From: Bacteroidota bacterium
GTDB taxonomy: Bacteria > Bacteroidota > Bacteroidia > B-17B0 > Aurantibacillaceae
Length of the DNA stretch: 64,000 bases
Assembly (NCBI GenBank): GCA_030681615.1
Contig: JAUXSA010000098.1
Span: 62,001-126,000, forward strand
Direction: 5' to 3'
Made by a program: the position numbers and the translations under genes. Of the stretch, positions 1-64,000 are shown in pieces. The notes under the pieces are model-generated. The model was not told the origin of the DNA, did not search any database, and saw only the letters and a program-made list of their open reading frames with translations. Numbering within the stretch: the first letter of the stretch is position 1; the number at the start of each line of letters is the position of its first letter.

Positions 1-1
1 A

Positions 2-1159
2 TTTACTTTACTTACAGGTTCATTGTTTTTGCATAATGTACTTTCCTGTATCATTACACTGTATTGTTTTTATTATTTTATAAAAGCATGCTTTGTCCGT
101 CTGCATATATTGCAAAAAGATCATTTTCCAATTATACTTGCTATTTTAATTTATACCAATATTTATTATAATAACTTAGCGCTAAACGATACTTGGTATT
201 GGTTGTGTGGCAGCATCTATTTTTTTATGCCTGCTGTTTTGCTTTTTTTTATAGGGGTTATATTAAATCAAACAAATAAATACCTTGTATATATTGCTTA
301 CGCCTTCTTCTTTATTTTTGGCGCAAGTCGTTTTAATTATTCGGTAATTACGCTTTCAGTTTTATGCTTGTTGCTTTTTTATTTTTGGATAAAGAACAAA
401 ACGATCAATAAAACGATGTTATTACTATTAACACTTGTTTTAGCAGCACTTGTAATATATGTAATAGCTCCCGGAAATTATATCAGGCGAAACGATGAAT
501 TAAAAAGTATTTTAACCTTATCTGACTATGTTATTGGGCCCTTAAAAATGGCTTCATCTTTCATTTACAAATACATCATTCTTAAAGCGCCATATCACGC
601 TTTATTTTTATTACCCGCACTTTTTATCGGCTTTTCTATTAAAGACAGAATTCAAATTTTAATTCCTACAAAGCAGAAATTGTTTAGTATTGGTCTATAC
701 CTTGTAGGGTTTCTGTTATTTTGTATTTACGTTCAGTGTTTTAGTATGTTCCTTGCAAAAGGGTCACAGGTTAACAGAACGCTTGAGATGTTATGTATTA
801 TTTGCAGCTTTATTTTTATGGTCTTTTTTTTAATGATTGGCGCTTTTTTGCATCTAAAAAAACTATATCTGCCTTTGGGCATTACGTGTATGTTAGTTTC
901 TTCACTCTTATTATTACGCAGAATACATATTTGTTACCCCATTATAAAAAAATATTCAATAGCCGTTGATGAAAGACATAGAACCATAGAAAATGCAATG
1001 AAGAATTTTACAGGCGATACGCTTGTTCTTAAAAAATTACCACCGGCTTCGTGGTTGCATTGTGGCGAATTGAAAAAACGTGCAGGCACCGACCCAATGA
1101 ATAATATTTTTCTTGAGAATTACTATAAACCCAAATTTGCCCTTGATATAGAAGATTAA
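2..1159 (+). CDS. polytopic membrane protein, polysaccharide-locus type (5' truncated by window start)
   Basis: Multiple hydrophobic segments; frame stays open to the window start; followed immediately by polysaccharide genes. Confidence 0.6.
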   Translation, partial: FTLLTGSLFLHNVLSCIITLYCFYYFIKACFVRLHILQKDHFPIILAILIYTNIYYNNLALNDTWYWLCGSIYFFMPAVLLFFIGVILNQTNKYLVYIAYAFFFIFGASRFNYSVITLSVLCLLLFYFWIKNKTINKTMLLLLTLVLAALVIYVIAPGNYIRRNDELKSILTLSDYVIGPLKMASSFIYKYIILKAPYHALFLLPALFIGFSIKDRIQILIPTKQKLFSIGLYLVGFLLFCIYVQCFSMFLAKGSQVNRTLEMLCIICSFIFMVFFLMIGAFLHLKKLYLPLGITCMLVSSLLLLRRIHICYPIIKKYSIAVDERHRTIENAMKNFTGDTLVLKKLPPASWLHCGELKKRAGTDPMNNIFLENYYKPKFALDIED

Positions 1160-1161
1160 AA

Positions 1162-2979
1162 ATGTGTGGAATTGCCGGCATATATAAATTAGATAAGAGT
1201 ACTGTTAATAAAAATGCTTTATCTGCAATGACGGATATTATTGAACATCGCGGACCCGATGGTTTTGGGTATTGGTTCAATAATAAAGAAACGTTAGGCC
1301 TTGGTCATCGTAGGTTATCAATTATCGATCTGAGTGTTGCGGGAAAACAACCAATGGCCTATATGGGATCGGTTATTACTTTTAATGGTGAGATATATAA
1401 TTACCTTGAAATTAAAAAAGATCTTGAAAAAAAAGGGTATAAATTTTTTACTGAAACAGATACAGAGGTTTTACTGGCACTTTACCATCTTAAAGGGAAG
1501 GATTGTTTAAAAGAACTTGATGGTATGTTCTCTTTTGCTATTTGGGATGAGAAGAATGAAGAATTATTTTGTGCACGCGATAGGTTTGGCGAAAAACCAT
1601 TTTATTATTATCATGATTCTACACAATTTATTTTTGGTTCAGAGGTAAAACAGATCTTTGCTGCAGGAATTAATAAAGAAGTAAACCCTTCAATGTTATA
1701 TAATTATTGCGCGAGCGACCGATATAATAATTCACAAGACCTAAAAGAAACATTCTATAAAAATGTTTACCAGCTTCCGCATAGCCATTCTTTAGTCATT
1801 AAACAAAATGGATTCATTCAAATTGAGAAATACTGGGATATTGACCTTGAACAAACAAATAAAATTGGCATTAATGATGCGATTGAAAGATTCAATGAAT
1901 TATTATATGAATCAATAAGCAGAAGGTTACGATCAGATGTACAGATCGGTACAAGCTTAAGTGGAGGCCTTGATTCTACCACTATTGCGGGGTTTATTTG
2001 CAGGAAAGATCTAAATGCAAAGTTAAATACCTTTACGGCAAGTTTTGAGGGATTCGAAAAAGATGAAACAAAATTTGTTAAGATATTTAAGTCGAAATAT
2101 TCTAATATTAATGATCATTACGTATCACCCACCGGTGAAGACCTTGTAAATGATCTTGAAAAACTTTTATTTCACCAGGACGAACCGATTGGGTCTACAA
2201 GTATTTATGCGCAATACAGGGTTATGCAATTGGCAAAGCAGAATAATGTTACGGTACTTTTGGATGGCCAGGGCGCGGATGAATATTTAAGTGGCTACGA
2301 TCAGTTTTGGCCTGTTCGTTTAAGAGAAATGTACGCAACCGGTGATAATAAATACTTATCTGAAAAGAAAAATGTAAAGGAGTTAACGGGATTCGAACAA
2401 AATATTGATCTGAATCTTGCCATGATGATCAAAAGGCCGGGACTTCATAAAAAAATAGCAACGATCAAGAAAACATTAGTAAAAAGAAAAGTCAAGGAAA
2501 CTAAAAACCCTTTAGCTAAAAGTTTTTATTCAAATGATCAAAAAAAAGTGGATGATGTTAATTGGTCTGACCTAAATTCAGTACTATACAATTCTTTACT
2601 TTTTGATGGGCTGCAAAATCTATTAAGGTATGCCGATAGAAATTCTATGGCGCATTCAAGAGAAGTACGTTTGCCTTTTTTATACCATAAGCTGGTAGAA
2701 TTTGTATTTTCTTTGCCATCTGATTATAAAATGGTAAATGGATGGTCTAAATTTTTATTAAGAAAGTCTCAGGATAATTTTTTACCAAAAGAGATATGTT
2801 GGCGTAAAGAAAAAGTAGGTTATGCAACACCTCAAACTTTTTGGATGCAAAATAAGAGAATTAACGAGAGTCAGCTTGAAAAAAGACAACAATTACTGGA
2901 ATTGAAAATTTTTGATAATGAGTTTATTGAAACAGTTGATAATTGGAAAATTTTTAATCTTTCCCGTTTACTTTCGTGA
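1162..2979 (+). CDS. asnB: asparagine synthase (glutamine-hydrolysing)
   Basis: N-terminal MCGIAGIY (Cys2 Ntn amidotransferase), RGPDGFG, SGGLDSTTIAG PP-loop. Confidence 0.93.
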   Translation: MCGIAGIYKLDKSTVNKNALSAMTDIIEHRGPDGFGYWFNNKETLGLGHRRLSIIDLSVAGKQPMAYMGSVITFNGEIYNYLEIKKDLEKKGYKFFTETDTEVLLALYHLKGKDCLKELDGMFSFAIWDEKNEELFCARDRFGEKPFYYYHDSTQFIFGSEVKQIFAAGINKEVNPSMLYNYCASDRYNNSQDLKETFYKNVYQLPHSHSLVIKQNGFIQIEKYWDIDLEQTNKIGINDAIERFNELLYESISRRLRSDVQIGTSLSGGLDSTTIAGFICRKDLNAKLNTFTASFEGFEKDETKFVKIFKSKYSNINDHYVSPTGEDLVNDLEKLLFHQDEPIGSTSIYAQYRVMQLAKQNNVTVLLDGQGADEYLSGYDQFWPVRLREMYATGDNKYLSEKKNVKELTGFEQNIDLNLAMMIKRPGLHKKIATIKKTLVKRKVKETKNPLAKSFYSNDQKKVDDVNWSDLNSVLYNSLLFDGLQNLLRYADRNSMAHSREVRLPFLYHKLVEFVFSLPSDYKMVNGWSKFLLRKSQDNFLPKEICWRKEKVGYATPQTFWMQNKRINESQLEKRQQLLELKIFDNEFIETVDNWKIFNLSRLLS

Positions 2980-4196
2980 GTTTAAATATCCTAATAATTT
3001 CTTTTTATTTTCCACCCTATGATAAAGTTGGCGGAAGGCGATGGGCTAAGCATGCAAAGTATTTGCAAAGGTCAAATATTAAATTCAATGTCTTGGCAGG
3101 CGGCTTTAAAGGTGTATCGCCATGGGACAAGGATATTAAAAGTTATGAGTCTAAAATAACAAGGATAAATATTGAAAAACAACAACAATTATATCATAAA
3201 AGAAAACTTCCAAATAATATTTTCCAGAAAGTGTTATGGAAATTATCTCTCATTTTTTGGGAGATTAAAAAAAATAAACTAAAAGGTAATTATAACGACC
3301 CTTCTCTTGGATACGAAGCAAAGTTCTATAATAAAGCAAAAGAGATCATTCAAAAAGAAAAAAGTACTATTGTTATTGTGAGTACAGGTCCTTTTACATA
3401 TGCAGAATTGATACCGAAATTGAAAGCAGATTTTCCTGAGGTAAAGTTTGTTATAGATTATCGTGATTATTGGGAAGACGTATTTGTTTGGTTAAATAAA
3501 GCGCAAATTGAAACAGAAGTGAAAACCCAACAGAATATTCTTAATGGCATTAACCTTGTACTTTCTCCTAATAATGAAATGCAAAATTATTATAGTAAAA
3601 AATTCAGTAAACCTTCTTATTTATTGCCTCATTGCATTGATGCCGATGATATCTTTGAAATAAGTCAGAATAAAAATTCAGGCAAAATAAAATTGCTTTA
3701 CGGGGGCGCTTTTTATGATGATATCGGAGAAAACATTGAACTCATTAAAGAGTACACTGATAAACTTAAACAACATGATCCTGTAGACGTTGAGTTTTAT
3801 GTATCGGTTAAGGGCTATGAAAAAGAATTGGCGCATCCCAATATTAAAAGATTCGATTTTATTGGATCTCAGGATTATTTTAAAAAGGTATTAGAGGCAG
3901 ATTATGTTATTCTTATTCTGCCGCCAAACAGGGTAAATGCAATGTCATCTAAGTTTTACGAACTGGTTGCCTTTAGAAAACCAATTCTTTACTTTGGGAA
4001 TGAAGGAGATGTAAGTAATTTTATCATTAAAAATAAATTGGGTTTTCATATTACTAAGGATAATGTTGAAGCACAAGTCAAGGCAAGTATACAGAATACA
4101 AAAGACCTTCTGGTTCCTGATCTAAACTACAATATAAGCAAACACACGTTTGAATATCAAACAAAAGAATTAATAAAAGAACTCGAAAAACTGTGA
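2976..4196 (+). CDS. glycosyltransferase, GT4-like
   Basis: N-terminal FPPYDKVGGRRWAKHAKYL, DYRDYW, C-terminal ILPPNRVNAMSSKFYELVAFRKPI; GTG start overlapping asnB by 4 nt. Confidence 0.75.
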   Translation: MSLNILIISFYFPPYDKVGGRRWAKHAKYLQRSNIKFNVLAGGFKGVSPWDKDIKSYESKITRINIEKQQQLYHKRKLPNNIFQKVLWKLSLIFWEIKKNKLKGNYNDPSLGYEAKFYNKAKEIIQKEKSTIVIVSTGPFTYAELIPKLKADFPEVKFVIDYRDYWEDVFVWLNKAQIETEVKTQQNILNGINLVLSPNNEMQNYYSKKFSKPSYLLPHCIDADDIFEISQNKNSGKIKLLYGGAFYDDIGENIELIKEYTDKLKQHDPVDVEFYVSVKGYEKELAHPNIKRFDFIGSQDYFKKVLEADYVILILPPNRVNAMSSKFYELVAFRKPILYFGNEGDVSNFIIKNKLGFHITKDNVEAQVKASIQNTKDLLVPDLNYNISKHTFEYQTKELIKELEKL

Positions 4197-5182
4197 CACA
4201 ACCTGCAATAAAAGATCTTATTAAAAATGATGCCACTACTATTTTGTATGGGCAAAGAACACTAAATATATTTGGTAAAGTTCATTATTCTAAAATTGTT
4301 TTAAAAGCCTATTATGATATTATAAAATTTTATAATAAAGCTTTAAAGGATAAAGAATGTTATTATGGTCCTTTTAAAGGAGAGTTTGGTCATTTATTGT
4401 TACATACAGTTCCCTTCTTAATGCATTTGCATAAGCAAGGGGTTAAGATTCATTTTTGTGGAGTAGAGATTGGTAAACCTTTTTTGATCGATGAGAATGG
4501 AAATTCAATTATTTATAAATTTTATCCTTTAAGGGATTTTTATGCTGAAGTGCCACCCGATTCTAATGTTACAATTCCGCCGGCAGATGTGCAGGTAGAA
4601 ATTAAGAAGTTCCATGATCTGGCTGTAAACTCTAAAAAGGGTTTTTTAAATATAGCCGATCACGATATGTATTGGTTTGTTTTCAGGAATTGGCAATTAA
4701 ATGGGAGGCAGCACCTATACAACCTTCAAAAAGTATATAAAACTGCAAATGAAAACTCATGTGTTATTTTTCCACGAAAAAAAGGAAATGCGCATACTTT
4801 AAACAATGGGGGTCCTTGGGATTATATGCAAATAGCAAGATTAGTTGCTCCCTATTTCGATAAAGTTTATATCACCGGCCATCCAAGCATGAGCGCCGAA
4901 TTAAGTTCAGAGGGTAATATAGAAGTATGCGTTTCTTCAGACAATAAAGTAGGCTTAGAAAAATGCAGTAATGCTAGTTTGATCATTACCCAGCATTCAG
5001 GCGCTGTTCATATGGGTTCTTATACTAACACAAAAGTATTGCTTATCTTTAATGGCAAGTTGCCAATTGAAGGACTTGCAGATACTTTGAGATATAGGGC
5101 GAATTTATCATCAGACCCCATTGGTTTCGCTTTTTCGTATGAAGAAATAGAAAAACATGTAAAATCGTTAAACAAAAATTGA
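4193..5182 (+). CDS. putative glycosyltransferase (GT-B, GT9/GT61-like C-terminus)
   Basis: NGGPWDYMQIARLVAPYF and ITQHSGAVHMGSYTNTKVLLIF resemble a nucleotide-sugar binding half; position in operon. Confidence 0.45.
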   Translation: MTQPAIKDLIKNDATTILYGQRTLNIFGKVHYSKIVLKAYYDIIKFYNKALKDKECYYGPFKGEFGHLLLHTVPFLMHLHKQGVKIHFCGVEIGKPFLIDENGNSIIYKFYPLRDFYAEVPPDSNVTIPPADVQVEIKKFHDLAVNSKKGFLNIADHDMYWFVFRNWQLNGRQHLYNLQKVYKTANENSCVIFPRKKGNAHTLNNGGPWDYMQIARLVAPYFDKVYITGHPSMSAELSSEGNIEVCVSSDNKVGLEKCSNASLIITQHSGAVHMGSYTNTKVLLIFNGKLPIEGLADTLRYRANLSSDPIGFAFSYEEIEKHVKSLNKN

Positions 5183-6057
5183 GTATGTTAAAAGATCTGG
5201 AATTATTTTTTGAATCAGTAAAGAACTTAAATGTTTTGGTAGTTGGCGAAACGATCGTAGATGAATTTGTTGATGTTTCATATGAAGGCCAATCTATGAA
5301 ATCGATCTGTCCCGTATTTAAACTAGAGGGAAATAAGATAATTCAGCAGGGTGGGGCGCAGGCAATTGCCAATCATATTTACGATTTTGTAAAAACTGTA
5401 AATGTAATTACAAACACTAATAACGAAATTGTAAAAACGCGTTATGTGGATGTGAGCGATAAAAAGAAGCACGTAGAGATCAATAAATTTGAAACAGAAA
5501 CATTTAAGGATATTAGCATTGATACATCAAAATATGATGTTGTGATCGTGTCGGATTTTGGACATGGTTTTTGCGATAAACTTAACATCAATGATGGCTT
5601 TCATTTAATGTGTCAAACCAATTCAAATAATTTTGGTTTTAACCGAATCTCAAAATGGAAGGGTCATAAAAAGAAAAGTGCCTGTATCGATCTGCGCGAA
5701 GCCAGTTTACAGGTGAATAAACGTATCAGTAACCCGCAGGAAAAAGACATTCATAATATATTTAATTATGAGTTGAACGCCCAGCATTTATTTGTTACAA
5801 CTGGTAAACAGGGCTCAACCTATACAAATGGTAAGGAGTTTAATACAAGACTTTCATTTAAAACCGAGGTTGTTGATACCATTGGTGCAGGAGACACATT
5901 TTTTGCCTTTGCCTCATTATGTGCTTCGCAAGACAATAAAGTACCCGACAAATTATTAATACCTTCACTTGCGGCCAGTTTATCAACTACCTGGCTTTGT
6001 AATGAACGATCAGTAACTAAAGAATTATTATTAAAACATGCCGCTAAATTTATATAA
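5179..6057 (+). CDS. PfkB-family sugar kinase, HldE kinase-domain-like
   Basis: VLVVGETIVDEFVDV, DTIGAGDTFFAFASL motifs. Confidence 0.75.
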   Translation: MSMLKDLELFFESVKNLNVLVVGETIVDEFVDVSYEGQSMKSICPVFKLEGNKIIQQGGAQAIANHIYDFVKTVNVITNTNNEIVKTRYVDVSDKKKHVEINKFETETFKDISIDTSKYDVVIVSDFGHGFCDKLNINDGFHLMCQTNSNNFGFNRISKWKGHKKKSACIDLREASLQVNKRISNPQEKDIHNIFNYELNAQHLFVTTGKQGSTYTNGKEFNTRLSFKTEVVDTIGAGDTFFAFASLCASQDNKVPDKLLIPSLAASLSTTWLCNERSVTKELLLKHAAKFI

Positions 6058-6562
6058 AACAAAGTTTCAGGAATTTTTAAATTCAGAAACGATCAACAAA
6101 CAGATCTTTGAATCTATTAAGTTGGTGAAAGATTGCAAACGCATTTTCTTTATTGGTAACGGAGGTTCAAACGCCATATGTTCCCATATGATGGAGGATT
6201 ATGCAAAAATTGCCGGATATCCTACTTTTGCATTTAGTGATGCGGCTTTGATTACATGCTTTGCAAATGATTATGGCTTCGAAAATGCTATGGTAGAGTG
6301 GTTGAAGATCCATTTTACTGAAGGCGATCTGTTAGTAGCTATAAGCAGTTCAGGAAACTCCCCTAATATCAATAACTCAGTAGATTTTGTAAATTCTAAA
6401 AAGGGCAAAGTAATTACACTATCGGGTTTTGAAAATAATAATAAACTCGTAAACAAGGGTAATATCAATTTCTGGTTAGATGCTAAAAGTTATGGTATTG
6501 TTGAGTGTTATCATCAAACCATACTTCACATAATTTTAGACGAACTCCATGCAAATAAATAA
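6038..6562 (+). CDS. SIS-domain phosphosugar isomerase, GmhA-like
   Basis: FFIGNGGSNAICSHMMEDYAK, LVAISSSGNSPN. Confidence 0.85.
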   Translation: MPLNLYKTKFQEFLNSETINKQIFESIKLVKDCKRIFFIGNGGSNAICSHMMEDYAKIAGYPTFAFSDAALITCFANDYGFENAMVEWLKIHFTEGDLLVAISSSGNSPNINNSVDFVNSKKGKVITLSGFENNNKLVNKGNINFWLDAKSYGIVECYHQTILHIILDELHANK

Positions 6563-7463
6563 TGTTTTAATAACCGGCGCGGCAGGGTTTATTGGTTCTA
6601 ACCTGGTAGATTACCTTTTAGAAAAAACAGATTGGAAAATAACCGCTATTGATAATCTAAGTACCGGTAATAAAAAAAATATTGAACAACATATAAATAA
6701 CCCAAGGTTTAAATTTATAGAAGATAGTATAAAAAATGTTACATCTTTAAAAAGCTACGATTGTATTTTTCATTTGGCAGCACTTCCACGTATACAACCT
6801 AGTTTTGAATTTGTGACAGAACATATTTCCGAAAATCTTACTAATTCTATGCATCTTATTGAGGTGATGATAAAAGAAAGTCATTTTCCAAAATTTGTGT
6901 TCAGCAGTTCTAGTGCAATTTATGGTACCCCAAAAACTATCCCAACACCTGAAACGGAAGCAATAGATTGTTTAAGTCCGTATGCTTTTCAAAAATATGA
7001 AGTAGAAAGGTACCTTGAGTTATTAAGTACACGTTATCCATTGAACTATGTTAACTTAAGATATTTCAACCCATATGGTCCGCGTAGTTATAATCCCGAT
7101 AATAAATTTAACGCCTATAGCAGTGTGGTTGGTATATTTTTATACAGACACAATAATGGTCAGGTTCCTTTAGTAACAGGTGACGGTTCTCAAAAGCGTG
7201 ATTTTATACATGTGTACGATCTTGCAAAAGCAAATTATTTAGCAGCAATAAATACCAATATATTAAATACTGCTTTTAATATTGGTAATGGCGATACTTT
7301 AAGTGTTTTAGATCTCGCTAAATTGATATCAGATAAATATGAATTTATTCCAAAGCGTGAAGGAGAATCAGACATTACCTTTGCAGATGTTGCTAAAGCT
7401 AAAAAATTATTAAACTGGTTTCCTGAACATAACATTAAAGATTTCATTAAAAGCAATATTTAA
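6549..7463 (+). CDS. NAD-dependent epimerase/dehydratase (extended SDR)
   Basis: GAAGFIGSNLVDYLL Rossmann motif, SSSAIYGTP, YAFQKYEVE (YxxxK). Confidence 0.9.
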   Translation: MQINNVLITGAAGFIGSNLVDYLLEKTDWKITAIDNLSTGNKKNIEQHINNPRFKFIEDSIKNVTSLKSYDCIFHLAALPRIQPSFEFVTEHISENLTNSMHLIEVMIKESHFPKFVFSSSSAIYGTPKTIPTPETEAIDCLSPYAFQKYEVERYLELLSTRYPLNYVNLRYFNPYGPRSYNPDNKFNAYSSVVGIFLYRHNNGQVPLVTGDGSQKRDFIHVYDLAKANYLAAINTNILNTAFNIGNGDTLSVLDLAKLISDKYEFIPKREGESDITFADVAKAKKLLNWFPEHNIKDFIKSNI

Positions 7464-7865
7464 ATGAAAATTGGATTTACCTGTGGTGTTTTTGATCTTT
7501 TTCATGCCGGACATGTTTTAATGTTGCAGGAATGTAAAGAGCATTGCGATCATTTAATAGTGGCCCTAAATAAAGCAGAGAATATTTCGGGAGAAATCAA
7601 TCCAGGTAAAAAAAAACCGATATTTACTATTGACGAACGTGTAATGATCATGAAAGCCTGTAGGTATGTTGATGAAGTGTTGATCTATAATTCAGAAGAG
7701 GAACTTTTAGAAATACTGAAAACAAAAAATATAGATGTTCGTTTCCTCGGCGAAGATTATAAAGATAAAAAGATCACCGGGGCGGAGCTTAATATCAAAA
7801 TTCATTACACAGACAGAAGTCATGGCTTGTCAACCTCTTTATACCGCACACGTGGCGGCTTGTAA
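7464..7865 (+). CDS. cytidylyltransferase-family nucleotidyltransferase (HldE C-domain / TagD-like)
   Basis: GVFDLFHAGHVLML (HxGH), DERVMIMKACRYVDEV, ending TSLYRTR. Confidence 0.85.
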   Translation: MKIGFTCGVFDLFHAGHVLMLQECKEHCDHLIVALNKAENISGEINPGKKKPIFTIDERVMIMKACRYVDEVLIYNSEEELLEILKTKNIDVRFLGEDYKDKKITGAELNIKIHYTDRSHGLSTSLYRTRGGL

Positions 7866-7890
7866 GCCATCCAGATAATTTTTCAAAACT

Positions 7891-9321
7891 TTGCTTTTTA
7901 ATACCTTCGATTTTCTTTTTCTTTTTTTTCCACTTGTAACCCTGGTGTATTTTTTATTGCCCCATCAATTCAGGTGGATCTGGTTATTAGGAGCAAGTGT
8001 TTATTTTTATTCCTATTTTATTCCCTATTATCTCTTAATCCTTGCGCTCGCTATTATTATTGATTATGGTGCCGGCATCCTCATTGAAAATTCGAATAAT
8101 AAAAAACACCAGAAATATTATTTAGTTGCAAGCATATTGTCTACCATACTTTTACTTTTTATTTTTAAATACTATAATTTTGCGGTAACAAATATTAATC
8201 ACCTTACGGGCTATGTACAAAGTGGTTGGAAAATTGATCTCCTTGCCCTTGCTTTACCTGTTGGTCTTTCTTTTCATACTTTTCAAAGTTTAAGTTATGT
8301 TATTGAAGTTTACCGTGGGAATCAAAAAGCGGAAAGGCATTTTGGGATCTATAGTTTGTACGTTATGTTTTATCCGCAATTAGTTGCAGGCCCAATTGAA
8401 AGACCACAGAATATGCTGCATCAATTTTATGAGAAACATAATTTTGATCCAAAGCAGTTTACTATGGGCCTTCGTTTAATTGTGTGGGGTTTATTTAAAA
8501 AGGTGGTAATAGCTGATAATATTAACGTGATCACGAATAGTATTTTTGATAATTATAGTCAATTAAATAGCTTATACCTGTATTTTGGAGCATTACTTTT
8601 TAGTATTCAGATCTATTGTGACTTCTCAGGATATTCAGACATGGCTCTGGGCTCGGCAAAATGCATGGGTTTTAAATTGATGGAGAATTTTAATTTGCCT
8701 TATATCTCGCAATCAATTAAAGAATTTTGGAGCAGGTGGCATATTTCTTTAAGCACATGGTTTAAAGATTATGTCTATCTGCCACTTGGCGGTAATCGCG
8801 AAGGAAAAAAAAAGATGGTGCTGAATCAGGTCTATGTTTTTTTAATTAGTGGTGTATGGCATGGTGCCAACTGGACATTTTTAGTTTGGGGGGCACTGCA
8901 CGCTTTTTACAATACAATTGGAAATTTATTACCTAAGCAGCTCTTGAACCTGGAATTTATAAAAAACAATTTTTTGCGAAAAAAATTAAATCAGTTCATC
9001 GTATTTAATTTAGTGCTCTTTGCCTGGATATTTTTCCGTGCCGCCACAGTAACCGGAGCTTTCGACTATATAAGCAATATGTTTACAAGATATGATTTTA
9101 TGATCGATCCTTCAGGCTCTGGAATTAGAAAGATCTCGTTTTATGCATTGATAAGTTTGGCTTTATTCTTTTTAATGTTTGATCGGAATGTACATCAATT
9201 TATAAGGAAGGAAAATAATTTATTTCAGGTAAAAGCTGTTGCGCTATTTTCTGTATTAGTTGCATTGGTAATTACTATTGGTTTTTGGGGCAAAGTTCAG
9301 TTTATTTATTTCCAGTTTTAA
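7891..9321 (+). CDS. MBOAT-family O-acyltransferase (AlgI-like)
   Basis: ALPVGLSFHTFQSLSYVIEVYRG, FPQLVAGPIERP-like segment, FWSRWHISLSTWFKDYVYLPLGGN, GVWHGANWTF; TTG start. Confidence 0.93.
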   Translation: MLFNTFDFLFLFFPLVTLVYFLLPHQFRWIWLLGASVYFYSYFIPYYLLILALAIIIDYGAGILIENSNNKKHQKYYLVASILSTILLLFIFKYYNFAVTNINHLTGYVQSGWKIDLLALALPVGLSFHTFQSLSYVIEVYRGNQKAERHFGIYSLYVMFYPQLVAGPIERPQNMLHQFYEKHNFDPKQFTMGLRLIVWGLFKKVVIADNINVITNSIFDNYSQLNSLYLYFGALLFSIQIYCDFSGYSDMALGSAKCMGFKLMENFNLPYISQSIKEFWSRWHISLSTWFKDYVYLPLGGNREGKKKMVLNQVYVFLISGVWHGANWTFLVWGALHAFYNTIGNLLPKQLLNLEFIKNNFLRKKLNQFIVFNLVLFAWIFFRAATVTGAFDYISNMFTRYDFMIDPSGSGIRKISFYALISLALFFLMFDRNVHQFIRKENNLFQVKAVALFSVLVALVITIGFWGKVQFIYFQF

Positions 9322-10232
9322 TGCTTAAGGACATTAGTTTATATATTTTTATTCAGATAATCGCAATTATTTTATTAATGGTTGCCTTGTCTTCAATAAA
9401 ACTAAAAGGCGCAAGGTTATGGAGTTATTTTAACGAGAACGTTATTTCTGAAGGTGGTCAGACAAAACTAATGTTTAATGATCTTAAAAATTTTGTACCG
9501 GATAGTAGCACCATTTTTGTTGTTGGTTCATCTCACGCCTACAGAGGCTATGATCCACGAATATTTGGCAAGGCAGGGTTTAAATTATTTAATATGGGTA
9601 CTTCAGCTCAGAATATGAAAGACTCCTACACTTTAGTAAAAATACATTCCGGTAAAATAAAAAAATTAATAGTTGATGTTTTTCCGGAAGTTTTGTGCGA
9701 AATAACAGAAGAGTCAATATTAAAGTTGATACAAAATGCAGATAATAATATTACCGCCTTTGCCATATTAAAAAACAAAATAACAATTAACACGCTTAAT
9801 AATATGGCAGCCAGGCTTTGTGACATCAATCCAAAAACAATGCCGTATTCAGAAAAATATATTACAAATGGCTATGTTCAAAAAGATAATTTTTTTATAA
9901 GCGATAGTAATAATGTTTATGATGCTTTCAGGCCTGGTCAAAATTTCCCGTACCTTGATTCTGTTTTATCATTTGCGGTTAAAAACAAAATTAATGTTTG
10001 CGTGGCCAGCCATCCGTTGAAGTGGAATACTGCTTACAAACAATACTATAATAATACTTATTTACCGGTACTAAGAACTATACTTGATAAATATCCGGAA
10101 GTGATCTTTTTTGATCATACTTTTTTACATTCAAATAGTGATTCTCTTTTTTCAGATGCAAATCATTTAAATCAGTATGGTGTTAATATTTATAATCAAC
10201 ACCTAATTGAAAATATAAAATTAAAGAACTAA
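9321..10232 (+). CDS. SGNH-hydrolase-like protein, AlgX/AlgJ-type partner of the MBOAT acyltransferase
   Basis: FVVGSSHAYRGYDPRIF (GSSH), SDANHLNQYGVNIY (DxxH); ATG at 9321 is preferred over the ORF-track start at 9285, which overlaps the MBOAT gene. Confidence 0.6.
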   Translation: MLKDISLYIFIQIIAIILLMVALSSIKLKGARLWSYFNENVISEGGQTKLMFNDLKNFVPDSSTIFVVGSSHAYRGYDPRIFGKAGFKLFNMGTSAQNMKDSYTLVKIHSGKIKKLIVDVFPEVLCEITEESILKLIQNADNNITAFAILKNKITINTLNNMAARLCDINPKTMPYSEKYITNGYVQKDNFFISDSNNVYDAFRPGQNFPYLDSVLSFAVKNKINVCVASHPLKWNTAYKQYYNNTYLPVLRTILDKYPEVIFFDHTFLHSNSDSLFSDANHLNQYGVNIYNQHLIENIKLKN

Positions 10233-10237
10233 ACAGT

Positions 10238-11347
10238 ATGAAAAAATCCTGCAGCAGATGTATAATGGATAATGTTAACGATCCTGATCTGCTTATTGAT
10301 CCAAACGGCATTTGTAACCATTGTCATAATTTTGATAAAGCCTTTTCTAAATTGCATTCCAAAGAGCGTGCAGAAGAGGAGTTTAAAAAAATTACACAAA
10401 AAATGATGGAAGAAGGGAAAGGGAAAAAATATGACTGTATGATCGGTGTTAGCGGCGGGGTTGACAGCACTTACCTGGCATATGTGGCAAAACAAGCCGG
10501 ATTGAGAGCTTTGTTAGTGCATTGTGATAATGGCTGGAATTCTGAACTTGCTGTGCAAAACATTCAAAATATTTGTAATTATACCGGTTTTGATCTCTAC
10601 ACGCTTGTATTAGATTGGGAAGAATTTAAAGATATCCAGCTTTCTTTTTTTAAGGCACATGTTGTAGATGTTGAATTGCCTTATGATTACGCATTAATTA
10701 TTTCTATATATAAGGCTGCGCTTAAATTTAATGTTAATTATGTTTTAACTGGTCACAATGTTGTTACCGAGGGTACCTACTTACCCAAAAGCTGGCGGCA
10801 CGAAAAAATGGATATTGTAAATATTAAAGATATTCATAAACGATATGGCAAACTAAAAATGAAAACCTTTCCATACTTCTCTTTTTTCAGGCAACGTTTT
10901 ATAGATAGGAAATTAAAATATGTTTCGTTGTTAAATTTTGTTGGATACAATAAGGCCGAAGTAAAAGAGCTGATCACCACAAAAATGAGTTGGCGTGATT
11001 ATGGCGGAAAACATTACGAGAACGTTTTTACCAGATTTTATCAGGGTTACATATTAAACAATAAATTTAAAATTGATAAACGCCAGTTTCACTTATCAGT
11101 TTTGGTGCAATCGGGTCAGATTAGTCGCGAACAAGCTCTTGCAGAATACGCTCTTCCGGCATATGATCAAACGCAGTTAAATGCGGATAAAGATTTTGTG
11201 ATCAAAAAATTAGGTTTCTCAGAAAAGGAATTCGCTGATTACATTGCCGCACCGGCAAAGAGTCATTATAATTACAAAAGTATAGATGCCTATTGGCAGC
11301 GCTATTTTAAATTGGTTAAACGGTTCAAATTTTTGAAATTTTGGTAA
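10238..11347 (+). CDS. N-acetyl sugar amidotransferase (WbpG/PseA-like)
   Basis: CSRCIMDNVNDPDLLIDPNGICNHC zinc-binding N-terminus, GVSGGVDSTYLA PP-loop. Confidence 0.85.
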   Translation: MKKSCSRCIMDNVNDPDLLIDPNGICNHCHNFDKAFSKLHSKERAEEEFKKITQKMMEEGKGKKYDCMIGVSGGVDSTYLAYVAKQAGLRALLVHCDNGWNSELAVQNIQNICNYTGFDLYTLVLDWEEFKDIQLSFFKAHVVDVELPYDYALIISIYKAALKFNVNYVLTGHNVVTEGTYLPKSWRHEKMDIVNIKDIHKRYGKLKMKTFPYFSFFRQRFIDRKLKYVSLLNFVGYNKAEVKELITTKMSWRDYGGKHYENVFTRFYQGYILNNKFKIDKRQFHLSVLVQSGQISREQALAEYALPAYDQTQLNADKDFVIKKLGFSEKEFADYIAAPAKSHYNYKSIDAYWQRYFKLVKRFKFLKFW

Positions 11348-13671
11348 AAGAAAAATCAAATATTTTAATTGTTTGCCACGGCTTTCCGCCCAATCCGGGG
11401 GTATCTGGCAGACGCTGGGCAAAATTTGCAAAATACCTGAAGCGAAATGATCATAACGTTTTTGTATTAGCATCAGAGAATGTGAAGTCGACTGAATCAG
11501 AATGGAATAAAGATGTTGAAAATATTAATGTAGAGTATTTGCCTTATCGTTTCCCAAAAGTTATTAGCTTAAATAGGCCTGGGTTTTTTAGCAAGATAAA
11601 GTATCGCTTTTGGTTATTTATTTTAAAAAAATTAAACAAAGGTAATTTTTATGACAGAAGTTTTTTTTGGAAAAAACAAATTTCAAAAAAGGTCTCACAT
11701 TATATAGAAACAAAAAAAATTAATACGGTAATTGTTACAGCAGGTCCATTTTTTCTTTCTTATTATGTTACGGTTTTAAAGAATAAATACCCACATGTTA
11801 AATTTATTGTTGATTTCAGAGACTTATGGACAGGCGATTCAGAGATTACCTCATTTTCTTCACTGAATGCAAAAAGAGTAGAACACGAAAAGTATTTTGA
11901 AAGAAGGACCATTATGCAATCTGATTATATTCTTACTGTTGGTGAGAAAATGAGCGATTATTTTAATAGCCTTGCTATAAATAAAGAAGTTTATACTTTG
12001 CCAAACGGGTATGATGAAGATGATTTTAAAGACCTTGAGATTAAAACTGAAAATGATCAAAACGGTTTAATAAAATTGGTTTTTGCAGGAACTTTATATA
12101 TAAATCTTGATTATATACTGATTCCTTTTTTCGAAGCTCTATATAAAATTAAGCGCGAAGATCCTGAATTGTTTAAAAGATTAAGATTTGAGTTTTATGG
12201 TACTTTTCCGGAATCATATAAAGGCTTAATAAGCTATTATAAACTAAATGAGATCATTTATTCTAATAACAGACTTCCATTAAATGAAGTATATTCAAAA
12301 ATAAAAAATGCCACTGCGTGTTTGTTATTTTTAAATGATGTTTACAATTTTGCGCTAAGTACAAAATTTTGTGAGTATATAAGTCAAAATAAAAAGATCA
12401 TCGTAGTGTCAAATAAAGGGCAAACGGCAGAATTTATTACTTCAAACCAACTTGGCTATTGGATCTCACCTCAAAATGCATATCCCGACCTGCTTAAATG
12501 CTTAAATGAACTTTTGACAGGTCCAAAGGGAATTACAAATTCAAAATTCGATGTTTCTTATTACTCTTTGAATAATCTTACGAAAAATTTAATTAAAATT
12601 ATCGATAAACAGAACTATAGCAAAGTACCATGTTATAAGAACAAAAGCATTTTAATGACCTTTGATTATGAACTATTTCTTGGTGCGCGATCGGGAACAG
12701 TAATAAATTCAATAATAATTCCAACAGATAAAATTCTTAGGCTCCTAAGAAATTTTGAACTCAGGAGCGCTATCTTTTTTGTTGATACTACATATATTAA
12801 AAGACTTGAAGAGAATCTTGATAATGCCGCAGTAAAAAAAGATTATGATCTGATAATTGCACAATTAACCGAATTAGTAAAAGATGGGCATTTTATTTTT
12901 CCTCATATCCATCCTCATTGGGTAGATGCAAGGTATGATGCAAAAATTAATCAATGGAGGATGACTGATCTTTCAAAATACAGGTTTGCGGCAATTTCTG
13001 AAACATTAAAAGCAGAATTATTCGAGTTCTCAATAAATTTTATAAAAAAAATACAGGAAATAAGTTGTGTTAGTTACGAAATTGATTCTTTCAGGGCTGG
13101 CGGTTGGTGTATCCAGCCCTTTTCGGATTTTAGGAATTTGTTTGAAAAGTATAATATAAAAAATGATTTTTCTGTTTTAAGGGGTTTCTCGATGGATGCT
13201 GAAAGGTTCTTTTATAATTTTGAAAATGTGCCCGACAGACCTATTTATTATTTTAATGGATCCATAGAAACCGCAGAAACTGCTGGCAGATATAAAGAGT
13301 ATGCAATAAGCTATATAAACACTTCAAATTTTAAAAAAATATTGTCGAGAATAATAAACAGGGCTTTCATTTATTCGGGTGTTAAATCATTGGGTGATGG
13401 TGTTTCTGTTGATAAAACTGAGGAAAGTATAATAATGGATGCCAGTTTTAATTTGTCTTTAAAGAAGAACATTAAAGAAATGGTTTCTATTGATTTTTTG
13501 AATAGGATCAAAGTTAACGATTATAAAAGATTCTTAAAATCCAATAATTACATACATTTTATTTCGCATCCTAAAATGGTTTCTGAAAACAGCTTAATGA
13601 ATTTTTCAAATTTTTTACGTGATGTGAAAAAAAAGTATGATATCGAAACGGATTATAAAAAGATGTTTTAA
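11341..13671 (+). CDS. fusion: GT4-like glycosyltransferase + polysaccharide-deacetylase-like domain
   Basis: N-terminal half FPPNPGVSGRRWAKFAKYLKR...DFRDLW; C-terminal half from about 12636: ILMTFDYELFLGARSG, FPHIHPHWVDARYD, DSFRAGGW; single uninterrupted ORF; TTG start. Confidence 0.7.
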   Translation: MVKEKSNILIVCHGFPPNPGVSGRRWAKFAKYLKRNDHNVFVLASENVKSTESEWNKDVENINVEYLPYRFPKVISLNRPGFFSKIKYRFWLFILKKLNKGNFYDRSFFWKKQISKKVSHYIETKKINTVIVTAGPFFLSYYVTVLKNKYPHVKFIVDFRDLWTGDSEITSFSSLNAKRVEHEKYFERRTIMQSDYILTVGEKMSDYFNSLAINKEVYTLPNGYDEDDFKDLEIKTENDQNGLIKLVFAGTLYINLDYILIPFFEALYKIKREDPELFKRLRFEFYGTFPESYKGLISYYKLNEIIYSNNRLPLNEVYSKIKNATACLLFLNDVYNFALSTKFCEYISQNKKIIVVSNKGQTAEFITSNQLGYWISPQNAYPDLLKCLNELLTGPKGITNSKFDVSYYSLNNLTKNLIKIIDKQNYSKVPCYKNKSILMTFDYELFLGARSGTVINSIIIPTDKILRLLRNFELRSAIFFVDTTYIKRLEENLDNAAVKKDYDLIIAQLTELVKDGHFIFPHIHPHWVDARYDAKINQWRMTDLSKYRFAAISETLKAELFEFSINFIKKIQEISCVSYEIDSFRAGGWCIQPFSDFRNLFEKYNIKNDFSVLRGFSMDAERFFYNFENVPDRPIYYFNGSIETAETAGRYKEYAISYINTSNFKKILSRIINRAFIYSGVKSLGDGVSVDKTEESIIMDASFNLSLKKNIKEMVSIDFLNRIKVNDYKRFLKSNNYIHFISHPKMVSENSLMNFSNFLRDVKKKYDIETDYKKMF

Positions 13672-14901
13672 TTGATGATCAATTTAGTACTCGTTATACA
13701 ACGGTTTAGTCCATTTGATAAAGTGGGAGCCAGAAGATGGTCTAAATTTGTTCACTATTTGCAAAATAAAGATGATCTAAAGATCCATATTATAACTCAA
13801 AACTATTTTTACCCGAAATCAAACCCATGGAATATTGAGATTAACAAAGAAAAAGTTAGCATTACTTATCTTAATACTTTATCTACCACTGTTAATAAAT
13901 ATTTTCCTTTATTTAACCGGGCACTTGTTTTTTTGCAATATAGGATCTTTAATCATACTGATGAAGGATATGCGTTCTCGAAAAAAGCTTTTGATCATTT
14001 AAAAAAAGAAAGACAAAATATTTTACCGGATGTGATCATTGCTTCCAGCCCTGCATATTCAACCTGTTATTTTGCAGCAAAGTATAAAGCTATGTTTCCA
14101 CAGGTAAAATTAATAAATGATTACCGGGATGCCTGGATCGATGGGTATTTTTCATGGAACAAAACTATTGACGACTCAAACGCCAGCTATAAAAAACAAC
14201 AGGAAATGGAGTTGTTTTCAATTAATAACTGTGATGTTGTAGTATCGGTTACGCCCGAGTTAACAGAGAAATTCAAAAATAAGATCGAGAGTAAAGGTAC
14301 CAAGACCGTTTTAGTTACAAATGGTTATGATAGAAGAGATCTTAAAACCAATCAAGTTAAGTATCCTTCACAATTCGTTAAGAGTAAAATTAATATTTGC
14401 CATTTTGGAACATTAGATTTTGGCAGGGATGACGAATTTATAAAAGTTCTTGAAACCACTTTTCCTGAAAATATAATTTTTCATTTAATTGGCACAGTAA
14501 GCGAAAAATTAAAAGTGAAATGCCAAAATAATAAAAGCGTAATTTTAACACCACAAATAAAACCAGACCTTTTAAGTTCATTCTTGTTTTTTGCCGATTT
14601 CCATTTAATAATAAACGATCTGGAGTTTTATTACGCTTATGGCTCTAAGGTATTTGACGCAATGCTTTATTCAAAACCCATAATATTTATTTCAAAAGAA
14701 AACTCATTAGTTAAAAAATATAAAAATAATTTTGGTTTTTTTTACTCAGATAATTCCACAACTTCTAACAAAACGCTTATCGAAAAAATTTTGCAGTATG
14801 AGCATATTCCGGATAAACTGTCTAATTATGCCGAGTTTGATATCGAAACATTGAGTAACGATTATTATGACCTGATAAAGAACCTGGCGAATAAAGAATG
14901 A
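13672..14901 (+). CDS. glycosyltransferase, GT4-like
   Basis: RFSPFDKVGARRWSKFVHYLQ, DYRDAW; paralogous to 2976 and 11341 products. Confidence 0.72.
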   Translation: MMINLVLVIQRFSPFDKVGARRWSKFVHYLQNKDDLKIHIITQNYFYPKSNPWNIEINKEKVSITYLNTLSTTVNKYFPLFNRALVFLQYRIFNHTDEGYAFSKKAFDHLKKERQNILPDVIIASSPAYSTCYFAAKYKAMFPQVKLINDYRDAWIDGYFSWNKTIDDSNASYKKQQEMELFSINNCDVVVSVTPELTEKFKNKIESKGTKTVLVTNGYDRRDLKTNQVKYPSQFVKSKINICHFGTLDFGRDDEFIKVLETTFPENIIFHLIGTVSEKLKVKCQNNKSVILTPQIKPDLLSSFLFFADFHLIINDLEFYYAYGSKVFDAMLYSKPIIFISKENSLVKKYKNNFGFFYSDNSTTSNKTLIEKILQYEHIPDKLSNYAEFDIETLSNDYYDLIKNLANKE

Positions 14902-15662
14902 GACAGCTGATCTTTAGAATATTTGTAAATAATTTTGTTTCAAACTTTTTTATAAGAATGTTTGGGTTAGAAAAAGCGATCTATCATAAAGCAAATCCTT
15001 ACTTATTGTTTAAAACCGTTCCGGCCAAGTCTACGCAAGAAAATGCTGGTTATTCTATCCGCCCTGAAATAAATGAAGTGCTTGAGAAATCGAAAGTGGA
15101 TCTAGAACAAGCTGTGAATGAGTTTTGTGTAAATGAAAGCAGGATATTGGATATTGGCTGTGGTCCGGGTATGTACCTTCAGTTATTTAAAGAAAGTTCT
15201 TTTGAACTTTATGCAACAGATATAAACAGGTCGATGTTGGAAGAAGCACAAAAACTAGTGCCTCGTGCTAATTTCATTCCGGGTGATTTTATGGAATTAC
15301 CTTTAAACCTCAAGTTTAATTTTATTTATTGTATTGGCGTTTTGATATACATACCAAAACAAAGTATTGAAGATTTTTTTCAAAAAGTAGCTGATAAATT
15401 GGAACCAAACGGAATTTTATACCTTAACTATCCGCATGCCATAAGCTGGCTTGATACAGTATATAACGACCTTACTTATATTCAATATTCTCCTAAAGCA
15501 ATAGAAAAATTTATTCAGCCTTGTTTTACGATCATAAAGCACGAGCATGCTTTTGATGGAAGAAAAATCGGCTCATACGATAACAAGCCTTATAGAAGTT
15601 TAAACCCTAATACAGACCGTACATACAAAAACTCTTATTTATTAATTGCTCAAAAAAAATAA
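14898..15662 (+). CDS. class I SAM-dependent methyltransferase
   Basis: ILDIGCGPGMYLQLF, YATDINRSMLEEAQ. Confidence 0.85.
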   Translation: MRQLIFRIFVNNFVSNFFIRMFGLEKAIYHKANPYLLFKTVPAKSTQENAGYSIRPEINEVLEKSKVDLEQAVNEFCVNESRILDIGCGPGMYLQLFKESSFELYATDINRSMLEEAQKLVPRANFIPGDFMELPLNLKFNFIYCIGVLIYIPKQSIEDFFQKVADKLEPNGILYLNYPHAISWLDTVYNDLTYIQYSPKAIEKFIQPCFTIIKHEHAFDGRKIGSYDNKPYRSLNPNTDRTYKNSYLLIAQKK

Positions 15663-15663
15663 T

Positions 15664-16407
15664 ATGGGATTATATTCACTCTTAACAAATAACATTATCA
15701 TTAATAATATTTTGATCGTTACCGGTTTAGACGCAAAAAAAGAACTGGCAGTTGGACAATGGAAAGCCTTTAAGTATGATGAGAATAAATCTATTCAACA
15801 AAACGCCGGATTTTCTCATTCACCTGAGGTAGAAGAATCATTAAGCAAAGTAAAAACAAAGTTGATAGAACAACTTAAACTTCACGTGCCAGTTAAAGGC
15901 AATGTGCTTGATTTTGGCTGTGGCCCGGGAATTTATATGAAAATGCTTGCAAATGATTATACTGTTTTTGGTGTAGATGTGAGTGAAGGGATGTTGCAGT
16001 CGGCCCATAAATTATTACCCGCAAACAAATTTTATTTAGGAAACTTTTTAAGCATTTCTTTCGAAGAAAAGTACCAGGCAATCTATTCAATAAGCGTATT
16101 AGAGTATATTCCTGTAAGTAAGATCGATACATTTTTTAAGAAATGTGCTGAAGTGATAAGCAATAAAGGTTTGTTGTTCATCCAATATCCCCACGCTTTA
16201 AATAGTATGGATCTTTTGTATCCTGATAGAAATTATATTAATTATTCTCCCGAATTCATAACTAAAATAGCTTCACGTTACTTTACAATTGTAGAGAATA
16301 AACAAAGTTATGATGGAAGGGAGACCTGTAAATTTGATAAAGAACCATATCCAACAGGTTCTAAATCATTTAAGAATGGTTATTTACTTATTGCTATTAA
16401 AAAATAG
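15664..16407 (+). CDS. class I SAM-dependent methyltransferase (paralog of preceding gene)
   Basis: VLDFGCGPGIYMKML, GVDVSEGMLQSAHKLLP; ATG at 15664 avoids the overlap of the ORF-track start at 15646. Confidence 0.82.
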   Translation: MGLYSLLTNNIIINNILIVTGLDAKKELAVGQWKAFKYDENKSIQQNAGFSHSPEVEESLSKVKTKLIEQLKLHVPVKGNVLDFGCGPGIYMKMLANDYTVFGVDVSEGMLQSAHKLLPANKFYLGNFLSISFEEKYQAIYSISVLEYIPVSKIDTFFKKCAEVISNKGLLFIQYPHALNSMDLLYPDRNYINYSPEFITKIASRYFTIVENKQSYDGRETCKFDKEPYPTGSKSFKNGYLLIAIKK

Positions 16408-16410
16408 AGG

Positions 16411-17415
16411 GTGAAACTTTTACCGATAAAAGAATTCTTAGCAATTTCAACAGGTAAGATCCAATTGTTTCCTTTTTGTTTCCAACCAGATTATCTAAAA
16501 GCGAACCCGGGTATTGAGATCATGCATTATGATAATATGTTTGCACCGATAAAAATTTACAAGAATAAATTTCTGAAAATAATTCAATTTCAGTTTCCGC
16601 CAATAGATCTAAATGGCGAACGATTAAAAAATGCCGAAGAAAAATTCTTCTGTGAGACTGCAATAAAATTTATAACTGAAAATAAACTGGCTCATCGTAT
16701 TGCACAACCAAAAAACTATGCATTGTTTAATGTTTTACCCGCAAAAATAGTTTCGTCTCCATTTGGCACTTACAAAATTCACCTTCAAAATAGAACCGGT
16801 GAACAGATATTAGAAAGCATGCAGGCGAGGTACCGGTCAGCTATACGGCAAACAGAAAAATTAAATGTTGAGATTAAATATGGGGCTTCAGAATTAAAAG
16901 CTTTTCAAACATTACATGCCAAAACCATGGAGCGCACAGGTGCCTATGTTGAGGAGTACGAATCACTGAAAGATGAGCTATTGGCTTTACCAAATAATGC
17001 CTTGTTAGCAACAGTTTATATTGATGGAAAAATTCAAGGCGGTGTATATTTAATTTATTCTGCATTTTCGGCTTACTATTTTCACGGCGCATCGGCCGAT
17101 ACCACCGAAGCCTCTGGCGCCATTAAATATTTACATTATAAATTAATATGTTTAATGCAGGATAAGGGTGTGAAACAGTATGATTTTGTTGGTGCGCGTT
17201 TAAGTGATATTGCCGGGACAAAATTGGAGGGCATTCAAAATTTTAAAAAACGGTTTGGTGCTGAATTAGTGAAAGGATATTTATGGAAAATAGATCTTGA
17301 TAAAACAAAATGCAAGACCTATGACAATTTACTTAAAATTAAATGTAAATTAAAAGGAACAAAATTTCCTGTAGACATTATTGATCAGGAAAAAAATAAA
17401 AAAATAGTATTGTGA
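16411..17415 (+). CDS. FemAB/GNAT-like acyltransferase
   Basis: RYRSAIRQTEKLNVEIKYG, YFHGASADTTEASGAIKYLHYKLI, YDFVGARLSDIAGTKLEGIQNFKKRFG; GTG start. Confidence 0.7.
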   Translation: MKLLPIKEFLAISTGKIQLFPFCFQPDYLKANPGIEIMHYDNMFAPIKIYKNKFLKIIQFQFPPIDLNGERLKNAEEKFFCETAIKFITENKLAHRIAQPKNYALFNVLPAKIVSSPFGTYKIHLQNRTGEQILESMQARYRSAIRQTEKLNVEIKYGASELKAFQTLHAKTMERTGAYVEEYESLKDELLALPNNALLATVYIDGKIQGGVYLIYSAFSAYYFHGASADTTEASGAIKYLHYKLICLMQDKGVKQYDFVGARLSDIAGTKLEGIQNFKKRFGAELVKGYLWKIDLDKTKCKTYDNLLKIKCKLKGTKFPVDIIDQEKNKKIVL

Positions 17416-18506
17416 AAGTATATATCCTTATTGGTACACGGCCAAATTTTATTAAAGTAACGCAATTTAAAAGATGTGCTAAAGCTTTATATCCCGGAAT
17501 GGAGATCTCTATTATTCATACAGGGCAACATTACGACGCAAAAATGGCGGATGTCTTTTTTGAGCAATTTGATCTTGTTCCCGACCATTATTTAAATATT
17601 AGCCCCGCTTCTGCTAACAAACAGATTGCTGAGATAATGATAAAACTGGAAGATCTTGTAAATATAATTGGTAAACCCGACCTATTGCTTGTTCCCGGCG
17701 ATGTTAACTCCACGATGGCAGGTGCTTTGTTTGCTAATAAAAGTGGCATTAAACTCGGACATATAGAAGCAGGTTTAAGGAGTTTTGACAGAACTATGCC
17801 AGAGGAATTTAACCGTATTGTTACTGATGAATTGACCGATCTTTTTTTTATAACTGAACCCAGCGGACTAGAACATTTAAAGAATGAAAAACGTGAAGAG
17901 TCAAAAATACATTTTGTGGGTAACACAATGATAGATACAATGGTTGCTTATGAGAAAGAAATTGAAGCATCACCCGTTCTATTAGATCTAAAAATAAATG
18001 ATGATAAATTTGTTTTAATGACGATGCATCGACCTGCAACAGTTGATAACAAAACAGAGTTTGAAAAATTAATTCAGTTGATCGATCATGTTTCCGTAAA
18101 TTATAAAGTAGTATTCGCTATACATCCACGCACCATTAAAAATGCAAAAGAATTTGGTTTGCATGATAAAATAACGAATAACAAAAATTTAATTTGTACC
18201 GAGCCTTTGGATTATTTCGCTTTCCAAAAGTTGGTGAAGAATTGCGCATTCATTCTTACCGATAGTGGTGGCATACAAGAAGAATCTACTTTCCGTCAGA
18301 AGCCTTGTTTAACGTTAAGGCCAAATACTGAGCGTCCTGTTACAGTGACTGAGGGTTCTAACACATTATTATCATTTGATATTGAAACCGTTAAAAGTTA
18401 TATAACTAAAATTGAGAATGGTTCTTACAAAAAGGGTAAGGTGCCAAAAATGTGGGACGGAAAAGCCACAGAACGTATTTTAAAAGTAATCTCAAATACT
18501 AAGTGA
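17412..18506 (+). CDS. wecB: UDP-N-acetylglucosamine 2-epimerase (non-hydrolysing)
   Basis: GTRPNFIKVTQ, HTGQHYD, GHIEAGLRSFDRTMPEEFNR, LTDSGGIQEES. Confidence 0.93.
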   Translation: MKVYILIGTRPNFIKVTQFKRCAKALYPGMEISIIHTGQHYDAKMADVFFEQFDLVPDHYLNISPASANKQIAEIMIKLEDLVNIIGKPDLLLVPGDVNSTMAGALFANKSGIKLGHIEAGLRSFDRTMPEEFNRIVTDELTDLFFITEPSGLEHLKNEKREESKIHFVGNTMIDTMVAYEKEIEASPVLLDLKINDDKFVLMTMHRPATVDNKTEFEKLIQLIDHVSVNYKVVFAIHPRTIKNAKEFGLHDKITNNKNLICTEPLDYFAFQKLVKNCAFILTDSGGIQEESTFRQKPCLTLRPNTERPVTVTEGSNTLLSFDIETVKSYITKIENGSYKKGKVPKMWDGKATERILKVISNTK

Positions 18507-19633
18507 TCTTTTATTTAACTGTAAACGAAGCACCTTCAGGTATTTTTTCTTCACAAGTAATTGATGTGGTGAAATTCCTGAACAAAAATTTTGAAACAGA
18601 GGCCAGGTTACTGGCCTTTATTTCTTTGCGGGGTTATTTTGCCAACAGGAAAAGAATTAAGAACGAATTGCCAAATGCAATTGTTCTGCCCATGTATCCA
18701 AAAATGCAGAATTGGAAAAAAAATAATTTTCTGTTGAGTTTATTTTATTCTATTTATAAACCTGAAAAAATTATTGCAAGAAGTGTTATTGCAACCAAAC
18801 TAGCTTTAGCAATACGCGATAAAAATAAAGGCATAAAAGTAATTTATGATGGAAGAGGGGCCATTGAAGCAGAGTGGAGAGAGTATAAAGTAATTACTGA
18901 TAATGAATTGCTAAATTCGATTGCTTCTTATGAAAAAGAAGTGATCTTAAATTCTGACAATAGAATTGCGGTCTCTAATGCTTTAGTAGATCATTGGAAA
19001 ACAAATTTCTCGTATAAAGAAACAAAACATGTTATCATTCCCTGCACACTTAATAATGCTTTTGAAGCAATAAAAATCTCTGACGAAGCTATTCTCAAAA
19101 AAAGGAAAGAACTTGGTTTGAAGGCGGGGGATACTGTGTTTGTGTATTCTGGTTCGGTGGCAGGTTGGCAATCGTTTAATTTATTGGCTGCATTTATTGA
19201 GTCGGTTTTGCAAAAAAGTATTTTAAATAAGATCGTGTTTTTTTCTCCTGGAGATCCTAACATTGAAAAATTACAGAAAGCATTTCCAGAACAGACTATT
19301 TGTAAGCATTTAGATTCTAATAAAGTTGCAGACTATTTAATGGTTGGCGATTATGGTTTATTAATAAGGGAAAATTCTGTTACAAACAAAGTTGCTTCAC
19401 CTGTAAAGTATGCCGAATATCTTGCCGGTGGTTTAAAAGTAATTATCTCACCAGAGCTTGGCGATTATACGCAACTGTCTTCCAAAAAAAAATGGGGTTA
19501 TTTATATACAGAGTTTAATGATGCTATAATAAAACCAGGTGTCTTAGAAAAACAAAAAATTTCAACTGAAGCCATTCAGTTCTTCTCAAAACAAAATTAT
19601 AAAGAGCAGTATTTGCAATTGATCTCAACCTAA
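18503..19633 (+). CDS. glycosyltransferase
   Basis: GT-B style FVYSGSVAGWQSFNLL, YGLLIRENSVTNKVASPVKYAEYLAGGLKVI. Confidence 0.65.
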   Translation: MIFYLTVNEAPSGIFSSQVIDVVKFLNKNFETEARLLAFISLRGYFANRKRIKNELPNAIVLPMYPKMQNWKKNNFLLSLFYSIYKPEKIIARSVIATKLALAIRDKNKGIKVIYDGRGAIEAEWREYKVITDNELLNSIASYEKEVILNSDNRIAVSNALVDHWKTNFSYKETKHVIIPCTLNNAFEAIKISDEAILKKRKELGLKAGDTVFVYSGSVAGWQSFNLLAAFIESVLQKSILNKIVFFSPGDPNIEKLQKAFPEQTICKHLDSNKVADYLMVGDYGLLIRENSVTNKVASPVKYAEYLAGGLKVIISPELGDYTQLSSKKKWGYLYTEFNDAIIKPGVLEKQKISTEAIQFFSKQNYKEQYLQLIST

Positions 19634-19652
19634 CGTTCTGTTAGGCGCTTCT
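19629..19652. terminator. hairpin between convergent genes
   Basis: CCTAAC-gttct-GTTAGG inverted repeat overlapping the stop codon at 19631. Confidence 0.45.
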
Positions 19653-20459
19653 TTATATTCCCAGATCCTTCTTACGTTTAACAGCTTTTTCTTTCATGTT
19701 AAACATCTCTATAAATAAAGCAAAGGCTAAAGCTATATAAGCGTAATTTTTATTCAGTTCTATATGATCTTCTTTTGGAACAGAAAAATTATAACAGTCT
19801 ATAAGTCCTTCAGCAAGTAGTATCCCACCGATTATCAATAAAAAAACAAGGGCAATCATTTTAATACCTTGATTCTTATTAATGAACTGTGCAACATAAC
19901 CACTAAACAGGATCATTAACAGCATACTTATTACTACAGCGCTTATCATAATAAGTACAATGCCACTAACACCAACAGCCGCAAGTATACTATCAAAACT
20001 AAATACAAAATCAATAATTACAATTTGCAGTATAATAGCATTAAAGGATGTTTTTTTTGCTTTACCAATATGTTCTATCTCGTCCTCGTCGGTATAAATC
20101 TTCTCCATAATTTCCTGCCAGGTTTTTATAAGTAGAAATATACCTCCGCCAATTAAGATCAAACTTTTGCCACTTACGCCATAATCACCAACATAAAAAA
20201 GCGCTGCTTTTAAACCGGCTATCCAACCAATGAATAATAATAATACCGAGCGCACTACCAGTGCCAGAGTAAGCCCTATAGTACGGGCTTTTTTTTGTTG
20301 CGTTACCGGCAGTTTGTTTACTGCTATTGAAATAAAGATAATATTATCAATACCCAGTATTATTTCTAAAATCGAAAGGGTAATTAAACCAATAAGACCT
20401 TGTATTGAAAATAAGGCGGCAAAATCCGCAGACCAATCGTGCATTTTTTTAAATTTCAC
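19653..20459 (-). CDS. TerC-family integral membrane protein
   Basis: LEIILGIDNIIFISIAVNKLP, IDFVFSFDSILAAVG. Confidence 0.92.
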   Translation of the reverse strand: MKFKKMHDWSADFAALFSIQGLIGLITLSILEIILGIDNIIFISIAVNKLPVTQQKKARTIGLTLALVVRSVLLLFIGWIAGLKAALFYVGDYGVSGKSLILIGGGIFLLIKTWQEIMEKIYTDEDEIEHIGKAKKTSFNAIILQIVIIDFVFSFDSILAAVGVSGIVLIMISAVVISMLLMILFSGYVAQFINKNQGIKMIALVFLLIIGGILLAEGLIDCYNFSVPKEDHIELNKNYAYIALAFALFIEMFNMKEKAVKRKKDLGI

Positions 20460-20540
20460 ACAAAGATATTTAATTTTTGCCTAACTACTCATTAAATTTT
20501 AGTATTGATAGTCAATTAGTTAGATAATTTTAACAAAATA

Positions 20541-20569
20541 TTTAGTACTATGTAACACAAGGTACTAAA
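20541..20569. promoter_or_regulatory. candidate PadR-type operator
   Basis: TTTAGTAC-n13-GTACTAAA dyad upstream of the small ORF/padR/pspC gene group. Confidence 0.4.
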
Positions 20570-20646
20570 ATAATACTGTATGTTTGTATCACCAAATAGC
20601 TATGGTTTAAAAGTACTGAATATAAAAGTTATAAAAATTAAAGAAA

Positions 20647-20997
20647 ATGAAAACAAACAATAAAATAAAAACAATGATACTGATGGCAGGTTTAATAATA
20701 ACCTCATTAAGTGTAAAACCAAACACAGTTTCAGGTATAAGTCCTGATGCAAGCGAAACCGAAAAAACAATTAAGGATTATTTTAAATTTCCTCAAATTG
20801 TAATTCCTGTAAACGGATCGCAAAAAGTAGAAGTGCTTTTTACAACCGATCAAAAAGGACACGTGGATTTTGTTTTAGCAAAAACAATTGACACAAATTT
20901 AAAAACTGAAATTGAAAAGCAGTTCTTAAAATTAAATCTTACAAAATTAAAGAACAATGTTGTGCATAGTGTTACGCTTAACATTAAAACAGTTTAA
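20647..20997 (+). CDS. small exported protein of unknown function (TonB-C-like?)
   Basis: Signal-like N-terminus; 116 aa; same strand as padR-pspC. Confidence 0.5.
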   Translation: MKTNNKIKTMILMAGLIITSLSVKPNTVSGISPDASETEKTIKDYFKFPQIVIPVNGSQKVEVLFTTDQKGHVDFVLAKTIDTNLKTEIEKQFLKLNLTKLKNNVVHSVTLNIKTV

Positions 20998-21026
20998 ATA
21001 GTATTAATAAAAAATTAAAACAGAAC

Positions 21027-21410
21027 ATGGGAAACTCAGAGAATACAGAAAAACCCGATGGGGGAGTTGAAAGGGCTGCCACTGCGCAAGCCCAAATGAG
21101 AAAAGGTGTTCTTGAACTCTGCATACTTTCTATCCTCTCGCAAGGAGATGCTTATCCAACAGAAATAATTGATAAACTAAAGGATACAAAGTTAGTAGTA
21201 GTTGAAGGAACATTATATCCGTTACTCACAAGATTAAAAAATACCGGATTACTTGGTTACAGGTGGGAAGAAAGTACCAGTGGCCCACCACGAAAATATT
21301 ATAAGCTTACAGAAATAGGCGCGCAATATTTAAAGGAACTCCAGCTTTCCTGGGGCGAGCTGGTAGAAGCAGTTAACAAAACAATTGAAAAAGGAAAAAA
21401 TAACATTTAA
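21027..21410 (+). CDS. PadR-family transcriptional regulator
   Basis: LELCILSILSQGDAYPTEIIDKL, VVEGTLYPLLTRLKNTGLL, GPPRKYYKLTEIG. Confidence 0.95.
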   Translation: MGNSENTEKPDGGVERAATAQAQMRKGVLELCILSILSQGDAYPTEIIDKLKDTKLVVVEGTLYPLLTRLKNTGLLGYRWEESTSGPPRKYYKLTEIGAQYLKELQLSWGELVEAVNKTIEKGKNNI

Positions 21411-21422
21411 AAATATTACAAA

Positions 21423-23228
21423 ATGAACAAAACAGTAACCATAAACATTAGCGGGATCATTTTTCATATTGAAGAAGATGCCTACGATAGCTTAAGCAAA
21501 TATCTTGCAACCATTAAAGGTTATTTTAGTAAGACCGATGGCGGTAACGAGATCATGAGCGACATTGAAGCCAGGATAGCTGAATTATTGCAGGAAAAAA
21601 TTAATGCAGTAAAACAAGTTGTATTAATGGTAGACGTAGACCATGTAAAAAGCATAATGGGTAAACCAGAAGATTTTGGCGAGAACCAATCTAAAGAAGA
21701 CGATAAAAAAGAAGAAGAACAAACCACTTTCGGCGAAAAAGTTAAACGCAGGTTGTTTAGAAACCCTGACGAAAAAGCAATAGGTGGGGTTTGTAGCGGT
21801 TTGGCTGCTTACTTTGATATTGATATTGTTTGGGTACGTTTAGCCATGTTCTTGTTAATATTTTTTGGTGGAATAAGTTTATGGGTATATATTATTTTAT
21901 GGATAATTATTCCTGAAGCTAAAACTACAGCCGATAAGTTTGCCATGCGTGGCGAATCAGCTAATATTAATAGCATAGTTCAAAATTTTAAGGAAGAAGC
22001 ACAGGATGTAAAAAATCGTTTTAAGAATAACGAGATCGGTAATACTGTAAGGGGCAATGTGGCAACACTGCTTAATGGTTTCTTTAATATTGTTGGTCGT
22101 TTAATAGGATTATTACTTGTATTTCTGGGTTGCGCTTTTTTATTCGCTTACGTAACATCTTTATTTGGAATTTCGGTTGCTGATTCTAACTCCGACATCT
22201 CTAACTGGAAAGCGGTGCTCTTTAGTTCATCTGCAAATTATGCTATGGCTGTTCTGGCTTTTATTATTGTAGCCGGTGTTCCTGTGTTCATGTTATTATA
22301 TGGAGGTATAAAATTGTTGTTCAAGATAAAATATAGTAACCGTTGGTTAAACCTAAGTATGGGTATTGTTTGGGTTGTTGGGCTTATTATTGGTTTTTGT
22401 GTAACAGTTACAACCGTAAAACAATTTAATGAAGGCTCTAAAGTAAAAGAAACAGTTGAGTTGCATGGATTAGGTAACGATACATTGGTAGTGAAATTAA
22501 ACCCCGCAATGGCAACATTAAAATCGTTGAATTTTGAAAATGCCGATGATCTTGATACTTATTTTGGAAGGAACAATAGCGGTTACCAATTTGGAGAGTC
22601 AAATAGAAAACTAACAATTATCGGACATGCAGATCTGGATGTGGTAGAAAGCAGTTCGGATAGTGTTGAGTTGGTTATTAATTATTCGGCAAGAGGCTAC
22701 AATAAAAAAGAAGCTAACGAAAATGCAAAAACAATTAAGTATAGCTACACACAGGCCAGTAATGTATTGATCTTTGACGAAGTATTCTCTGTTTTAGAAG
22801 GTTCAAAATTCAGGGCGCAGGAAGTTGATATTAAAATTAAATTACCAAAAGGCAAAGTTATTTTCTTTGATAAAAGTGTTAAGTATCTTTTAAACGATAT
22901 AGAAAATACAACCAATACATGGGATGGGCACATGGTAGGACGCAGATGGCAAATGACAGAAAGAGGTTTAAAATGTATTGATTGTGACGGTTTGGATGAA
23001 TTGGAAGAAGAAGATTTTCATCATGTAAATAACATTCATGCAAAAAATATTACCATAAACGAAGACGGTATTAAAGTGAACGGAACGGATGCTGAGATAA
23101 AAATTGATGAGAATGGTATTAAAATAAAAACTCCTAAAGAACCTGCAGAGCCTAAAGAGCCCGTTGAACCTAAGGAACCCGATACAAAGGGGTCAAAAGG
23201 TAACAAGGGTGACAAAGGAGAAAAGTAA
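21423..23228 (+). CDS. PspC-domain membrane protein
   Basis: RRLFRNPDEKAIGGVCSGLAAYFDIDIVWVRLAMFLLIFFGG; Pro/Glu/Lys then Gly/Lys-rich C-terminus. Confidence 0.93.
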   Translation: MNKTVTINISGIIFHIEEDAYDSLSKYLATIKGYFSKTDGGNEIMSDIEARIAELLQEKINAVKQVVLMVDVDHVKSIMGKPEDFGENQSKEDDKKEEEQTTFGEKVKRRLFRNPDEKAIGGVCSGLAAYFDIDIVWVRLAMFLLIFFGGISLWVYIILWIIIPEAKTTADKFAMRGESANINSIVQNFKEEAQDVKNRFKNNEIGNTVRGNVATLLNGFFNIVGRLIGLLLVFLGCAFLFAYVTSLFGISVADSNSDISNWKAVLFSSSANYAMAVLAFIIVAGVPVFMLLYGGIKLLFKIKYSNRWLNLSMGIVWVVGLIIGFCVTVTTVKQFNEGSKVKETVELHGLGNDTLVVKLNPAMATLKSLNFENADDLDTYFGRNNSGYQFGESNRKLTIIGHADLDVVESSSDSVELVINYSARGYNKKEANENAKTIKYSYTQASNVLIFDEVFSVLEGSKFRAQEVDIKIKLPKGKVIFFDKSVKYLLNDIENTTNTWDGHMVGRRWQMTERGLKCIDCDGLDELEEEDFHHVNNIHAKNITINEDGIKVNGTDAEIKIDENGIKIKTPKEPAEPKEPVEPKEPDTKGSKGNKGDKGEK

Positions 23229-23299
23229 GATCCGTTAAAAAGACTGTAACTTTTAAATAAGTTAAACCGTCTTAGTATTAAAATTAAAAAAAACGTAAA

Positions 23300-24640
23300 A
23301 TGAAAAAATATTTATTCATCCTGCTATTGCTATGCGTAATTTTTAGCAACGCACAAACGGATATAGAAAAAGCTGCACGCATAGATCTAATGTTGAGGGT
23401 TCATACAAAAAAGAACATGTTCAGCGGTTCAGTACTTATTGCTAAAAAAGGAAAAGTACTTTTAAGCAAAGGTTATGGTTTGGCAAATACAACTTCTACA
23501 ATCTCAAATTTGCCAACCACAAAATTTAAACTGGCATCTGTTTCCAAACAATTTACTGCAATGGCTATTATGATATTGCAGGAAAATGGAAAATTAAGTA
23601 CGGAAGATAAGCTTACAAAATATATTCCCGATTACCCGGATGGTGATAAAATTACAATCCATCATTTGCTTACACATACTTCTGGCATTCCAAATTTAAC
23701 CGCGTTACCGGTGTTTGATAGTATTAAAGGTAAACCACACACTTTGGAGCAGGTAATTGCCATAACAAAAAACAAACCACTGGAATTTGAACCCGGCTCT
23801 AAATTTAATTACAGTAATTCGGGATATATTTTATTGACTTATATTATTGAAGCTGCTTCCGGAAAAAAGTATGGAGATTATCTTAAGGAAACAATTTTTG
23901 ATCCTTTAGGAATGAAAAACTCCGGTTTATATCCGTCAAATGGTATTTTAAAAAATGCTGCGGTAGGATACACAGAGGCAAATGAAGGTTTGAAACCTGC
24001 AGCGTACATAGATATGACCATACCTGCAGGTGCAGGCGCATTGTACTCAACAGTTGAAGATCTTTTTTTGTGGGACCAGGCTTTATACACTGAAAAACTT
24101 GTAAAAAAGGAATCTATGGAGAAGATAATGACTGTTTTTAAAGAGAACTATGCTTACGGTTGGATGGTTACCAAATATAAAGATCATAAAAAGTTTTTTC
24201 ATGGTGGAGGTATTGAAGGATTTAATACGGTGATCAATCGTTTTACTGATGATGAGTTATGTATTATTATTTTAAAGAACGTAGACAATTATCAATTATT
24301 TAACGCGAATAAAATTGCCACAGCAATTATGTTTGGTGAGAAATTTGATTTGCCTAGCGAACATAAAATGATAACGGTAGATAAAAGTATTTATAAAACA
24401 CTGGTTGGCGATTATGAATTAGAGCCCGGATTTGTTTTAAGTATAACAACTGATGGCAGTAGCGTTTTTGCACAGGCAACAGGGCAGGATAAGAATGAGA
24501 TCTATCCAGAGAAGGAGAACTTTTATTTTTTAAAAATTGCAGATGCTCAACTAGAATTTAATAAAGATGATAAAGGCAACATTAGTTCAGTAACACTTTT
24601 CCAGGGCGGGGCAAAAATGCCAGGTAAAAAAATAAAATAA
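23300..24640 (+). CDS. serine hydrolase (class C beta-lactamase family)
   Basis: LASVSKQFTAMAI (SxxK), HHLLTHTSGIPN, FNYSNSGYILL (YxN), signal peptide. Confidence 0.92.
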   Translation: MKKYLFILLLLCVIFSNAQTDIEKAARIDLMLRVHTKKNMFSGSVLIAKKGKVLLSKGYGLANTTSTISNLPTTKFKLASVSKQFTAMAIMILQENGKLSTEDKLTKYIPDYPDGDKITIHHLLTHTSGIPNLTALPVFDSIKGKPHTLEQVIAITKNKPLEFEPGSKFNYSNSGYILLTYIIEAASGKKYGDYLKETIFDPLGMKNSGLYPSNGILKNAAVGYTEANEGLKPAAYIDMTIPAGAGALYSTVEDLFLWDQALYTEKLVKKESMEKIMTVFKENYAYGWMVTKYKDHKKFFHGGGIEGFNTVINRFTDDELCIIILKNVDNYQLFNANKIATAIMFGEKFDLPSEHKMITVDKSIYKTLVGDYELEPGFVLSITTDGSSVFAQATGQDKNEIYPEKENFYFLKIADAQLEFNKDDKGNISSVTLFQGGAKMPGKKIK

Positions 24641-24736
24641 ATTCTTTACTATTTCATAATACCAGCTTTAAGTAGAATAGGTATTGTGAGCTTACTTTTG
24701 TAAAAAATTAATAGTCAATTTTTTTTCATGTGTACC

Positions 24737-24776
24737 ACCGCAATCCTTGCTGCAAATTAGGGTTGCGGTTTTTTTT
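24737..24776 (+). terminator. intrinsic terminator or leader attenuator
   Basis: ACCGCAA...TTGCGGT stem followed by T8; lies 14 nt upstream of the next ORF. Confidence 0.65.
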
Positions 24777-24790
24777 AAAACTAAAATAAA

Positions 24791-25195
24791 ATGAGCAGAA
24801 AATATATAAAGGAAATACTTGAACTCGTCTTTAGGTGGTATGTTTTTGTTTTTATGAGCCTTTACGGACTCGGCAAAATAATGGGAGGCCAATTTTATAC
24901 GCCAAAAAGAATTCCAGAAGAAGTGGCGGCTATTCCTCTAGGAAAAGCAGAAGGTTTTGAATTAGCCTGGACATTTATGGGCCACTCACATAATTATATA
25001 CTTTTTATTGGTATAACGCAGATCCTAGGGTCATTTATGTTATTATTTAATAGAACAAAGCTTATTGGAGTAGCCATTTTATTACCTGTATTAATCAATA
25101 TAGTTGTATTTGATATTATTTTTTTGGATAAATACGGTGCTTTAGCAAGTGCGGTTATTTATCTTTGTATGCTCATTTTCATTCTTTTTTTTTAA
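24791..25195 (+). CDS. DoxX-like membrane protein (possibly frameshifted at its 3' end)
   Basis: Four hydrophobic segments, FRWYVFVFMSLYGLGKIMGGQF, GHSHNYILFIGITQILGSFMLLF; ends in a T9 run. Confidence 0.65.
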   Translation: MSRKYIKEILELVFRWYVFVFMSLYGLGKIMGGQFYTPKRIPEEVAAIPLGKAEGFELAWTFMGHSHNYILFIGITQILGSFMLLFNRTKLIGVAILLPVLINIVVFDIIFLDKYGALASAVIYLCMLIFILFF

Positions 25196-25436
25196 TAATG
25201 AAAGAGTTATTATGGCCTTCAAAGCTCTTACAAACTTTTCTTCAAATTCAGACGTTGATAAAGATGTAAAGCTTAAAATTTATAAGATACTTTCTATAGC
25301 AATTATTTTTGCATTATTATTTTTCCTCAACCAGGTAATTGTAAACTTGATTGGCCATGGAAAAGGGTAAGTAATATAGTACAACATTGAATTTACCTGC
25401 GACATATCGGACTATTTTTTTTAAAACTTAAATAAA

Positions 25437-26213
25437 ATGAGAACCAGTAATTTATTTATTGCAGTTTCACTTATTAGTGTGTTTGCATTTAAACCAATTG
25501 AGAATTGGCTAATCGAAAAACATAAAGCTTATACATTCTATTACACTTCTGCTGATCAAAAACATAAAAAAGAATGTGTTGAATTAATGGATAACGGCGT
25601 AAAATTTGTAAAAACCTTTTTTAACGAGCCTTTTAAAAAAGAATTTGCAGTTTATATTCATCCCAACAGAAGATCGTTAGATACCACCTGGCAAAGAGAT
25701 TTTAAAATGCCGGAATTTAGATCAGAATGCTGGATGGTGGCCAGCGGCATGGCAACTAAACTGGATATTATTTCTCCAATAACCTGGGATAAAGAATCCT
25801 GTGAACACAGTTATTCAGAAAAAATAAAAACACAACAGTTAATTAACCACGAGTTGTTTCATGTCTTTCACGGACAATTAAATGCTAGTCCCGATTTTAG
25901 CGATGTAGATAATATTGATTGGTTTGTGGAAGGTATGGCAGCTTATGCATCAGGACAATGCGATAGTTTGCGAATGGCACAGGTAAAAAAAGCTATTGAT
26001 GAAAATAAAGTTCCAACCACGCTGGATAAATTCTGGACAGGTAAATTAAAATATGGTCTATCGGGCTCTGTTGTAAAATATATTGATGTGACCTACGGAA
26101 GAAAAAAATTAAGAGCACTTTTGGGATTCAATAAAAAGGCACAAATACTTAAAGAAATAAGTTGTAGCGAGGAAGAATTGTTGGTGAAGTGGAAAGAGTT
26201 TATGATGAAGTGA
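25437..26213 (+). CDS. putative gluzincin-type metalloprotease (HExxH)
   Basis: LINHELFHVFHGQL plus downstream WFVEGMAAYASGQ. Confidence 0.6.
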   Translation: MRTSNLFIAVSLISVFAFKPIENWLIEKHKAYTFYYTSADQKHKKECVELMDNGVKFVKTFFNEPFKKEFAVYIHPNRRSLDTTWQRDFKMPEFRSECWMVASGMATKLDIISPITWDKESCEHSYSEKIKTQQLINHELFHVFHGQLNASPDFSDVDNIDWFVEGMAAYASGQCDSLRMAQVKKAIDENKVPTTLDKFWTGKLKYGLSGSVVKYIDVTYGRKKLRALLGFNKKAQILKEISCSEEELLVKWKEFMMK

Positions 26214-27140
26214 TCACTTCTTCAAAAACATTAAATTCCGTTTTAAGCCTTTATACTTTGTTCGTTTAACCGCCGAGTTTTTAAAAATAGTATTAAACGT
26301 TTCTTCGGTAATATCGTTCCATTCGGCTTCTGTATAATTGAGTAAACCGTTAGTATTTTTAAATTGCCCTTCTGTATGCGGAGTGCTAAAGCTGTTCCAT
26401 GGACAAACATCTTGGCACACATCACAACCAAAAGCCCATCCATCCATTTTATCTTTAAATTCGGATGGAATATTTTCCTTCAATTCAATAGTTAAATAAC
26501 TAATGCATTTACTACCGTCAACAATATAAGGTGCAACAATGGCATCGGTAGGGCAGGCATCAAGACATTTGGTGCAGGTGCCGCAATAATCCTTTATTGG
26601 TCCATCGTATTCTAACTCTACATCAATAATTAATTCGGCAATAAAAAAGAAAGAGCCGTTTTCTTTATTAATTAAATTAGAGTTCTTTCCTATCCAGCCT
26701 AAACCGCTTTTTGCAGCCCACACTTTATCCATTACGGGCGCACTATCTACAAATGCACGACCCGAAATATTTCCTATCTCTTGTTTTAAAGAAAATAAAA
26801 ACTCATTTAATTTATCTTTTATTACTTCATGATAGTCTGTTCCAAAAGCGTACTTACTTATTTTTGGTGCAGTCTCATTTTGTTTTTGTTCAGGATAATA
26901 ATTGTATAATAAGGAGATGACTGATTTGGCATTATCAACCAACAAGCGCGGATCTAAACGTTTATCAAAATAATTTTGCATGTATGCCATTTGACCATGC
27001 TTATTCTCTTTCAGCCAATTTTCTAGTCGCGGCGCTTCTTTGGCCAAGAATTCTGCCTTGCTTATCCCGCAAAAATCAAAACCAAGGCGTTTTGCCTCCT
27101 TTTTTATGAAACCTGAATAATTATTTACCGTTAAACTCAA
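26214..27140 (-). CDS. queG: epoxyqueuosine reductase
   Basis: [39 protein letters not shown] [4Fe-4S] motifs. Confidence 0.96.
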
Positions 27141-27188
27141 TAGGGCAAAGATATTAAAGTAAATAATAGGGTAACTGGGTTAATTAAA

Positions 27189-27273
27189 GCCGCAGATTGC
27201 ACAGATAGCGCAGATTTTATTTTTAATTTCTTGCTTTAATTAAAAATCATGCGTAATGAGCGAAATCTGTGGC
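27189..27273. repeat. imperfect inverted-repeat element (REP/MITE-like)
   Basis: GCCGCAGATT (27189-27198) faces AATCTGTGGC (27264-27273), with internal CAGAT-containing units. Confidence 0.35.
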
Positions 27274-27504
27274 AAAAAAAGTTTGCGATTTTATAAAAAT
27301 CTAGGTTAAAAAGCTTAAATCTAAATCGTTAAACATGTGTTTTTATTATTTTAACAATTATTTAATCGACAAAGTTTGGCTTTTGACCGATTAATTGACG
27401 ATATTTGCACCGGATTAGAAAAACGTGTGTAAAAAACTGAATTTCAATTGATTACATACAAACATCTGATTAACAATATAATAACAATATAATAATAGAA
27501 AACA

Positions 27505-28866
27505 ATGAAAACATCAAACCCGTTTATCGACAACATGGTAGAAACCCAAACACAGTATTTAAATACATGGATGGACTCTGCAAAAAAAATGCAAGCTGCA
27601 ATTACTAACGGTAATATTACTAACGAAGGACAAACTATTTATAAAGAATGGTTAGAGAAACAAATGTCAATTTTAAACGGAATGCAACAATCATCTGCAA
27701 ACATGTTTAATTCAGGTGAAAATAATCCTCAGGAATTTTTCAAGAATTGGTTTAACCAACAATCGGCTGCTGCAAAACAAATGGCGGATTTTAACCAGAG
27801 CATTAATAACAGTTTCCAAAGTTTTGGTAAACCGGCACAAGATTATATGAGCAATTTTGGTCAAACAAACACTGCTTTTACAAACATTTATAATTCATGG
27901 ATGAATACTTTAAATTCATCTTACGATTCAATGTCAAGAAACATGAATGGTGGTTTTAACAAAGATGTTTTTTCAAACTTTGTTCAAGGAAGCCAAATGT
28001 ATGCTAAAATGCAAGAGTTCTTTCAGCCAATGTCTGACGCAATGAAAAAAGGCCAGTTTAACATGGAGGCTTTTAAGAATTATTTTACTGCTGATAGCTA
28101 TAGTAACTTAACTAAACAAATGTTTGGTAATTTTTATAACGGCGCTTCTTTAAAAGAAGTTTATGATAATGGTATGAAACAAGTACAAGGCTTTTTTACA
28201 AACAACAATAATTTAGCTAAAGAATATTATGCACAAGTGCAAAATATGTCTAAAGAATTTCCAAATGTATTTGCAGGTGATTCTTCTAACTTAGCTAACT
28301 TAAAAGAGTTTTATAACAAAGCACAAAATGTATTTGGTAAAACTTTTGAGCCGCTATTAAAATTAGCTAATCCTGGAAAAGAAAAAGAAAACGTTGAAGC
28401 TACAATTGCTTTAATGGATAAAATGACCGAGTACAGCATTAAACAATCAGAATTGCAAATGCAATTACAAGCTACTACTCAAAAAAGTGTAGAGAAGATA
28501 GCTCAACAATATGCTGAGAAATTTAAAAACCCTGCCGATCTTTCTAAAGTGCCTAATGCACAGGAAATGTATAATGAGTGGGTAAAAGTAAACGAGCAAT
28601 TATTTACTGAATTATTCGCTACAGACGAATTCAGCAAAGTAAAAGCAGAAGCTTTAAACTTAAGCATGGATGTTAAAAAACATTTCGAAACTCAATTTGA
28701 ACAAGTGTTTGAAAATTACCCAGTAGTTTTTAAATCAGAAGTTGAAGAAATGCAAAAAGCTGTTTACGATTTAAAGAAACAAGTTAAAGATCTTCAAAAC
28801 AAATTAGCGTTGCAAAACACTGAATTATTTGAAGAAGAAAAAAACTCTAAAACAAAGAAAAAATAG
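27505..28866 (+). CDS. phaE: class III poly(R)-hydroxyalkanoic acid synthase subunit PhaE
   Basis: Gln/Asn/Phe/Met-rich helical protein with C-terminal YPVVFKSEVEEMQKAVYDLKKQVKDLQNKL; directly upstream of phaC. Confidence 0.8.
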   Translation: MKTSNPFIDNMVETQTQYLNTWMDSAKKMQAAITNGNITNEGQTIYKEWLEKQMSILNGMQQSSANMFNSGENNPQEFFKNWFNQQSAAAKQMADFNQSINNSFQSFGKPAQDYMSNFGQTNTAFTNIYNSWMNTLNSSYDSMSRNMNGGFNKDVFSNFVQGSQMYAKMQEFFQPMSDAMKKGQFNMEAFKNYFTADSYSNLTKQMFGNFYNGASLKEVYDNGMKQVQGFFTNNNNLAKEYYAQVQNMSKEFPNVFAGDSSNLANLKEFYNKAQNVFGKTFEPLLKLANPGKEKENVEATIALMDKMTEYSIKQSELQMQLQATTQKSVEKIAQQYAEKFKNPADLSKVPNAQEMYNEWVKVNEQLFTELFATDEFSKVKAEALNLSMDVKKHFETQFEQVFENYPVVFKSEVEEMQKAVYDLKKQVKDLQNKLALQNTELFEEEKNSKTKKK

Positions 28867-28886
28867 TCCTTATAGCTAAGAACCCT

Positions 28887-28926
28887 AAAAGCCGTCCGTT
28901 TGTGTGTTTGCAGGGCGGCTTTTTTT
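28887..28926 (+). terminator. intrinsic-terminator-like hairpin between phaE and phaC
   Basis: AAAAGCCGTCC ... GGGCGGCTTTT followed by a T tract. Confidence 0.75.
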
Positions 28927-28959
28927 GTTTATATTAGTGATGCGATACAAAATTTAAAT

Positions 28960-30009
28960 ATGGAAACAGACTTCATAAAAGAAATGGCAGATATGAGCCA
29001 GAAGGTTTTAAAGAGCTACGATACTTTAAAAGAAATTAAAGATGTAGAAATTGCTACAAGTCCAAAGACTGCAGTTTATACAGAAGACAAATTAACCTTA
29101 TACCGTTATAATCGCGATACGGACGCTACATTTAAAACCCCGGTCTTAATTATATACGCTCTGGTTAACACATACAAAATGTTGGATATACAACCCGATC
29201 GTAGTTATATTAAAAATTTACTGAACGCCGGTTTAGATGTTTATTTAATTGATTGGGGATATCCAACAAAGGGTGACAAATTTTTAAGCATGGATGATTA
29301 TGTAAATGGTTACATAAATAATTGTGTTGATTTTATCCGTAAAAAAAATCGTCTCGATAAAATAAATATTTTAAGTATTTGCCAGGGTGGAACTTTAAGC
29401 GTTATTTATTCTTCTCTATTTCCCAATAAAGTAAAAAATCTTGTTACACACGTAACACCAATAGATTTTAGTACCAACGATGGTTTATTATTTAAGTGGA
29501 GTAGGGATATGGACTTTGATAAATTGGTTGACGCCAATCATGGCTTGGTTCCCGGAGATTTTTTAAACCAGGGTTTTGATATGTTGAAACCTATGATGAA
29601 AGTGCAGAAACAACAGGCATTGAACAATAGTTTAGATGATAAAGATAAGCTCATGAACTTTTTGCGCATGGAAAAATGGATCAGCGAAAGTCCTGATCAG
29701 GCAGGCGAATGTTTCCGTCAGTTCATGAAAGAACTATACCAGCAAAACAAGTTAGCTAAAGGCGAATTAGAAGTTGGCGGTAAAAAAGTGAATTTAAAAA
29801 ATCTTACTTCTCCATTATTAAATATTTATGCTACCGAAGATCATTTAGTTCCTCCGGCAGCAACTATTCCGTTAAATGACCTTGTGGGCAGTAAAGACAA
29901 AGAATTATACAGTTTTAAAGGCGGGCACATTGGCGTATTTGTTGGTAGTAAATCTCAAAAAGAATTAGCGCCTGCTGTTACAGAGTGGTTAAAGAAAAGA
30001 GATAAATAG
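28960..30009 (+). CDS. phaC: class III poly(R)-hydroxyalkanoic acid synthase subunit PhaC
   Basis: SICQGGT lipase-like box (SxCxG), DWGYPTKGDKFLSMDDYVNGYI, ATEDHLVPPAAT, GGHIGVFVG; the ORF-track start at 28900 lies inside the hairpin, so ATG 28960 is preferred. Confidence 0.93.
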   Translation: METDFIKEMADMSQKVLKSYDTLKEIKDVEIATSPKTAVYTEDKLTLYRYNRDTDATFKTPVLIIYALVNTYKMLDIQPDRSYIKNLLNAGLDVYLIDWGYPTKGDKFLSMDDYVNGYINNCVDFIRKKNRLDKINILSICQGGTLSVIYSSLFPNKVKNLVTHVTPIDFSTNDGLLFKWSRDMDFDKLVDANHGLVPGDFLNQGFDMLKPMMKVQKQQALNNSLDDKDKLMNFLRMEKWISESPDQAGECFRQFMKELYQQNKLAKGELEVGGKKVNLKNLTSPLLNIYATEDHLVPPAATIPLNDLVGSKDKELYSFKGGHIGVFVGSKSQKELAPAVTEWLKKRDK

Positions 30010-30025
30010 AACTTAGTTTATATTT

Positions 30026-30064
30026 AAAAAGGCCACATAAATTAATTTATGTGGCCTTTTATTT
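30026..30064. terminator. intrinsic terminator downstream of phaC
   Basis: AAAAAGGCCACATAAATTAATTTATGTGGCCTTTT, near-perfect hairpin with T tail, between convergent genes. Confidence 0.9.
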
Positions 30065-30076
30065 TAATGGTATTTA

Positions 30077-31282
30077 TTAATAAGCGTAATCGCTTAAGTA
30101 CTCATAATTTTTTGTCAGCTTCCCATCTTTACAAATAGTAGCGCGTTCAATCACTTTGTCATGATCTTCGCCAATTATATGCGGCAATACTCTTTCCGTT
30201 AGGTCTTTTCCAAAATCATCACTTGCATCGCGTGGTAATTCGCAAGGCAAATTATCTACGGCCATAATACAAATAGTATCTTTATTAAACGGAAGGTCTT
30301 CTTTTCCGCTTACAATATTATAACCATAAAAAGGCTGGCTAATGGTACTTGACCTTAAAGTGGTTGGTACCGATCCTTCCAGGTCACATGTAATATCGGC
30401 AATTACCGAAATGTGAAAATCCACTTCTTTCATATCGGCTTCTGTAAACATCTTTGGCGAACGGGGATCCCAATAATGTGAAGAGATATAAAGATCAGTT
30501 ACTTTTGTAAATGCCGGAAATTTAGAAATAAAATGTTCAGGGTGTTTAAAAAAATCGTTTAGGTCAAAGTTATGGTCGTTTGGTCTTTCAACATAATCTC
30601 TTGGATTTAATTGGCAGTAAACCGGTTCACGAAAAGAGGCCATTAAAAATTCTTCAGGCGTAACCTTTCTTATTCTTAAAGCACTTAAAGTTTCAATTAC
30701 GCCATTGGCAACACGGCCGCCGCCCGTTAAGGCAATTTTTATATTGGGTAGTTTTACACGTTTTAATTCTTCTTCCATTTCTGCCCTGTCGCGACAAAGA
30801 TTTGCCGGTTTTAAACGGAACAGGTCGTATTTTAAACCATAACCTAATATGCCATTATAAGCGCCCACAACTCCGGCATACCGGCCAAAGCCTATAATAC
30901 GGTTGTGATTTTTATCGGCTAAGGTTTCGTAATCTATCATCTCTATCTTGTTGGCAAGCAAAGCCTTTATCAATTTCTGGTTATGGCTTTGTTTTTTAAT
31001 GGTATGCGAAAAGAAAAAGTATTTTTTACCGGGGATGATCAGATCTATTGGCACCTCTTTAACACCCATTAAGATGTCACAATCCTTCAGGTCTTCCTGT
31101 AAGGTGACGCCAAAAGAAATGTATTCTTCGTCGCTGTAGCACCTTATTTTACTGGGCTGTACTACAATTTCAATATTCGGGTACTTTCGGGTAAGATCTG
31201 AACAAATGAGTGGTGTAAGGGGTACGCGCTTGTCTGGCGGACTCTTTTCTTCGCGTAACACGCCTATTTTAATTTTTTGCAT
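30077..31282 (-). CDS. NAD(P)-dependent oxidoreductase, saccharopine dehydrogenase (LYS1)/alanine dehydrogenase-like
   Basis: IGVLREEKSPPDKRVPLTP, HTIKKQ, GFGRYAGVVGAYNGILGYG, ALTGGGRVANGVIE. Confidence 0.82.
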   Translation of the reverse strand: MQKIKIGVLREEKSPPDKRVPLTPLICSDLTRKYPNIEIVVQPSKIRCYSDEEYISFGVTLQEDLKDCDILMGVKEVPIDLIIPGKKYFFFSHTIKKQSHNQKLIKALLANKIEMIDYETLADKNHNRIIGFGRYAGVVGAYNGILGYGLKYDLFRLKPANLCRDRAEMEEELKRVKLPNIKIALTGGGRVANGVIETLSALRIRKVTPEEFLMASFREPVYCQLNPRDYVERPNDHNFDLNDFFKHPEHFISKFPAFTKVTDLYISSHYWDPRSPKMFTEADMKEVDFHISVIADITCDLEGSVPTTLRSSTISQPFYGYNIVSGKEDLPFNKDTICIMAVDNLPCELPRDASDDFGKDLTERVLPHIIGEDHDKVIERATICKDGKLTKNYEYLSDYAY

Positions 31283-31313
31283 TCTATTTTGTATTTTTAC
31301 AAAGATAACATTT

Positions 31314-32780
31314 ATGCCATTTTTGAGACCAGTTTTACTTATTATTTTTTTCGTTTTTTTTTATGGTCTGCATAGTTTTTCGCAGTCTAAAAAAGAATCC
31401 ATACTGGTTAAAAAATATTCTCCTTTACAATTAAAAAAGGATGCTGAGGTACTGAAAAAGGTAACACTTGCCATGCATCCTGCAATTGGTATTTATCGCA
31501 GCAGAACCTTTTATACTAAGTTATTTGATGATCTTATTAACGAGTTAAATGATAGTATTAACCAAAAAGAATTCAGGATAAAGATCAAACTTTTGTTAGA
31601 TGAGATCCATTGCGGCCATACAGAAGCGTTACAATCGAAGGCATACTATAAAGAAATTGTAAAGCATAAACACAATTATTCACCTTACTTTTTTATTCCC
31701 ATTAAAAATAAAGTATTTGTATTGGCCTCGTTTAATAAGAAAAAAGACACGCTTTTAAAAAAAGGCACAGAAATAATTGAGATAAATGGAGTAGCAGTTG
31801 ATTCTATGTTGCGCTACTGCAAACGTTTTATTAGTACAGACGGCTTTAATCAAACAGGTAAGGATCATTATATTCAGTCAGCATTTAATTCATTTTATCA
31901 TTCGTTGTTTGGTAGGCCCGATACCTTTACTGTTAAGTACATATCAGGCAAAACAATTAAGACTTTAAAGTATGCAGCGTTTAAAACCAAAAGCATCCCA
32001 AATATTCCATTTGGATCAAAAACAGATAGTTTATTTACGCGGTACCCTAAGGCAAAAATGCAGTACAAATATTTAGATGACCAAAATAAAACGCTTCACT
32101 TAAAAATAGCGGCTTTCTCGAGAAAACGCACAAATAAAGCTTATCGAAGAATATTCAGAAAATTAAAAAAGAATAAAACAGAGAACCTGATCATTGACCT
32201 CCGTAATAATGGTGGTGGCAGTTTAGAGAATAGCTATAATTTATTAAGTTATTTGGTCGATACTGTACAAACACAAACACTACGAACACCCTTAAAAAGT
32301 TATCCTTATAAGAAATACACTAAGGGAAACGTGTTCTTTAAGTTAATGCGTTTTGGTTTTGCCATTATATCCAAGAAGAGAACCATTAACGACACCGATA
32401 ATTTTATTTACACTATAAAACCGCGAAAGAAATACCATTATGATAAAAAGATATTTGTACTTATAAATGGAGGGTCTTTTTCAGCTTCCTGTCTTGTTGC
32501 CGCCTATTTAAAAGTAAATAAACAAACAGTTTTTATTGGCGAAGAAACTTCAGGGGCCTTGGAAGGTTGTAATGCGGGTATTACGCCTTATTACACATTG
32601 CCAAATACAAAAATAAAAATACGTATGCCTGTGTTTAGAATTGTGCATGACGTGTCCCCTAAAATTACGGGGCGTGGTATTATGCCGGATTATGTAACAG
32701 AATACACAATGAAAGATATCTTAAATAAAAAGGATCTTGACATCCTTAAAGTGCAGCAATTAATAAACGCTAAAAAATAA
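31314..32780 (+). CDS. S41-family C-terminal-processing-type peptidase
   Basis: NLIIDLRNNGGGSLENSY, LINGGSFSASCLVAAYLK, GEETSGALEG; ATG 31314 precedes a signal peptide. Confidence 0.82.
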   Translation: MPFLRPVLLIIFFVFFYGLHSFSQSKKESILVKKYSPLQLKKDAEVLKKVTLAMHPAIGIYRSRTFYTKLFDDLINELNDSINQKEFRIKIKLLLDEIHCGHTEALQSKAYYKEIVKHKHNYSPYFFIPIKNKVFVLASFNKKKDTLLKKGTEIIEINGVAVDSMLRYCKRFISTDGFNQTGKDHYIQSAFNSFYHSLFGRPDTFTVKYISGKTIKTLKYAAFKTKSIPNIPFGSKTDSLFTRYPKAKMQYKYLDDQNKTLHLKIAAFSRKRTNKAYRRIFRKLKKNKTENLIIDLRNNGGGSLENSYNLLSYLVDTVQTQTLRTPLKSYPYKKYTKGNVFFKLMRFGFAIISKKRTINDTDNFIYTIKPRKKYHYDKKIFVLINGGSFSASCLVAAYLKVNKQTVFIGEETSGALEGCNAGITPYYTLPNTKIKIRMPVFRIVHDVSPKITGRGIMPDYVTEYTMKDILNKKDLDILKVQQLINAKK

Positions 32781-32782
32781 TT

Positions 32783-33973
32783 ATGTCAAGTAACGCTTTT
32801 TTTAATTTAATTGCCAATGTAGGGATCAAAAAAAATTACCTGCCCTGGGAAACTCATCTTACCAGGAAGCTCAACTTATCATCTTTACTTGGAATCTTTA
32901 ATGTTATTATTGCACTTATTATTTTTGTCTCCCTTGGTTATTACGATTCTATTTTTGAATGTTGTGTAGTTTTGGTGTTATCACCAGTTGTTTTCCTTTT
33001 AAATGTTATGTATGGGTATATGGCAGCTATGTATCTTTTTACATTTATTGGTTGTTTTCTTTTTTATTTTCTATCAGTAAAAATGGGAGTGCAGTCATTT
33101 GCTTTTCTTTATTATTTTCCTTTAATAATTGGCATTATACAAATGGTTGGCAGAAAAGAAACGTACTTTCATTTAGTTGTTCTTTTGATATTTTGTATGT
33201 TATCTGTCATCAGCGCGCTTATATCTTTCAAACTTAATTTAGTTAGCGTAAATGTTAGCTCGCAGATAATTGAATCTATTAAATACATTAATATATTTTT
33301 TACTTTTTTTACTTCGATAGGATTTATGTTTATTATTTCGGTAGAAGCAATAAAGCAGGAAGAGCAATTAAAAAGTGCTTTGCAGCAAAAGGAGATATTG
33401 CTGGCGGAATTGTTTCACAGGGTAAAGAATAACCTTAATATTGTGACCAGCCTTTTAAACCTTAAAAAAAATTCAACCGCATCAATAGAAGCTCAAAATG
33501 CACTTGAGGAATGCAGAAACCTGGTTTTTTCGATGGCCTTGGTGCACACTAAAATATATAATAGCAATAACGTTGACAATTTAAATTTTAAAGAATACCT
33601 GGAGGATCTTGTTTGTGAATTGGTTAACTCGATAGGTGGGAAAGAAAAAGTTGAGTTTGAGATGAAATCGCCACCCGTTAGTTTAAATGTAACGCAGGCA
33701 ATTCCATGTGGTTTAATAGTAAACGAATTAATTACAAATTCGTTTAAGCATGCGCAAAGGCCGGGAATAAAATTAAGCGTTAAGATAGATCTTAAAGAGA
33801 TAAATGAATTACTGGTTCTTGAATTTAAGGATAACGGCCCTGGAAAAATAAATACTGAAACAAATGGCTCACTTGGGATGGAGCTAATACGCTCGCTTGC
33901 CGGACAATTAGACGCAGAATATTCGTTTAAGAATAATGGTGGACTGCATTTTACATTGAAGTTTAAAAAATAA
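32783..33973 (+). CDS. membrane histidine kinase (HisKA_2/HWE-like)
   Basis: Six hydrophobic segments; ILLAELFHRVKNNLNIVTSLL; IPCGLIVNELITNSFKHA; FKDNGPG; SLGMELI. Confidence 0.9.
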   Translation: MSSNAFFNLIANVGIKKNYLPWETHLTRKLNLSSLLGIFNVIIALIIFVSLGYYDSIFECCVVLVLSPVVFLLNVMYGYMAAMYLFTFIGCFLFYFLSVKMGVQSFAFLYYFPLIIGIIQMVGRKETYFHLVVLLIFCMLSVISALISFKLNLVSVNVSSQIIESIKYINIFFTFFTSIGFMFIISVEAIKQEEQLKSALQQKEILLAELFHRVKNNLNIVTSLLNLKKNSTASIEAQNALEECRNLVFSMALVHTKIYNSNNVDNLNFKEYLEDLVCELVNSIGGKEKVEFEMKSPPVSLNVTQAIPCGLIVNELITNSFKHAQRPGIKLSVKIDLKEINELLVLEFKDNGPGKINTETNGSLGMELIRSLAGQLDAEYSFKNNGGLHFTLKFKK

Positions 33974-33999
33974 ATGCTATAGAGGTTCTATAGCATTTA
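33971..33999. terminator. bidirectional hairpin overlapping both convergent stop codons
   Basis: TAAATGCTATAGA-ggt-TCTATAGCATTTA perfect 13-bp arms. Confidence 0.75.
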
Positions 34000-34504
34000 T
34001 CATTTCGAATAATTCTTTTTCTGTTTGCGGACTCATTAATTGTTTGTTTTCCTGCCAGGCATAAATAATGTAGAAGTGATCTTCAACTTTAGTTTGGTAA
34101 CGTATTACATCAAAAGATTTTTCATTGGATTTTTTAGCGTCAGCAAAATTTGATTTTTTCTTTTCGAACGAGAAGAACTTGTTTTTTGTTTTATCAAATT
34201 TTTGAACATCGGTAAAAACCAGGGGTCCAACAAAATTTCTTTTAGTAGAATCCAATCCTGCTTGTGTACTTGGATAAACAACTACATTCATTTTTCCATC
34301 CTTGTGTTGTTTGCTGAATTTTACACCAGCGCAATGGCATAAAGCATTGCCGGCTCCTTCCCAGTTTAATTTATCCCCAAACTCTTCTGCTACCCATCCG
34401 GCGGGAGGCGTATATTTAAGTTTTAATGACTTTGATTTAATGGTTTCTTGTGCAACTGCAAAGCTTGTAGCTGCAATTAAAAGCGTTAGAAGTATTTTTT
34501 TCAT
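33977..34504 (-). CDS. secreted protein of unknown function
   Basis: Signal peptide MKKILLTLLIAATSFAVAQE; 175 aa. Confidence 0.6.
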   Translation of the reverse strand: MKKILLTLLIAATSFAVAQETIKSKSLKLKYTPPAGWVAEEFGDKLNWEGAGNALCHCAGVKFSKQHKDGKMNVVVYPSTQAGLDSTKRNFVGPLVFTDVQKFDKTKNKFFSFEKKKSNFADAKKSNEKSFDVIRYQTKVEDHFYIIYAWQENKQLMSPQTEKELFEMINAIEPL

Positions 34505-34661
34505 AGTTTTTAGTTTTGATGGAGCAAGGTTCTTTATCTGTTAAATATAAATAAAAACTTAGTTTTTAGAGGCAAAATATATTAACTTTACACTTGCCCT
34601 GAGTTTATCGAAGGGTTATAGTTCTTTGAACCATTCAAAATTTTTAATTTTGAATTATTAT

Positions 34662-35029
34662 GGGCCCGACCGGTTTTGACAGTAAGCGCATCAGATAGGT
34701 AAGCATGTAGAGCGTTGTAAGACGAGCTCTTTAAACTGAACTTTCAAAATTTTTATTTGGCGAAGATAACTCTTACGCTATGGCTGCTTAATTTAGAATT
34801 AAGTGTCCTTTGCTTTCCAGGGAGCTAAGTTGCTCTGCGCCTTGGGTAAAGCATCATAAATGTGCAATTTGTTTTACAAATGTTACTATGTAAAACAATA
34901 TTAGTAACTAAGTTAAAGATTGGTTTGATATAACGCCTGCCTTTAGCCTACAATCAAGTTATAACTAAACGTGTAGAAAGCTTATTTTTTCCTTATTTGG
35001 ACGAGAGTTCGAATCTCTCCGGGTCCACC
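34662..35029 (+). ncRNA. ssrA: transfer-messenger RNA (tmRNA)
   Basis: 5' GGGCCCGACCGGTTTTGACAG and 3' GGACGAGAGTTCGAATCTCTCCGGGTCC-A acceptor/T-arm pair; internal tag ORF GGC GAA GAT AAC TCT TAC GCT ATG GCT GCT TAA at 34759-34791 (GEDNSYAMAA). Confidence 0.96.
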
Positions 35030-36549
35030 TGAAGGGAAGAGTTGTTAAAATTACAATTCTTCCCTTTTTCATTTCCTTCAAAATCCTTGTCTTTACTGCA
35101 TATCAGAGCCACCACCTCATTTAGTTTAGGTGTTCGAAATCCTGAATTTTCAAATATTAATTTCTCTTTAAAAATCGAACTTATAATTCGTTGTTTTACT
35201 ACGGTATCTTTTTCTAAATAAAGCTTTTCAAGGTCTAATATCAGATCTAAACAATCATCAATTTTCCCTTCGTAACTACCCATGCTGCTTTTTAAATTAA
35301 TACCTTCTATTGTTAGCTGAGTAATATTTTCTTCGATCTCTGCTTTCATCTCTTTAAATTCAGAAGAAGTAATTTCGCCATCTAACATTAAGTTTCTCGC
35401 ATTCTTTTGACGTGTTTGCTGTTTGAGTAATTCTTTGCTGTTATTTTCAATATCCTTTTTTACACTACTGTTTGAATTTTTTAATTTGTCTTTTAAAATT
35501 TCGCCGTAGAGTTTTAAATAAGCGCGATCAATTTTGAAACTTTTTAAAAGATCAGTAAACGCGTTATTTACAACATCTACTTTCTGCCTTTCTCTACAGC
35601 CTTTTGTGCAATGATAATACAAAAACTTATTTCCGCTTTTTCCGGTGGAAGCTGAAGCCGTTAACGGTTTGCTACATCTTGGACAAGTAAGAAAACCTCG
35701 TAAAGGATATTCCGCCCTTGCTCTTGCGAAAGTGTTTGGTATTTTTTTTCTTCGCCCTTCAAGAATATCCTGAACATCGTAGAAAGTCTTTTCACTAATT
35801 AATGGTTCATGTAATCCTTCTACCCAATGTGATGGTTCATCTTTATAAGCCATAACAAAAACCTTTCCGATATACCCTTTGTTCTTTAAAAGTTTCCAAA
35901 ATGAGCTACGGTTACATTTTAAACCTTCCTTATTAAGTTTGCGACGTAACTCTTCGATATTGTAAATACCGCTTGCAAAATCTCTAAAAGCTTTTCTTAC
36001 TAATTTTTCTTGCGCACCTCCTTCTGGAGTCATAATTGGCTTGTTGTTTTCGTCTCTTGTATTTTTATACCCTCTCAAGCAACAGCCCACCCAACGACCT
36101 TCTTTTCTTGCGCGTCGCATACCATTAAAAATATTTAAAGCTCTGCGATCATTATCAACTTCCGGCGCTGCTAAATAAATAGCGAGCATGATTTTACTTT
36201 CCGGCACTTCAAAATCCAATGGTTGTTCAATTGCGAGTGGCTCAACATTAAATTTTCTTAACGCTTTAATAGCAATATAAGCCTCCGCAACGTTTCTCGA
36301 GAATCTGTCCCATTTTAAAAAAATAATAAGATCAACAGAATCTCTATTCTTTTGAATAAAGCTCATGATGTTGATCCATTCAGGCCGGTCAAATGTTTTA
36401 CCACTTTCATCATCGTGAAAAAAACCAACCACTTCTATTTTATTATTTTCACAGTATTGGTATAGTTTTGTTTTTTGATCTAACGGACTATAACCATTGT
36501 TTTGCTCGTCGGTAGATACACGCGTATAAATAATCGCTCTTTGTTTCAT
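34993..36549 (-). CDS. large serine recombinase/integrase
   Basis: IIYTRVSTDEQ catalytic Ser, FLKWDRFSRN, recombinase domain, Zn-ribbon CPRCSKPL...YHCTKGC, coiled-coil C-terminus. Confidence 0.96.
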   Translation of the reverse strand: MKQRAIIYTRVSTDEQNNGYSPLDQKTKLYQYCENNKIEVVGFFHDDESGKTFDRPEWINIMSFIQKNRDSVDLIIFLKWDRFSRNVAEAYIAIKALRKFNVEPLAIEQPLDFEVPESKIMLAIYLAAPEVDNDRRALNIFNGMRRARKEGRWVGCCLRGYKNTRDENNKPIMTPEGGAQEKLVRKAFRDFASGIYNIEELRRKLNKEGLKCNRSSFWKLLKNKGYIGKVFVMAYKDEPSHWVEGLHEPLISEKTFYDVQDILEGRRKKIPNTFARARAEYPLRGFLTCPRCSKPLTASASTGKSGNKFLYYHCTKGCRERQKVDVVNNAFTDLLKSFKIDRAYLKLYGEILKDKLKNSNSSVKKDIENNSKELLKQQTRQKNARNLMLDGEITSSEFKEMKAEIEENITQLTIEGINLKSSMGSYEGKIDDCLDLILDLEKLYLEKDTVVKQRIISSIFKEKLIFENSGFRTPKLNEVVALICSKDKDFEGNEKGKNCNFNNSSLQVDPERFELSSK

Positions 36550-36560
36550 TTGTATAATTT

Positions 36561-36683
36561 TTACTTGTTTACTACTATGTCTGCGATCAGACTTAGCCAG
36601 TTCCTAATTTGTATTATTTCTTCATCAGTTAATTTTTTTGATTCTTCTCCCAGAATCTTTTTGCATTCGGTTAATGATAGCAT
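36561..36683 (-). CDS. small 40-aa ORF next to the recombinase (not in the supplied ORF track)
   Basis: Own translation: MLSLTECKKILGEESKKLTDEEIIQIRNWLSLIADIVVNK; compact helical, protein-like composition. Confidence 0.6.
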   Translation of the reverse strand: MLSLTECKKILGEESKKLTDEEIIQIRNWLSLIADIVVNK

Positions 36684-36804
36684 GTGAAATTATATTCACG
36701 CTTGATCTTCTGTAATGTTCAGTAAGAAAGCTTTGCAACAATTTGTCCGGCACCAGCGGTACATTTAATTTACTGTCGTTTAAGGTGCTGTAACAGTTTT
36801 TCAT
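36625..36804 (-). CDS. small 59-aa ORF translationally coupled to the MerR-like gene (not in the supplied ORF track)
   Basis: ATG overlaps the upstream stop (TAATG); MKNCYSTLNDSKLNVPLVPDKLLQSFLTEHYRRSSVNIISHAIINRMQKDSGRRIKKIN. Confidence 0.4.
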   Translation of the reverse strand: MKNCYSTLNDSKLNVPLVPDKLLQSFLTEHYRRSSVNIISHAIINRMQKDSGRRIKKIN

Positions 36805-37703
36805 TATAAAAAGCGTTTAGTTGTTATTGGTGAATAAGTAATTTCGCCATCTTGTGTAGTTACTTCGATCTTTTGGTAACCTTTTGTAAGTAGAATTTCT
36901 GAAAGTCTTGCTTCTTTTGAAACTTTTGATTTTTCTTTAGTTTCCATAACAAATGGTTTAGCATTTTTAAAATGAATTGTCATTGTAAGAAAATTACCTG
37001 TACTCAAGAGCAAAAGTATTTTAAGTTCCTCGTCATTAAGGATCTTTGCCTTTGAAAGAAAATCAAAGTTTTCTTTATCATCTATAAAATTTAAGAGTAG
37101 TTTAAATAGAGGAACTGTAATATGCGTGTTTTTAGCTAAATAAAGTGCTATTTCCTCATCGGGTGGTTCATTTTGATTAATGCCAGTTGCTGCACCATTA
37201 TCAAAAACAATAATATTAATACCTTCACGTTTTTTTAAAGAGAGCATAATAAGCCAATACAATTGAGAAACTTTTTTGCTTTGAAATTTTTTATAAAATC
37301 CTTTAGCGGTAAAATCCTTAATAAATTTTTCTCTACTTACGCTTATTTGATCCTGCCATATTTTATATAACCATTCTGCAACTTCTTTATCATTCGTTAA
37401 GCCAATTGTTTCATTTAAGGTTTTCTTTTTTAATAAATGTTTCTTTGCCTCTTTAATAATTTGAAGCGGAATTCCTATACCTCTTAATTCTATTACCAGC
37501 TTTAACCAAATAAGACCAACAAAACTGAACTTATGATTTTCATCCGTTTCTCTATCACTATCAGGCAATAATCCGCTCTCAGACCAATTTTGCAATCTTC
37601 GGGCCGAAATTCCCAGGTCATTTAATGTAAACTCTTCTGTTAAGAGTTCATCCTCCAGTTTAATATCAAAATCCTTACCGGATAGTTGTTGTATATTCAC
37701 CAT
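36804..37703 (-). CDS. MerR-like HTH-domain protein with long C-terminal extension
   Basis: FTLNDLGISARRLQNWSESGLLPDSDRETDENHKFSFVGLIWLKLVIELRGIGIPLQIIKEAKKHL. Confidence 0.65.
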   Translation of the reverse strand: MVNIQQLSGKDFDIKLEDELLTEEFTLNDLGISARRLQNWSESGLLPDSDRETDENHKFSFVGLIWLKLVIELRGIGIPLQIIKEAKKHLLKKKTLNETIGLTNDKEVAEWLYKIWQDQISVSREKFIKDFTAKGFYKKFQSKKVSQLYWLIMLSLKKREGINIIVFDNGAATGINQNEPPDEEIALYLAKNTHITVPLFKLLLNFIDDKENFDFLSKAKILNDEELKILLLLSTGNFLTMTIHFKNAKPFVMETKEKSKVSKEARLSEILLTKGYQKIEVTTQDGEITYSPITTKRFL

Positions 37704-38184
37704 ATATTAATGTAACTATTACATTACAAATATATAACATTAATGTTATATAATAATTTGTGTTGAAAACTTAAAAAGTGACGAGATAGACAGAGATTAA
37801 AAGAAATTCTGAGTAATATGATCCAACTTTTGGTCAAAATATTTGTACAATCTGCGAGATTTATTGTACAACGGAGCAGAAAAATGATGCTCTAAAGCAC
37901 AGAAAAGTAACTCAGTTGTTAAAAAAAGGAGAAAAAAGCAGATATTTTGAGATTTATTGAAATATTTTGTATTAGCACCTTACTTAATAATTATACACAA
38001 TATTTTCGGATTATCTTTTAATTCTTCCACCAGCGCAATATAAACAGGTGTTTTGGATAGAAACTACTTCCTTTGGTTTTTAATTGGTAAAGGTGGATTT
38101 TTTAAAAATAAAATTAAGACGATTTTCTTCTAAGCTACGCAAGCAAGTTAATTTTTATCCAATTCACGTTTTAAAAAAGAAATT

Positions 38185-38691
38185 TTATTTAACTACTACA
38201 ATCTTCTCTTTCCCCGCAAAAGCAATTATTTGATTTTTATCAATTGTCTTAAACGTCACCCCATTAATAGATTGTCCAGTTTTTACTATTTGAGATACCC
38301 CATTTATTGAAATAAGTGCTGTGGTAGCTCCTGAGTTCTTATTTTGTACAATCCCTAAGTATTTTATTTCGAGGGCTGGTGTTATCGGTTTCGCGATCTT
38401 ATTTTCTTTTTTCTTATTGACGGAGTTGCCATTTAAGCGGGTTGAACCGTTTTGTGTTGAACTATTTTGGTTCTTCGGACCGGATTTTAAAAACGGATCA
38501 TCATAATCTAGCTTTAAAACGTAATTAAGGGTGTCGGTATTACGTTTTTTATTTAGAATAGGATTTGATTCGCTAAATGTTGGCAAGTCATTACTATCAT
38601 TGAAAGTTGTATATAGTTTAAAACCTAAATAACCCCAAACAAAAAGATTTAGCGGTAATAAAATAAATATGCTCTTTTTGGACTTAAACAT
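38185..38691 (-). CDS. PilP/GspC-like inner-membrane component
   Basis: Single N-terminal TM; C-terminal LEIKYLGIVQNKNSGATTALISINGVSQIVKTGQSINGVTFKTIDKNQIIAFAGKEKIVVVK; cluster context. Confidence 0.55.
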   Translation of the reverse strand: MFKSKKSIFILLPLNLFVWGYLGFKLYTTFNDSNDLPTFSESNPILNKKRNTDTLNYVLKLDYDDPFLKSGPKNQNSSTQNGSTRLNGNSVNKKKENKIAKPITPALEIKYLGIVQNKNSGATTALISINGVSQIVKTGQSINGVTFKTIDKNQIIAFAGKEKIVVVK

Positions 38692-38693
38692 TA

Positions 38694-39662
38694 TTACGGA
38701 AGCAATTTAAATTTAAATTGATTACTAAATGACGAACGATTTCCGACAGAATCTACTGATCTTACACGCCAATAGTAGTATGGAAAAGTGGTTGAGGAAA
38801 CAGACAATGAAGGATTTAACTGATTTACTTTAATTGACGTTGTGCCGATCCGCATTTTACTTGCAACATTGGTAAATAACGAATCAAATGCTACAAATAA
38901 ACTGTCATATTTTGTATCTAATGTACTATTTGTAATTACTCTTGTCCATTTTAAACTTATGGTATCTTTTACATTACTTCCATTAGCCGGGTAAGATAGT
39001 ATTGAAGAAACTGGTGCGGTTAAATCTACTGTATATGATAACGGGGTATTATATTGAGAGATACTATAATCATTTAATGCTTTTACTTTCCAGGTATATT
39101 TTCCATCTGCAAACGATGAATGATAAGTTGTATTTGTTGTTATCGTATCCTTAATAGTTGTGCTGGTTGAATTTAAAATCTGTATTTCATACTTATCAGC
39201 AGATGCGATAGCATTCCAGGAAAATGAAACAGCGTTAGTCCCGGTTAAATACCCGTCTATAGGTGTTATTGCGACTACAAGCTGTGAAGATAAATTGCTT
39301 GATGTATCAATCGTTAAGTTATAAGTGGTGTATTGTGAATTTCCTCCATTATTAACTGCCCTGATTCTCCATTGGTATGTTCCCGGAGTCAAACTCAAAA
39401 TAAATTTCGTTCCGGTCACATTTGTGTCTGCTATAAATTGTTGAACACTTAAAAAGGTAGGTTTCACAATTTGCACGTTATACTTTTGTGCTCCGTCTAA
39501 TTTCTCCCACCAAAAAGTTACTGTATTATTTGGTGTGGTTACATTATTTGCCGGGGCTAAAATGGTTACATAATCGTTTTTAATGTCCTTTACTATAAAG
39601 TCTTTACTGCACGATATGAAAATCATGAACAGTAATAAATAAATGTGTTTAAATATTTTCAT
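38694..39662 (-). CDS. lipoprotein with about three FN3-like domains
   Basis: Lipobox LFMIFISCSKD; repeated FxWxxxxxAxKYxVQI...YxWRVRAVN units. Confidence 0.7.
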   Translation of the reverse strand: MKIFKHIYLLLFMIFISCSKDFIVKDIKNDYVTILAPANNVTTPNNTVTFWWEKLDGAQKYNVQIVKPTFLSVQQFIADTNVTGTKFILSLTPGTYQWRIRAVNNGGNSQYTTYNLTIDTSSNLSSQLVVAITPIDGYLTGTNAVSFSWNAIASADKYEIQILNSTSTTIKDTITTNTTYHSSFADGKYTWKVKALNDYSISQYNTPLSYTVDLTAPVSSILSYPANGSNVKDTISLKWTRVITNSTLDTKYDSLFVAFDSLFTNVASKMRIGTTSIKVNQLNPSLSVSSTTFPYYYWRVRSVDSVGNRSSFSNQFKFKLLP

Positions 39663-40192
39663 TTTGAATTAGTTATTTGATTAAATGATTGAGTTATTAA
39701 TGTGAGGTATAAATTTTTTCTTTTCATCTGATGATCTTTTAATGAAAAGAATTTGGCTGAGACGACCTTAGCTGAGATCTTAAATTCATTCTCTAGCTTT
39801 AATTCTAATTTAAGCAGATCTGAAAAACTTCCTCTTAAGGTGAATGTATTTGTTTCGATTTTTATATTTTCACTACTATAGTGAGAAGAGGACGGTATTT
39901 CTGTGACTAAGCAATTATGATTTTCGGCGTAATCAGAAATCGTTGCAGTGAGTTTATCCCTAACAGATAAAGAATCGCTATACGCCTCTTCGATCATGGT
40001 CATTTTTGCTTTTAAAAATGGGATTTCTTTTTCCTTTTCTTTGAGCCAGGTTAGTTTTTGTTCGTTCTTCCTTATTTCATCATTTAATTCAAGTGTTTTT
40101 GAGAAGGACAATTTGTAGGCCATAACTATAAATAAAAAGAACAAAATGAAAATTGCAATACTTTTTTTCCGGTATGTTAACTTATCATACAT
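39659..40192 (-). CDS. PilO/GspM-like protein
   Basis: N-terminal TM plus coiled coil, then a ferredoxin-like segment NTFTLRGSFSDLLKLELKLENEFKISAKVVSAKF. Confidence 0.6.
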   Translation of the reverse strand: MYDKLTYRKKSIAIFILFFLFIVMAYKLSFSKTLELNDEIRKNEQKLTWLKEKEKEIPFLKAKMTMIEEAYSDSLSVRDKLTATISDYAENHNCLVTEIPSSSHYSSENIKIETNTFTLRGSFSDLLKLELKLENEFKISAKVVSAKFFSLKDHQMKRKNLYLTLITQSFNQITNSK

Positions 40193-41409
40193 CAGTTAGT
40201 AATTATTTTTAATTCAAAATTGGGTAAATACCCTTCTTTGTTAAAATGAAAGGTCTCTAAATTAATATCCCTAATAAAGTTTTGTGTTTTCAAAACATTT
40301 ACCCATTCATTAATGATCAAGCTTTTATTACAATTGCCTTTTATAACAATCGTATTTTTTTCGAAACTTGTCAGACTGTCTTCATCAATAGACTTTAGAA
40401 CTGGGTTAAACTGCCAGTCACATAAAACAATCTCTTCAGGAACGTTAGACGCAATTTTATCTGCCTGTTTGGCTATTAAAGTAGAGTTTAAAATTCCAGC
40501 ATGTTCAATAAGTAATTTTTTCTTTTCATAATCTTCAAAAAGCTTGGAGACCTGATCAAATTTACTTTGATAAATAGCAAGTTCTGTTTCCACTTTATTA
40601 TGTTTTTCAAATGAGTTGGTGTAAAGGAAAAAGTTAACAAGGCAGGCAAGAAAAATAAAAGCGATACAGGAATATGTCAAAATTTTCAGCTTGATCACTT
40701 CCAGATGTGACCGGCGCAAGTTAATTTCATTATTGTAATCTACAAATCCCCTAATTTGAATGAGATATATAAATGCAGCGGAGAAGCTTAAAATACTTGT
40801 TGAGGATACATTTATACCATCGAGATCATAATTATTTGAGGGTAGAATATTATTAGTTACTGACGAAGTGTTAGAATTTTCAAATTCAATGGAATAGGTT
40901 GTTGTATTAACAGAATCAAAATTATTAGTAATTGGCGGAACTAAATTTAAAAAGCACGGGCCAATTATCAGATCTGAAACCTGGTATTTGAGTGCGATCA
41001 ATTTATCTACGATGGTTTTCGCGTTCTCTTTCCTTATTAAAACTAAATATCCAAATGTTTCTGTTTGCGGATGGTGCTGAATGATAAACTCTTCAATATT
41101 TAGTGTCGGAAAGTTTTGGGTAATTAAAATTTCTAAATTGATCACTTCGTTTTCGGAAACTGAAATAGGTTTTATAATTATCCCTGATCCTGACAAAACA
41201 ATGTTTATTGGTATTTTGTTCTTTTTAATGACAGGAGGAATGCCTTCTATATTTTTAAAGGAACCAGAATCCACGAGATTAAGTTTTCCTGATTGATTTT
41301 TTAAAATGCAATAATTAAATGTTGGGCCTGAATCAGAAAGTATAATTTCCAAGCCACAGACACTTGACTTTACAAGATATTTATTTGGTATCCATTTTTC
41401 CCAAAACAT
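40192..41409 (-). CDS. PilM/PilN (GspL)-like protein
   Basis: N-terminal cytoplasmic part with central TM and NEINLRRSHLEVIKLK (PilN-like INLL motif region). Confidence 0.55.
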   Translation of the reverse strand: MFWEKWIPNKYLVKSSVCGLEIILSDSGPTFNYCILKNQSGKLNLVDSGSFKNIEGIPPVIKKNKIPINIVLSGSGIIIKPISVSENEVINLEILITQNFPTLNIEEFIIQHHPQTETFGYLVLIRKENAKTIVDKLIALKYQVSDLIIGPCFLNLVPPITNNFDSVNTTTYSIEFENSNTSSVTNNILPSNNYDLDGINVSSTSILSFSAAFIYLIQIRGFVDYNNEINLRRSHLEVIKLKILTYSCIAFIFLACLVNFFLYTNSFEKHNKVETELAIYQSKFDQVSKLFEDYEKKKLLIEHAGILNSTLIAKQADKIASNVPEEIVLCDWQFNPVLKSIDEDSLTSFEKNTIVIKGNCNKSLIINEWVNVLKTQNFIRDINLETFHFNKEGYLPNFELKIITN

Positions 41410-41410
41410 A

Positions 41411-43312
41411 TTAGCTATAAATGATAGTAGGTTTTATAAAAATTGTCAATTTATTTTGTGATTTTGTTTTAGTTCTCTCACCAAAGAACCATTTTAATAT
41501 TGGGATACGGGATAGACCCGGTAATCCTTTGCCGGAATGAGAATTGTTTGTTTCTTCAAGGCCTCCTAACATTATCATTTCGCCATTTTTTACGCGGATC
41601 AAAGATTCAAACGATCGGTTAATAGTTCCGGGAGGGGCGGTATTAGAAATTCGTTCTGTAAAGGATGATTGCTTAACATTAATGGTCATGGTTATTTGTT
41701 CATCACCCGAAACCTGTGGATCGATAGTTAATGAAAGATCTGCATTAACAGGTTTGTATTGTTGGGACTGTAAGATATTTTGTTGTGAATTTAAATTATT
41801 CACCAGGTTATTTTGAATTTCTAAATAGTATTCAGTCTTACCAATGCTCAACTTAGCTTCATGACCATTAAGCGTTGCAATTTGTGGAGTCGATCTTAAT
41901 TTTAAAACCCCCTGTTGTTCCAATGCTTTTATTGTGAGGTAAAAGTTAGGTGTCACATTACCTAAGTTTATTATCCCAAAACCATTTAAGCCACTAATTA
42001 GATTATTTACTGAAGAGGCGTTTAAACTTAGGTCTACTTGGGGTAAAACCTGTCCATTAGTTGGGTTTGCAGGTTTAGTCCCCAAACCGGCAGTTACACC
42101 GGCGGAAAAAGTATTGCTTTTACGGACGTCGGCAATAATAACTTCTATATGGACCAATGGAACCACTAGATCCACTTGTCTTATAAAAGTTTCTAATTCG
42201 TCAATCCGTGGTTGGGAACCACTTACAATTAACCCGTTCAAATCCTTAAATATTTTAATATCTATTCCTTTTTTAAGTTCAGCCGGAATGAAATCCATCA
42301 TCTTATCAATGGTCCTATTCTTTAATGTGATCAGTTTGTTTTGCCTTAAACCTTCAAGGTTCCTGTCTCCAAATAAGTATATGCCATTTTCTTTCTTAAA
42401 AGTAAATTCGGTACCATTAAAAAGTAATTTCAAAAAATCTTCATATTGTGCATCTTTAATTTTAACGGTTGAGTTTCCTTTAAGCTCGGAGAAGAGGAAA
42501 TAATTTATGCCGATCTCTTTTGATACAATATTTAAAATGTCATTAATTCCCATGTTTTGTACATCAATAGTGATATAGCCGTCCACAACTGTAATTGAAG
42601 GGTTTTTTGTAGATACCGTTGGTGTTTTTACTGCTCCTGTTAATTGATTTGCCGATGTATTTATATTTTGGGTTAACGGCTTTTTTTCAAATACATAAAA
42701 ATTATCCGGAGTAACAGAGATCTTTATATCATTTGCAAACGCCAGTTTTTCTAATGCATTGTTAAAGGAGACATCCTGAACATAACCGCTAACAAGTTTC
42801 CCTGCTAGTTCCGGTGAAAAAATAATATTTTTCCCACTTTTTTTAGTGATCTCTTTGGTTACATTCCCAAGCGTATCGTTTGTTAGATCAAAAGAGAGTA
42901 AGTCAGGAACTGTTTGATAAGTGATATTTAATGATTTCCTTTCAGGCAGTTTAATTGGTGTTATTGGCGGAATAAATTTTGCAAATGACATTATTGATCC
43001 CATAAATGTAATATCGAGATCGTGTTTTTTACATAAGAACAAAAACACATCTTTTGCCGAAACATTATTAAAATTGTTGGATATTTTAGCGTCAAGAAGC
43101 GGATCGACATTGACATTTAAATTATTGCTTGTTCCAATTGCACGAATAAATTCCTGGATCGAGGCGGAAGAAACGGAAAGTTCAACCTTATCATTTAATC
43201 CCGGATAATTTTTTGCCAACTGATTCAGTTTTTCGTCTAATAGATCAAACCTATCTTGGCCAGATGCAAGAACAAAAGAGAACAAAAGAAATATGATAAT
43301 TTTAATTTTCAT
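41411..43312 (-). CDS. secretin (GspD/PilQ-like)
   Basis: Signal peptide; STN/N-domain repeats (VSAKDVFLFLCKKHDLDI); VEVIIADV-like VHIEVIIADVRKS; GEMIMLGGLEETN...GLPGLSRIPILKWFFG secretin signature. Confidence 0.92.
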   Translation of the reverse strand: MKIKIIIFLLFSFVLASGQDRFDLLDEKLNQLAKNYPGLNDKVELSVSSASIQEFIRAIGTSNNLNVNVDPLLDAKISNNFNNVSAKDVFLFLCKKHDLDITFMGSIMSFAKFIPPITPIKLPERKSLNITYQTVPDLLSFDLTNDTLGNVTKEITKKSGKNIIFSPELAGKLVSGYVQDVSFNNALEKLAFANDIKISVTPDNFYVFEKKPLTQNINTSANQLTGAVKTPTVSTKNPSITVVDGYITIDVQNMGINDILNIVSKEIGINYFLFSELKGNSTVKIKDAQYEDFLKLLFNGTEFTFKKENGIYLFGDRNLEGLRQNKLITLKNRTIDKMMDFIPAELKKGIDIKIFKDLNGLIVSGSQPRIDELETFIRQVDLVVPLVHIEVIIADVRKSNTFSAGVTAGLGTKPANPTNGQVLPQVDLSLNASSVNNLISGLNGFGIINLGNVTPNFYLTIKALEQQGVLKLRSTPQIATLNGHEAKLSIGKTEYYLEIQNNLVNNLNSQQNILQSQQYKPVNADLSLTIDPQVSGDEQITMTINVKQSSFTERISNTAPPGTINRSFESLIRVKNGEMIMLGGLEETNNSHSGKGLPGLSRIPILKWFFGERTKTKSQNKLTIFIKPTIIYS

Positions 43313-44741
43313 TTATTAAGTAAGGATAAATTTCTTCTAATGTAGTTTCTCCTTTTTCAAAAAGCTGCCAGGCGTTTTCTGCTAGCTTATGTATGTTATT
43401 TGTTTTGTAATAGAGATCTATATCAGTGCTGTTTATTTTTATTTGTTCAGTTAATTCTTTTGTAATATTTACAACTTCATATATCGCTTTTCTTCCTTTA
43501 TACCCAGTATAATAACAGTTGTTACAACCTTGGGCAATCATATTAACAGATATTGTCCTTGTTTGAAATTGTACAGGTAGTTCTGTTTTATTAAGGACTA
43601 CTTCCTTTTTGCAATTGGGGCAAAGCGTTCTTACTAATCTTTGTGCAACAGATAAATTAAGCGTGCTTGCAATTAAATATCCTGGTATTCCCATATCTAT
43701 CAACCGTGAGATGGTTCCCCACGCAGAATTTGTGTGAATTGTTGATAATACCAAGTGTCCTGTCAGAGCTGCGCGAATTGCCATCTGGGCTGTTTGTGCA
43801 TCACGAATTTCTCCAAGCATGATAATATCAGGATCTTGTCTCAAAAAAGTTTTTAAAGCTTCCGAATATGTTAGTCCAATATCTTCTTTTAGCTGAACTT
43901 GGTTAACACCATCTAATGTATATTCAATCGGGTCTTCAATAGTAACAATATTGTTTGTTGGTTTATTAAGTTGTTTTAATGTGGCGTATAGTGTTGTTGT
44001 TTTTCCCGAACCGGTTGGTCCGCTTATCAGAATAATGCCATTAGGTTTTTTAACTGATAAATTATAACGCTCAAGTTCGTCTTCACGAAATCCCAATTTT
44101 GAGATATTTATATGACTGGCATCGCTCCCTAATAAACGCAGAACAATTTTCTCACCATATAACGTTGGTAAAATAGAAACACGAATATCCAACTTGCTAT
44201 TTGCTATTTGAAATCTAATACGCCCGTCCTGGGGCATTCTTTTTTCAGCAATATCGCAGGAGGCTGCAATCTTAATTTTATTAATAAGCGTTGGGTATTC
44301 TGCTTTGCTGAGTTTATGCCTGTCAATTAAAACACCATTCACCCTAAATCTGATCCTACATTTCTCGCCATATGTTTCGATGTGAATGTCTGAGCTATGA
44401 AGAGTTTTAGCTTCGTTAACAAGTGTTTCAAGAAAATTATCTGCCTGTACACTTAATTTTACCTGCTGAACCTGATTTAAATTTTCTTCAGTATTATTTT
44501 TAGGATACCATTCAAATAGTTTTTTTTCAATCTCTTGTAATGGCTTTGATATTAATTGAATTTTTTTGCCAAGTACGATCTCTAATTCGTCCCTGACACT
44601 GGAATTGTTCTTTTCTGTATTTATAAACAAACACAAAACATCATTTTCGACTTTATACGGAATAACCTTATAAAACCAAGCCTGGCCTAACGAGATGATA
44701 TTTTTTAAATCAGCCGGTAATATGTCTTTGTCTATGATCAA
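43302..44741 (-). CDS. GspE/PilB-type secretion ATPase
   Basis: ILISGPTGSGKTTTLYATLKQL, IVTIEDPIEYTLDGVNQVQLKEDIGLTYSEALKTFLRQDPDIIMLGEIRDAQTAQMAIRAALTGHLVLSTIHTN, CPNCKK. Confidence 0.97.
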   Translation of the reverse strand: MIIDKDILPADLKNIISLGQAWFYKVIPYKVENDVLCLFINTEKNNSSVRDELEIVLGKKIQLISKPLQEIEKKLFEWYPKNNTEENLNQVQQVKLSVQADNFLETLVNEAKTLHSSDIHIETYGEKCRIRFRVNGVLIDRHKLSKAEYPTLINKIKIAASCDIAEKRMPQDGRIRFQIANSKLDIRVSILPTLYGEKIVLRLLGSDASHINISKLGFREDELERYNLSVKKPNGIILISGPTGSGKTTTLYATLKQLNKPTNNIVTIEDPIEYTLDGVNQVQLKEDIGLTYSEALKTFLRQDPDIIMLGEIRDAQTAQMAIRAALTGHLVLSTIHTNSAWGTISRLIDMGIPGYLIASTLNLSVAQRLVRTLCPNCKKEVVLNKTELPVQFQTRTISVNMIAQGCNNCYYTGYKGRKAIYEVVNITKELTEQIKINSTDIDLYYKTNNIHKLAENAWQLFEKGETTLEEIYPYLINEN

Positions 44742-45001
44742 AGGATTAATTCAAAATGTTTTCGAAGTAAAATTTAGGCATAATATCTGTGCAAAATATA
44801 CTTTGCTTTTTTTTTCGTAGAAGTACGATATCGGCATTTGCATAAATACTAAACGATGATTTGTGTAAATACAGTTAGCTCAATTAGAGGAAATGCTTTT
44901 TAATAAATATTAACACTAATTAAATAATTCGTATGAGTACTTATATTTTTTTTTAATGAGGGTAATAATTTAGTAAACGTTAACCAATTCAAATAATTGA
45001 A

Positions 45002-45514
45002 ATGAAGTATCTAAGAATATTTATGTTTTTGAGTCTTGTATTAGTAACAAAACAGATCAACGCTCAGGCTATTACAACAGGAACAGTTACTGTTCTGACT
45101 TCTGATTCTTCTACATATACCATTTTGACCGGACAAATTATGAGTATAGGTGTGAATGGTAATTTTTCTGGTAAAATAAATCTAAATGGCGGTACAATAA
45201 TCAACAAAGGAATATTTCACCCGGATTCAACAATCTTCATAAAAGGTAGAATTATAAATAATGGAACCTTAACATTAGATTCTCAGGTTTCGCTTGGTGC
45301 AAATAGTTTTTTGAGTAATAATATAGGAGGAGCAATAAATATTGCTGGCAACTTAACTATTGCTGATGGAACATTAATAAATAATGGCACATTGAGTGTT
45401 ACTCAAGACCTTCAAAATAATTCAGGCACTTTAAATAATAGCCACATAATAAATTGCGATCATCTAACAGGCAATAATGTAATCACTAACACTGGAACAA
45501 TTAACACCAATTAA
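45002..45514 (+). CDS. exported beta-helix-like repeat protein
   Basis: Signal peptide; repeated NGG/NNGTL-type short repeats. Confidence 0.55.
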   Translation: MKYLRIFMFLSLVLVTKQINAQAITTGTVTVLTSDSSTYTILTGQIMSIGVNGNFSGKINLNGGTIINKGIFHPDSTIFIKGRIINNGTLTLDSQVSLGANSFLSNNIGGAINIAGNLTIADGTLINNGTLSVTQDLQNNSGTLNNSHIINCDHLTGNNVITNTGTINTN

Positions 45515-45518
45515 AATT

Positions 45519-46154
45519 ATGATGATAGCTAAAATAAATATTAAATTTTTTCTTGTAACAATATTAGTTTGTTTCTTGTTTCAGGAAAACTTTTCACAAC
45601 GTTGCACGGTAAGCGTTACGGTTAGCCCATCTACCACAACTTTTGTTGTTGGAGCAACAAATTGTTCTCTGACGTCTACTCCGGTAGGTGGGGTTCCACC
45701 TTATACTTATTATTGGGAACCAAATGTTTATTTCGTTGGTCCAAGCACAAATACCAGCCAAAACCCAGTAGTAAATCCACCAATATCTATAGTTTATACT
45801 GTTACTGTTATTGATAATTCTGATTGTAGTGCTTCAGCAACCGTTGAAGTAATAGCAAAGCCGTATGCATTATTAAACAAAACGCCGGATGGAGAATATT
45901 ATAAGCTTGCTGATAATAAGTTGCTTTTCAAATATGATGAACAATATGCGGCAACGAGTCTTGTATATTATGTTATGAATAAAACACATTCTGTTGTTGC
46001 TTCTTATGCTGTAAATAATATTTCATCCAGTTTAGTCGTGAATATGGGAGACAATCGATATTATTTAGATGCAGCAGCATTACCAACCGGCTATTATACT
46101 TTAGAAGTGATTAATGAAAAAAAAGAAAAATTATACTTAAGATTTAAAAGATGA
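45519..46154 (+). CDS. exported protein with PKD/SprB-like domain and T9SS-CTD-like tail
   Basis: GVPPYTYYWEPN...YTVTVIDNSDCSASATVEV; tail ALPTGYYTLEVINEKKEKLYLRFKR. Confidence 0.6.
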   Translation: MMIAKINIKFFLVTILVCFLFQENFSQRCTVSVTVSPSTTTFVVGATNCSLTSTPVGGVPPYTYYWEPNVYFVGPSTNTSQNPVVNPPISIVYTVTVIDNSDCSASATVEVIAKPYALLNKTPDGEYYKLADNKLLFKYDEQYAATSLVYYVMNKTHSVVASYAVNNISSSLVVNMGDNRYYLDAAALPTGYYTLEVINEKKEKLYLRFKR

Positions 46155-46684
46155 TGAATATGCTAAAAAATTTAATTATAGGAGTTGCGTTCATTGCAGG
46201 TATTGCGGGGTTTGTTATCTCGCTTAATCACAAAGATGTTGAACTTGTTTACGTTGACATGGGAAAATTGTATGACAATTTTGCGTTGACCAAAGAACTT
46301 AATGTTGATATGGAGAAAATCATAAAGACTAGAAAAAGCATAACAGATTCATTATATGAAGACCTGAGGGTAAAAACTCAGGAATTGAAATTCAAGGAAA
46401 AGAAAACTATTGAGGATATTCAAAAAATAGCAAAAATTGAAGAAGAGTACATGTACAAACAACAACAGTTTGAAAAAGAAAACCAAATGACCTCTGCTGA
46501 TTATATGAATAAAATATGGAATCAGATCAATCAATTTGTTGAGGATTATGGAACTGAAAAAAAATACGCCTTTGTTCTTGGGGCAAATGGACAGGGCAAT
46601 ATCATGTTTGGAGATAAAGGCAAGAATGTAACAACAGATGTGATCGCGTATATTAATAATCGTTACAACGATAAAATGAAGTAA
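46151..46684 (+). CDS. OmpH/Skp-like periplasmic chaperone
   Basis: Signal anchor; VDMGKLYDNFALTKELNVDMEK, long charged coiled coil, IWNQINQFVEDYGTEKKYAFVLGANGQGNIMFGD. Confidence 0.75.
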   Translation: MMNMLKNLIIGVAFIAGIAGFVISLNHKDVELVYVDMGKLYDNFALTKELNVDMEKIIKTRKSITDSLYEDLRVKTQELKFKEKKTIEDIQKIAKIEEEYMYKQQQFEKENQMTSADYMNKIWNQINQFVEDYGTEKKYAFVLGANGQGNIMFGDKGKNVTTDVIAYINNRYNDKMK

Positions 46685-46686
46685 GA

Positions 46687-47292
46687 ATGTTTAAAAACTT
46701 AACCATAATAATTTTCTTGATTTTTGCCACATGTGCGTGTAATAAAAAAAAGTCATTGGCTTCCGATGATTATATTAAATATTTAAATTCAAAAGATGGC
46801 GGTTTAATAAATCTTAAAGAGTTTAATGACATAGTATTTAAAGCAAAAATTCAAACTCCTGAAATGATCGCCCTTTCTTATTCCTCAGGCTCTGAAATGA
46901 ATCAGATTAAGTATAAAAAAGATCTTCAAGATCATAAGGGGCAAATAAATTTTATTGTGTTAATAGAAGATGCAAATAGCAATAAGAAAGTTAAAGAAGC
47001 GGTTGTAACAAAAGAAACTTACGGTCAAATATTAGCTTATGGCAATACGGGGCTGAAAGATGATTTTAAATTAATACAAGGTGTCGATACAATATATTGT
47101 AGTCTTGTGATTGTTGAGCCGGCCAATTCCTTGCAGCCGATTGTGCGAATAGCTTTAAGTTTTTCGGGAGTTAATTCATTATCAGAAAGTGACCTAACCT
47201 TGATCTATAATGACAAAATATTTAACCAGGGTCCTATAAAGTTTAATTATTCAAAAAGCACATTTCAAAATATTCCTGATCTTAAATTATAA
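46687..47292 (+). CDS. lipoprotein of unknown function
   Basis: Lipobox IFATCACNKKK. Confidence 0.65.
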   Translation: MFKNLTIIIFLIFATCACNKKKSLASDDYIKYLNSKDGGLINLKEFNDIVFKAKIQTPEMIALSYSSGSEMNQIKYKKDLQDHKGQINFIVLIEDANSNKKVKEAVVTKETYGQILAYGNTGLKDDFKLIQGVDTIYCSLVIVEPANSLQPIVRIALSFSGVNSLSESDLTLIYNDKIFNQGPIKFNYSKSTFQNIPDLKL

Positions 47293-47295
47293 ATT

Positions 47296-50200
47296 ATGAA
47301 GAAAAAATTTTTAAGACAAGTTGCATTTTTTATGGCCTTAAACATTTTGTTTGAAGTCGCATCACCTACGGTGGCAATGGCTCTAACTAACGGCTCTACT
47401 CAACCTGATTTTATTGGATTTGAACCTGCCAACTCATCAGAAATGATAGATTTATTTACCGGCGACTTTAAATATAACATTCCTATAATGGATGTGGATG
47501 GTTACCCGTTGAACATATCATATCATGCCGGACAAAATATGGAAAGTGAAGCGAGTTGGGTTGGATTGGGTTGGAGCTTAAATCCAGGCGCATTAAATAG
47601 AAATGTAAGGGGGTTACCAGATGATTTTAACGGCGAATTATTAAGTTCATATACAAGCATTAAACCTCATGCTGCAATGGGCGCTGGGTTTCAAAAATCT
47701 GCATTTCTTGGCCCTAACGTTGAGTTTCAAAATTTCGGAGTCGCTAATAAGATTGGTGGATCTGGTGCAATCGTACTAACTTATAATAATTATAAAGGTT
47801 ATGGACTTGAGGTGGAACTGGATGGGCAAAATACAATGACAACAAAAGCTGGTCTCTATAGCTCTTCGCACACTAATGGGGTGGGAATGAAAATTTCCTC
47901 ACAAGATGGGGGTACATTAAGTCATAATTACGCAAACGGCGTTGGAGTGAATTTTGGTCAGGCTGGTATTAATAGTGTTAATGTGAGTGCTTCTATGGGG
48001 GAAGGAACGAGCACGAATACAAGAACGGGAGCCGTTTTTAAAAGCGCGAGTCAAGGCTTGGGTGTTTCCGTATCTGTTAATGGATCTACTTTTGGTGTTG
48101 GTGGGAGCATTTCTCACACAATTCCAACCGGCAATGTATCTTATGCTCCTAGCATTAATAATAATTATACAGGCCATGGCTTTAGTCTAAGTGCTAAGGC
48201 TGGTTTATGGGGTGCATGTAAACTTTTCGTCGCGTTTGTTGCTATGCAGCAAGGTCCAATTAGCGGTGGTTTGCAGAAAGGTTTTAAGGGCTATTATAAC
48301 TTAAATAAACTAGAAGAAAAATCCAGAACTACACCTTCATACGGTTATTTGTATTCTGAAAATGCACCCGAAGATGCTCTCATGGATTTTAATCGCTTTC
48401 GTGATGGATCCATAATGGATGAAACACCAAATCTTAATTTAACAGTTGGTGACTATGATGTTTTCTCTGCTAACGCACAGGGGTTAGGCCTTGCCTTCAG
48501 GCCGTTTAGAAGTGATATTGGTGTTTACCATGATAATGTTGGGCAAACAAAAAGTAAAAATTTTCCTATTGAAGGAGAACTTGGTGTAGGCCTTCTTGTG
48601 CATTTTTTGATGAATATATCTAAGACAACCAACAATGGTAAAAGTGGTGTTTGGAATACATTAATAAATAGTTCACTTGCGTTTAATAATAAAGATATTC
48701 GTTTGACGGCAAACCAGTTTTATGAGAAGTATTATTTCAAACAACTGGGAGAAATTGCTGGCCGGGATGCAAATTTTGATGCCGCAAGAGGTGGAGAAGG
48801 CCTCACTAGCCCTTTCTTGCAAAAGATAGGGAATGACTATCATGCTTTATCCATGATTTCCGGTGCAAACAAAACTAAACGTGAGACAAGGAATAATTAT
48901 ATTCAATCGCTTACTGCTAGTGAAGCAACTAAATATGGTAATGAACCCTCTATTACCCTTTACCCTAAAACAACAGCAAGCGTTGATCCCTCTACAAGAT
49001 TGGTAGTTGCTGACCCAACTTATAGCTTAATGAGCAGGACTACAAAAACTCTGAGCGTATTATCAGGAACTGCAATGGTAACCTCAACAGCTACAATTGG
49101 CCATCATTTGTCAGAGGTTAGTGTAACTAATCCAGAAGGTACACGATACATTTATGGTATCCCATCTTACAATCTGGTAAAGAACAAAGTAATTTTTAAT
49201 GCGTCAAATAGAACTGAAGGTGCTTACCAGGGTAATGGTTTTCCCGGGGCAACTTATTGTACTACCTGTCATGTTCTTCCTCACTCTGATAATTACCAAA
49301 CTGTTCAATACGATCCAACGGGATCTGGCAAAGAAATGGTAAATAACAACGTTAGAGGAGCAGATAATTTTTACAGACAAGAGATCACTCAACCTTATGC
49401 TACTACATATTTATTGACTTCAATTCTTTCAACCGACTATGTAGACATCACCGGAGACGGACAAACTTATGATGATCTTGGGAACTTCACTAAGCTTAAC
49501 TATTATAAAAATAATAATTTTGGTTGGCGAGAGCCTTATTGTTTTCCTGGTGCAGCGAGTACCGGTACCCCGGGACATTGGGCGACAACAAAAGGAACTT
49601 TATCTTTATCAGCTAACCAAGCGAATTTCGAGCCGGGTTTGATCGCTGATGAATTAGATGATAGAGGATTTTACGAATATGGAGTGCGTGAAAATTATTA
49701 TGTACATTCCATCGAAACAAAAAACTATGTAGCCTTTTTTGAAACATCAGACAGGTATGATGGTATGGGTGTAAGTGATCCGAACGGAACCCCACAGACA
49801 AATCAAAATCTTAAACTGGATGTAATTAAATTATATTCTAAAAGCGAAATAATTGCCAAAGGCGGTGTCGCAAATTCTGTACCAATTAAAACAGTAAGAT
49901 TTGAATATGATTATTCTTTGTGTCCGGGAACTTTTAATAGCGATTATGAATCAACTTATAATTCTGATCGCGGCAAGTTAACTTTAAAAAGAATTTATTT
50001 TTCCTACGGAAATTCTGATAAATCAGCCTTATCTCCATATCAATTTACCTATGGCGGTAATTTTAACTATGGTCCTCGCGACATTGACCGCTGGGGTTCG
50101 TATAAGATCAACGGTGGCACTCCTACTGGAAGTCTTGGAGTGCTTAACAACCAGGAATTTCCTTATGCTGACCAAGATAAAACAAATGCTGATGCAGCTG

Positions 50201-53200
50201 CGGAAGCTTGGAACCTAACCCAGATCAAAACTCCAACCGGTGCTAATATCAATGTTACATACGAGTCTGATGATTACGGTTATGTTCAGAACGAACAGGC
50301 TGGGCAAATGCTTCAATTAAAAAACATTCTTGCTTCTCCAAATCCAACAGATGATGCAACTACATATTCACCAAATTCAAATATAAAAGACGCCGACTAC
50401 TTTTTAATTGATATGTCAAAGTTACACCGTGGTGTTTCTGCAACATCAACTTATTCAAATATTGCTGCAGCGAACAATTTTGTAAGAAAAAATATTATTA
50501 AACCGGGAAAAAAACTGTATTTCAAAAGTTTTTTAAAACTTGCCGGGCCAGGAAATTCTTTTGTATTAAAAAAGCCATATTATGAATTTGTAAGTGGTTA
50601 TGCAACCGTTTTGAATGTTGGTGTTTTCACTAGTACTCATGTTGCAAATACCTATTTAGATGGGCTTAATAACACCTGTTATAAATATGCCTATGTACAA
50701 GTGCAAAAAGAAATCGCTTATGATAGTAAGGATGTAAACCCAATTACAATTGCAGGCTGGGACTATATGCGAAATTTTTTACCACGCATTGCTTATCCAG
50801 GTTCAGAGCCGGCTAATATGGGCAACACTTCGCATAAACCACTTAAACAGTTTCAAAACATGGTGGTTGGTTTGGGTGTTGCTATGGCGGATTTTGTAAA
50901 CGGTATTAGTGGTAAACCTAATAAACGTTTTTACAATAAAAACTTTTGTAACGAAATGGATTTTTCAAAATCTTTTGTGAGGGCATATGTACCATATAAA
51001 ACAAAATTGGGTGGTGGTTACAGGGTTAAAAGAATTATAACAGAAGATAACTGGGATACAATGACATCAAGTCAGGAGGTTAAAAATACGTATGGGCAAG
51101 ATTATACTTATACCACAAAAGAAGGAACAACTACAATAAGTAGTGGTGTGGCTTTGTATGAACCACTTTTTGGAGGTGATGAGATCAGTCTTCGCCAACC
51201 AATTGAGTTTGATATTATAAAAAGCATGGCGCCCAATGATCACTTTTACCAAGAAAAACCTTTTGCTGAAACGCTTTATCCTGCTCCAATAGTCGGTTAC
51301 TCTAAGGTAACTGTTACCTCCATAGCAGATCCAGTAACTTCTCCAACCGTAACTGGAATTGGAAAAACTGAATTTGAATTTTATACAGCCAAAGATTTTC
51401 CTATCATTTATCAAACAACTGGAATTACAAAAAAACCTATCGATTCAGATATAATTGAAGACTTCATTATTTCTCCGTCTATAACAAAAATATTTCACGC
51501 ATCACAAGGGCATTTAGTAAAATTAAACGACATGCATGGCAAATTGAAATCGGTTTTAAGTTATGGCGAAGATAATCCAACAGCCCCAATTTCCGGCACA
51601 CGGTATTTCTACAAACAAGTTGGTCCAACAAATGGCAGCAAACAATTAATAACTTCTGTACAGACTATAAACGAAAAAAATCAAATTGCTACCGCGGCAA
51701 TGAGTCGAGATATTGATCTGTCAACTGATACACGAGAAAATATAAGTGAGTCTGTTACGTTGGGAAACAGTTTTTTATTGGAAATTGGTTTAGGTATAAA
51801 TCTTGTTGTTATTCCGCCGTTACCATACCCTGTTCCTACACCATTGCCTTTTCTCAATGAGATGCATGACGAAGTGATCTATGGTGAACAAAGGATTGGA
51901 GTGAGAACTGCTTCTATGACAAAAGTTATTCAACAATATGGTATACTCGATAAGGTTCAAAATTTTAATGAAAAAGCCAGTGTTACTACTCAAAATTTAT
52001 TATGGGATAAAAATACAGGCGCAGTAGTTTTAACGAGCACAACAAATAATCTTGATCAACCTGTTTATAACTTTAATTATCCCGCGTATTGGATGTACCC
52101 TCAAATGGGGCATGAATTTAATCGCGACAACATTGAAATAGCATGTCCTGTTTCTTCATCATTAACACTCTGGAATGCGACAACTGGAACGCTTGCTGTT
52201 TCTGGGTTTAATAACCCAAGGTTATTGTCATTAGGTGATGAGGTTACAGTAATGACAGCTACTACCAATATTTTTGTACCATCACTTACTAACTCTCTTG
52301 TTCCAGCAAGATTTTGGGTTACTTCAGATCCTATAAACCCATCAACAAATTATTTTTTATGTGATGAAACAGGTAAAATTTTGAATGGTTCAGCGCCTTA
52401 CAGTTTAAGTTCTGCCACCGATTATGTAATAAAAGTAACGCGACCTATAAACAGGAATAATTTAAACTCAAGTGCCGGGTACGTAACTTCTTTAACTACC
52501 CCCGTCATAAGTGGGATCATTGATTATACAAATGGAGTAACTCCACCTAAAATTATCGATGTTTCAGTGCAGGAATTTTGTACCGGCTCAAGTTTTTATC
52601 TTAACCCCGCTATGGCACAGCAGAGCTTAACCAATGTTTCTCCCTCTTATTCCGACACGCCTTTTAATCCTATTACAAGTGGTCTTTATGGAAATTTCAG
52701 GCCAAGTAAAACCTATAATTATAGTGTTGCACGAACATATACAACTCAACCAAATGTCAAAACTGATGGAGTTTATAGCGGCACTTTCTCACCATACTGG
52801 ATGTGTACCCCAGGTGCTGTTTGGTTTAAAAATGTTACTGCTGATTGGGTTGTAATGAATAATAATAAATATTATTCACCTTACGGCCAGTTGTTAGAGA
52901 TCGAAGATGGTATATCAATTCCTCATGCACAAAGATTTGGTTTTAATCATACTTTACCCACATTAAGTGCAACAAGTGCAAAAGCAGATGAAGTTGCTTT
53001 TGATAGTTTCGAAGATTATTCGGTGTATTCGTCTTTTACAAATACTACGCAGGTATACAATAATGATTATTTGGGCTTTTATAAACAGGTCACACAAGGA
53101 TCAAATGTACCAAGCTTTAACAATTCAACTGCGCATACTGGTAAATCTTCTCTTTATTTCGCTACCAGTAAGGCTGCTGTATTAACACACAATATGTATT

Positions 53201-53799
53201 TTAATCTTCCTATTCCTTTGCTTAATACTGATGAATTTACAGGTTGTAATCCATATATTCTAGACTGTAGTAAATTAAATTTGAGGGATCTGAACGGTTT
53301 TGCTGCAAAAAAATATATTATTTCTTTTTGGATAAAAGGGACTACCCAAGCGTTAGATTATTCTAACCAACCAACTATTGCGCTTAAAACGGTTAACACA
53401 TTAACGGTTGGTTCGCCTTTAATAAATACTACAACCTTAACACCAACAAATAAAACAGGAATAATAAACAGTTGGCAAAAATTGGACTATCAATTTAGTG
53501 TACCTGTAGCAAACGCGGCCACTCATCCAGCAATACCGTCAACGGTGCAATTCACCATAAGTTCTTCAGGAGCCACTTCGTTTTACCTTGATGATTTCAG
53601 GATCCAACCTTTTAATTCAACAATGGTGTGTAACGTTTATGATCAGAACCATTTGCGCTTGTGGGCACAATTTGACGATCAGAATTTTGCAACTATTATG
53701 GAATATAATAATGAAGGAATGCTCGTGAGCAAGAAAAAAGAAACATTAAAAGGGCTATACACGCTTCAAGAATCAAATAAAGGGCTCATTAAAAATTAA
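47296..53799 (+). CDS. giant Sec-exported RHS/SpvB-TcB-like protein (2167 aa)
   Basis: Signal peptide; VDLFTGDF-type start (MIDLFTGDFKYNIPIMDVDGYPLNISYHAGQNMESEASWVGLGWSLNPGALNRNVRGLPDDFNG); paired with a downstream RHS protein. Confidence 0.65.
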   Translation: MKKKFLRQVAFFMALNILFEVASPTVAMALTNGSTQPDFIGFEPANSSEMIDLFTGDFKYNIPIMDVDGYPLNISYHAGQNMESEASWVGLGWSLNPGALNRNVRGLPDDFNGELLSSYTSIKPHAAMGAGFQKSAFLGPNVEFQNFGVANKIGGSGAIVLTYNNYKGYGLEVELDGQNTMTTKAGLYSSSHTNGVGMKISSQDGGTLSHNYANGVGVNFGQAGINSVNVSASMGEGTSTNTRTGAVFKSASQGLGVSVSVNGSTFGVGGSISHTIPTGNVSYAPSINNNYTGHGFSLSAKAGLWGACKLFVAFVAMQQGPISGGLQKGFKGYYNLNKLEEKSRTTPSYGYLYSENAPEDALMDFNRFRDGSIMDETPNLNLTVGDYDVFSANAQGLGLAFRPFRSDIGVYHDNVGQTKSKNFPIEGELGVGLLVHFLMNISKTTNNGKSGVWNTLINSSLAFNNKDIRLTANQFYEKYYFKQLGEIAGRDANFDAARGGEGLTSPFLQKIGNDYHALSMISGANKTKRETRNNYIQSLTASEATKYGNEPSITLYPKTTASVDPSTRLVVADPTYSLMSRTTKTLSVLSGTAMVTSTATIGHHLSEVSVTNPEGTRYIYGIPSYNLVKNKVIFNASNRTEGAYQGNGFPGATYCTTCHVLPHSDNYQTVQYDPTGSGKEMVNNNVRGADNFYRQEITQPYATTYLLTSILSTDYVDITGDGQTYDDLGNFTKLNYYKNNNFGWREPYCFPGAASTGTPGHWATTKGTLSLSANQANFEPGLIADELDDRGFYEYGVRENYYVHSIETKNYVAFFETSDRYDGMGVSDPNGTPQTNQNLKLDVIKLYSKSEIIAKGGVANSVPIKTVRFEYDYSLCPGTFNSDYESTYNSDRGKLTLKRIYFSYGNSDKSALSPYQFTYGGNFNYGPRDIDRWGSYKINGGTPTGSLGVLNNQEFPYADQDKTNADAAAEAWNLTQIKTPTGANINVTYESDDYGYVQNEQAGQMLQLKNILASPNPTDDATTYSPNSNIKDADYFLIDMSKLHRGVSATSTYSNIAAANNFVRKNIIKPGKKLYFKSFLKLAGPGNSFVLKKPYYEFVSGYATVLNVGVFTSTHVANTYLDGLNNTCYKYAYVQVQKEIAYDSKDVNPITIAGWDYMRNFLPRIAYPGSEPANMGNTSHKPLKQFQNMVVGLGVAMADFVNGISGKPNKRFYNKNFCNEMDFSKSFVRAYVPYKTKLGGGYRVKRIITEDNWDTMTSSQEVKNTYGQDYTYTTKEGTTTISSGVALYEPLFGGDEISLRQPIEFDIIKSMAPNDHFYQEKPFAETLYPAPIVGYSKVTVTSIADPVTSPTVTGIGKTEFEFYTAKDFPIIYQTTGITKKPIDSDIIEDFIISPSITKIFHASQGHLVKLNDMHGKLKSVLSYGEDNPTAPISGTRYFYKQVGPTNGSKQLITSVQTINEKNQIATAAMSRDIDLSTDTRENISESVTLGNSFLLEIGLGINLVVIPPLPYPVPTPLPFLNEMHDEVIYGEQRIGVRTASMTKVIQQYGILDKVQNFNEKASVTTQNLLWDKNTGAVVLTSTTNNLDQPVYNFNYPAYWMYPQMGHEFNRDNIEIACPVSSSLTLWNATTGTLAVSGFNNPRLLSLGDEVTVMTATTNIFVPSLTNSLVPARFWVTSDPINPSTNYFLCDETGKILNGSAPYSLSSATDYVIKVTRPINRNNLNSSAGYVTSLTTPVISGIIDYTNGVTPPKIIDVSVQEFCTGSSFYLNPAMAQQSLTNVSPSYSDTPFNPITSGLYGNFRPSKTYNYSVARTYTTQPNVKTDGVYSGTFSPYWMCTPGAVWFKNVTADWVVMNNNKYYSPYGQLLEIEDGISIPHAQRFGFNHTLPTLSATSAKADEVAFDSFEDYSVYSSFTNTTQVYNNDYLGFYKQVTQGSNVPSFNNSTAHTGKSSLYFATSKAAVLTHNMYFNLPIPLLNTDEFTGCNPYILDCSKLNLRDLNGFAAKKYIISFWIKGTTQALDYSNQPTIALKTVNTLTVGSPLINTTTLTPTNKTGIINSWQKLDYQFSVPVANAATHPAIPSTVQFTISSSGATSFYLDDFRIQPFNSTMVCNVYDQNHLRLWAQFDDQNFATIMEYNNEGMLVSKKKETLKGLYTLQESNKGLIKN

Positions 53800-53805
53800 T
53801 TAAAT

Positions 53806-54534
53806 ATGTATCGAGTAATTTTATTTTTTATCCTTTCTCCTTTTGTGATATTATCACAAACTCACAAAAAGGAGATATTGTCTGCGTGCAAAAATTATGC
53901 ATCACTGACTAATTATTCGGTTACATTAAAATATAAACTATTTCTTGACAATAACTTGACTAAGCCGTTTCAGACCAGGGAAATTGAAATCAAACGAATG
54001 AATAAAAATGTCCGGTTATCCCATAAAAATGGTCTTGAGATAATAGACAATGAGAAGTACCAGATTGTTGTAAATAATAAATCAAAAGTGTTTTCTGCCA
54101 GGAAAAAATTTAAAGAAGATGACATTTATAACGAACGGGACGAATTTTATTCATTTATGGATAATAAGATCGATACACTTTTAATGATCTATCAAAAAAT
54201 TAATACCCTTGAAGAAACTGAGCAACGTGTAAAATATGAAATGATATATAAACCAAACTCTGAAGTTGAAAAAACAATTGTTGTGATCAATAAAATATTA
54301 AATGTTTACGAAAGCATGACGATATTTTATAAAAGCCCTGTTAAAGTCAAGGAACTTGACGGCAAACCACATACAGTTACCTTAAAAATAGATTATGACG
54401 GATTTAAAAAAAATAGCGTGTATGATAAAGAACTTTTTAATGAAAAAAAATATATCATGATAAGTACAAAAAACGAAATATTGCCGGTTAAAAAATATTC
54501 AGATTACAAACTTATTATTTCAAACGAAGAATGA
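53806..54534 (+). CDS. exported protein, LolA/LolB-fold-like
   Basis: Signal peptide; beta-rich about 240 aa; located between the two giant genes. Confidence 0.45.
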   Translation: MYRVILFFILSPFVILSQTHKKEILSACKNYASLTNYSVTLKYKLFLDNNLTKPFQTREIEIKRMNKNVRLSHKNGLEIIDNEKYQIVVNNKSKVFSARKKFKEDDIYNERDEFYSFMDNKIDTLLMIYQKINTLEETEQRVKYEMIYKPNSEVEKTIVVINKILNVYESMTIFYKSPVKVKELDGKPHTVTLKIDYDGFKKNSVYDKELFNEKKYIMISTKNEILPVKKYSDYKLIISNEE

Positions 54535-57500
54535 ACATTATGAAGAAATTACTTTTTCTCATTTATTTTATGGCGTTAGTGTCCATTTTGCAAAGCCAGG
54601 TGGAGACAAGGAACAGCCGTGCATACGCTAATATCCTACAGATACCAGGTGCTTTTATTCAATCGGAAGATGATAAATATACCGGAAGCAGTGGCTGGGT
54701 AAGTGGATTTAGTAATTACGAAAATAAAGCGATCATAGAATTAGGTTTGGATGAGGATAAACATTTTAAATATGCGACATCATTTAAAATTTGCGCTACC
54801 TTTGACATAGCTCTTACAGATGTTACTACAACCGTTGTAACAACATATACAAATGTTCAGCTTGATATAGATTATGATCCGCTTGAGGCAACAAGGTATA
54901 AAGATAAATCACAAATTGTTTTTCCCGATTTTTACAAGGTTAGGGTATATAATGTAAGATTCAGAACTTGCACAGTTGGTACAGGTTGTTCAACATGCCT
55001 TACACCTTTTGCCTCTGCCGATGTTTATTTGCAGGCCGAGATTGCAACAAACCGGATCTATGATTTTGGTTTTAGCAGTGTTCTTGCCGGGGGTGAATTA
55101 ACCGATTCGTTAACTACAACCCAGCAACTCAAAATTAGTTGGGGTTACGTTTCGGGCGCAACAGAGTATGAACTGGAGTACACGTATGTTGATAACTACG
55201 CAATGCCATCAGTAACTACAACACCAATTAGTTCATCAGTCTTAACTTACGATCTGGAACATGATGCCACCAGGATCATAACTAATTTTAATCATTATTA
55301 CATACCCTTAACTTATGAACGTGGCTACATTATCTACAGGTTAAGACCCATTGGAACAAATACTGTATTAGAAAGGATAGAAGGAGATTGGTATGGAGCT
55401 CCTGTATCTGGTACAATAGCTGCTACAAGTTTTACGAAAGCACTTACTACTTCTTTTTCATCAGATCTTAAAAATTGGGAAGGCGTAAAAACATTTGCGG
55501 AACATGGTAAAACGGGGGTGGGTGTTAGTTTTAATGATGCGCTTGGTTTTAAAAGACAAAGCCTTGCAAGGATAAATACTGATGCAAAAACAATTAGCCA
55601 AAGTACATTGTATGATTTTTTTGGAAGGCCCGCGATAAATTTACTTCCAGCACCTGTTAGCGGATTGAATTTGGATTACAGGTTAAATCTAAATATGATC
55701 ATTCCGTCTGGTACAACATCAGTTGTTTTTGATAAAAATGTTTTTGATAACTATACAGCCAACACAAATGTATGTACTACTTTATCTTTTACACTTGATC
55801 CAGCTAACTCGGTTGGCGCCGGAAACTATTATTCACCTTCAAATGCAAATAAAGAAGGTTATCAGGGATATGTGCCTAACGCAAAAGGTTTGCCTTATAC
55901 TCAAGTAAAATATAAACCAGATGCACTTGGACGCATTACACGTCAAACGATGCCAGGCGGACTACATACAATTGGTTCTGATAAAGACATCCGGTATTTT
56001 TATACCCAGCCTATGCAAGTGGAATTGGATAGATTATTTGGAAGCGAAGCGGGTAGGTCGAAATACCATTTCAAAAACATCACCATAGATCCGAATGGGC
56101 AAACTTCAGCAAATTATAAAGACAGGTTCGGGCGTACAATTGCTACATCGCTTATAGGATTAAACCCGTTAAATGTCGACATTCTAACGAATAATGTTAC
56201 AACAACTCTACTAACCGAGTATTTGCATCTCGCACCAACTAACGATCCTGATCCGGTTGACCGTTGTAAAGAAGTTAACACTACTTTTTTTGTGTCATCG
56301 GCTAGTACAGAAGGATATGTTTATCATACCACTCTTGGAAGTTTTGCTTCAACCTGTAACATATCGACTTGCTACGATTGCGTTTATGATGTTGAATTAA
56401 CAATTAAAGATGATTGCCAAAACGACGTATTGGTTTATTCTCAGTCTATTGGCAAACAACCCCCATATGCCGCGGGAGCATGCACAGCAAGTCCAACATC
56501 GACACTTATATTAGGCACATCTATATCAACCCCCGTTTCGATTGTTTTTCCAACTGCTGGTGTTTATACAGTTTATAAAAAGATCTGTGTGAGCTCAGCT
56601 CCACTTGATGATTATACTGCAGATTTTATTAGCAATGGTTGCAACGATAAAAAATGTTCTCTGCTTGATAGTATTTTAAGTGAGACCGATTTTACAGGAT
56701 GTGGCACGCCTACAGATTGTGCGACCTGTATGGCATCAGTGGAAGCTTATACCGCGGCGACCAGTTCTTCTGTTCAGCCTGGTCCGGGTGATCCTCCTGG
56801 TGTCTTCAATAACCCTGTATATACACCATCCATGACGCCTCAACAGTATAGCCAGGCGCTTGAGAATTGTGATATGCTTTGTCCTCCAAAAGGACTGTGT
56901 CAAAAATATACTAAATTACTACTTGCAGATTTTTATCCTAATTCAGGCCAATATGCGCAAACCGTTAGTACAAATACCCTTCTATGGGCGTATTCTATTT
57001 TTAATTCTGCGAATAGCCTCACAACATCACCAACATTTTCTACGCCAATTTCAACTTATTCAAATGCAGGTGGTACAGCCGATCTTGTCCAATTAACCAA
57101 TAGCCCTACAAGTACTGTTGCACCAACCGGTTTAACAGCCTCCCAATACGATTATTATTATAAGAAAAGCTGGGCTAAATCTTTTTTAGACATTCATCCA
57201 GAGGCTTGTAAATTATATTTTTATTGCAACATCATTGGATCATCTACAGAATATGATGACGATATGAATTATATCACGCACTTTGACACTGCTTGCACGG
57301 CAGGTTTTTTAAGACCTATTAATGCTATCTACAGCAGTTATAGCGGTACGCCTTGCGCATCATATACTACTAATCCTGATCCTGTGCAAAGTTTAATTAC
57401 GCTCCCCACATTTTCAACAGCTATTATTAATTTTAAAAACGAGATCACTCAAAATTTTAATGGTTCGGGTTTAGATATTTATCAATACACAGTTTTACAA

Positions 57501-60500
57501 TCGGTTCCTACTGCCTCATCTGCAACAATAACAACTGGCGATTATGTCGGTGATGACGCGTGTTATGCTGACATTGATTGGATCAGGTTTCGAAATTTTT
57601 ATCAGGTCAAAAAATATGCACTGTACCAGAATTTATATACATTATATGCGGCAAACCCCTCTGCGTTTGGTTATACGTTAGCACCAGCCTGTGGATATGC
57701 ACCTGCTGGTTTTACAAGTCACTTTCCTAACTGGATGGATTCTTTAAATGCGGTCTTTTCTGCCACACCCTCTATAGCTTCGTCTGTTACATTAGCACTT
57801 AACACACCTACAAGCGTCAGTACAAATAGTACAGTGGCGGCATCGTATACGGCATCAATGAATACATTTAGCAGTAACTTAATATCAAACACCAATAGTA
57901 GCTTGACAAGTCAATGCACAACAGCATGCGAGTCATATACCAACAACTGGTTTAATATTTTAAATACAGCCTGCCCTATATTTAGTGGAACCACTACGCT
58001 TGTTCAAAATAACATTATCGCCGGGCTGGTCGGGGTCTGTATGACCGGCTGCGATTATACAACTAATTTGTTGGGTGCGAGCACTTCCTCGCCAGGTGCG
58101 TTTTATACAATTCCAACCACCACAGTAACAGTCAATTCCTTTCAGGGGGTGCTTAACCATTATTTGGGACTTAATGCCTGCAACGCAGTTGTCCTGTCAC
58201 AGCCGGTTGCATATCCTACACAAACTGTTCAAAACGGAAACTCAATGACAAGTTGCAAATGCGACCAGCTATTGCAAGTGGAAGCAGATTTTCTTGCTAT
58301 GCAAACGGCCAGCACATTGCCGGCTGGAATTTCTTCCGCCTGGCAACTATTCAGGAAACAAAACGGTTACGACCTCTTTGATTATAATATTTTAACCTGC
58401 TTGTGTAACAGTGCAACAAGCAATACCTGGACGTCGGGCCACTTATGGGTGTCCTCAGAGCTTGCAGCTTTGGCTCAAAATACATTTGAGGTTAACCCAA
58501 GGTTAGAATGTACCAGTTGTTTGAGTTGTACAAATGTGGTTACGGCCATTAACAGCCTTACGTTACCTGTTGGTTCATACTCAAATGTAATTGAGGCAAT
58601 TACTCAGGATTCAACAAACCAGATCTTTGCAATAGCTTCTCTAAATAACACTTTCGGTGTGCACCCCTTCCAGGATTATTTAGATCTATATGCAGATTGC
58701 AATACGTTTACAACCAGTTCGGCATATACATTTTCAAATACAATTACTGTCCAGGCAATAGATCTTTTTAAATATTTGGATCAGCTTGTCAGTACCAATT
58801 TACTTTCAAACGGACCCCGGCCGGTAAAAATGTGCACAGATAGCAAATTTCTGCTCTCATCACTTTACTCCGGTCCTTTGCCCTCGATAACGGCATACAC
58901 ATATAATATTTCAACACCAACGCTTAGTTACATTACTTTTTCAATTTCCTCTTCACCAACGGTCAACATTGCAGTGATCACTTTATCTGTTCCAGGAACA
59001 TACACCGGCACGTGGAGCAACTTGTCGTATCTCAATAATTTTGTTGCATATTGTCCAACACCTTCGGCAGGGGTTAATTATATGTTCCAGGTAAATGCTG
59101 TTACTGATAATTTAAGTGTGATAACGCTTACAGGTAATGTGGTTAACATGGCATATCCCATTTGTAATTTAAGCTCAGATGTTAATCCTGTGCCAACGCT
59201 TTGCCCTTATGAAATTGTTCCGAAAGATCCCTGCGTGGTTAACCTCATAAACGGAGCCCTCACGCAGGCAGCGCTTTTAGCGCAGCAAGCTATGGATGGA
59301 GCTATTCTTACTTTTCAAAACGATTATATGGATGAGTGTTATAATTCCATTAACGAAACTTTTACCCGCGAATATAACGGCGCTGATGAATATAATTTTA
59401 CTCTGTATTATTACGACGAAGGCGGCAACCTGCAACGCACAGTAGCCCCTAACGGTTCAGACCCTGGCATACTTACAAGTGTGGTCGCACCTCTCTCTCC
59501 AACAGCAACATTATACCCCGCATATAGTAGTTCAACAGCTGTTGACTTAAATTATGTAACCGATAATAAGTTTCATAGTTTTAATATTCCGTTGCAGGGA
59601 TCAAGCGTTGACGACGGGCAAACCTTTTATGTCTATGATGCAGTCGGACGTTTAGTAGCTTCACAGAACGCTAAGCAGTTTGCCGCCAGTACAGCCTCAA
59701 ATAATATTTACAGTTATACAATTTATGATAAGATCGGCAGGATCGAGCAGGTTGGTGTGGTTACATTAACCGCTTCGCTTACCGGCCCCGTAAATTATGC
59801 CACTTTTAATTCAATGATGAGCCTTTTAACACCTTCTGTTAAAACACAGGTTACTACCATGAATTACGATACGCCTGTTACAACTGCAACAGTTCTTGCA
59901 GCTTTTACAAATAGTTTACAAAGCAATTTGCGAAACCGGGTGGCGTATGTTACTTACGAAGATGTGCTCGATGCTTCCGTCTCTACTTATGACCACGCCA
60001 CTTATTACAGTTATGATGATCATGGCAATGTGCATGAACTTATTCAGCATATAAAAGATCTGGATGTTTTTGGGCAGGGCTTTAGAAAAGTAATTTACGA
60101 TTATGAACTGGTAAGCGGTAATATGGTAAAGGCTACTTTTCAACCAGAGCAAACTGACCAACTCATACATAAATATTATTATGATGTCGATAACCGTTTG
60201 CATGAAGTATTTACGAGTAAGGATGATATGAACTACGATCGTGATGCGAAATATTTTTATTATGAGCATGGTCCTTTGGCAAGGGTAGAGCGTGCAGATA
60301 AAAAAGTGCAGGGCTCCGATCATTTTTACACTATACATGGTTGGGTAAAAGGTATTAATGGTGATGCATTAAATCCTATTGGTGATCCGGGAAAAGATGC
60401 TACATCAGGCACAGCTTATCTATCGTCTTACGCGGATATTCATCAATTTATTGCTAATGATGCTGCCGCGTATAGTTTAAATTATTATAACACCACAACA

Positions 60501-63239
60501 AATACCGATTATGCTGCCATTAAAACATACACAACTACCGATATTTCTCCTACAATGAATCTTAGTAATTTATATACCAATACGGCACCTTTTTATCTTG
60601 ATGATTTAGGCGCGGGTGATGGAGCCAACTTATTTAACGGCAACATAGGCAGCATGGTAACGAGCTTTATTGATAAAGATCCATCCAATGCCATTACAAA
60701 TAATACACCATTCCCGCAGATTGCAGGTTTTAGATACGACCAACTACATCGCATTACAAAAATGAAAACCTTCCGTGTATTTGGTGCCAATACATGGACG
60801 GCGCCAACAAGCGGAAATTACGATGATAGTTACAAAATGAATTTTACTTACGATAATAACGGTAACATTTTAACCCTTTTGCGTAACGGACCAACCTCTA
60901 CATTAAATCCGGGCTCACCAACCGCTATGGATAATCTTAGTTATACCTATTTTAAAACCGTTGCCAACGGTGGTGTTACACTTAATTATAACTCAAATAA
61001 GCTGGCCTGTTTAAACGATGCTGTTACTGCATCCAATTATAATGTGGATGTGGATGATTACGTTTATTGTTCTGAACATAACGCCCGCTATTATTACGAT
61101 GAGATAGGGAATTTAATAACCGACAACGGCGAGTACATTGCCACAATTGACTGGACAGTTGACCGTAAATTGAAAAGAATAACACGCGACCCGGCAGCCA
61201 TGATCACTGCCAGCGTTACTCTACCGGATATAGAATACGAATACAACGCGCAAAGGCAGCGTGTGGCCAAAATTGTAAAACCACGTGCAGGAGCCACCAG
61301 GACACTAACACCGGTAAACGACTGGTTATTTACTTATTACAGTTACGATGCAAGCGGCAATGTGCTGGCCGTATACGATCGTAATTCTGTATTGGTTAGT
61401 GGCTCTACCTATCGTGATATACTTACTTTGAGCGAGCAGGATATTTACGGTAGCAACCGCCTGGCCTTGACGCGCCCGACTAATACACTCTCTACATGGT
61501 TGTATACTTATAGTCTTTCTTCAGTTGGCTGCGGTGGTATTGGAATTGGCAGTGGCTGTCGCACAGTGCTTACCCCGCCGGCAGACACATACAGTCCTCC
61601 GGCCAGCGGTTATATAACCGATAGGCACCTGGGCTTTAAAGAATTTGAGCTCACCAACCATTTAGGAAATATTAATGCAGTAGTAAGCGACAGGAAAGTG
61701 CAGGCAAATTTTAACAGTACAGCCTGCGCCACTTATTTTGATTTTAACAGCACAGTGCCCGGTGCCATGCTCGCGCAGAATATGACACTCGGTATAACGT
61801 CTGGCTCTTTGCAGTGCGATATATGGAACGGCTGGGGCATCTCGGGTTTAGACGCGAGGGTAGGTTACAATGTTCCTGCAGCCACCAGTTTTTTAATAGA
61901 GTACGATTTTAACCCTGGCACATTAACCCTGGGCGATGGTTTTTATATTATACCTTACGATCATGACGGCAGCTTTTACATGGGTCCTTATTATTGCGAT
62001 GGTTCATTTGTACCTCCTGCTGCACATTATACTTTTACATATACCCCTTCTGTAACCGGCGCAACTGTATCCACCTACCTGGCATTTAATACCAATAGCA
62101 GCAGCACGCATACTTTTAGTATAGATAATTTAAGCATGTGCCCGTTAAATGCCTTGCCAACGGTTGCCAGCTACAGCCCCGATATTTTAAGCGAGACCGA
62201 TTACTATGCCTTTGGCATGGACATGCCGGGCAGGGATTGGCATGTATCTAACTACCGCTACAGTATGAATGGGCAGGAAAAAGATGATGAGATCTTTAGT
62301 GGTGCAATGAGTGCTGAATTTTGGGAATATGATAGTAGGATTGGAAGACGGTGGAATTTAGATCCAGTTATTCATGAGTATGAAAGTCCTTATGCTTGTT
62401 TTCATAATAATCCAATTTTAGTAAGCGATATAAACGGAGATGATGGTGAGCCTGCAAATCCTAATGGTACAAAAGGCGGGCCAAAAGAAGGAGAAACCTG
62501 TTCTAACCCAGTGCACCCTGACGGAACTCAAGAAAGCCCTGAAAGATTTCATGATGGATCTTGGGGTGTAGAAGGCGGCACGTTAAATGAGATTGTTGTT
62601 TCACCTAGTAATCAAAATCAAAGCCCTCAAAGAAAAGAATTTGAAAAATGGGATCATTCCGATCCAAATCTAGATTTTAGTCTTGCAAATGCTGTAAATC
62701 ATGGTGGTACTGCAACTGCAGAAAATCTTGGACAAGTATTAGGCGCTTCTTTAATGAGGAAAGACATTTGCTATATTACTGGAGATTTATTGAATAAGGT
62801 TAAAAATGATGAAAGTTGGATAAAAGCAAATCAGGCTATTTATGATAGGATTAACAGCGATCCAAGATACGGATCTGAGAATTTTTCTTTAAATGGTCTT
62901 ACAAGTGCAGAGTTTGGCGGAAGTGACCAACTTTCTGCATCTACTGACCCTTTAACTTGGTCTCTTCGACATGCAAACGTAAAATATTGGGCAGAAATTA
63001 AGAAAGATGGGACGGTAATACTTGAATATCGCCTTGCAGATAGACTTGATTTGAGTCCTCATGGAGCTGTGGATGATGCTTATGACATGGTATCTTATGC
63101 CTTAGGGCTTATTTGGCATGATGGTCTCGGGGGGCATAAAAATATGGCGACTAGAGCTATTTGGTTTAATGTTTGTAATATGCTAAAAGGCAGAAATTCA
63201 AAACCTAAACAGGGTGAAATGAAGGCAGCAACCAACTAA
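54531..63239 (+). CDS. giant RHS/YD-repeat protein (2902 aa) with variable C-terminal candidate toxin domain
   Basis: Signal peptide; YD repeats (YYDEGGNLQRTVAPNG, YDAVGRLVASQNAK, YDKIGRIEQVG, YYDVDNRLHEVFTSKD); RHS core YRYSMNGQEKDDEIFSGAMSAEFWEYDSRIGRRWNLDPVIHEYESPYACFHNNPILVSDINGDD. Confidence 0.93.
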   Translation: MNIMKKLLFLIYFMALVSILQSQVETRNSRAYANILQIPGAFIQSEDDKYTGSSGWVSGFSNYENKAIIELGLDEDKHFKYATSFKICATFDIALTDVTTTVVTTYTNVQLDIDYDPLEATRYKDKSQIVFPDFYKVRVYNVRFRTCTVGTGCSTCLTPFASADVYLQAEIATNRIYDFGFSSVLAGGELTDSLTTTQQLKISWGYVSGATEYELEYTYVDNYAMPSVTTTPISSSVLTYDLEHDATRIITNFNHYYIPLTYERGYIIYRLRPIGTNTVLERIEGDWYGAPVSGTIAATSFTKALTTSFSSDLKNWEGVKTFAEHGKTGVGVSFNDALGFKRQSLARINTDAKTISQSTLYDFFGRPAINLLPAPVSGLNLDYRLNLNMIIPSGTTSVVFDKNVFDNYTANTNVCTTLSFTLDPANSVGAGNYYSPSNANKEGYQGYVPNAKGLPYTQVKYKPDALGRITRQTMPGGLHTIGSDKDIRYFYTQPMQVELDRLFGSEAGRSKYHFKNITIDPNGQTSANYKDRFGRTIATSLIGLNPLNVDILTNNVTTTLLTEYLHLAPTNDPDPVDRCKEVNTTFFVSSASTEGYVYHTTLGSFASTCNISTCYDCVYDVELTIKDDCQNDVLVYSQSIGKQPPYAAGACTASPTSTLILGTSISTPVSIVFPTAGVYTVYKKICVSSAPLDDYTADFISNGCNDKKCSLLDSILSETDFTGCGTPTDCATCMASVEAYTAATSSSVQPGPGDPPGVFNNPVYTPSMTPQQYSQALENCDMLCPPKGLCQKYTKLLLADFYPNSGQYAQTVSTNTLLWAYSIFNSANSLTTSPTFSTPISTYSNAGGTADLVQLTNSPTSTVAPTGLTASQYDYYYKKSWAKSFLDIHPEACKLYFYCNIIGSSTEYDDDMNYITHFDTACTAGFLRPINAIYSSYSGTPCASYTTNPDPVQSLITLPTFSTAIINFKNEITQNFNGSGLDIYQYTVLQSVPTASSATITTGDYVGDDACYADIDWIRFRNFYQVKKYALYQNLYTLYAANPSAFGYTLAPACGYAPAGFTSHFPNWMDSLNAVFSATPSIASSVTLALNTPTSVSTNSTVAASYTASMNTFSSNLISNTNSSLTSQCTTACESYTNNWFNILNTACPIFSGTTTLVQNNIIAGLVGVCMTGCDYTTNLLGASTSSPGAFYTIPTTTVTVNSFQGVLNHYLGLNACNAVVLSQPVAYPTQTVQNGNSMTSCKCDQLLQVEADFLAMQTASTLPAGISSAWQLFRKQNGYDLFDYNILTCLCNSATSNTWTSGHLWVSSELAALAQNTFEVNPRLECTSCLSCTNVVTAINSLTLPVGSYSNVIEAITQDSTNQIFAIASLNNTFGVHPFQDYLDLYADCNTFTTSSAYTFSNTITVQAIDLFKYLDQLVSTNLLSNGPRPVKMCTDSKFLLSSLYSGPLPSITAYTYNISTPTLSYITFSISSSPTVNIAVITLSVPGTYTGTWSNLSYLNNFVAYCPTPSAGVNYMFQVNAVTDNLSVITLTGNVVNMAYPICNLSSDVNPVPTLCPYEIVPKDPCVVNLINGALTQAALLAQQAMDGAILTFQNDYMDECYNSINETFTREYNGADEYNFTLYYYDEGGNLQRTVAPNGSDPGILTSVVAPLSPTATLYPAYSSSTAVDLNYVTDNKFHSFNIPLQGSSVDDGQTFYVYDAVGRLVASQNAKQFAASTASNNIYSYTIYDKIGRIEQVGVVTLTASLTGPVNYATFNSMMSLLTPSVKTQVTTMNYDTPVTTATVLAAFTNSLQSNLRNRVAYVTYEDVLDASVSTYDHATYYSYDDHGNVHELIQHIKDLDVFGQGFRKVIYDYELVSGNMVKATFQPEQTDQLIHKYYYDVDNRLHEVFTSKDDMNYDRDAKYFYYEHGPLARVERADKKVQGSDHFYTIHGWVKGINGDALNPIGDPGKDATSGTAYLSSYADIHQFIANDAAAYSLNYYNTTTNTDYAAIKTYTTTDISPTMNLSNLYTNTAPFYLDDLGAGDGANLFNGNIGSMVTSFIDKDPSNAITNNTPFPQIAGFRYDQLHRITKMKTFRVFGANTWTAPTSGNYDDSYKMNFTYDNNGNILTLLRNGPTSTLNPGSPTAMDNLSYTYFKTVANGGVTLNYNSNKLACLNDAVTASNYNVDVDDYVYCSEHNARYYYDEIGNLITDNGEYIATIDWTVDRKLKRITRDPAAMITASVTLPDIEYEYNAQRQRVAKIVKPRAGATRTLTPVNDWLFTYYSYDASGNVLAVYDRNSVLVSGSTYRDILTLSEQDIYGSNRLALTRPTNTLSTWLYTYSLSSVGCGGIGIGSGCRTVLTPPADTYSPPASGYITDRHLGFKEFELTNHLGNINAVVSDRKVQANFNSTACATYFDFNSTVPGAMLAQNMTLGITSGSLQCDIWNGWGISGLDARVGYNVPAATSFLIEYDFNPGTLTLGDGFYIIPYDHDGSFYMGPYYCDGSFVPPAAHYTFTYTPSVTGATVSTYLAFNTNSSSTHTFSIDNLSMCPLNALPTVASYSPDILSETDYYAFGMDMPGRDWHVSNYRYSMNGQEKDDEIFSGAMSAEFWEYDSRIGRRWNLDPVIHEYESPYACFHNNPILVSDINGDDGEPANPNGTKGGPKEGETCSNPVHPDGTQESPERFHDGSWGVEGGTLNEIVVSPSNQNQSPQRKEFEKWDHSDPNLDFSLANAVNHGGTATAENLGQVLGASLMRKDICYITGDLLNKVKNDESWIKANQAIYDRINSDPRYGSENFSLNGLTSAEFGGSDQLSASTDPLTWSLRHANVKYWAEIKKDGTVILEYRLADRLDLSPHGAVDDAYDMVSYALGLIWHDGLGGHKNMATRAIWFNVCNMLKGRNSKPKQGEMKAATN

Positions 63240-63270
63240 TATTAGTAAATAGATTATATTTGTTGTAAAA

Positions 63271-63762
63271 ATGCATCGATTCAAGATAATTTCTGTTGTA
63301 TTACTATTATTACTTTTTATAATACTTACCAATTGTAGAAATAAGAATTTTTATTCTTATAATATGAAAAGTGATTATTATAGACTACCAATATATAATC
63401 CAATAGAAATTTTATCTTATGATGGTGGGTCGCATTGGTTTATCAAGTTACCTTATAAAACAATATTAGGTTATAGTGAATTTAATTACATTAAAGAATT
63501 AGTATTAACTGACTCAGTGCTAGTTCTAAAATCCAATGATTTAGGATTTACTTACGAAGGTAAAAATTATTGTCCATCATGGTTAATAATTAATTTTAAA
63601 AATAAAACCGAAAAAATTCTTTTAAGCCAACAAGAATTTGAAAAAGAAATGCAAAATTTAAAACTAAACAGTTTCAAATTAAAAAATATTGATACACTTT
63701 TTAAGGAATTTGATTCAAAAAAAGACGAAAAAGGTGAATGGCATTTAGATAAAATAAATTAG
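63271..63762 (+). CDS. lipoprotein; candidate immunity protein to the RHS C-terminal domain
   Basis: Lipobox FIILTNCRN; 163 aa; starts 32 nt after the RHS stop codon. Confidence 0.5.
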   Translation: MHRFKIISVVLLLLLFIILTNCRNKNFYSYNMKSDYYRLPIYNPIEILSYDGGSHWFIKLPYKTILGYSEFNYIKELVLTDSVLVLKSNDLGFTYEGKNYCPSWLIINFKNKTEKILLSQQEFEKEMQNLKLNSFKLKNIDTLFKEFDSKKDEKGEWHLDKIN

Positions 63763-63962
63763 TATTCTATTAAAATATTCAGAGACTGATTGTTTTATAA
63801 TTTCTGGAAAACCAATATCGCTATAAGCAACAATTTTTTGGTTTAATGGATCAAAAAATTAAAAACAACACCTTTACCTAACGGACTCATTCGAGTGTAA
63901 AACTCCTATAGCTTGAACCAGTTAGTATAATCCGTAATTTATAAGTTTATATGCCAACATAC

Positions 63963-63995
63963 CGTACAAATACTATACTGTATAGTATTTGTACG
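63963..63995. repeat. 33-bp perfect palindrome
   Basis: CGTACAAATACTATAC-T-GTATAGTATTTGTACG. Confidence 0.9.
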
Positions 63996-64000
63996 ATAAA

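What the first reader, a model, noticed from the sequence alone, without database searches (positions are those of the whole stretch)
38185..63762. Candidate RHS toxin locus paired with a minimal T2SS/T4P-like secretion machine
Seen: a six-gene minus-strand cluster (GspE/PilB ATPase, secretin, PilM/N-like, PilO-like, FN3 lipoprotein, PilP/GspC-like) shares a 260-bp intergenic region with a plus-strand operon. That operon encodes small exported proteins, a Skp-like chaperone, a lipoprotein, two giant RHS-type proteins and a candidate immunity gene. Known: RHS toxins in Gram-negatives are mostly linked to T6SS or Tc complexes, and in Bacteroidota often T9SS. Here both giant proteins carry Sec-type signal peptides and the 2902-aa protein shows no obvious T9SS C-terminal domain. 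Inference: Sec export, chaperoning by the Skp-like protein, then outer-membrane passage through the secretin could form a dedicated type II-like RHS delivery system.
Basis: partly seen in the sequence, partly recalled or inferred. Interest (0 to 1): 0.82.

Follow-up and report, generated by a model that had tools for sequence, protein, structure and literature searches.

The report
Type II secretion machine paired with RHS-toxins
In this uncultured Bacteroidota bacterium, and in many relatives across the phylum, the genes for a complete type II-like protein-export machine sit next to an operon for a giant, exported, toxin-tipped RHS protein, which suggests the little-understood Bacteroidota type II system is a delivery route for weapons used against other bacteria.

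Summary
The genes are real. The minus-strand cluster (GspE, secretin, GspL/M/C-like, FN3 lipoprotein) is one half of a complete Bacteroidota type II-like system; GspF, pseudopilins G/I/J/K and a prepilin peptidase lie on another contig of the same genome, beside an orphan RHS toxin tip. Giant2 is a polymorphic RHS toxin: conserved core (1459/1540 pairs similar), hypervariable tips (2/1540), several tips matching bacteriocin or nuclease families. The machine-RHS linkage holds across the phylum: giant1 occurs in 23/26 GspD-positive versus 30/271 other genomes, and lies within 40 kb in 19/27 cases (0.95 expected). The link is asymmetric: the machine almost never occurs without giant1, but giant1 often occurs without any secretin, and every such genome tested has T9SS. 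Best reading (0.58): the machine is mainly an RHS exporter. Secretion is not shown; T9SS export is the main rival. I found no earlier report of this pairing; Denise 2019 had flagged the Bacteroidetes 'T2SS' as a possible new secretion type.

The parts
38185..38691 (-). GspC/PilP-like inner-membrane protein (168 aa)
   Evidence: Pfam T2SSC E 0.003; only PDB hit at E<1 is a GspC domain, E 0.35; conserved position in 66/80 clusters
38694..39662 (-). FN3-like lipoprotein (322 aa), conserved between GspM and GspC; role unknown, possible pilotin or secretin-associated protein
   Evidence: fn3/Big_13 weak Pfam; family present in 72/80 clusters; lipobox by eye
39659..40192 (-). GspM/PilO-like protein (177 aa)
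   Evidence: position and single N-terminal TM by eye; no credible family hit; conserved in 65/80 clusters
40192..41409 (-). GspL / PilM-N-like protein (405 aa)
   Evidence: position; no Pfam or credible PDB match; conserved in 75/80 clusters
41411..43312 (-). GspD secretin (633 aa), the only secretin in the genome
   Evidence: PF00263 4e-38; GspD structures 2e-26; one match genome-wide
43302..44741 (-). GspE/PilB assembly ATPase (479 aa)
   Evidence: PF00437 3e-126; best NCBIfam type_II_gspE, below its cut-off; single copy
44742..45001 (.). 260-bp intergenic region between the divergent operons
45002..45514 (+). p170, small exported repeat protein
   Evidence: family in front of other RHS cassettes
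45519..46154 (+). p211, short member of a modular adhesin family (Ig/PKD/SprB/CBM, up to ~2000 aa) with a shared C-terminal domain
   Evidence: C-terminal domain distantly like T9SS type A CTD, hhalign prob 74
46151..46684 (+). Skp/OmpH-like periplasmic chaperone
   Evidence: PF03938 4.6e-18; PRK10780 Skp 2.5e-10; conserved in cassettes
46687..47292 (+). cassette lipoprotein (lip201 family)
   Evidence: conserved in cassettes with lipobox by eye
47296..53799 (+). giant1 (2167 aa), conserved partner protein, possibly SpvB/RHS-related
   Evidence: weak SpvB/DUF6531/RHS_repeat matches in single homologs
53806..54534 (+). LolA3-like periplasmic protein between the giants
   Evidence: NF053579 1.7e-19, below cut-off; conserved in cassettes
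54531..62438 (+). giant2, constant part: DUF6443 and RHS core
   Evidence: PF20041 4e-8; RHS fold matches to E 5e-17; Rhs_assc_core in 11/14 homologs
62439..63236 (+). giant2 hypervariable C-terminal tip (266 aa), candidate toxin of unknown family
   Evidence: tips unalike in 1538/1540 pairs while cores match in 1459/1540; no Pfam match for this tip
63271..63762 (+). candidate immunity protein (163 aa, lipobox LTNC)
   Evidence: ORF 32 bp after giant2; most other tips are likewise followed by a small ORF

Best explanation
The locus encodes a dedicated type II-like export system and its main cargo, an RHS polymorphic toxin. Proposed steps: (a) giant1, giant2, the Skp-like protein and the LolA3-like protein cross the inner membrane by Sec (inferred from N-terminal signal-like sequences). 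(b) In the periplasm the Skp-like protein, the lipoprotein and the LolA3-like protein keep the giants competent, and giant2, possibly with giant1, closes into an RHS shell holding the variable tip (the RHS fold of giant2 is supported; assembly is inferred). (c) The GspE/F-driven pseudopilus (GspG/I/J/K) and the GspD secretin move the giants across the outer membrane (inferred from the strong genetic linkage). (d) The adhesin-like gene at the head of the operon aids attachment or targeting (inferred). (e) The tip acts on competing bacteria, and the small lipoprotein downstream gives self-immunity (inferred from tip families and gene order).
For: Complete machine in the genome. Cassette next to machine genes, on one contig, in about 20 other genomes of many families. 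RHS proteins within about 10 kb of GspD in 43 of 80 loci, including Hymenobacter, Adhaeribacter, Pedobacter, Longitalea, Acidiluteibacter, Ekhidna, Mesonia, Sporocytophaga and Bacteroidales. 23/26 phylum-sample genomes with the machine have giant1; 19/27 machines linked within 40 kb against 0.95 expected; G130 has two machines, each with its own giant1. Within the genus 12/12 versus 5/28. Giant2 RHS fold, variable tips, bacteriocin, nuclease and peptidase tips, small ORFs after most tips. Sec-type N-termini, as type II cargo requires.
Against: 15 genomes with giant1 have no secretin at all, and two of these that were read keep the cassette genes, so the cassette does not need the machine everywhere. 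All 28 genomes tested have the T9SS translocon SprA. No secretion data. A mature RHS shell is large for a secretin channel. The only functional study of such a system found (Wang 2017, PMC5553014) reports a cellulose-utilisation defect. Fisher tests are not corrected for phylogeny.
Confidence: 0.58

Rival explanations
1. The RHS giants leave through the type IX system, perhaps together with the adhesin-like p211 protein that carries a T9SS-like C-terminal domain; the linked type II machine serves a related but separate step such as surface pseudopili for contact.
For: SprA in 28/28 giant1 genomes, including 15 without a secretin. p211 C-terminal domain resembles T9SS CTDs (hhalign prob 74) and one family member has a true T9SS type B domain.
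Against: Neither giant matches a T9SS sorting domain; giant2 ends in a variable tip instead. Does not explain why the machine almost never occurs without giant1 and is physically linked to it.
Confidence: 0.18
2. The machine exports other cargo (the adhesin or degradative enzymes) and the RHS cassette is a neighbour that travels in the same variable island.
For: The C. hutchinsonii system affects cellulose use (PMC5553014). Recombinases lie around the locus. RHS cassettes also exist elsewhere in the genome (G050, G065).
Against: Linkage persists across many families and classes with changed local gene order, which simple hitch-hiking does not predict. Machine without giant1 is rare (2/37 and 3/26).
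Confidence: 0.13
3. The machine is a type IV pilus or DNA-uptake apparatus, and killing by RHS toxins supplies DNA, including new tip cassettes, for uptake.
For: Bacteroidetes systems group with T4aP in Denise 2019 (PMC6668835). Orphan tip cassettes lie beside the machine genes.
Against: No second GspE/PilT-like ATPase found in this genome. Gene content includes GspC-, GspI-, GspJ- and GspK-type genes. Competence genes were not looked for.
Confidence: 0.07

Closest known systems
Putative T2SS of Cytophaga hutchinsonii (CHU_3191-3201; Wang 2017, PMC5553014) and the F. johnsoniae / Pedobacter clusters listed there
   Same: Gene set D, E, F, G, O, minor pseudopilins and C/L/M candidates; phylum; scattered gene order
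   Different: That paper does not mention RHS and links the system to cellulose use; here RHS toxins are the conserved neighbours
Bacteroidetes 'T2SS' as treated by Denise 2019 (PMC6668835)
   Same: Same kind of system; [quoted passage not shown]
   Different: The passages read there offer no cargo or gene partner; the RHS link is added here
RHS polymorphic toxins (Zhang 2012, PMC3482391)
   Same: RHS core, variable C-terminal toxins, immunity genes, orphan cassettes, Bacteroidetes members with signal peptides
   Different: There 'T2SS' means any signal-peptide toxin and the table gives no signature neighbour gene; here the actual machine genes are shown to be neighbours
Tc toxins (B and C subunits)
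   Same: Two giant proteins, one RHS with hypervariable end; fold of giant2 closest to C subunits and T6SS Rhs cores
   Different: No A-subunit-like gene seen in the operon; SpvB similarity of giant1 only weak; linked to a type II-like machine
TANFOR polymorphic toxins of Bacteroidetes (PMC7073777)
   Same: Large Bacteroidetes proteins with variable C-terminal toxins
   Different: That paper's text does not mention T2SS, and RHS only in its references

Membership tests
Type II secretion system | GspE ATPase, GspD secretin, GspF platform | tested here: met
Type II secretion system | Pseudopilins with prepilin signal (major and minor) and prepilin peptidase | tested here: met
   C184: FTLAE/STLPE-type N-termini in GspG, I, J; GspK-like; peptidase-like GspO by order and topology
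Type II secretion system | GspC/L/M assembly platform | tested here: inconclusive
   GspC weak; GspL and GspM by position only
Type II secretion system | Groups with proteobacterial T2SS in trees | not tested
   Denise 2019 (PMC6668835) reports it does not; no tree made here
Type II secretion system | Secretin-dependent export of cargo | not testable with these tools
   needs mutants
RHS polymorphic toxin | RHS repeats/core with RHS fold | tested here: met
   giant2:
RHS polymorphic toxin | Constant core with hypervariable C-terminal toxin | tested here: met
RHS polymorphic toxin | Cognate immunity gene downstream | tested here: inconclusive
   small ORF 32 bp downstream; common pattern; no activity test
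Tc toxin | SpvB-type N-terminus in the B-like protein | tested here: inconclusive
   SpvB in 1 of 15 giant1 homologs, E 0.008; low-confidence model, no fold match
Tc toxin | TcA translocation subunit | not tested
   none among the operon genes by Pfam; genome not searched
T6SS Rhs effector | PAAR/VgrG-type N-terminus, no signal peptide | tested here: not met
   no PAAR in giant1 or giant2; signal-like N-terminus by eye
T9SS cargo | C-terminal sorting domain | tested here: not met
   none in giant1 or giant2 by Pfam/NCBIfam

The most novel reading that the evidence does not exclude
The Bacteroidota 'T2SS' is a distinct secretion system of the type IV filament superfamily, specialised for delivering giant RHS toxin complexes, with its own lipoprotein, chaperone and adhesin partners.
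Probability: 0.33. Interest if true: 0.88.

Novelty: new variant of a known kind. Interest (0 to 1): 0.72.

Why it matters
The cargo of the Bacteroidota type II-like system is an open question: one study reports a cellulose phenotype, and a superfamily survey suspected a new secretion type. A phylum-wide physical link to RHS polymorphic toxins gives a specific, testable cargo, and would make it the first dedicated pairing of a type II-like machine with RHS toxins that I could find. It would add a delivery route for antibacterial toxins in a phylum where mostly T6SS and T9SS are considered.

Tried and rejected
Chance neighbourhood: rejected. 'Minimal' machine: rejected, the rest is on C184. A hidden divergent secretin in genomes with RHS but without GspD: rejected, none found in 15 genomes. 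T9SS sorting domains on the giants: none. Giant1 structure: AlphaFold model unusable (pLDDT 39.5) and its PDB search meaningless. Giant1 versus giant2 profile comparison: no similarity. PDB sequence searches with giant1 and giant2 profiles: nothing useful. Own tip: no toxin family. RHS_repeat Pfam search of the own genome at E<0.001: no match, so that Pfam model misses this family. Literature searches for RHS plus type II secretion in Bacteroidota: no report found.

Full report
What is there. All genes named in the finding exist. On the minus strand, 38185-44741 encodes a GspC-like protein, an FN3 lipoprotein, GspM- and GspL-like proteins, a GspD secretin and a GspE ATPase; ATPase and secretin are certain.

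The machine is complete. The same genome has one GspF, on contig C184, in an operon with GspK-, GspI-, GspJ- and GspG-type pseudopilins and a prepilin peptidase-like gene. There is one GspE, no second PilT-like ATPase at E<1e-20, and one secretin in the whole genome. C184 also carries an orphan RHS core with a different tip next to a tyrosine recombinase.

The cassette is conserved and linked to the machine. In 26 loci read, the order [p170/p211]-Skp-lipoprotein-giant1-(giant1b)-LolA3-giant2-small ORF recurs, mostly next to GspG-O-E-D-L-M-FN3-C and exp221-K-I-J-F. A GspD scan of named genomes gave 80 loci from Cytophagales, Flavobacteriales, Sphingobacteriales, Chitinophagales and Bacteroidales; 43 have giant1 or giant2 within about 10 kb, a lower bound because many contigs end early and some cassettes lie just outside (L096 is the contig of G079, where the cassette starts about 18 kb away).

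Statistics. In 120 relatives, 35 of 37 machine-positive and 9 of 83 machine-negative genomes have giant1 (Fisher 1.7e-19). In 297 genomes across the phylum the numbers are 23/26 and 30/271 (9.6e-17). Of 27 machines, 19 lie within 40 kb of a giant1 on the same contig; random placement predicts 0.95 (tail 8e-24). G130 has two machines, each beside its own giant1. Within the genus the split is 12/12 versus 5/28. The Fisher tests ignore phylogeny; the linkage test is less affected.

Giant2 is an RHS polymorphic toxin. It has DUF6443; 11 of 14 homologs of its C-terminal part match the RHS-associated core; and a modest-quality model of residues 1556-2640 matches RHS structures up to E 5e-17 (mean pLDDT 49.6). 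Comparing 56 proteins, cores resemble each other in 1459/1540 pairs and tips in 2/1540. Of 55 tips scanned, single tips match Colicin_D, Colicin_M, EndoU, AHH, NlpC/P60 and a CDI nuclease, and two match Tox-MPTase2. Most tips are followed by a small ORF, often with a signal peptide or lipobox by a crude rule, as here. Giant1 remains unplaced: single homologs match RHS_repeat, DUF6531 and SpvB weakly, the model failed, and it does not align with giant2.

Counter-evidence. The dependence is one-sided. Fifteen genomes with giant1 have no secretin of any kind; two of them that were read (G023, G101) keep cassette genes. All 28 genomes tested, with or without the machine, have the T9SS translocon SprA. 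The head gene of the cassette belongs to a family of modular adhesins whose C-terminal domain is distantly like T9SS sorting domains. So T9SS export, at least of the adhesin, must be kept open.

Comparison with what is known. The machine is the Bacteroidetes 'T2SS' first tested in C. hutchinsonii (PMC5553014); Denise 2019 (PMC6668835) found that it groups apart from other T2SS and suggested a possible novel secretion type. Zhang 2012 (PMC3482391) listed many RHS toxins, including Bacteroidetes ones, under 'T2SS/Sec', meaning a signal peptide, with no signature neighbour gene. Searches of the open library found no report of the pairing; subscription papers are not covered.

Verdict.

Noticed in passing
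L019:3565-5804 (own contig C184); also G037, G064, G030, G023, L084, L129: Orphan RHS-core-plus-tip ORFs lie next to a XerC-like tyrosine recombinase in 8 of 21 cases counted, suggesting a recombinase-linked reservoir of toxin tips.
   Followed up: partly
window 38694-39662 and 72 of 80 homologous clusters: An FN3-like lipoprotein is a constant part of the Bacteroidota machine between GspM and GspC; candidate pilotin or secretin partner of unknown function.
   Followed up: partly
L033:16241-17224, L062:16791-17675, L053:5891-7129, L045:14058-16082: Proteins with a motif like SAMLDVESTTKGLLIPR, reminiscent (from memory) of phage tail-fibre-like proteins, lie beside or between RHS proteins in four relatives.
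   Followed up: no
window 45519-46154 and p211 family: The adhesin family heading the cassette shares a ~95-aa C-terminal domain without a Pfam or NCBIfam match, distantly like T9SS type A sorting domains.
   Followed up: partly
L006:1338-4952 (just right of the window): Two proteins with T9SS-like sorting tails by eye lie shortly after the RHS operon; SprA is present in the genome.
   Followed up: partly
window 34993-36549: Large serine recombinase (Resolvase/Recombinase domains) next to the secretion cluster.
   Followed up: no
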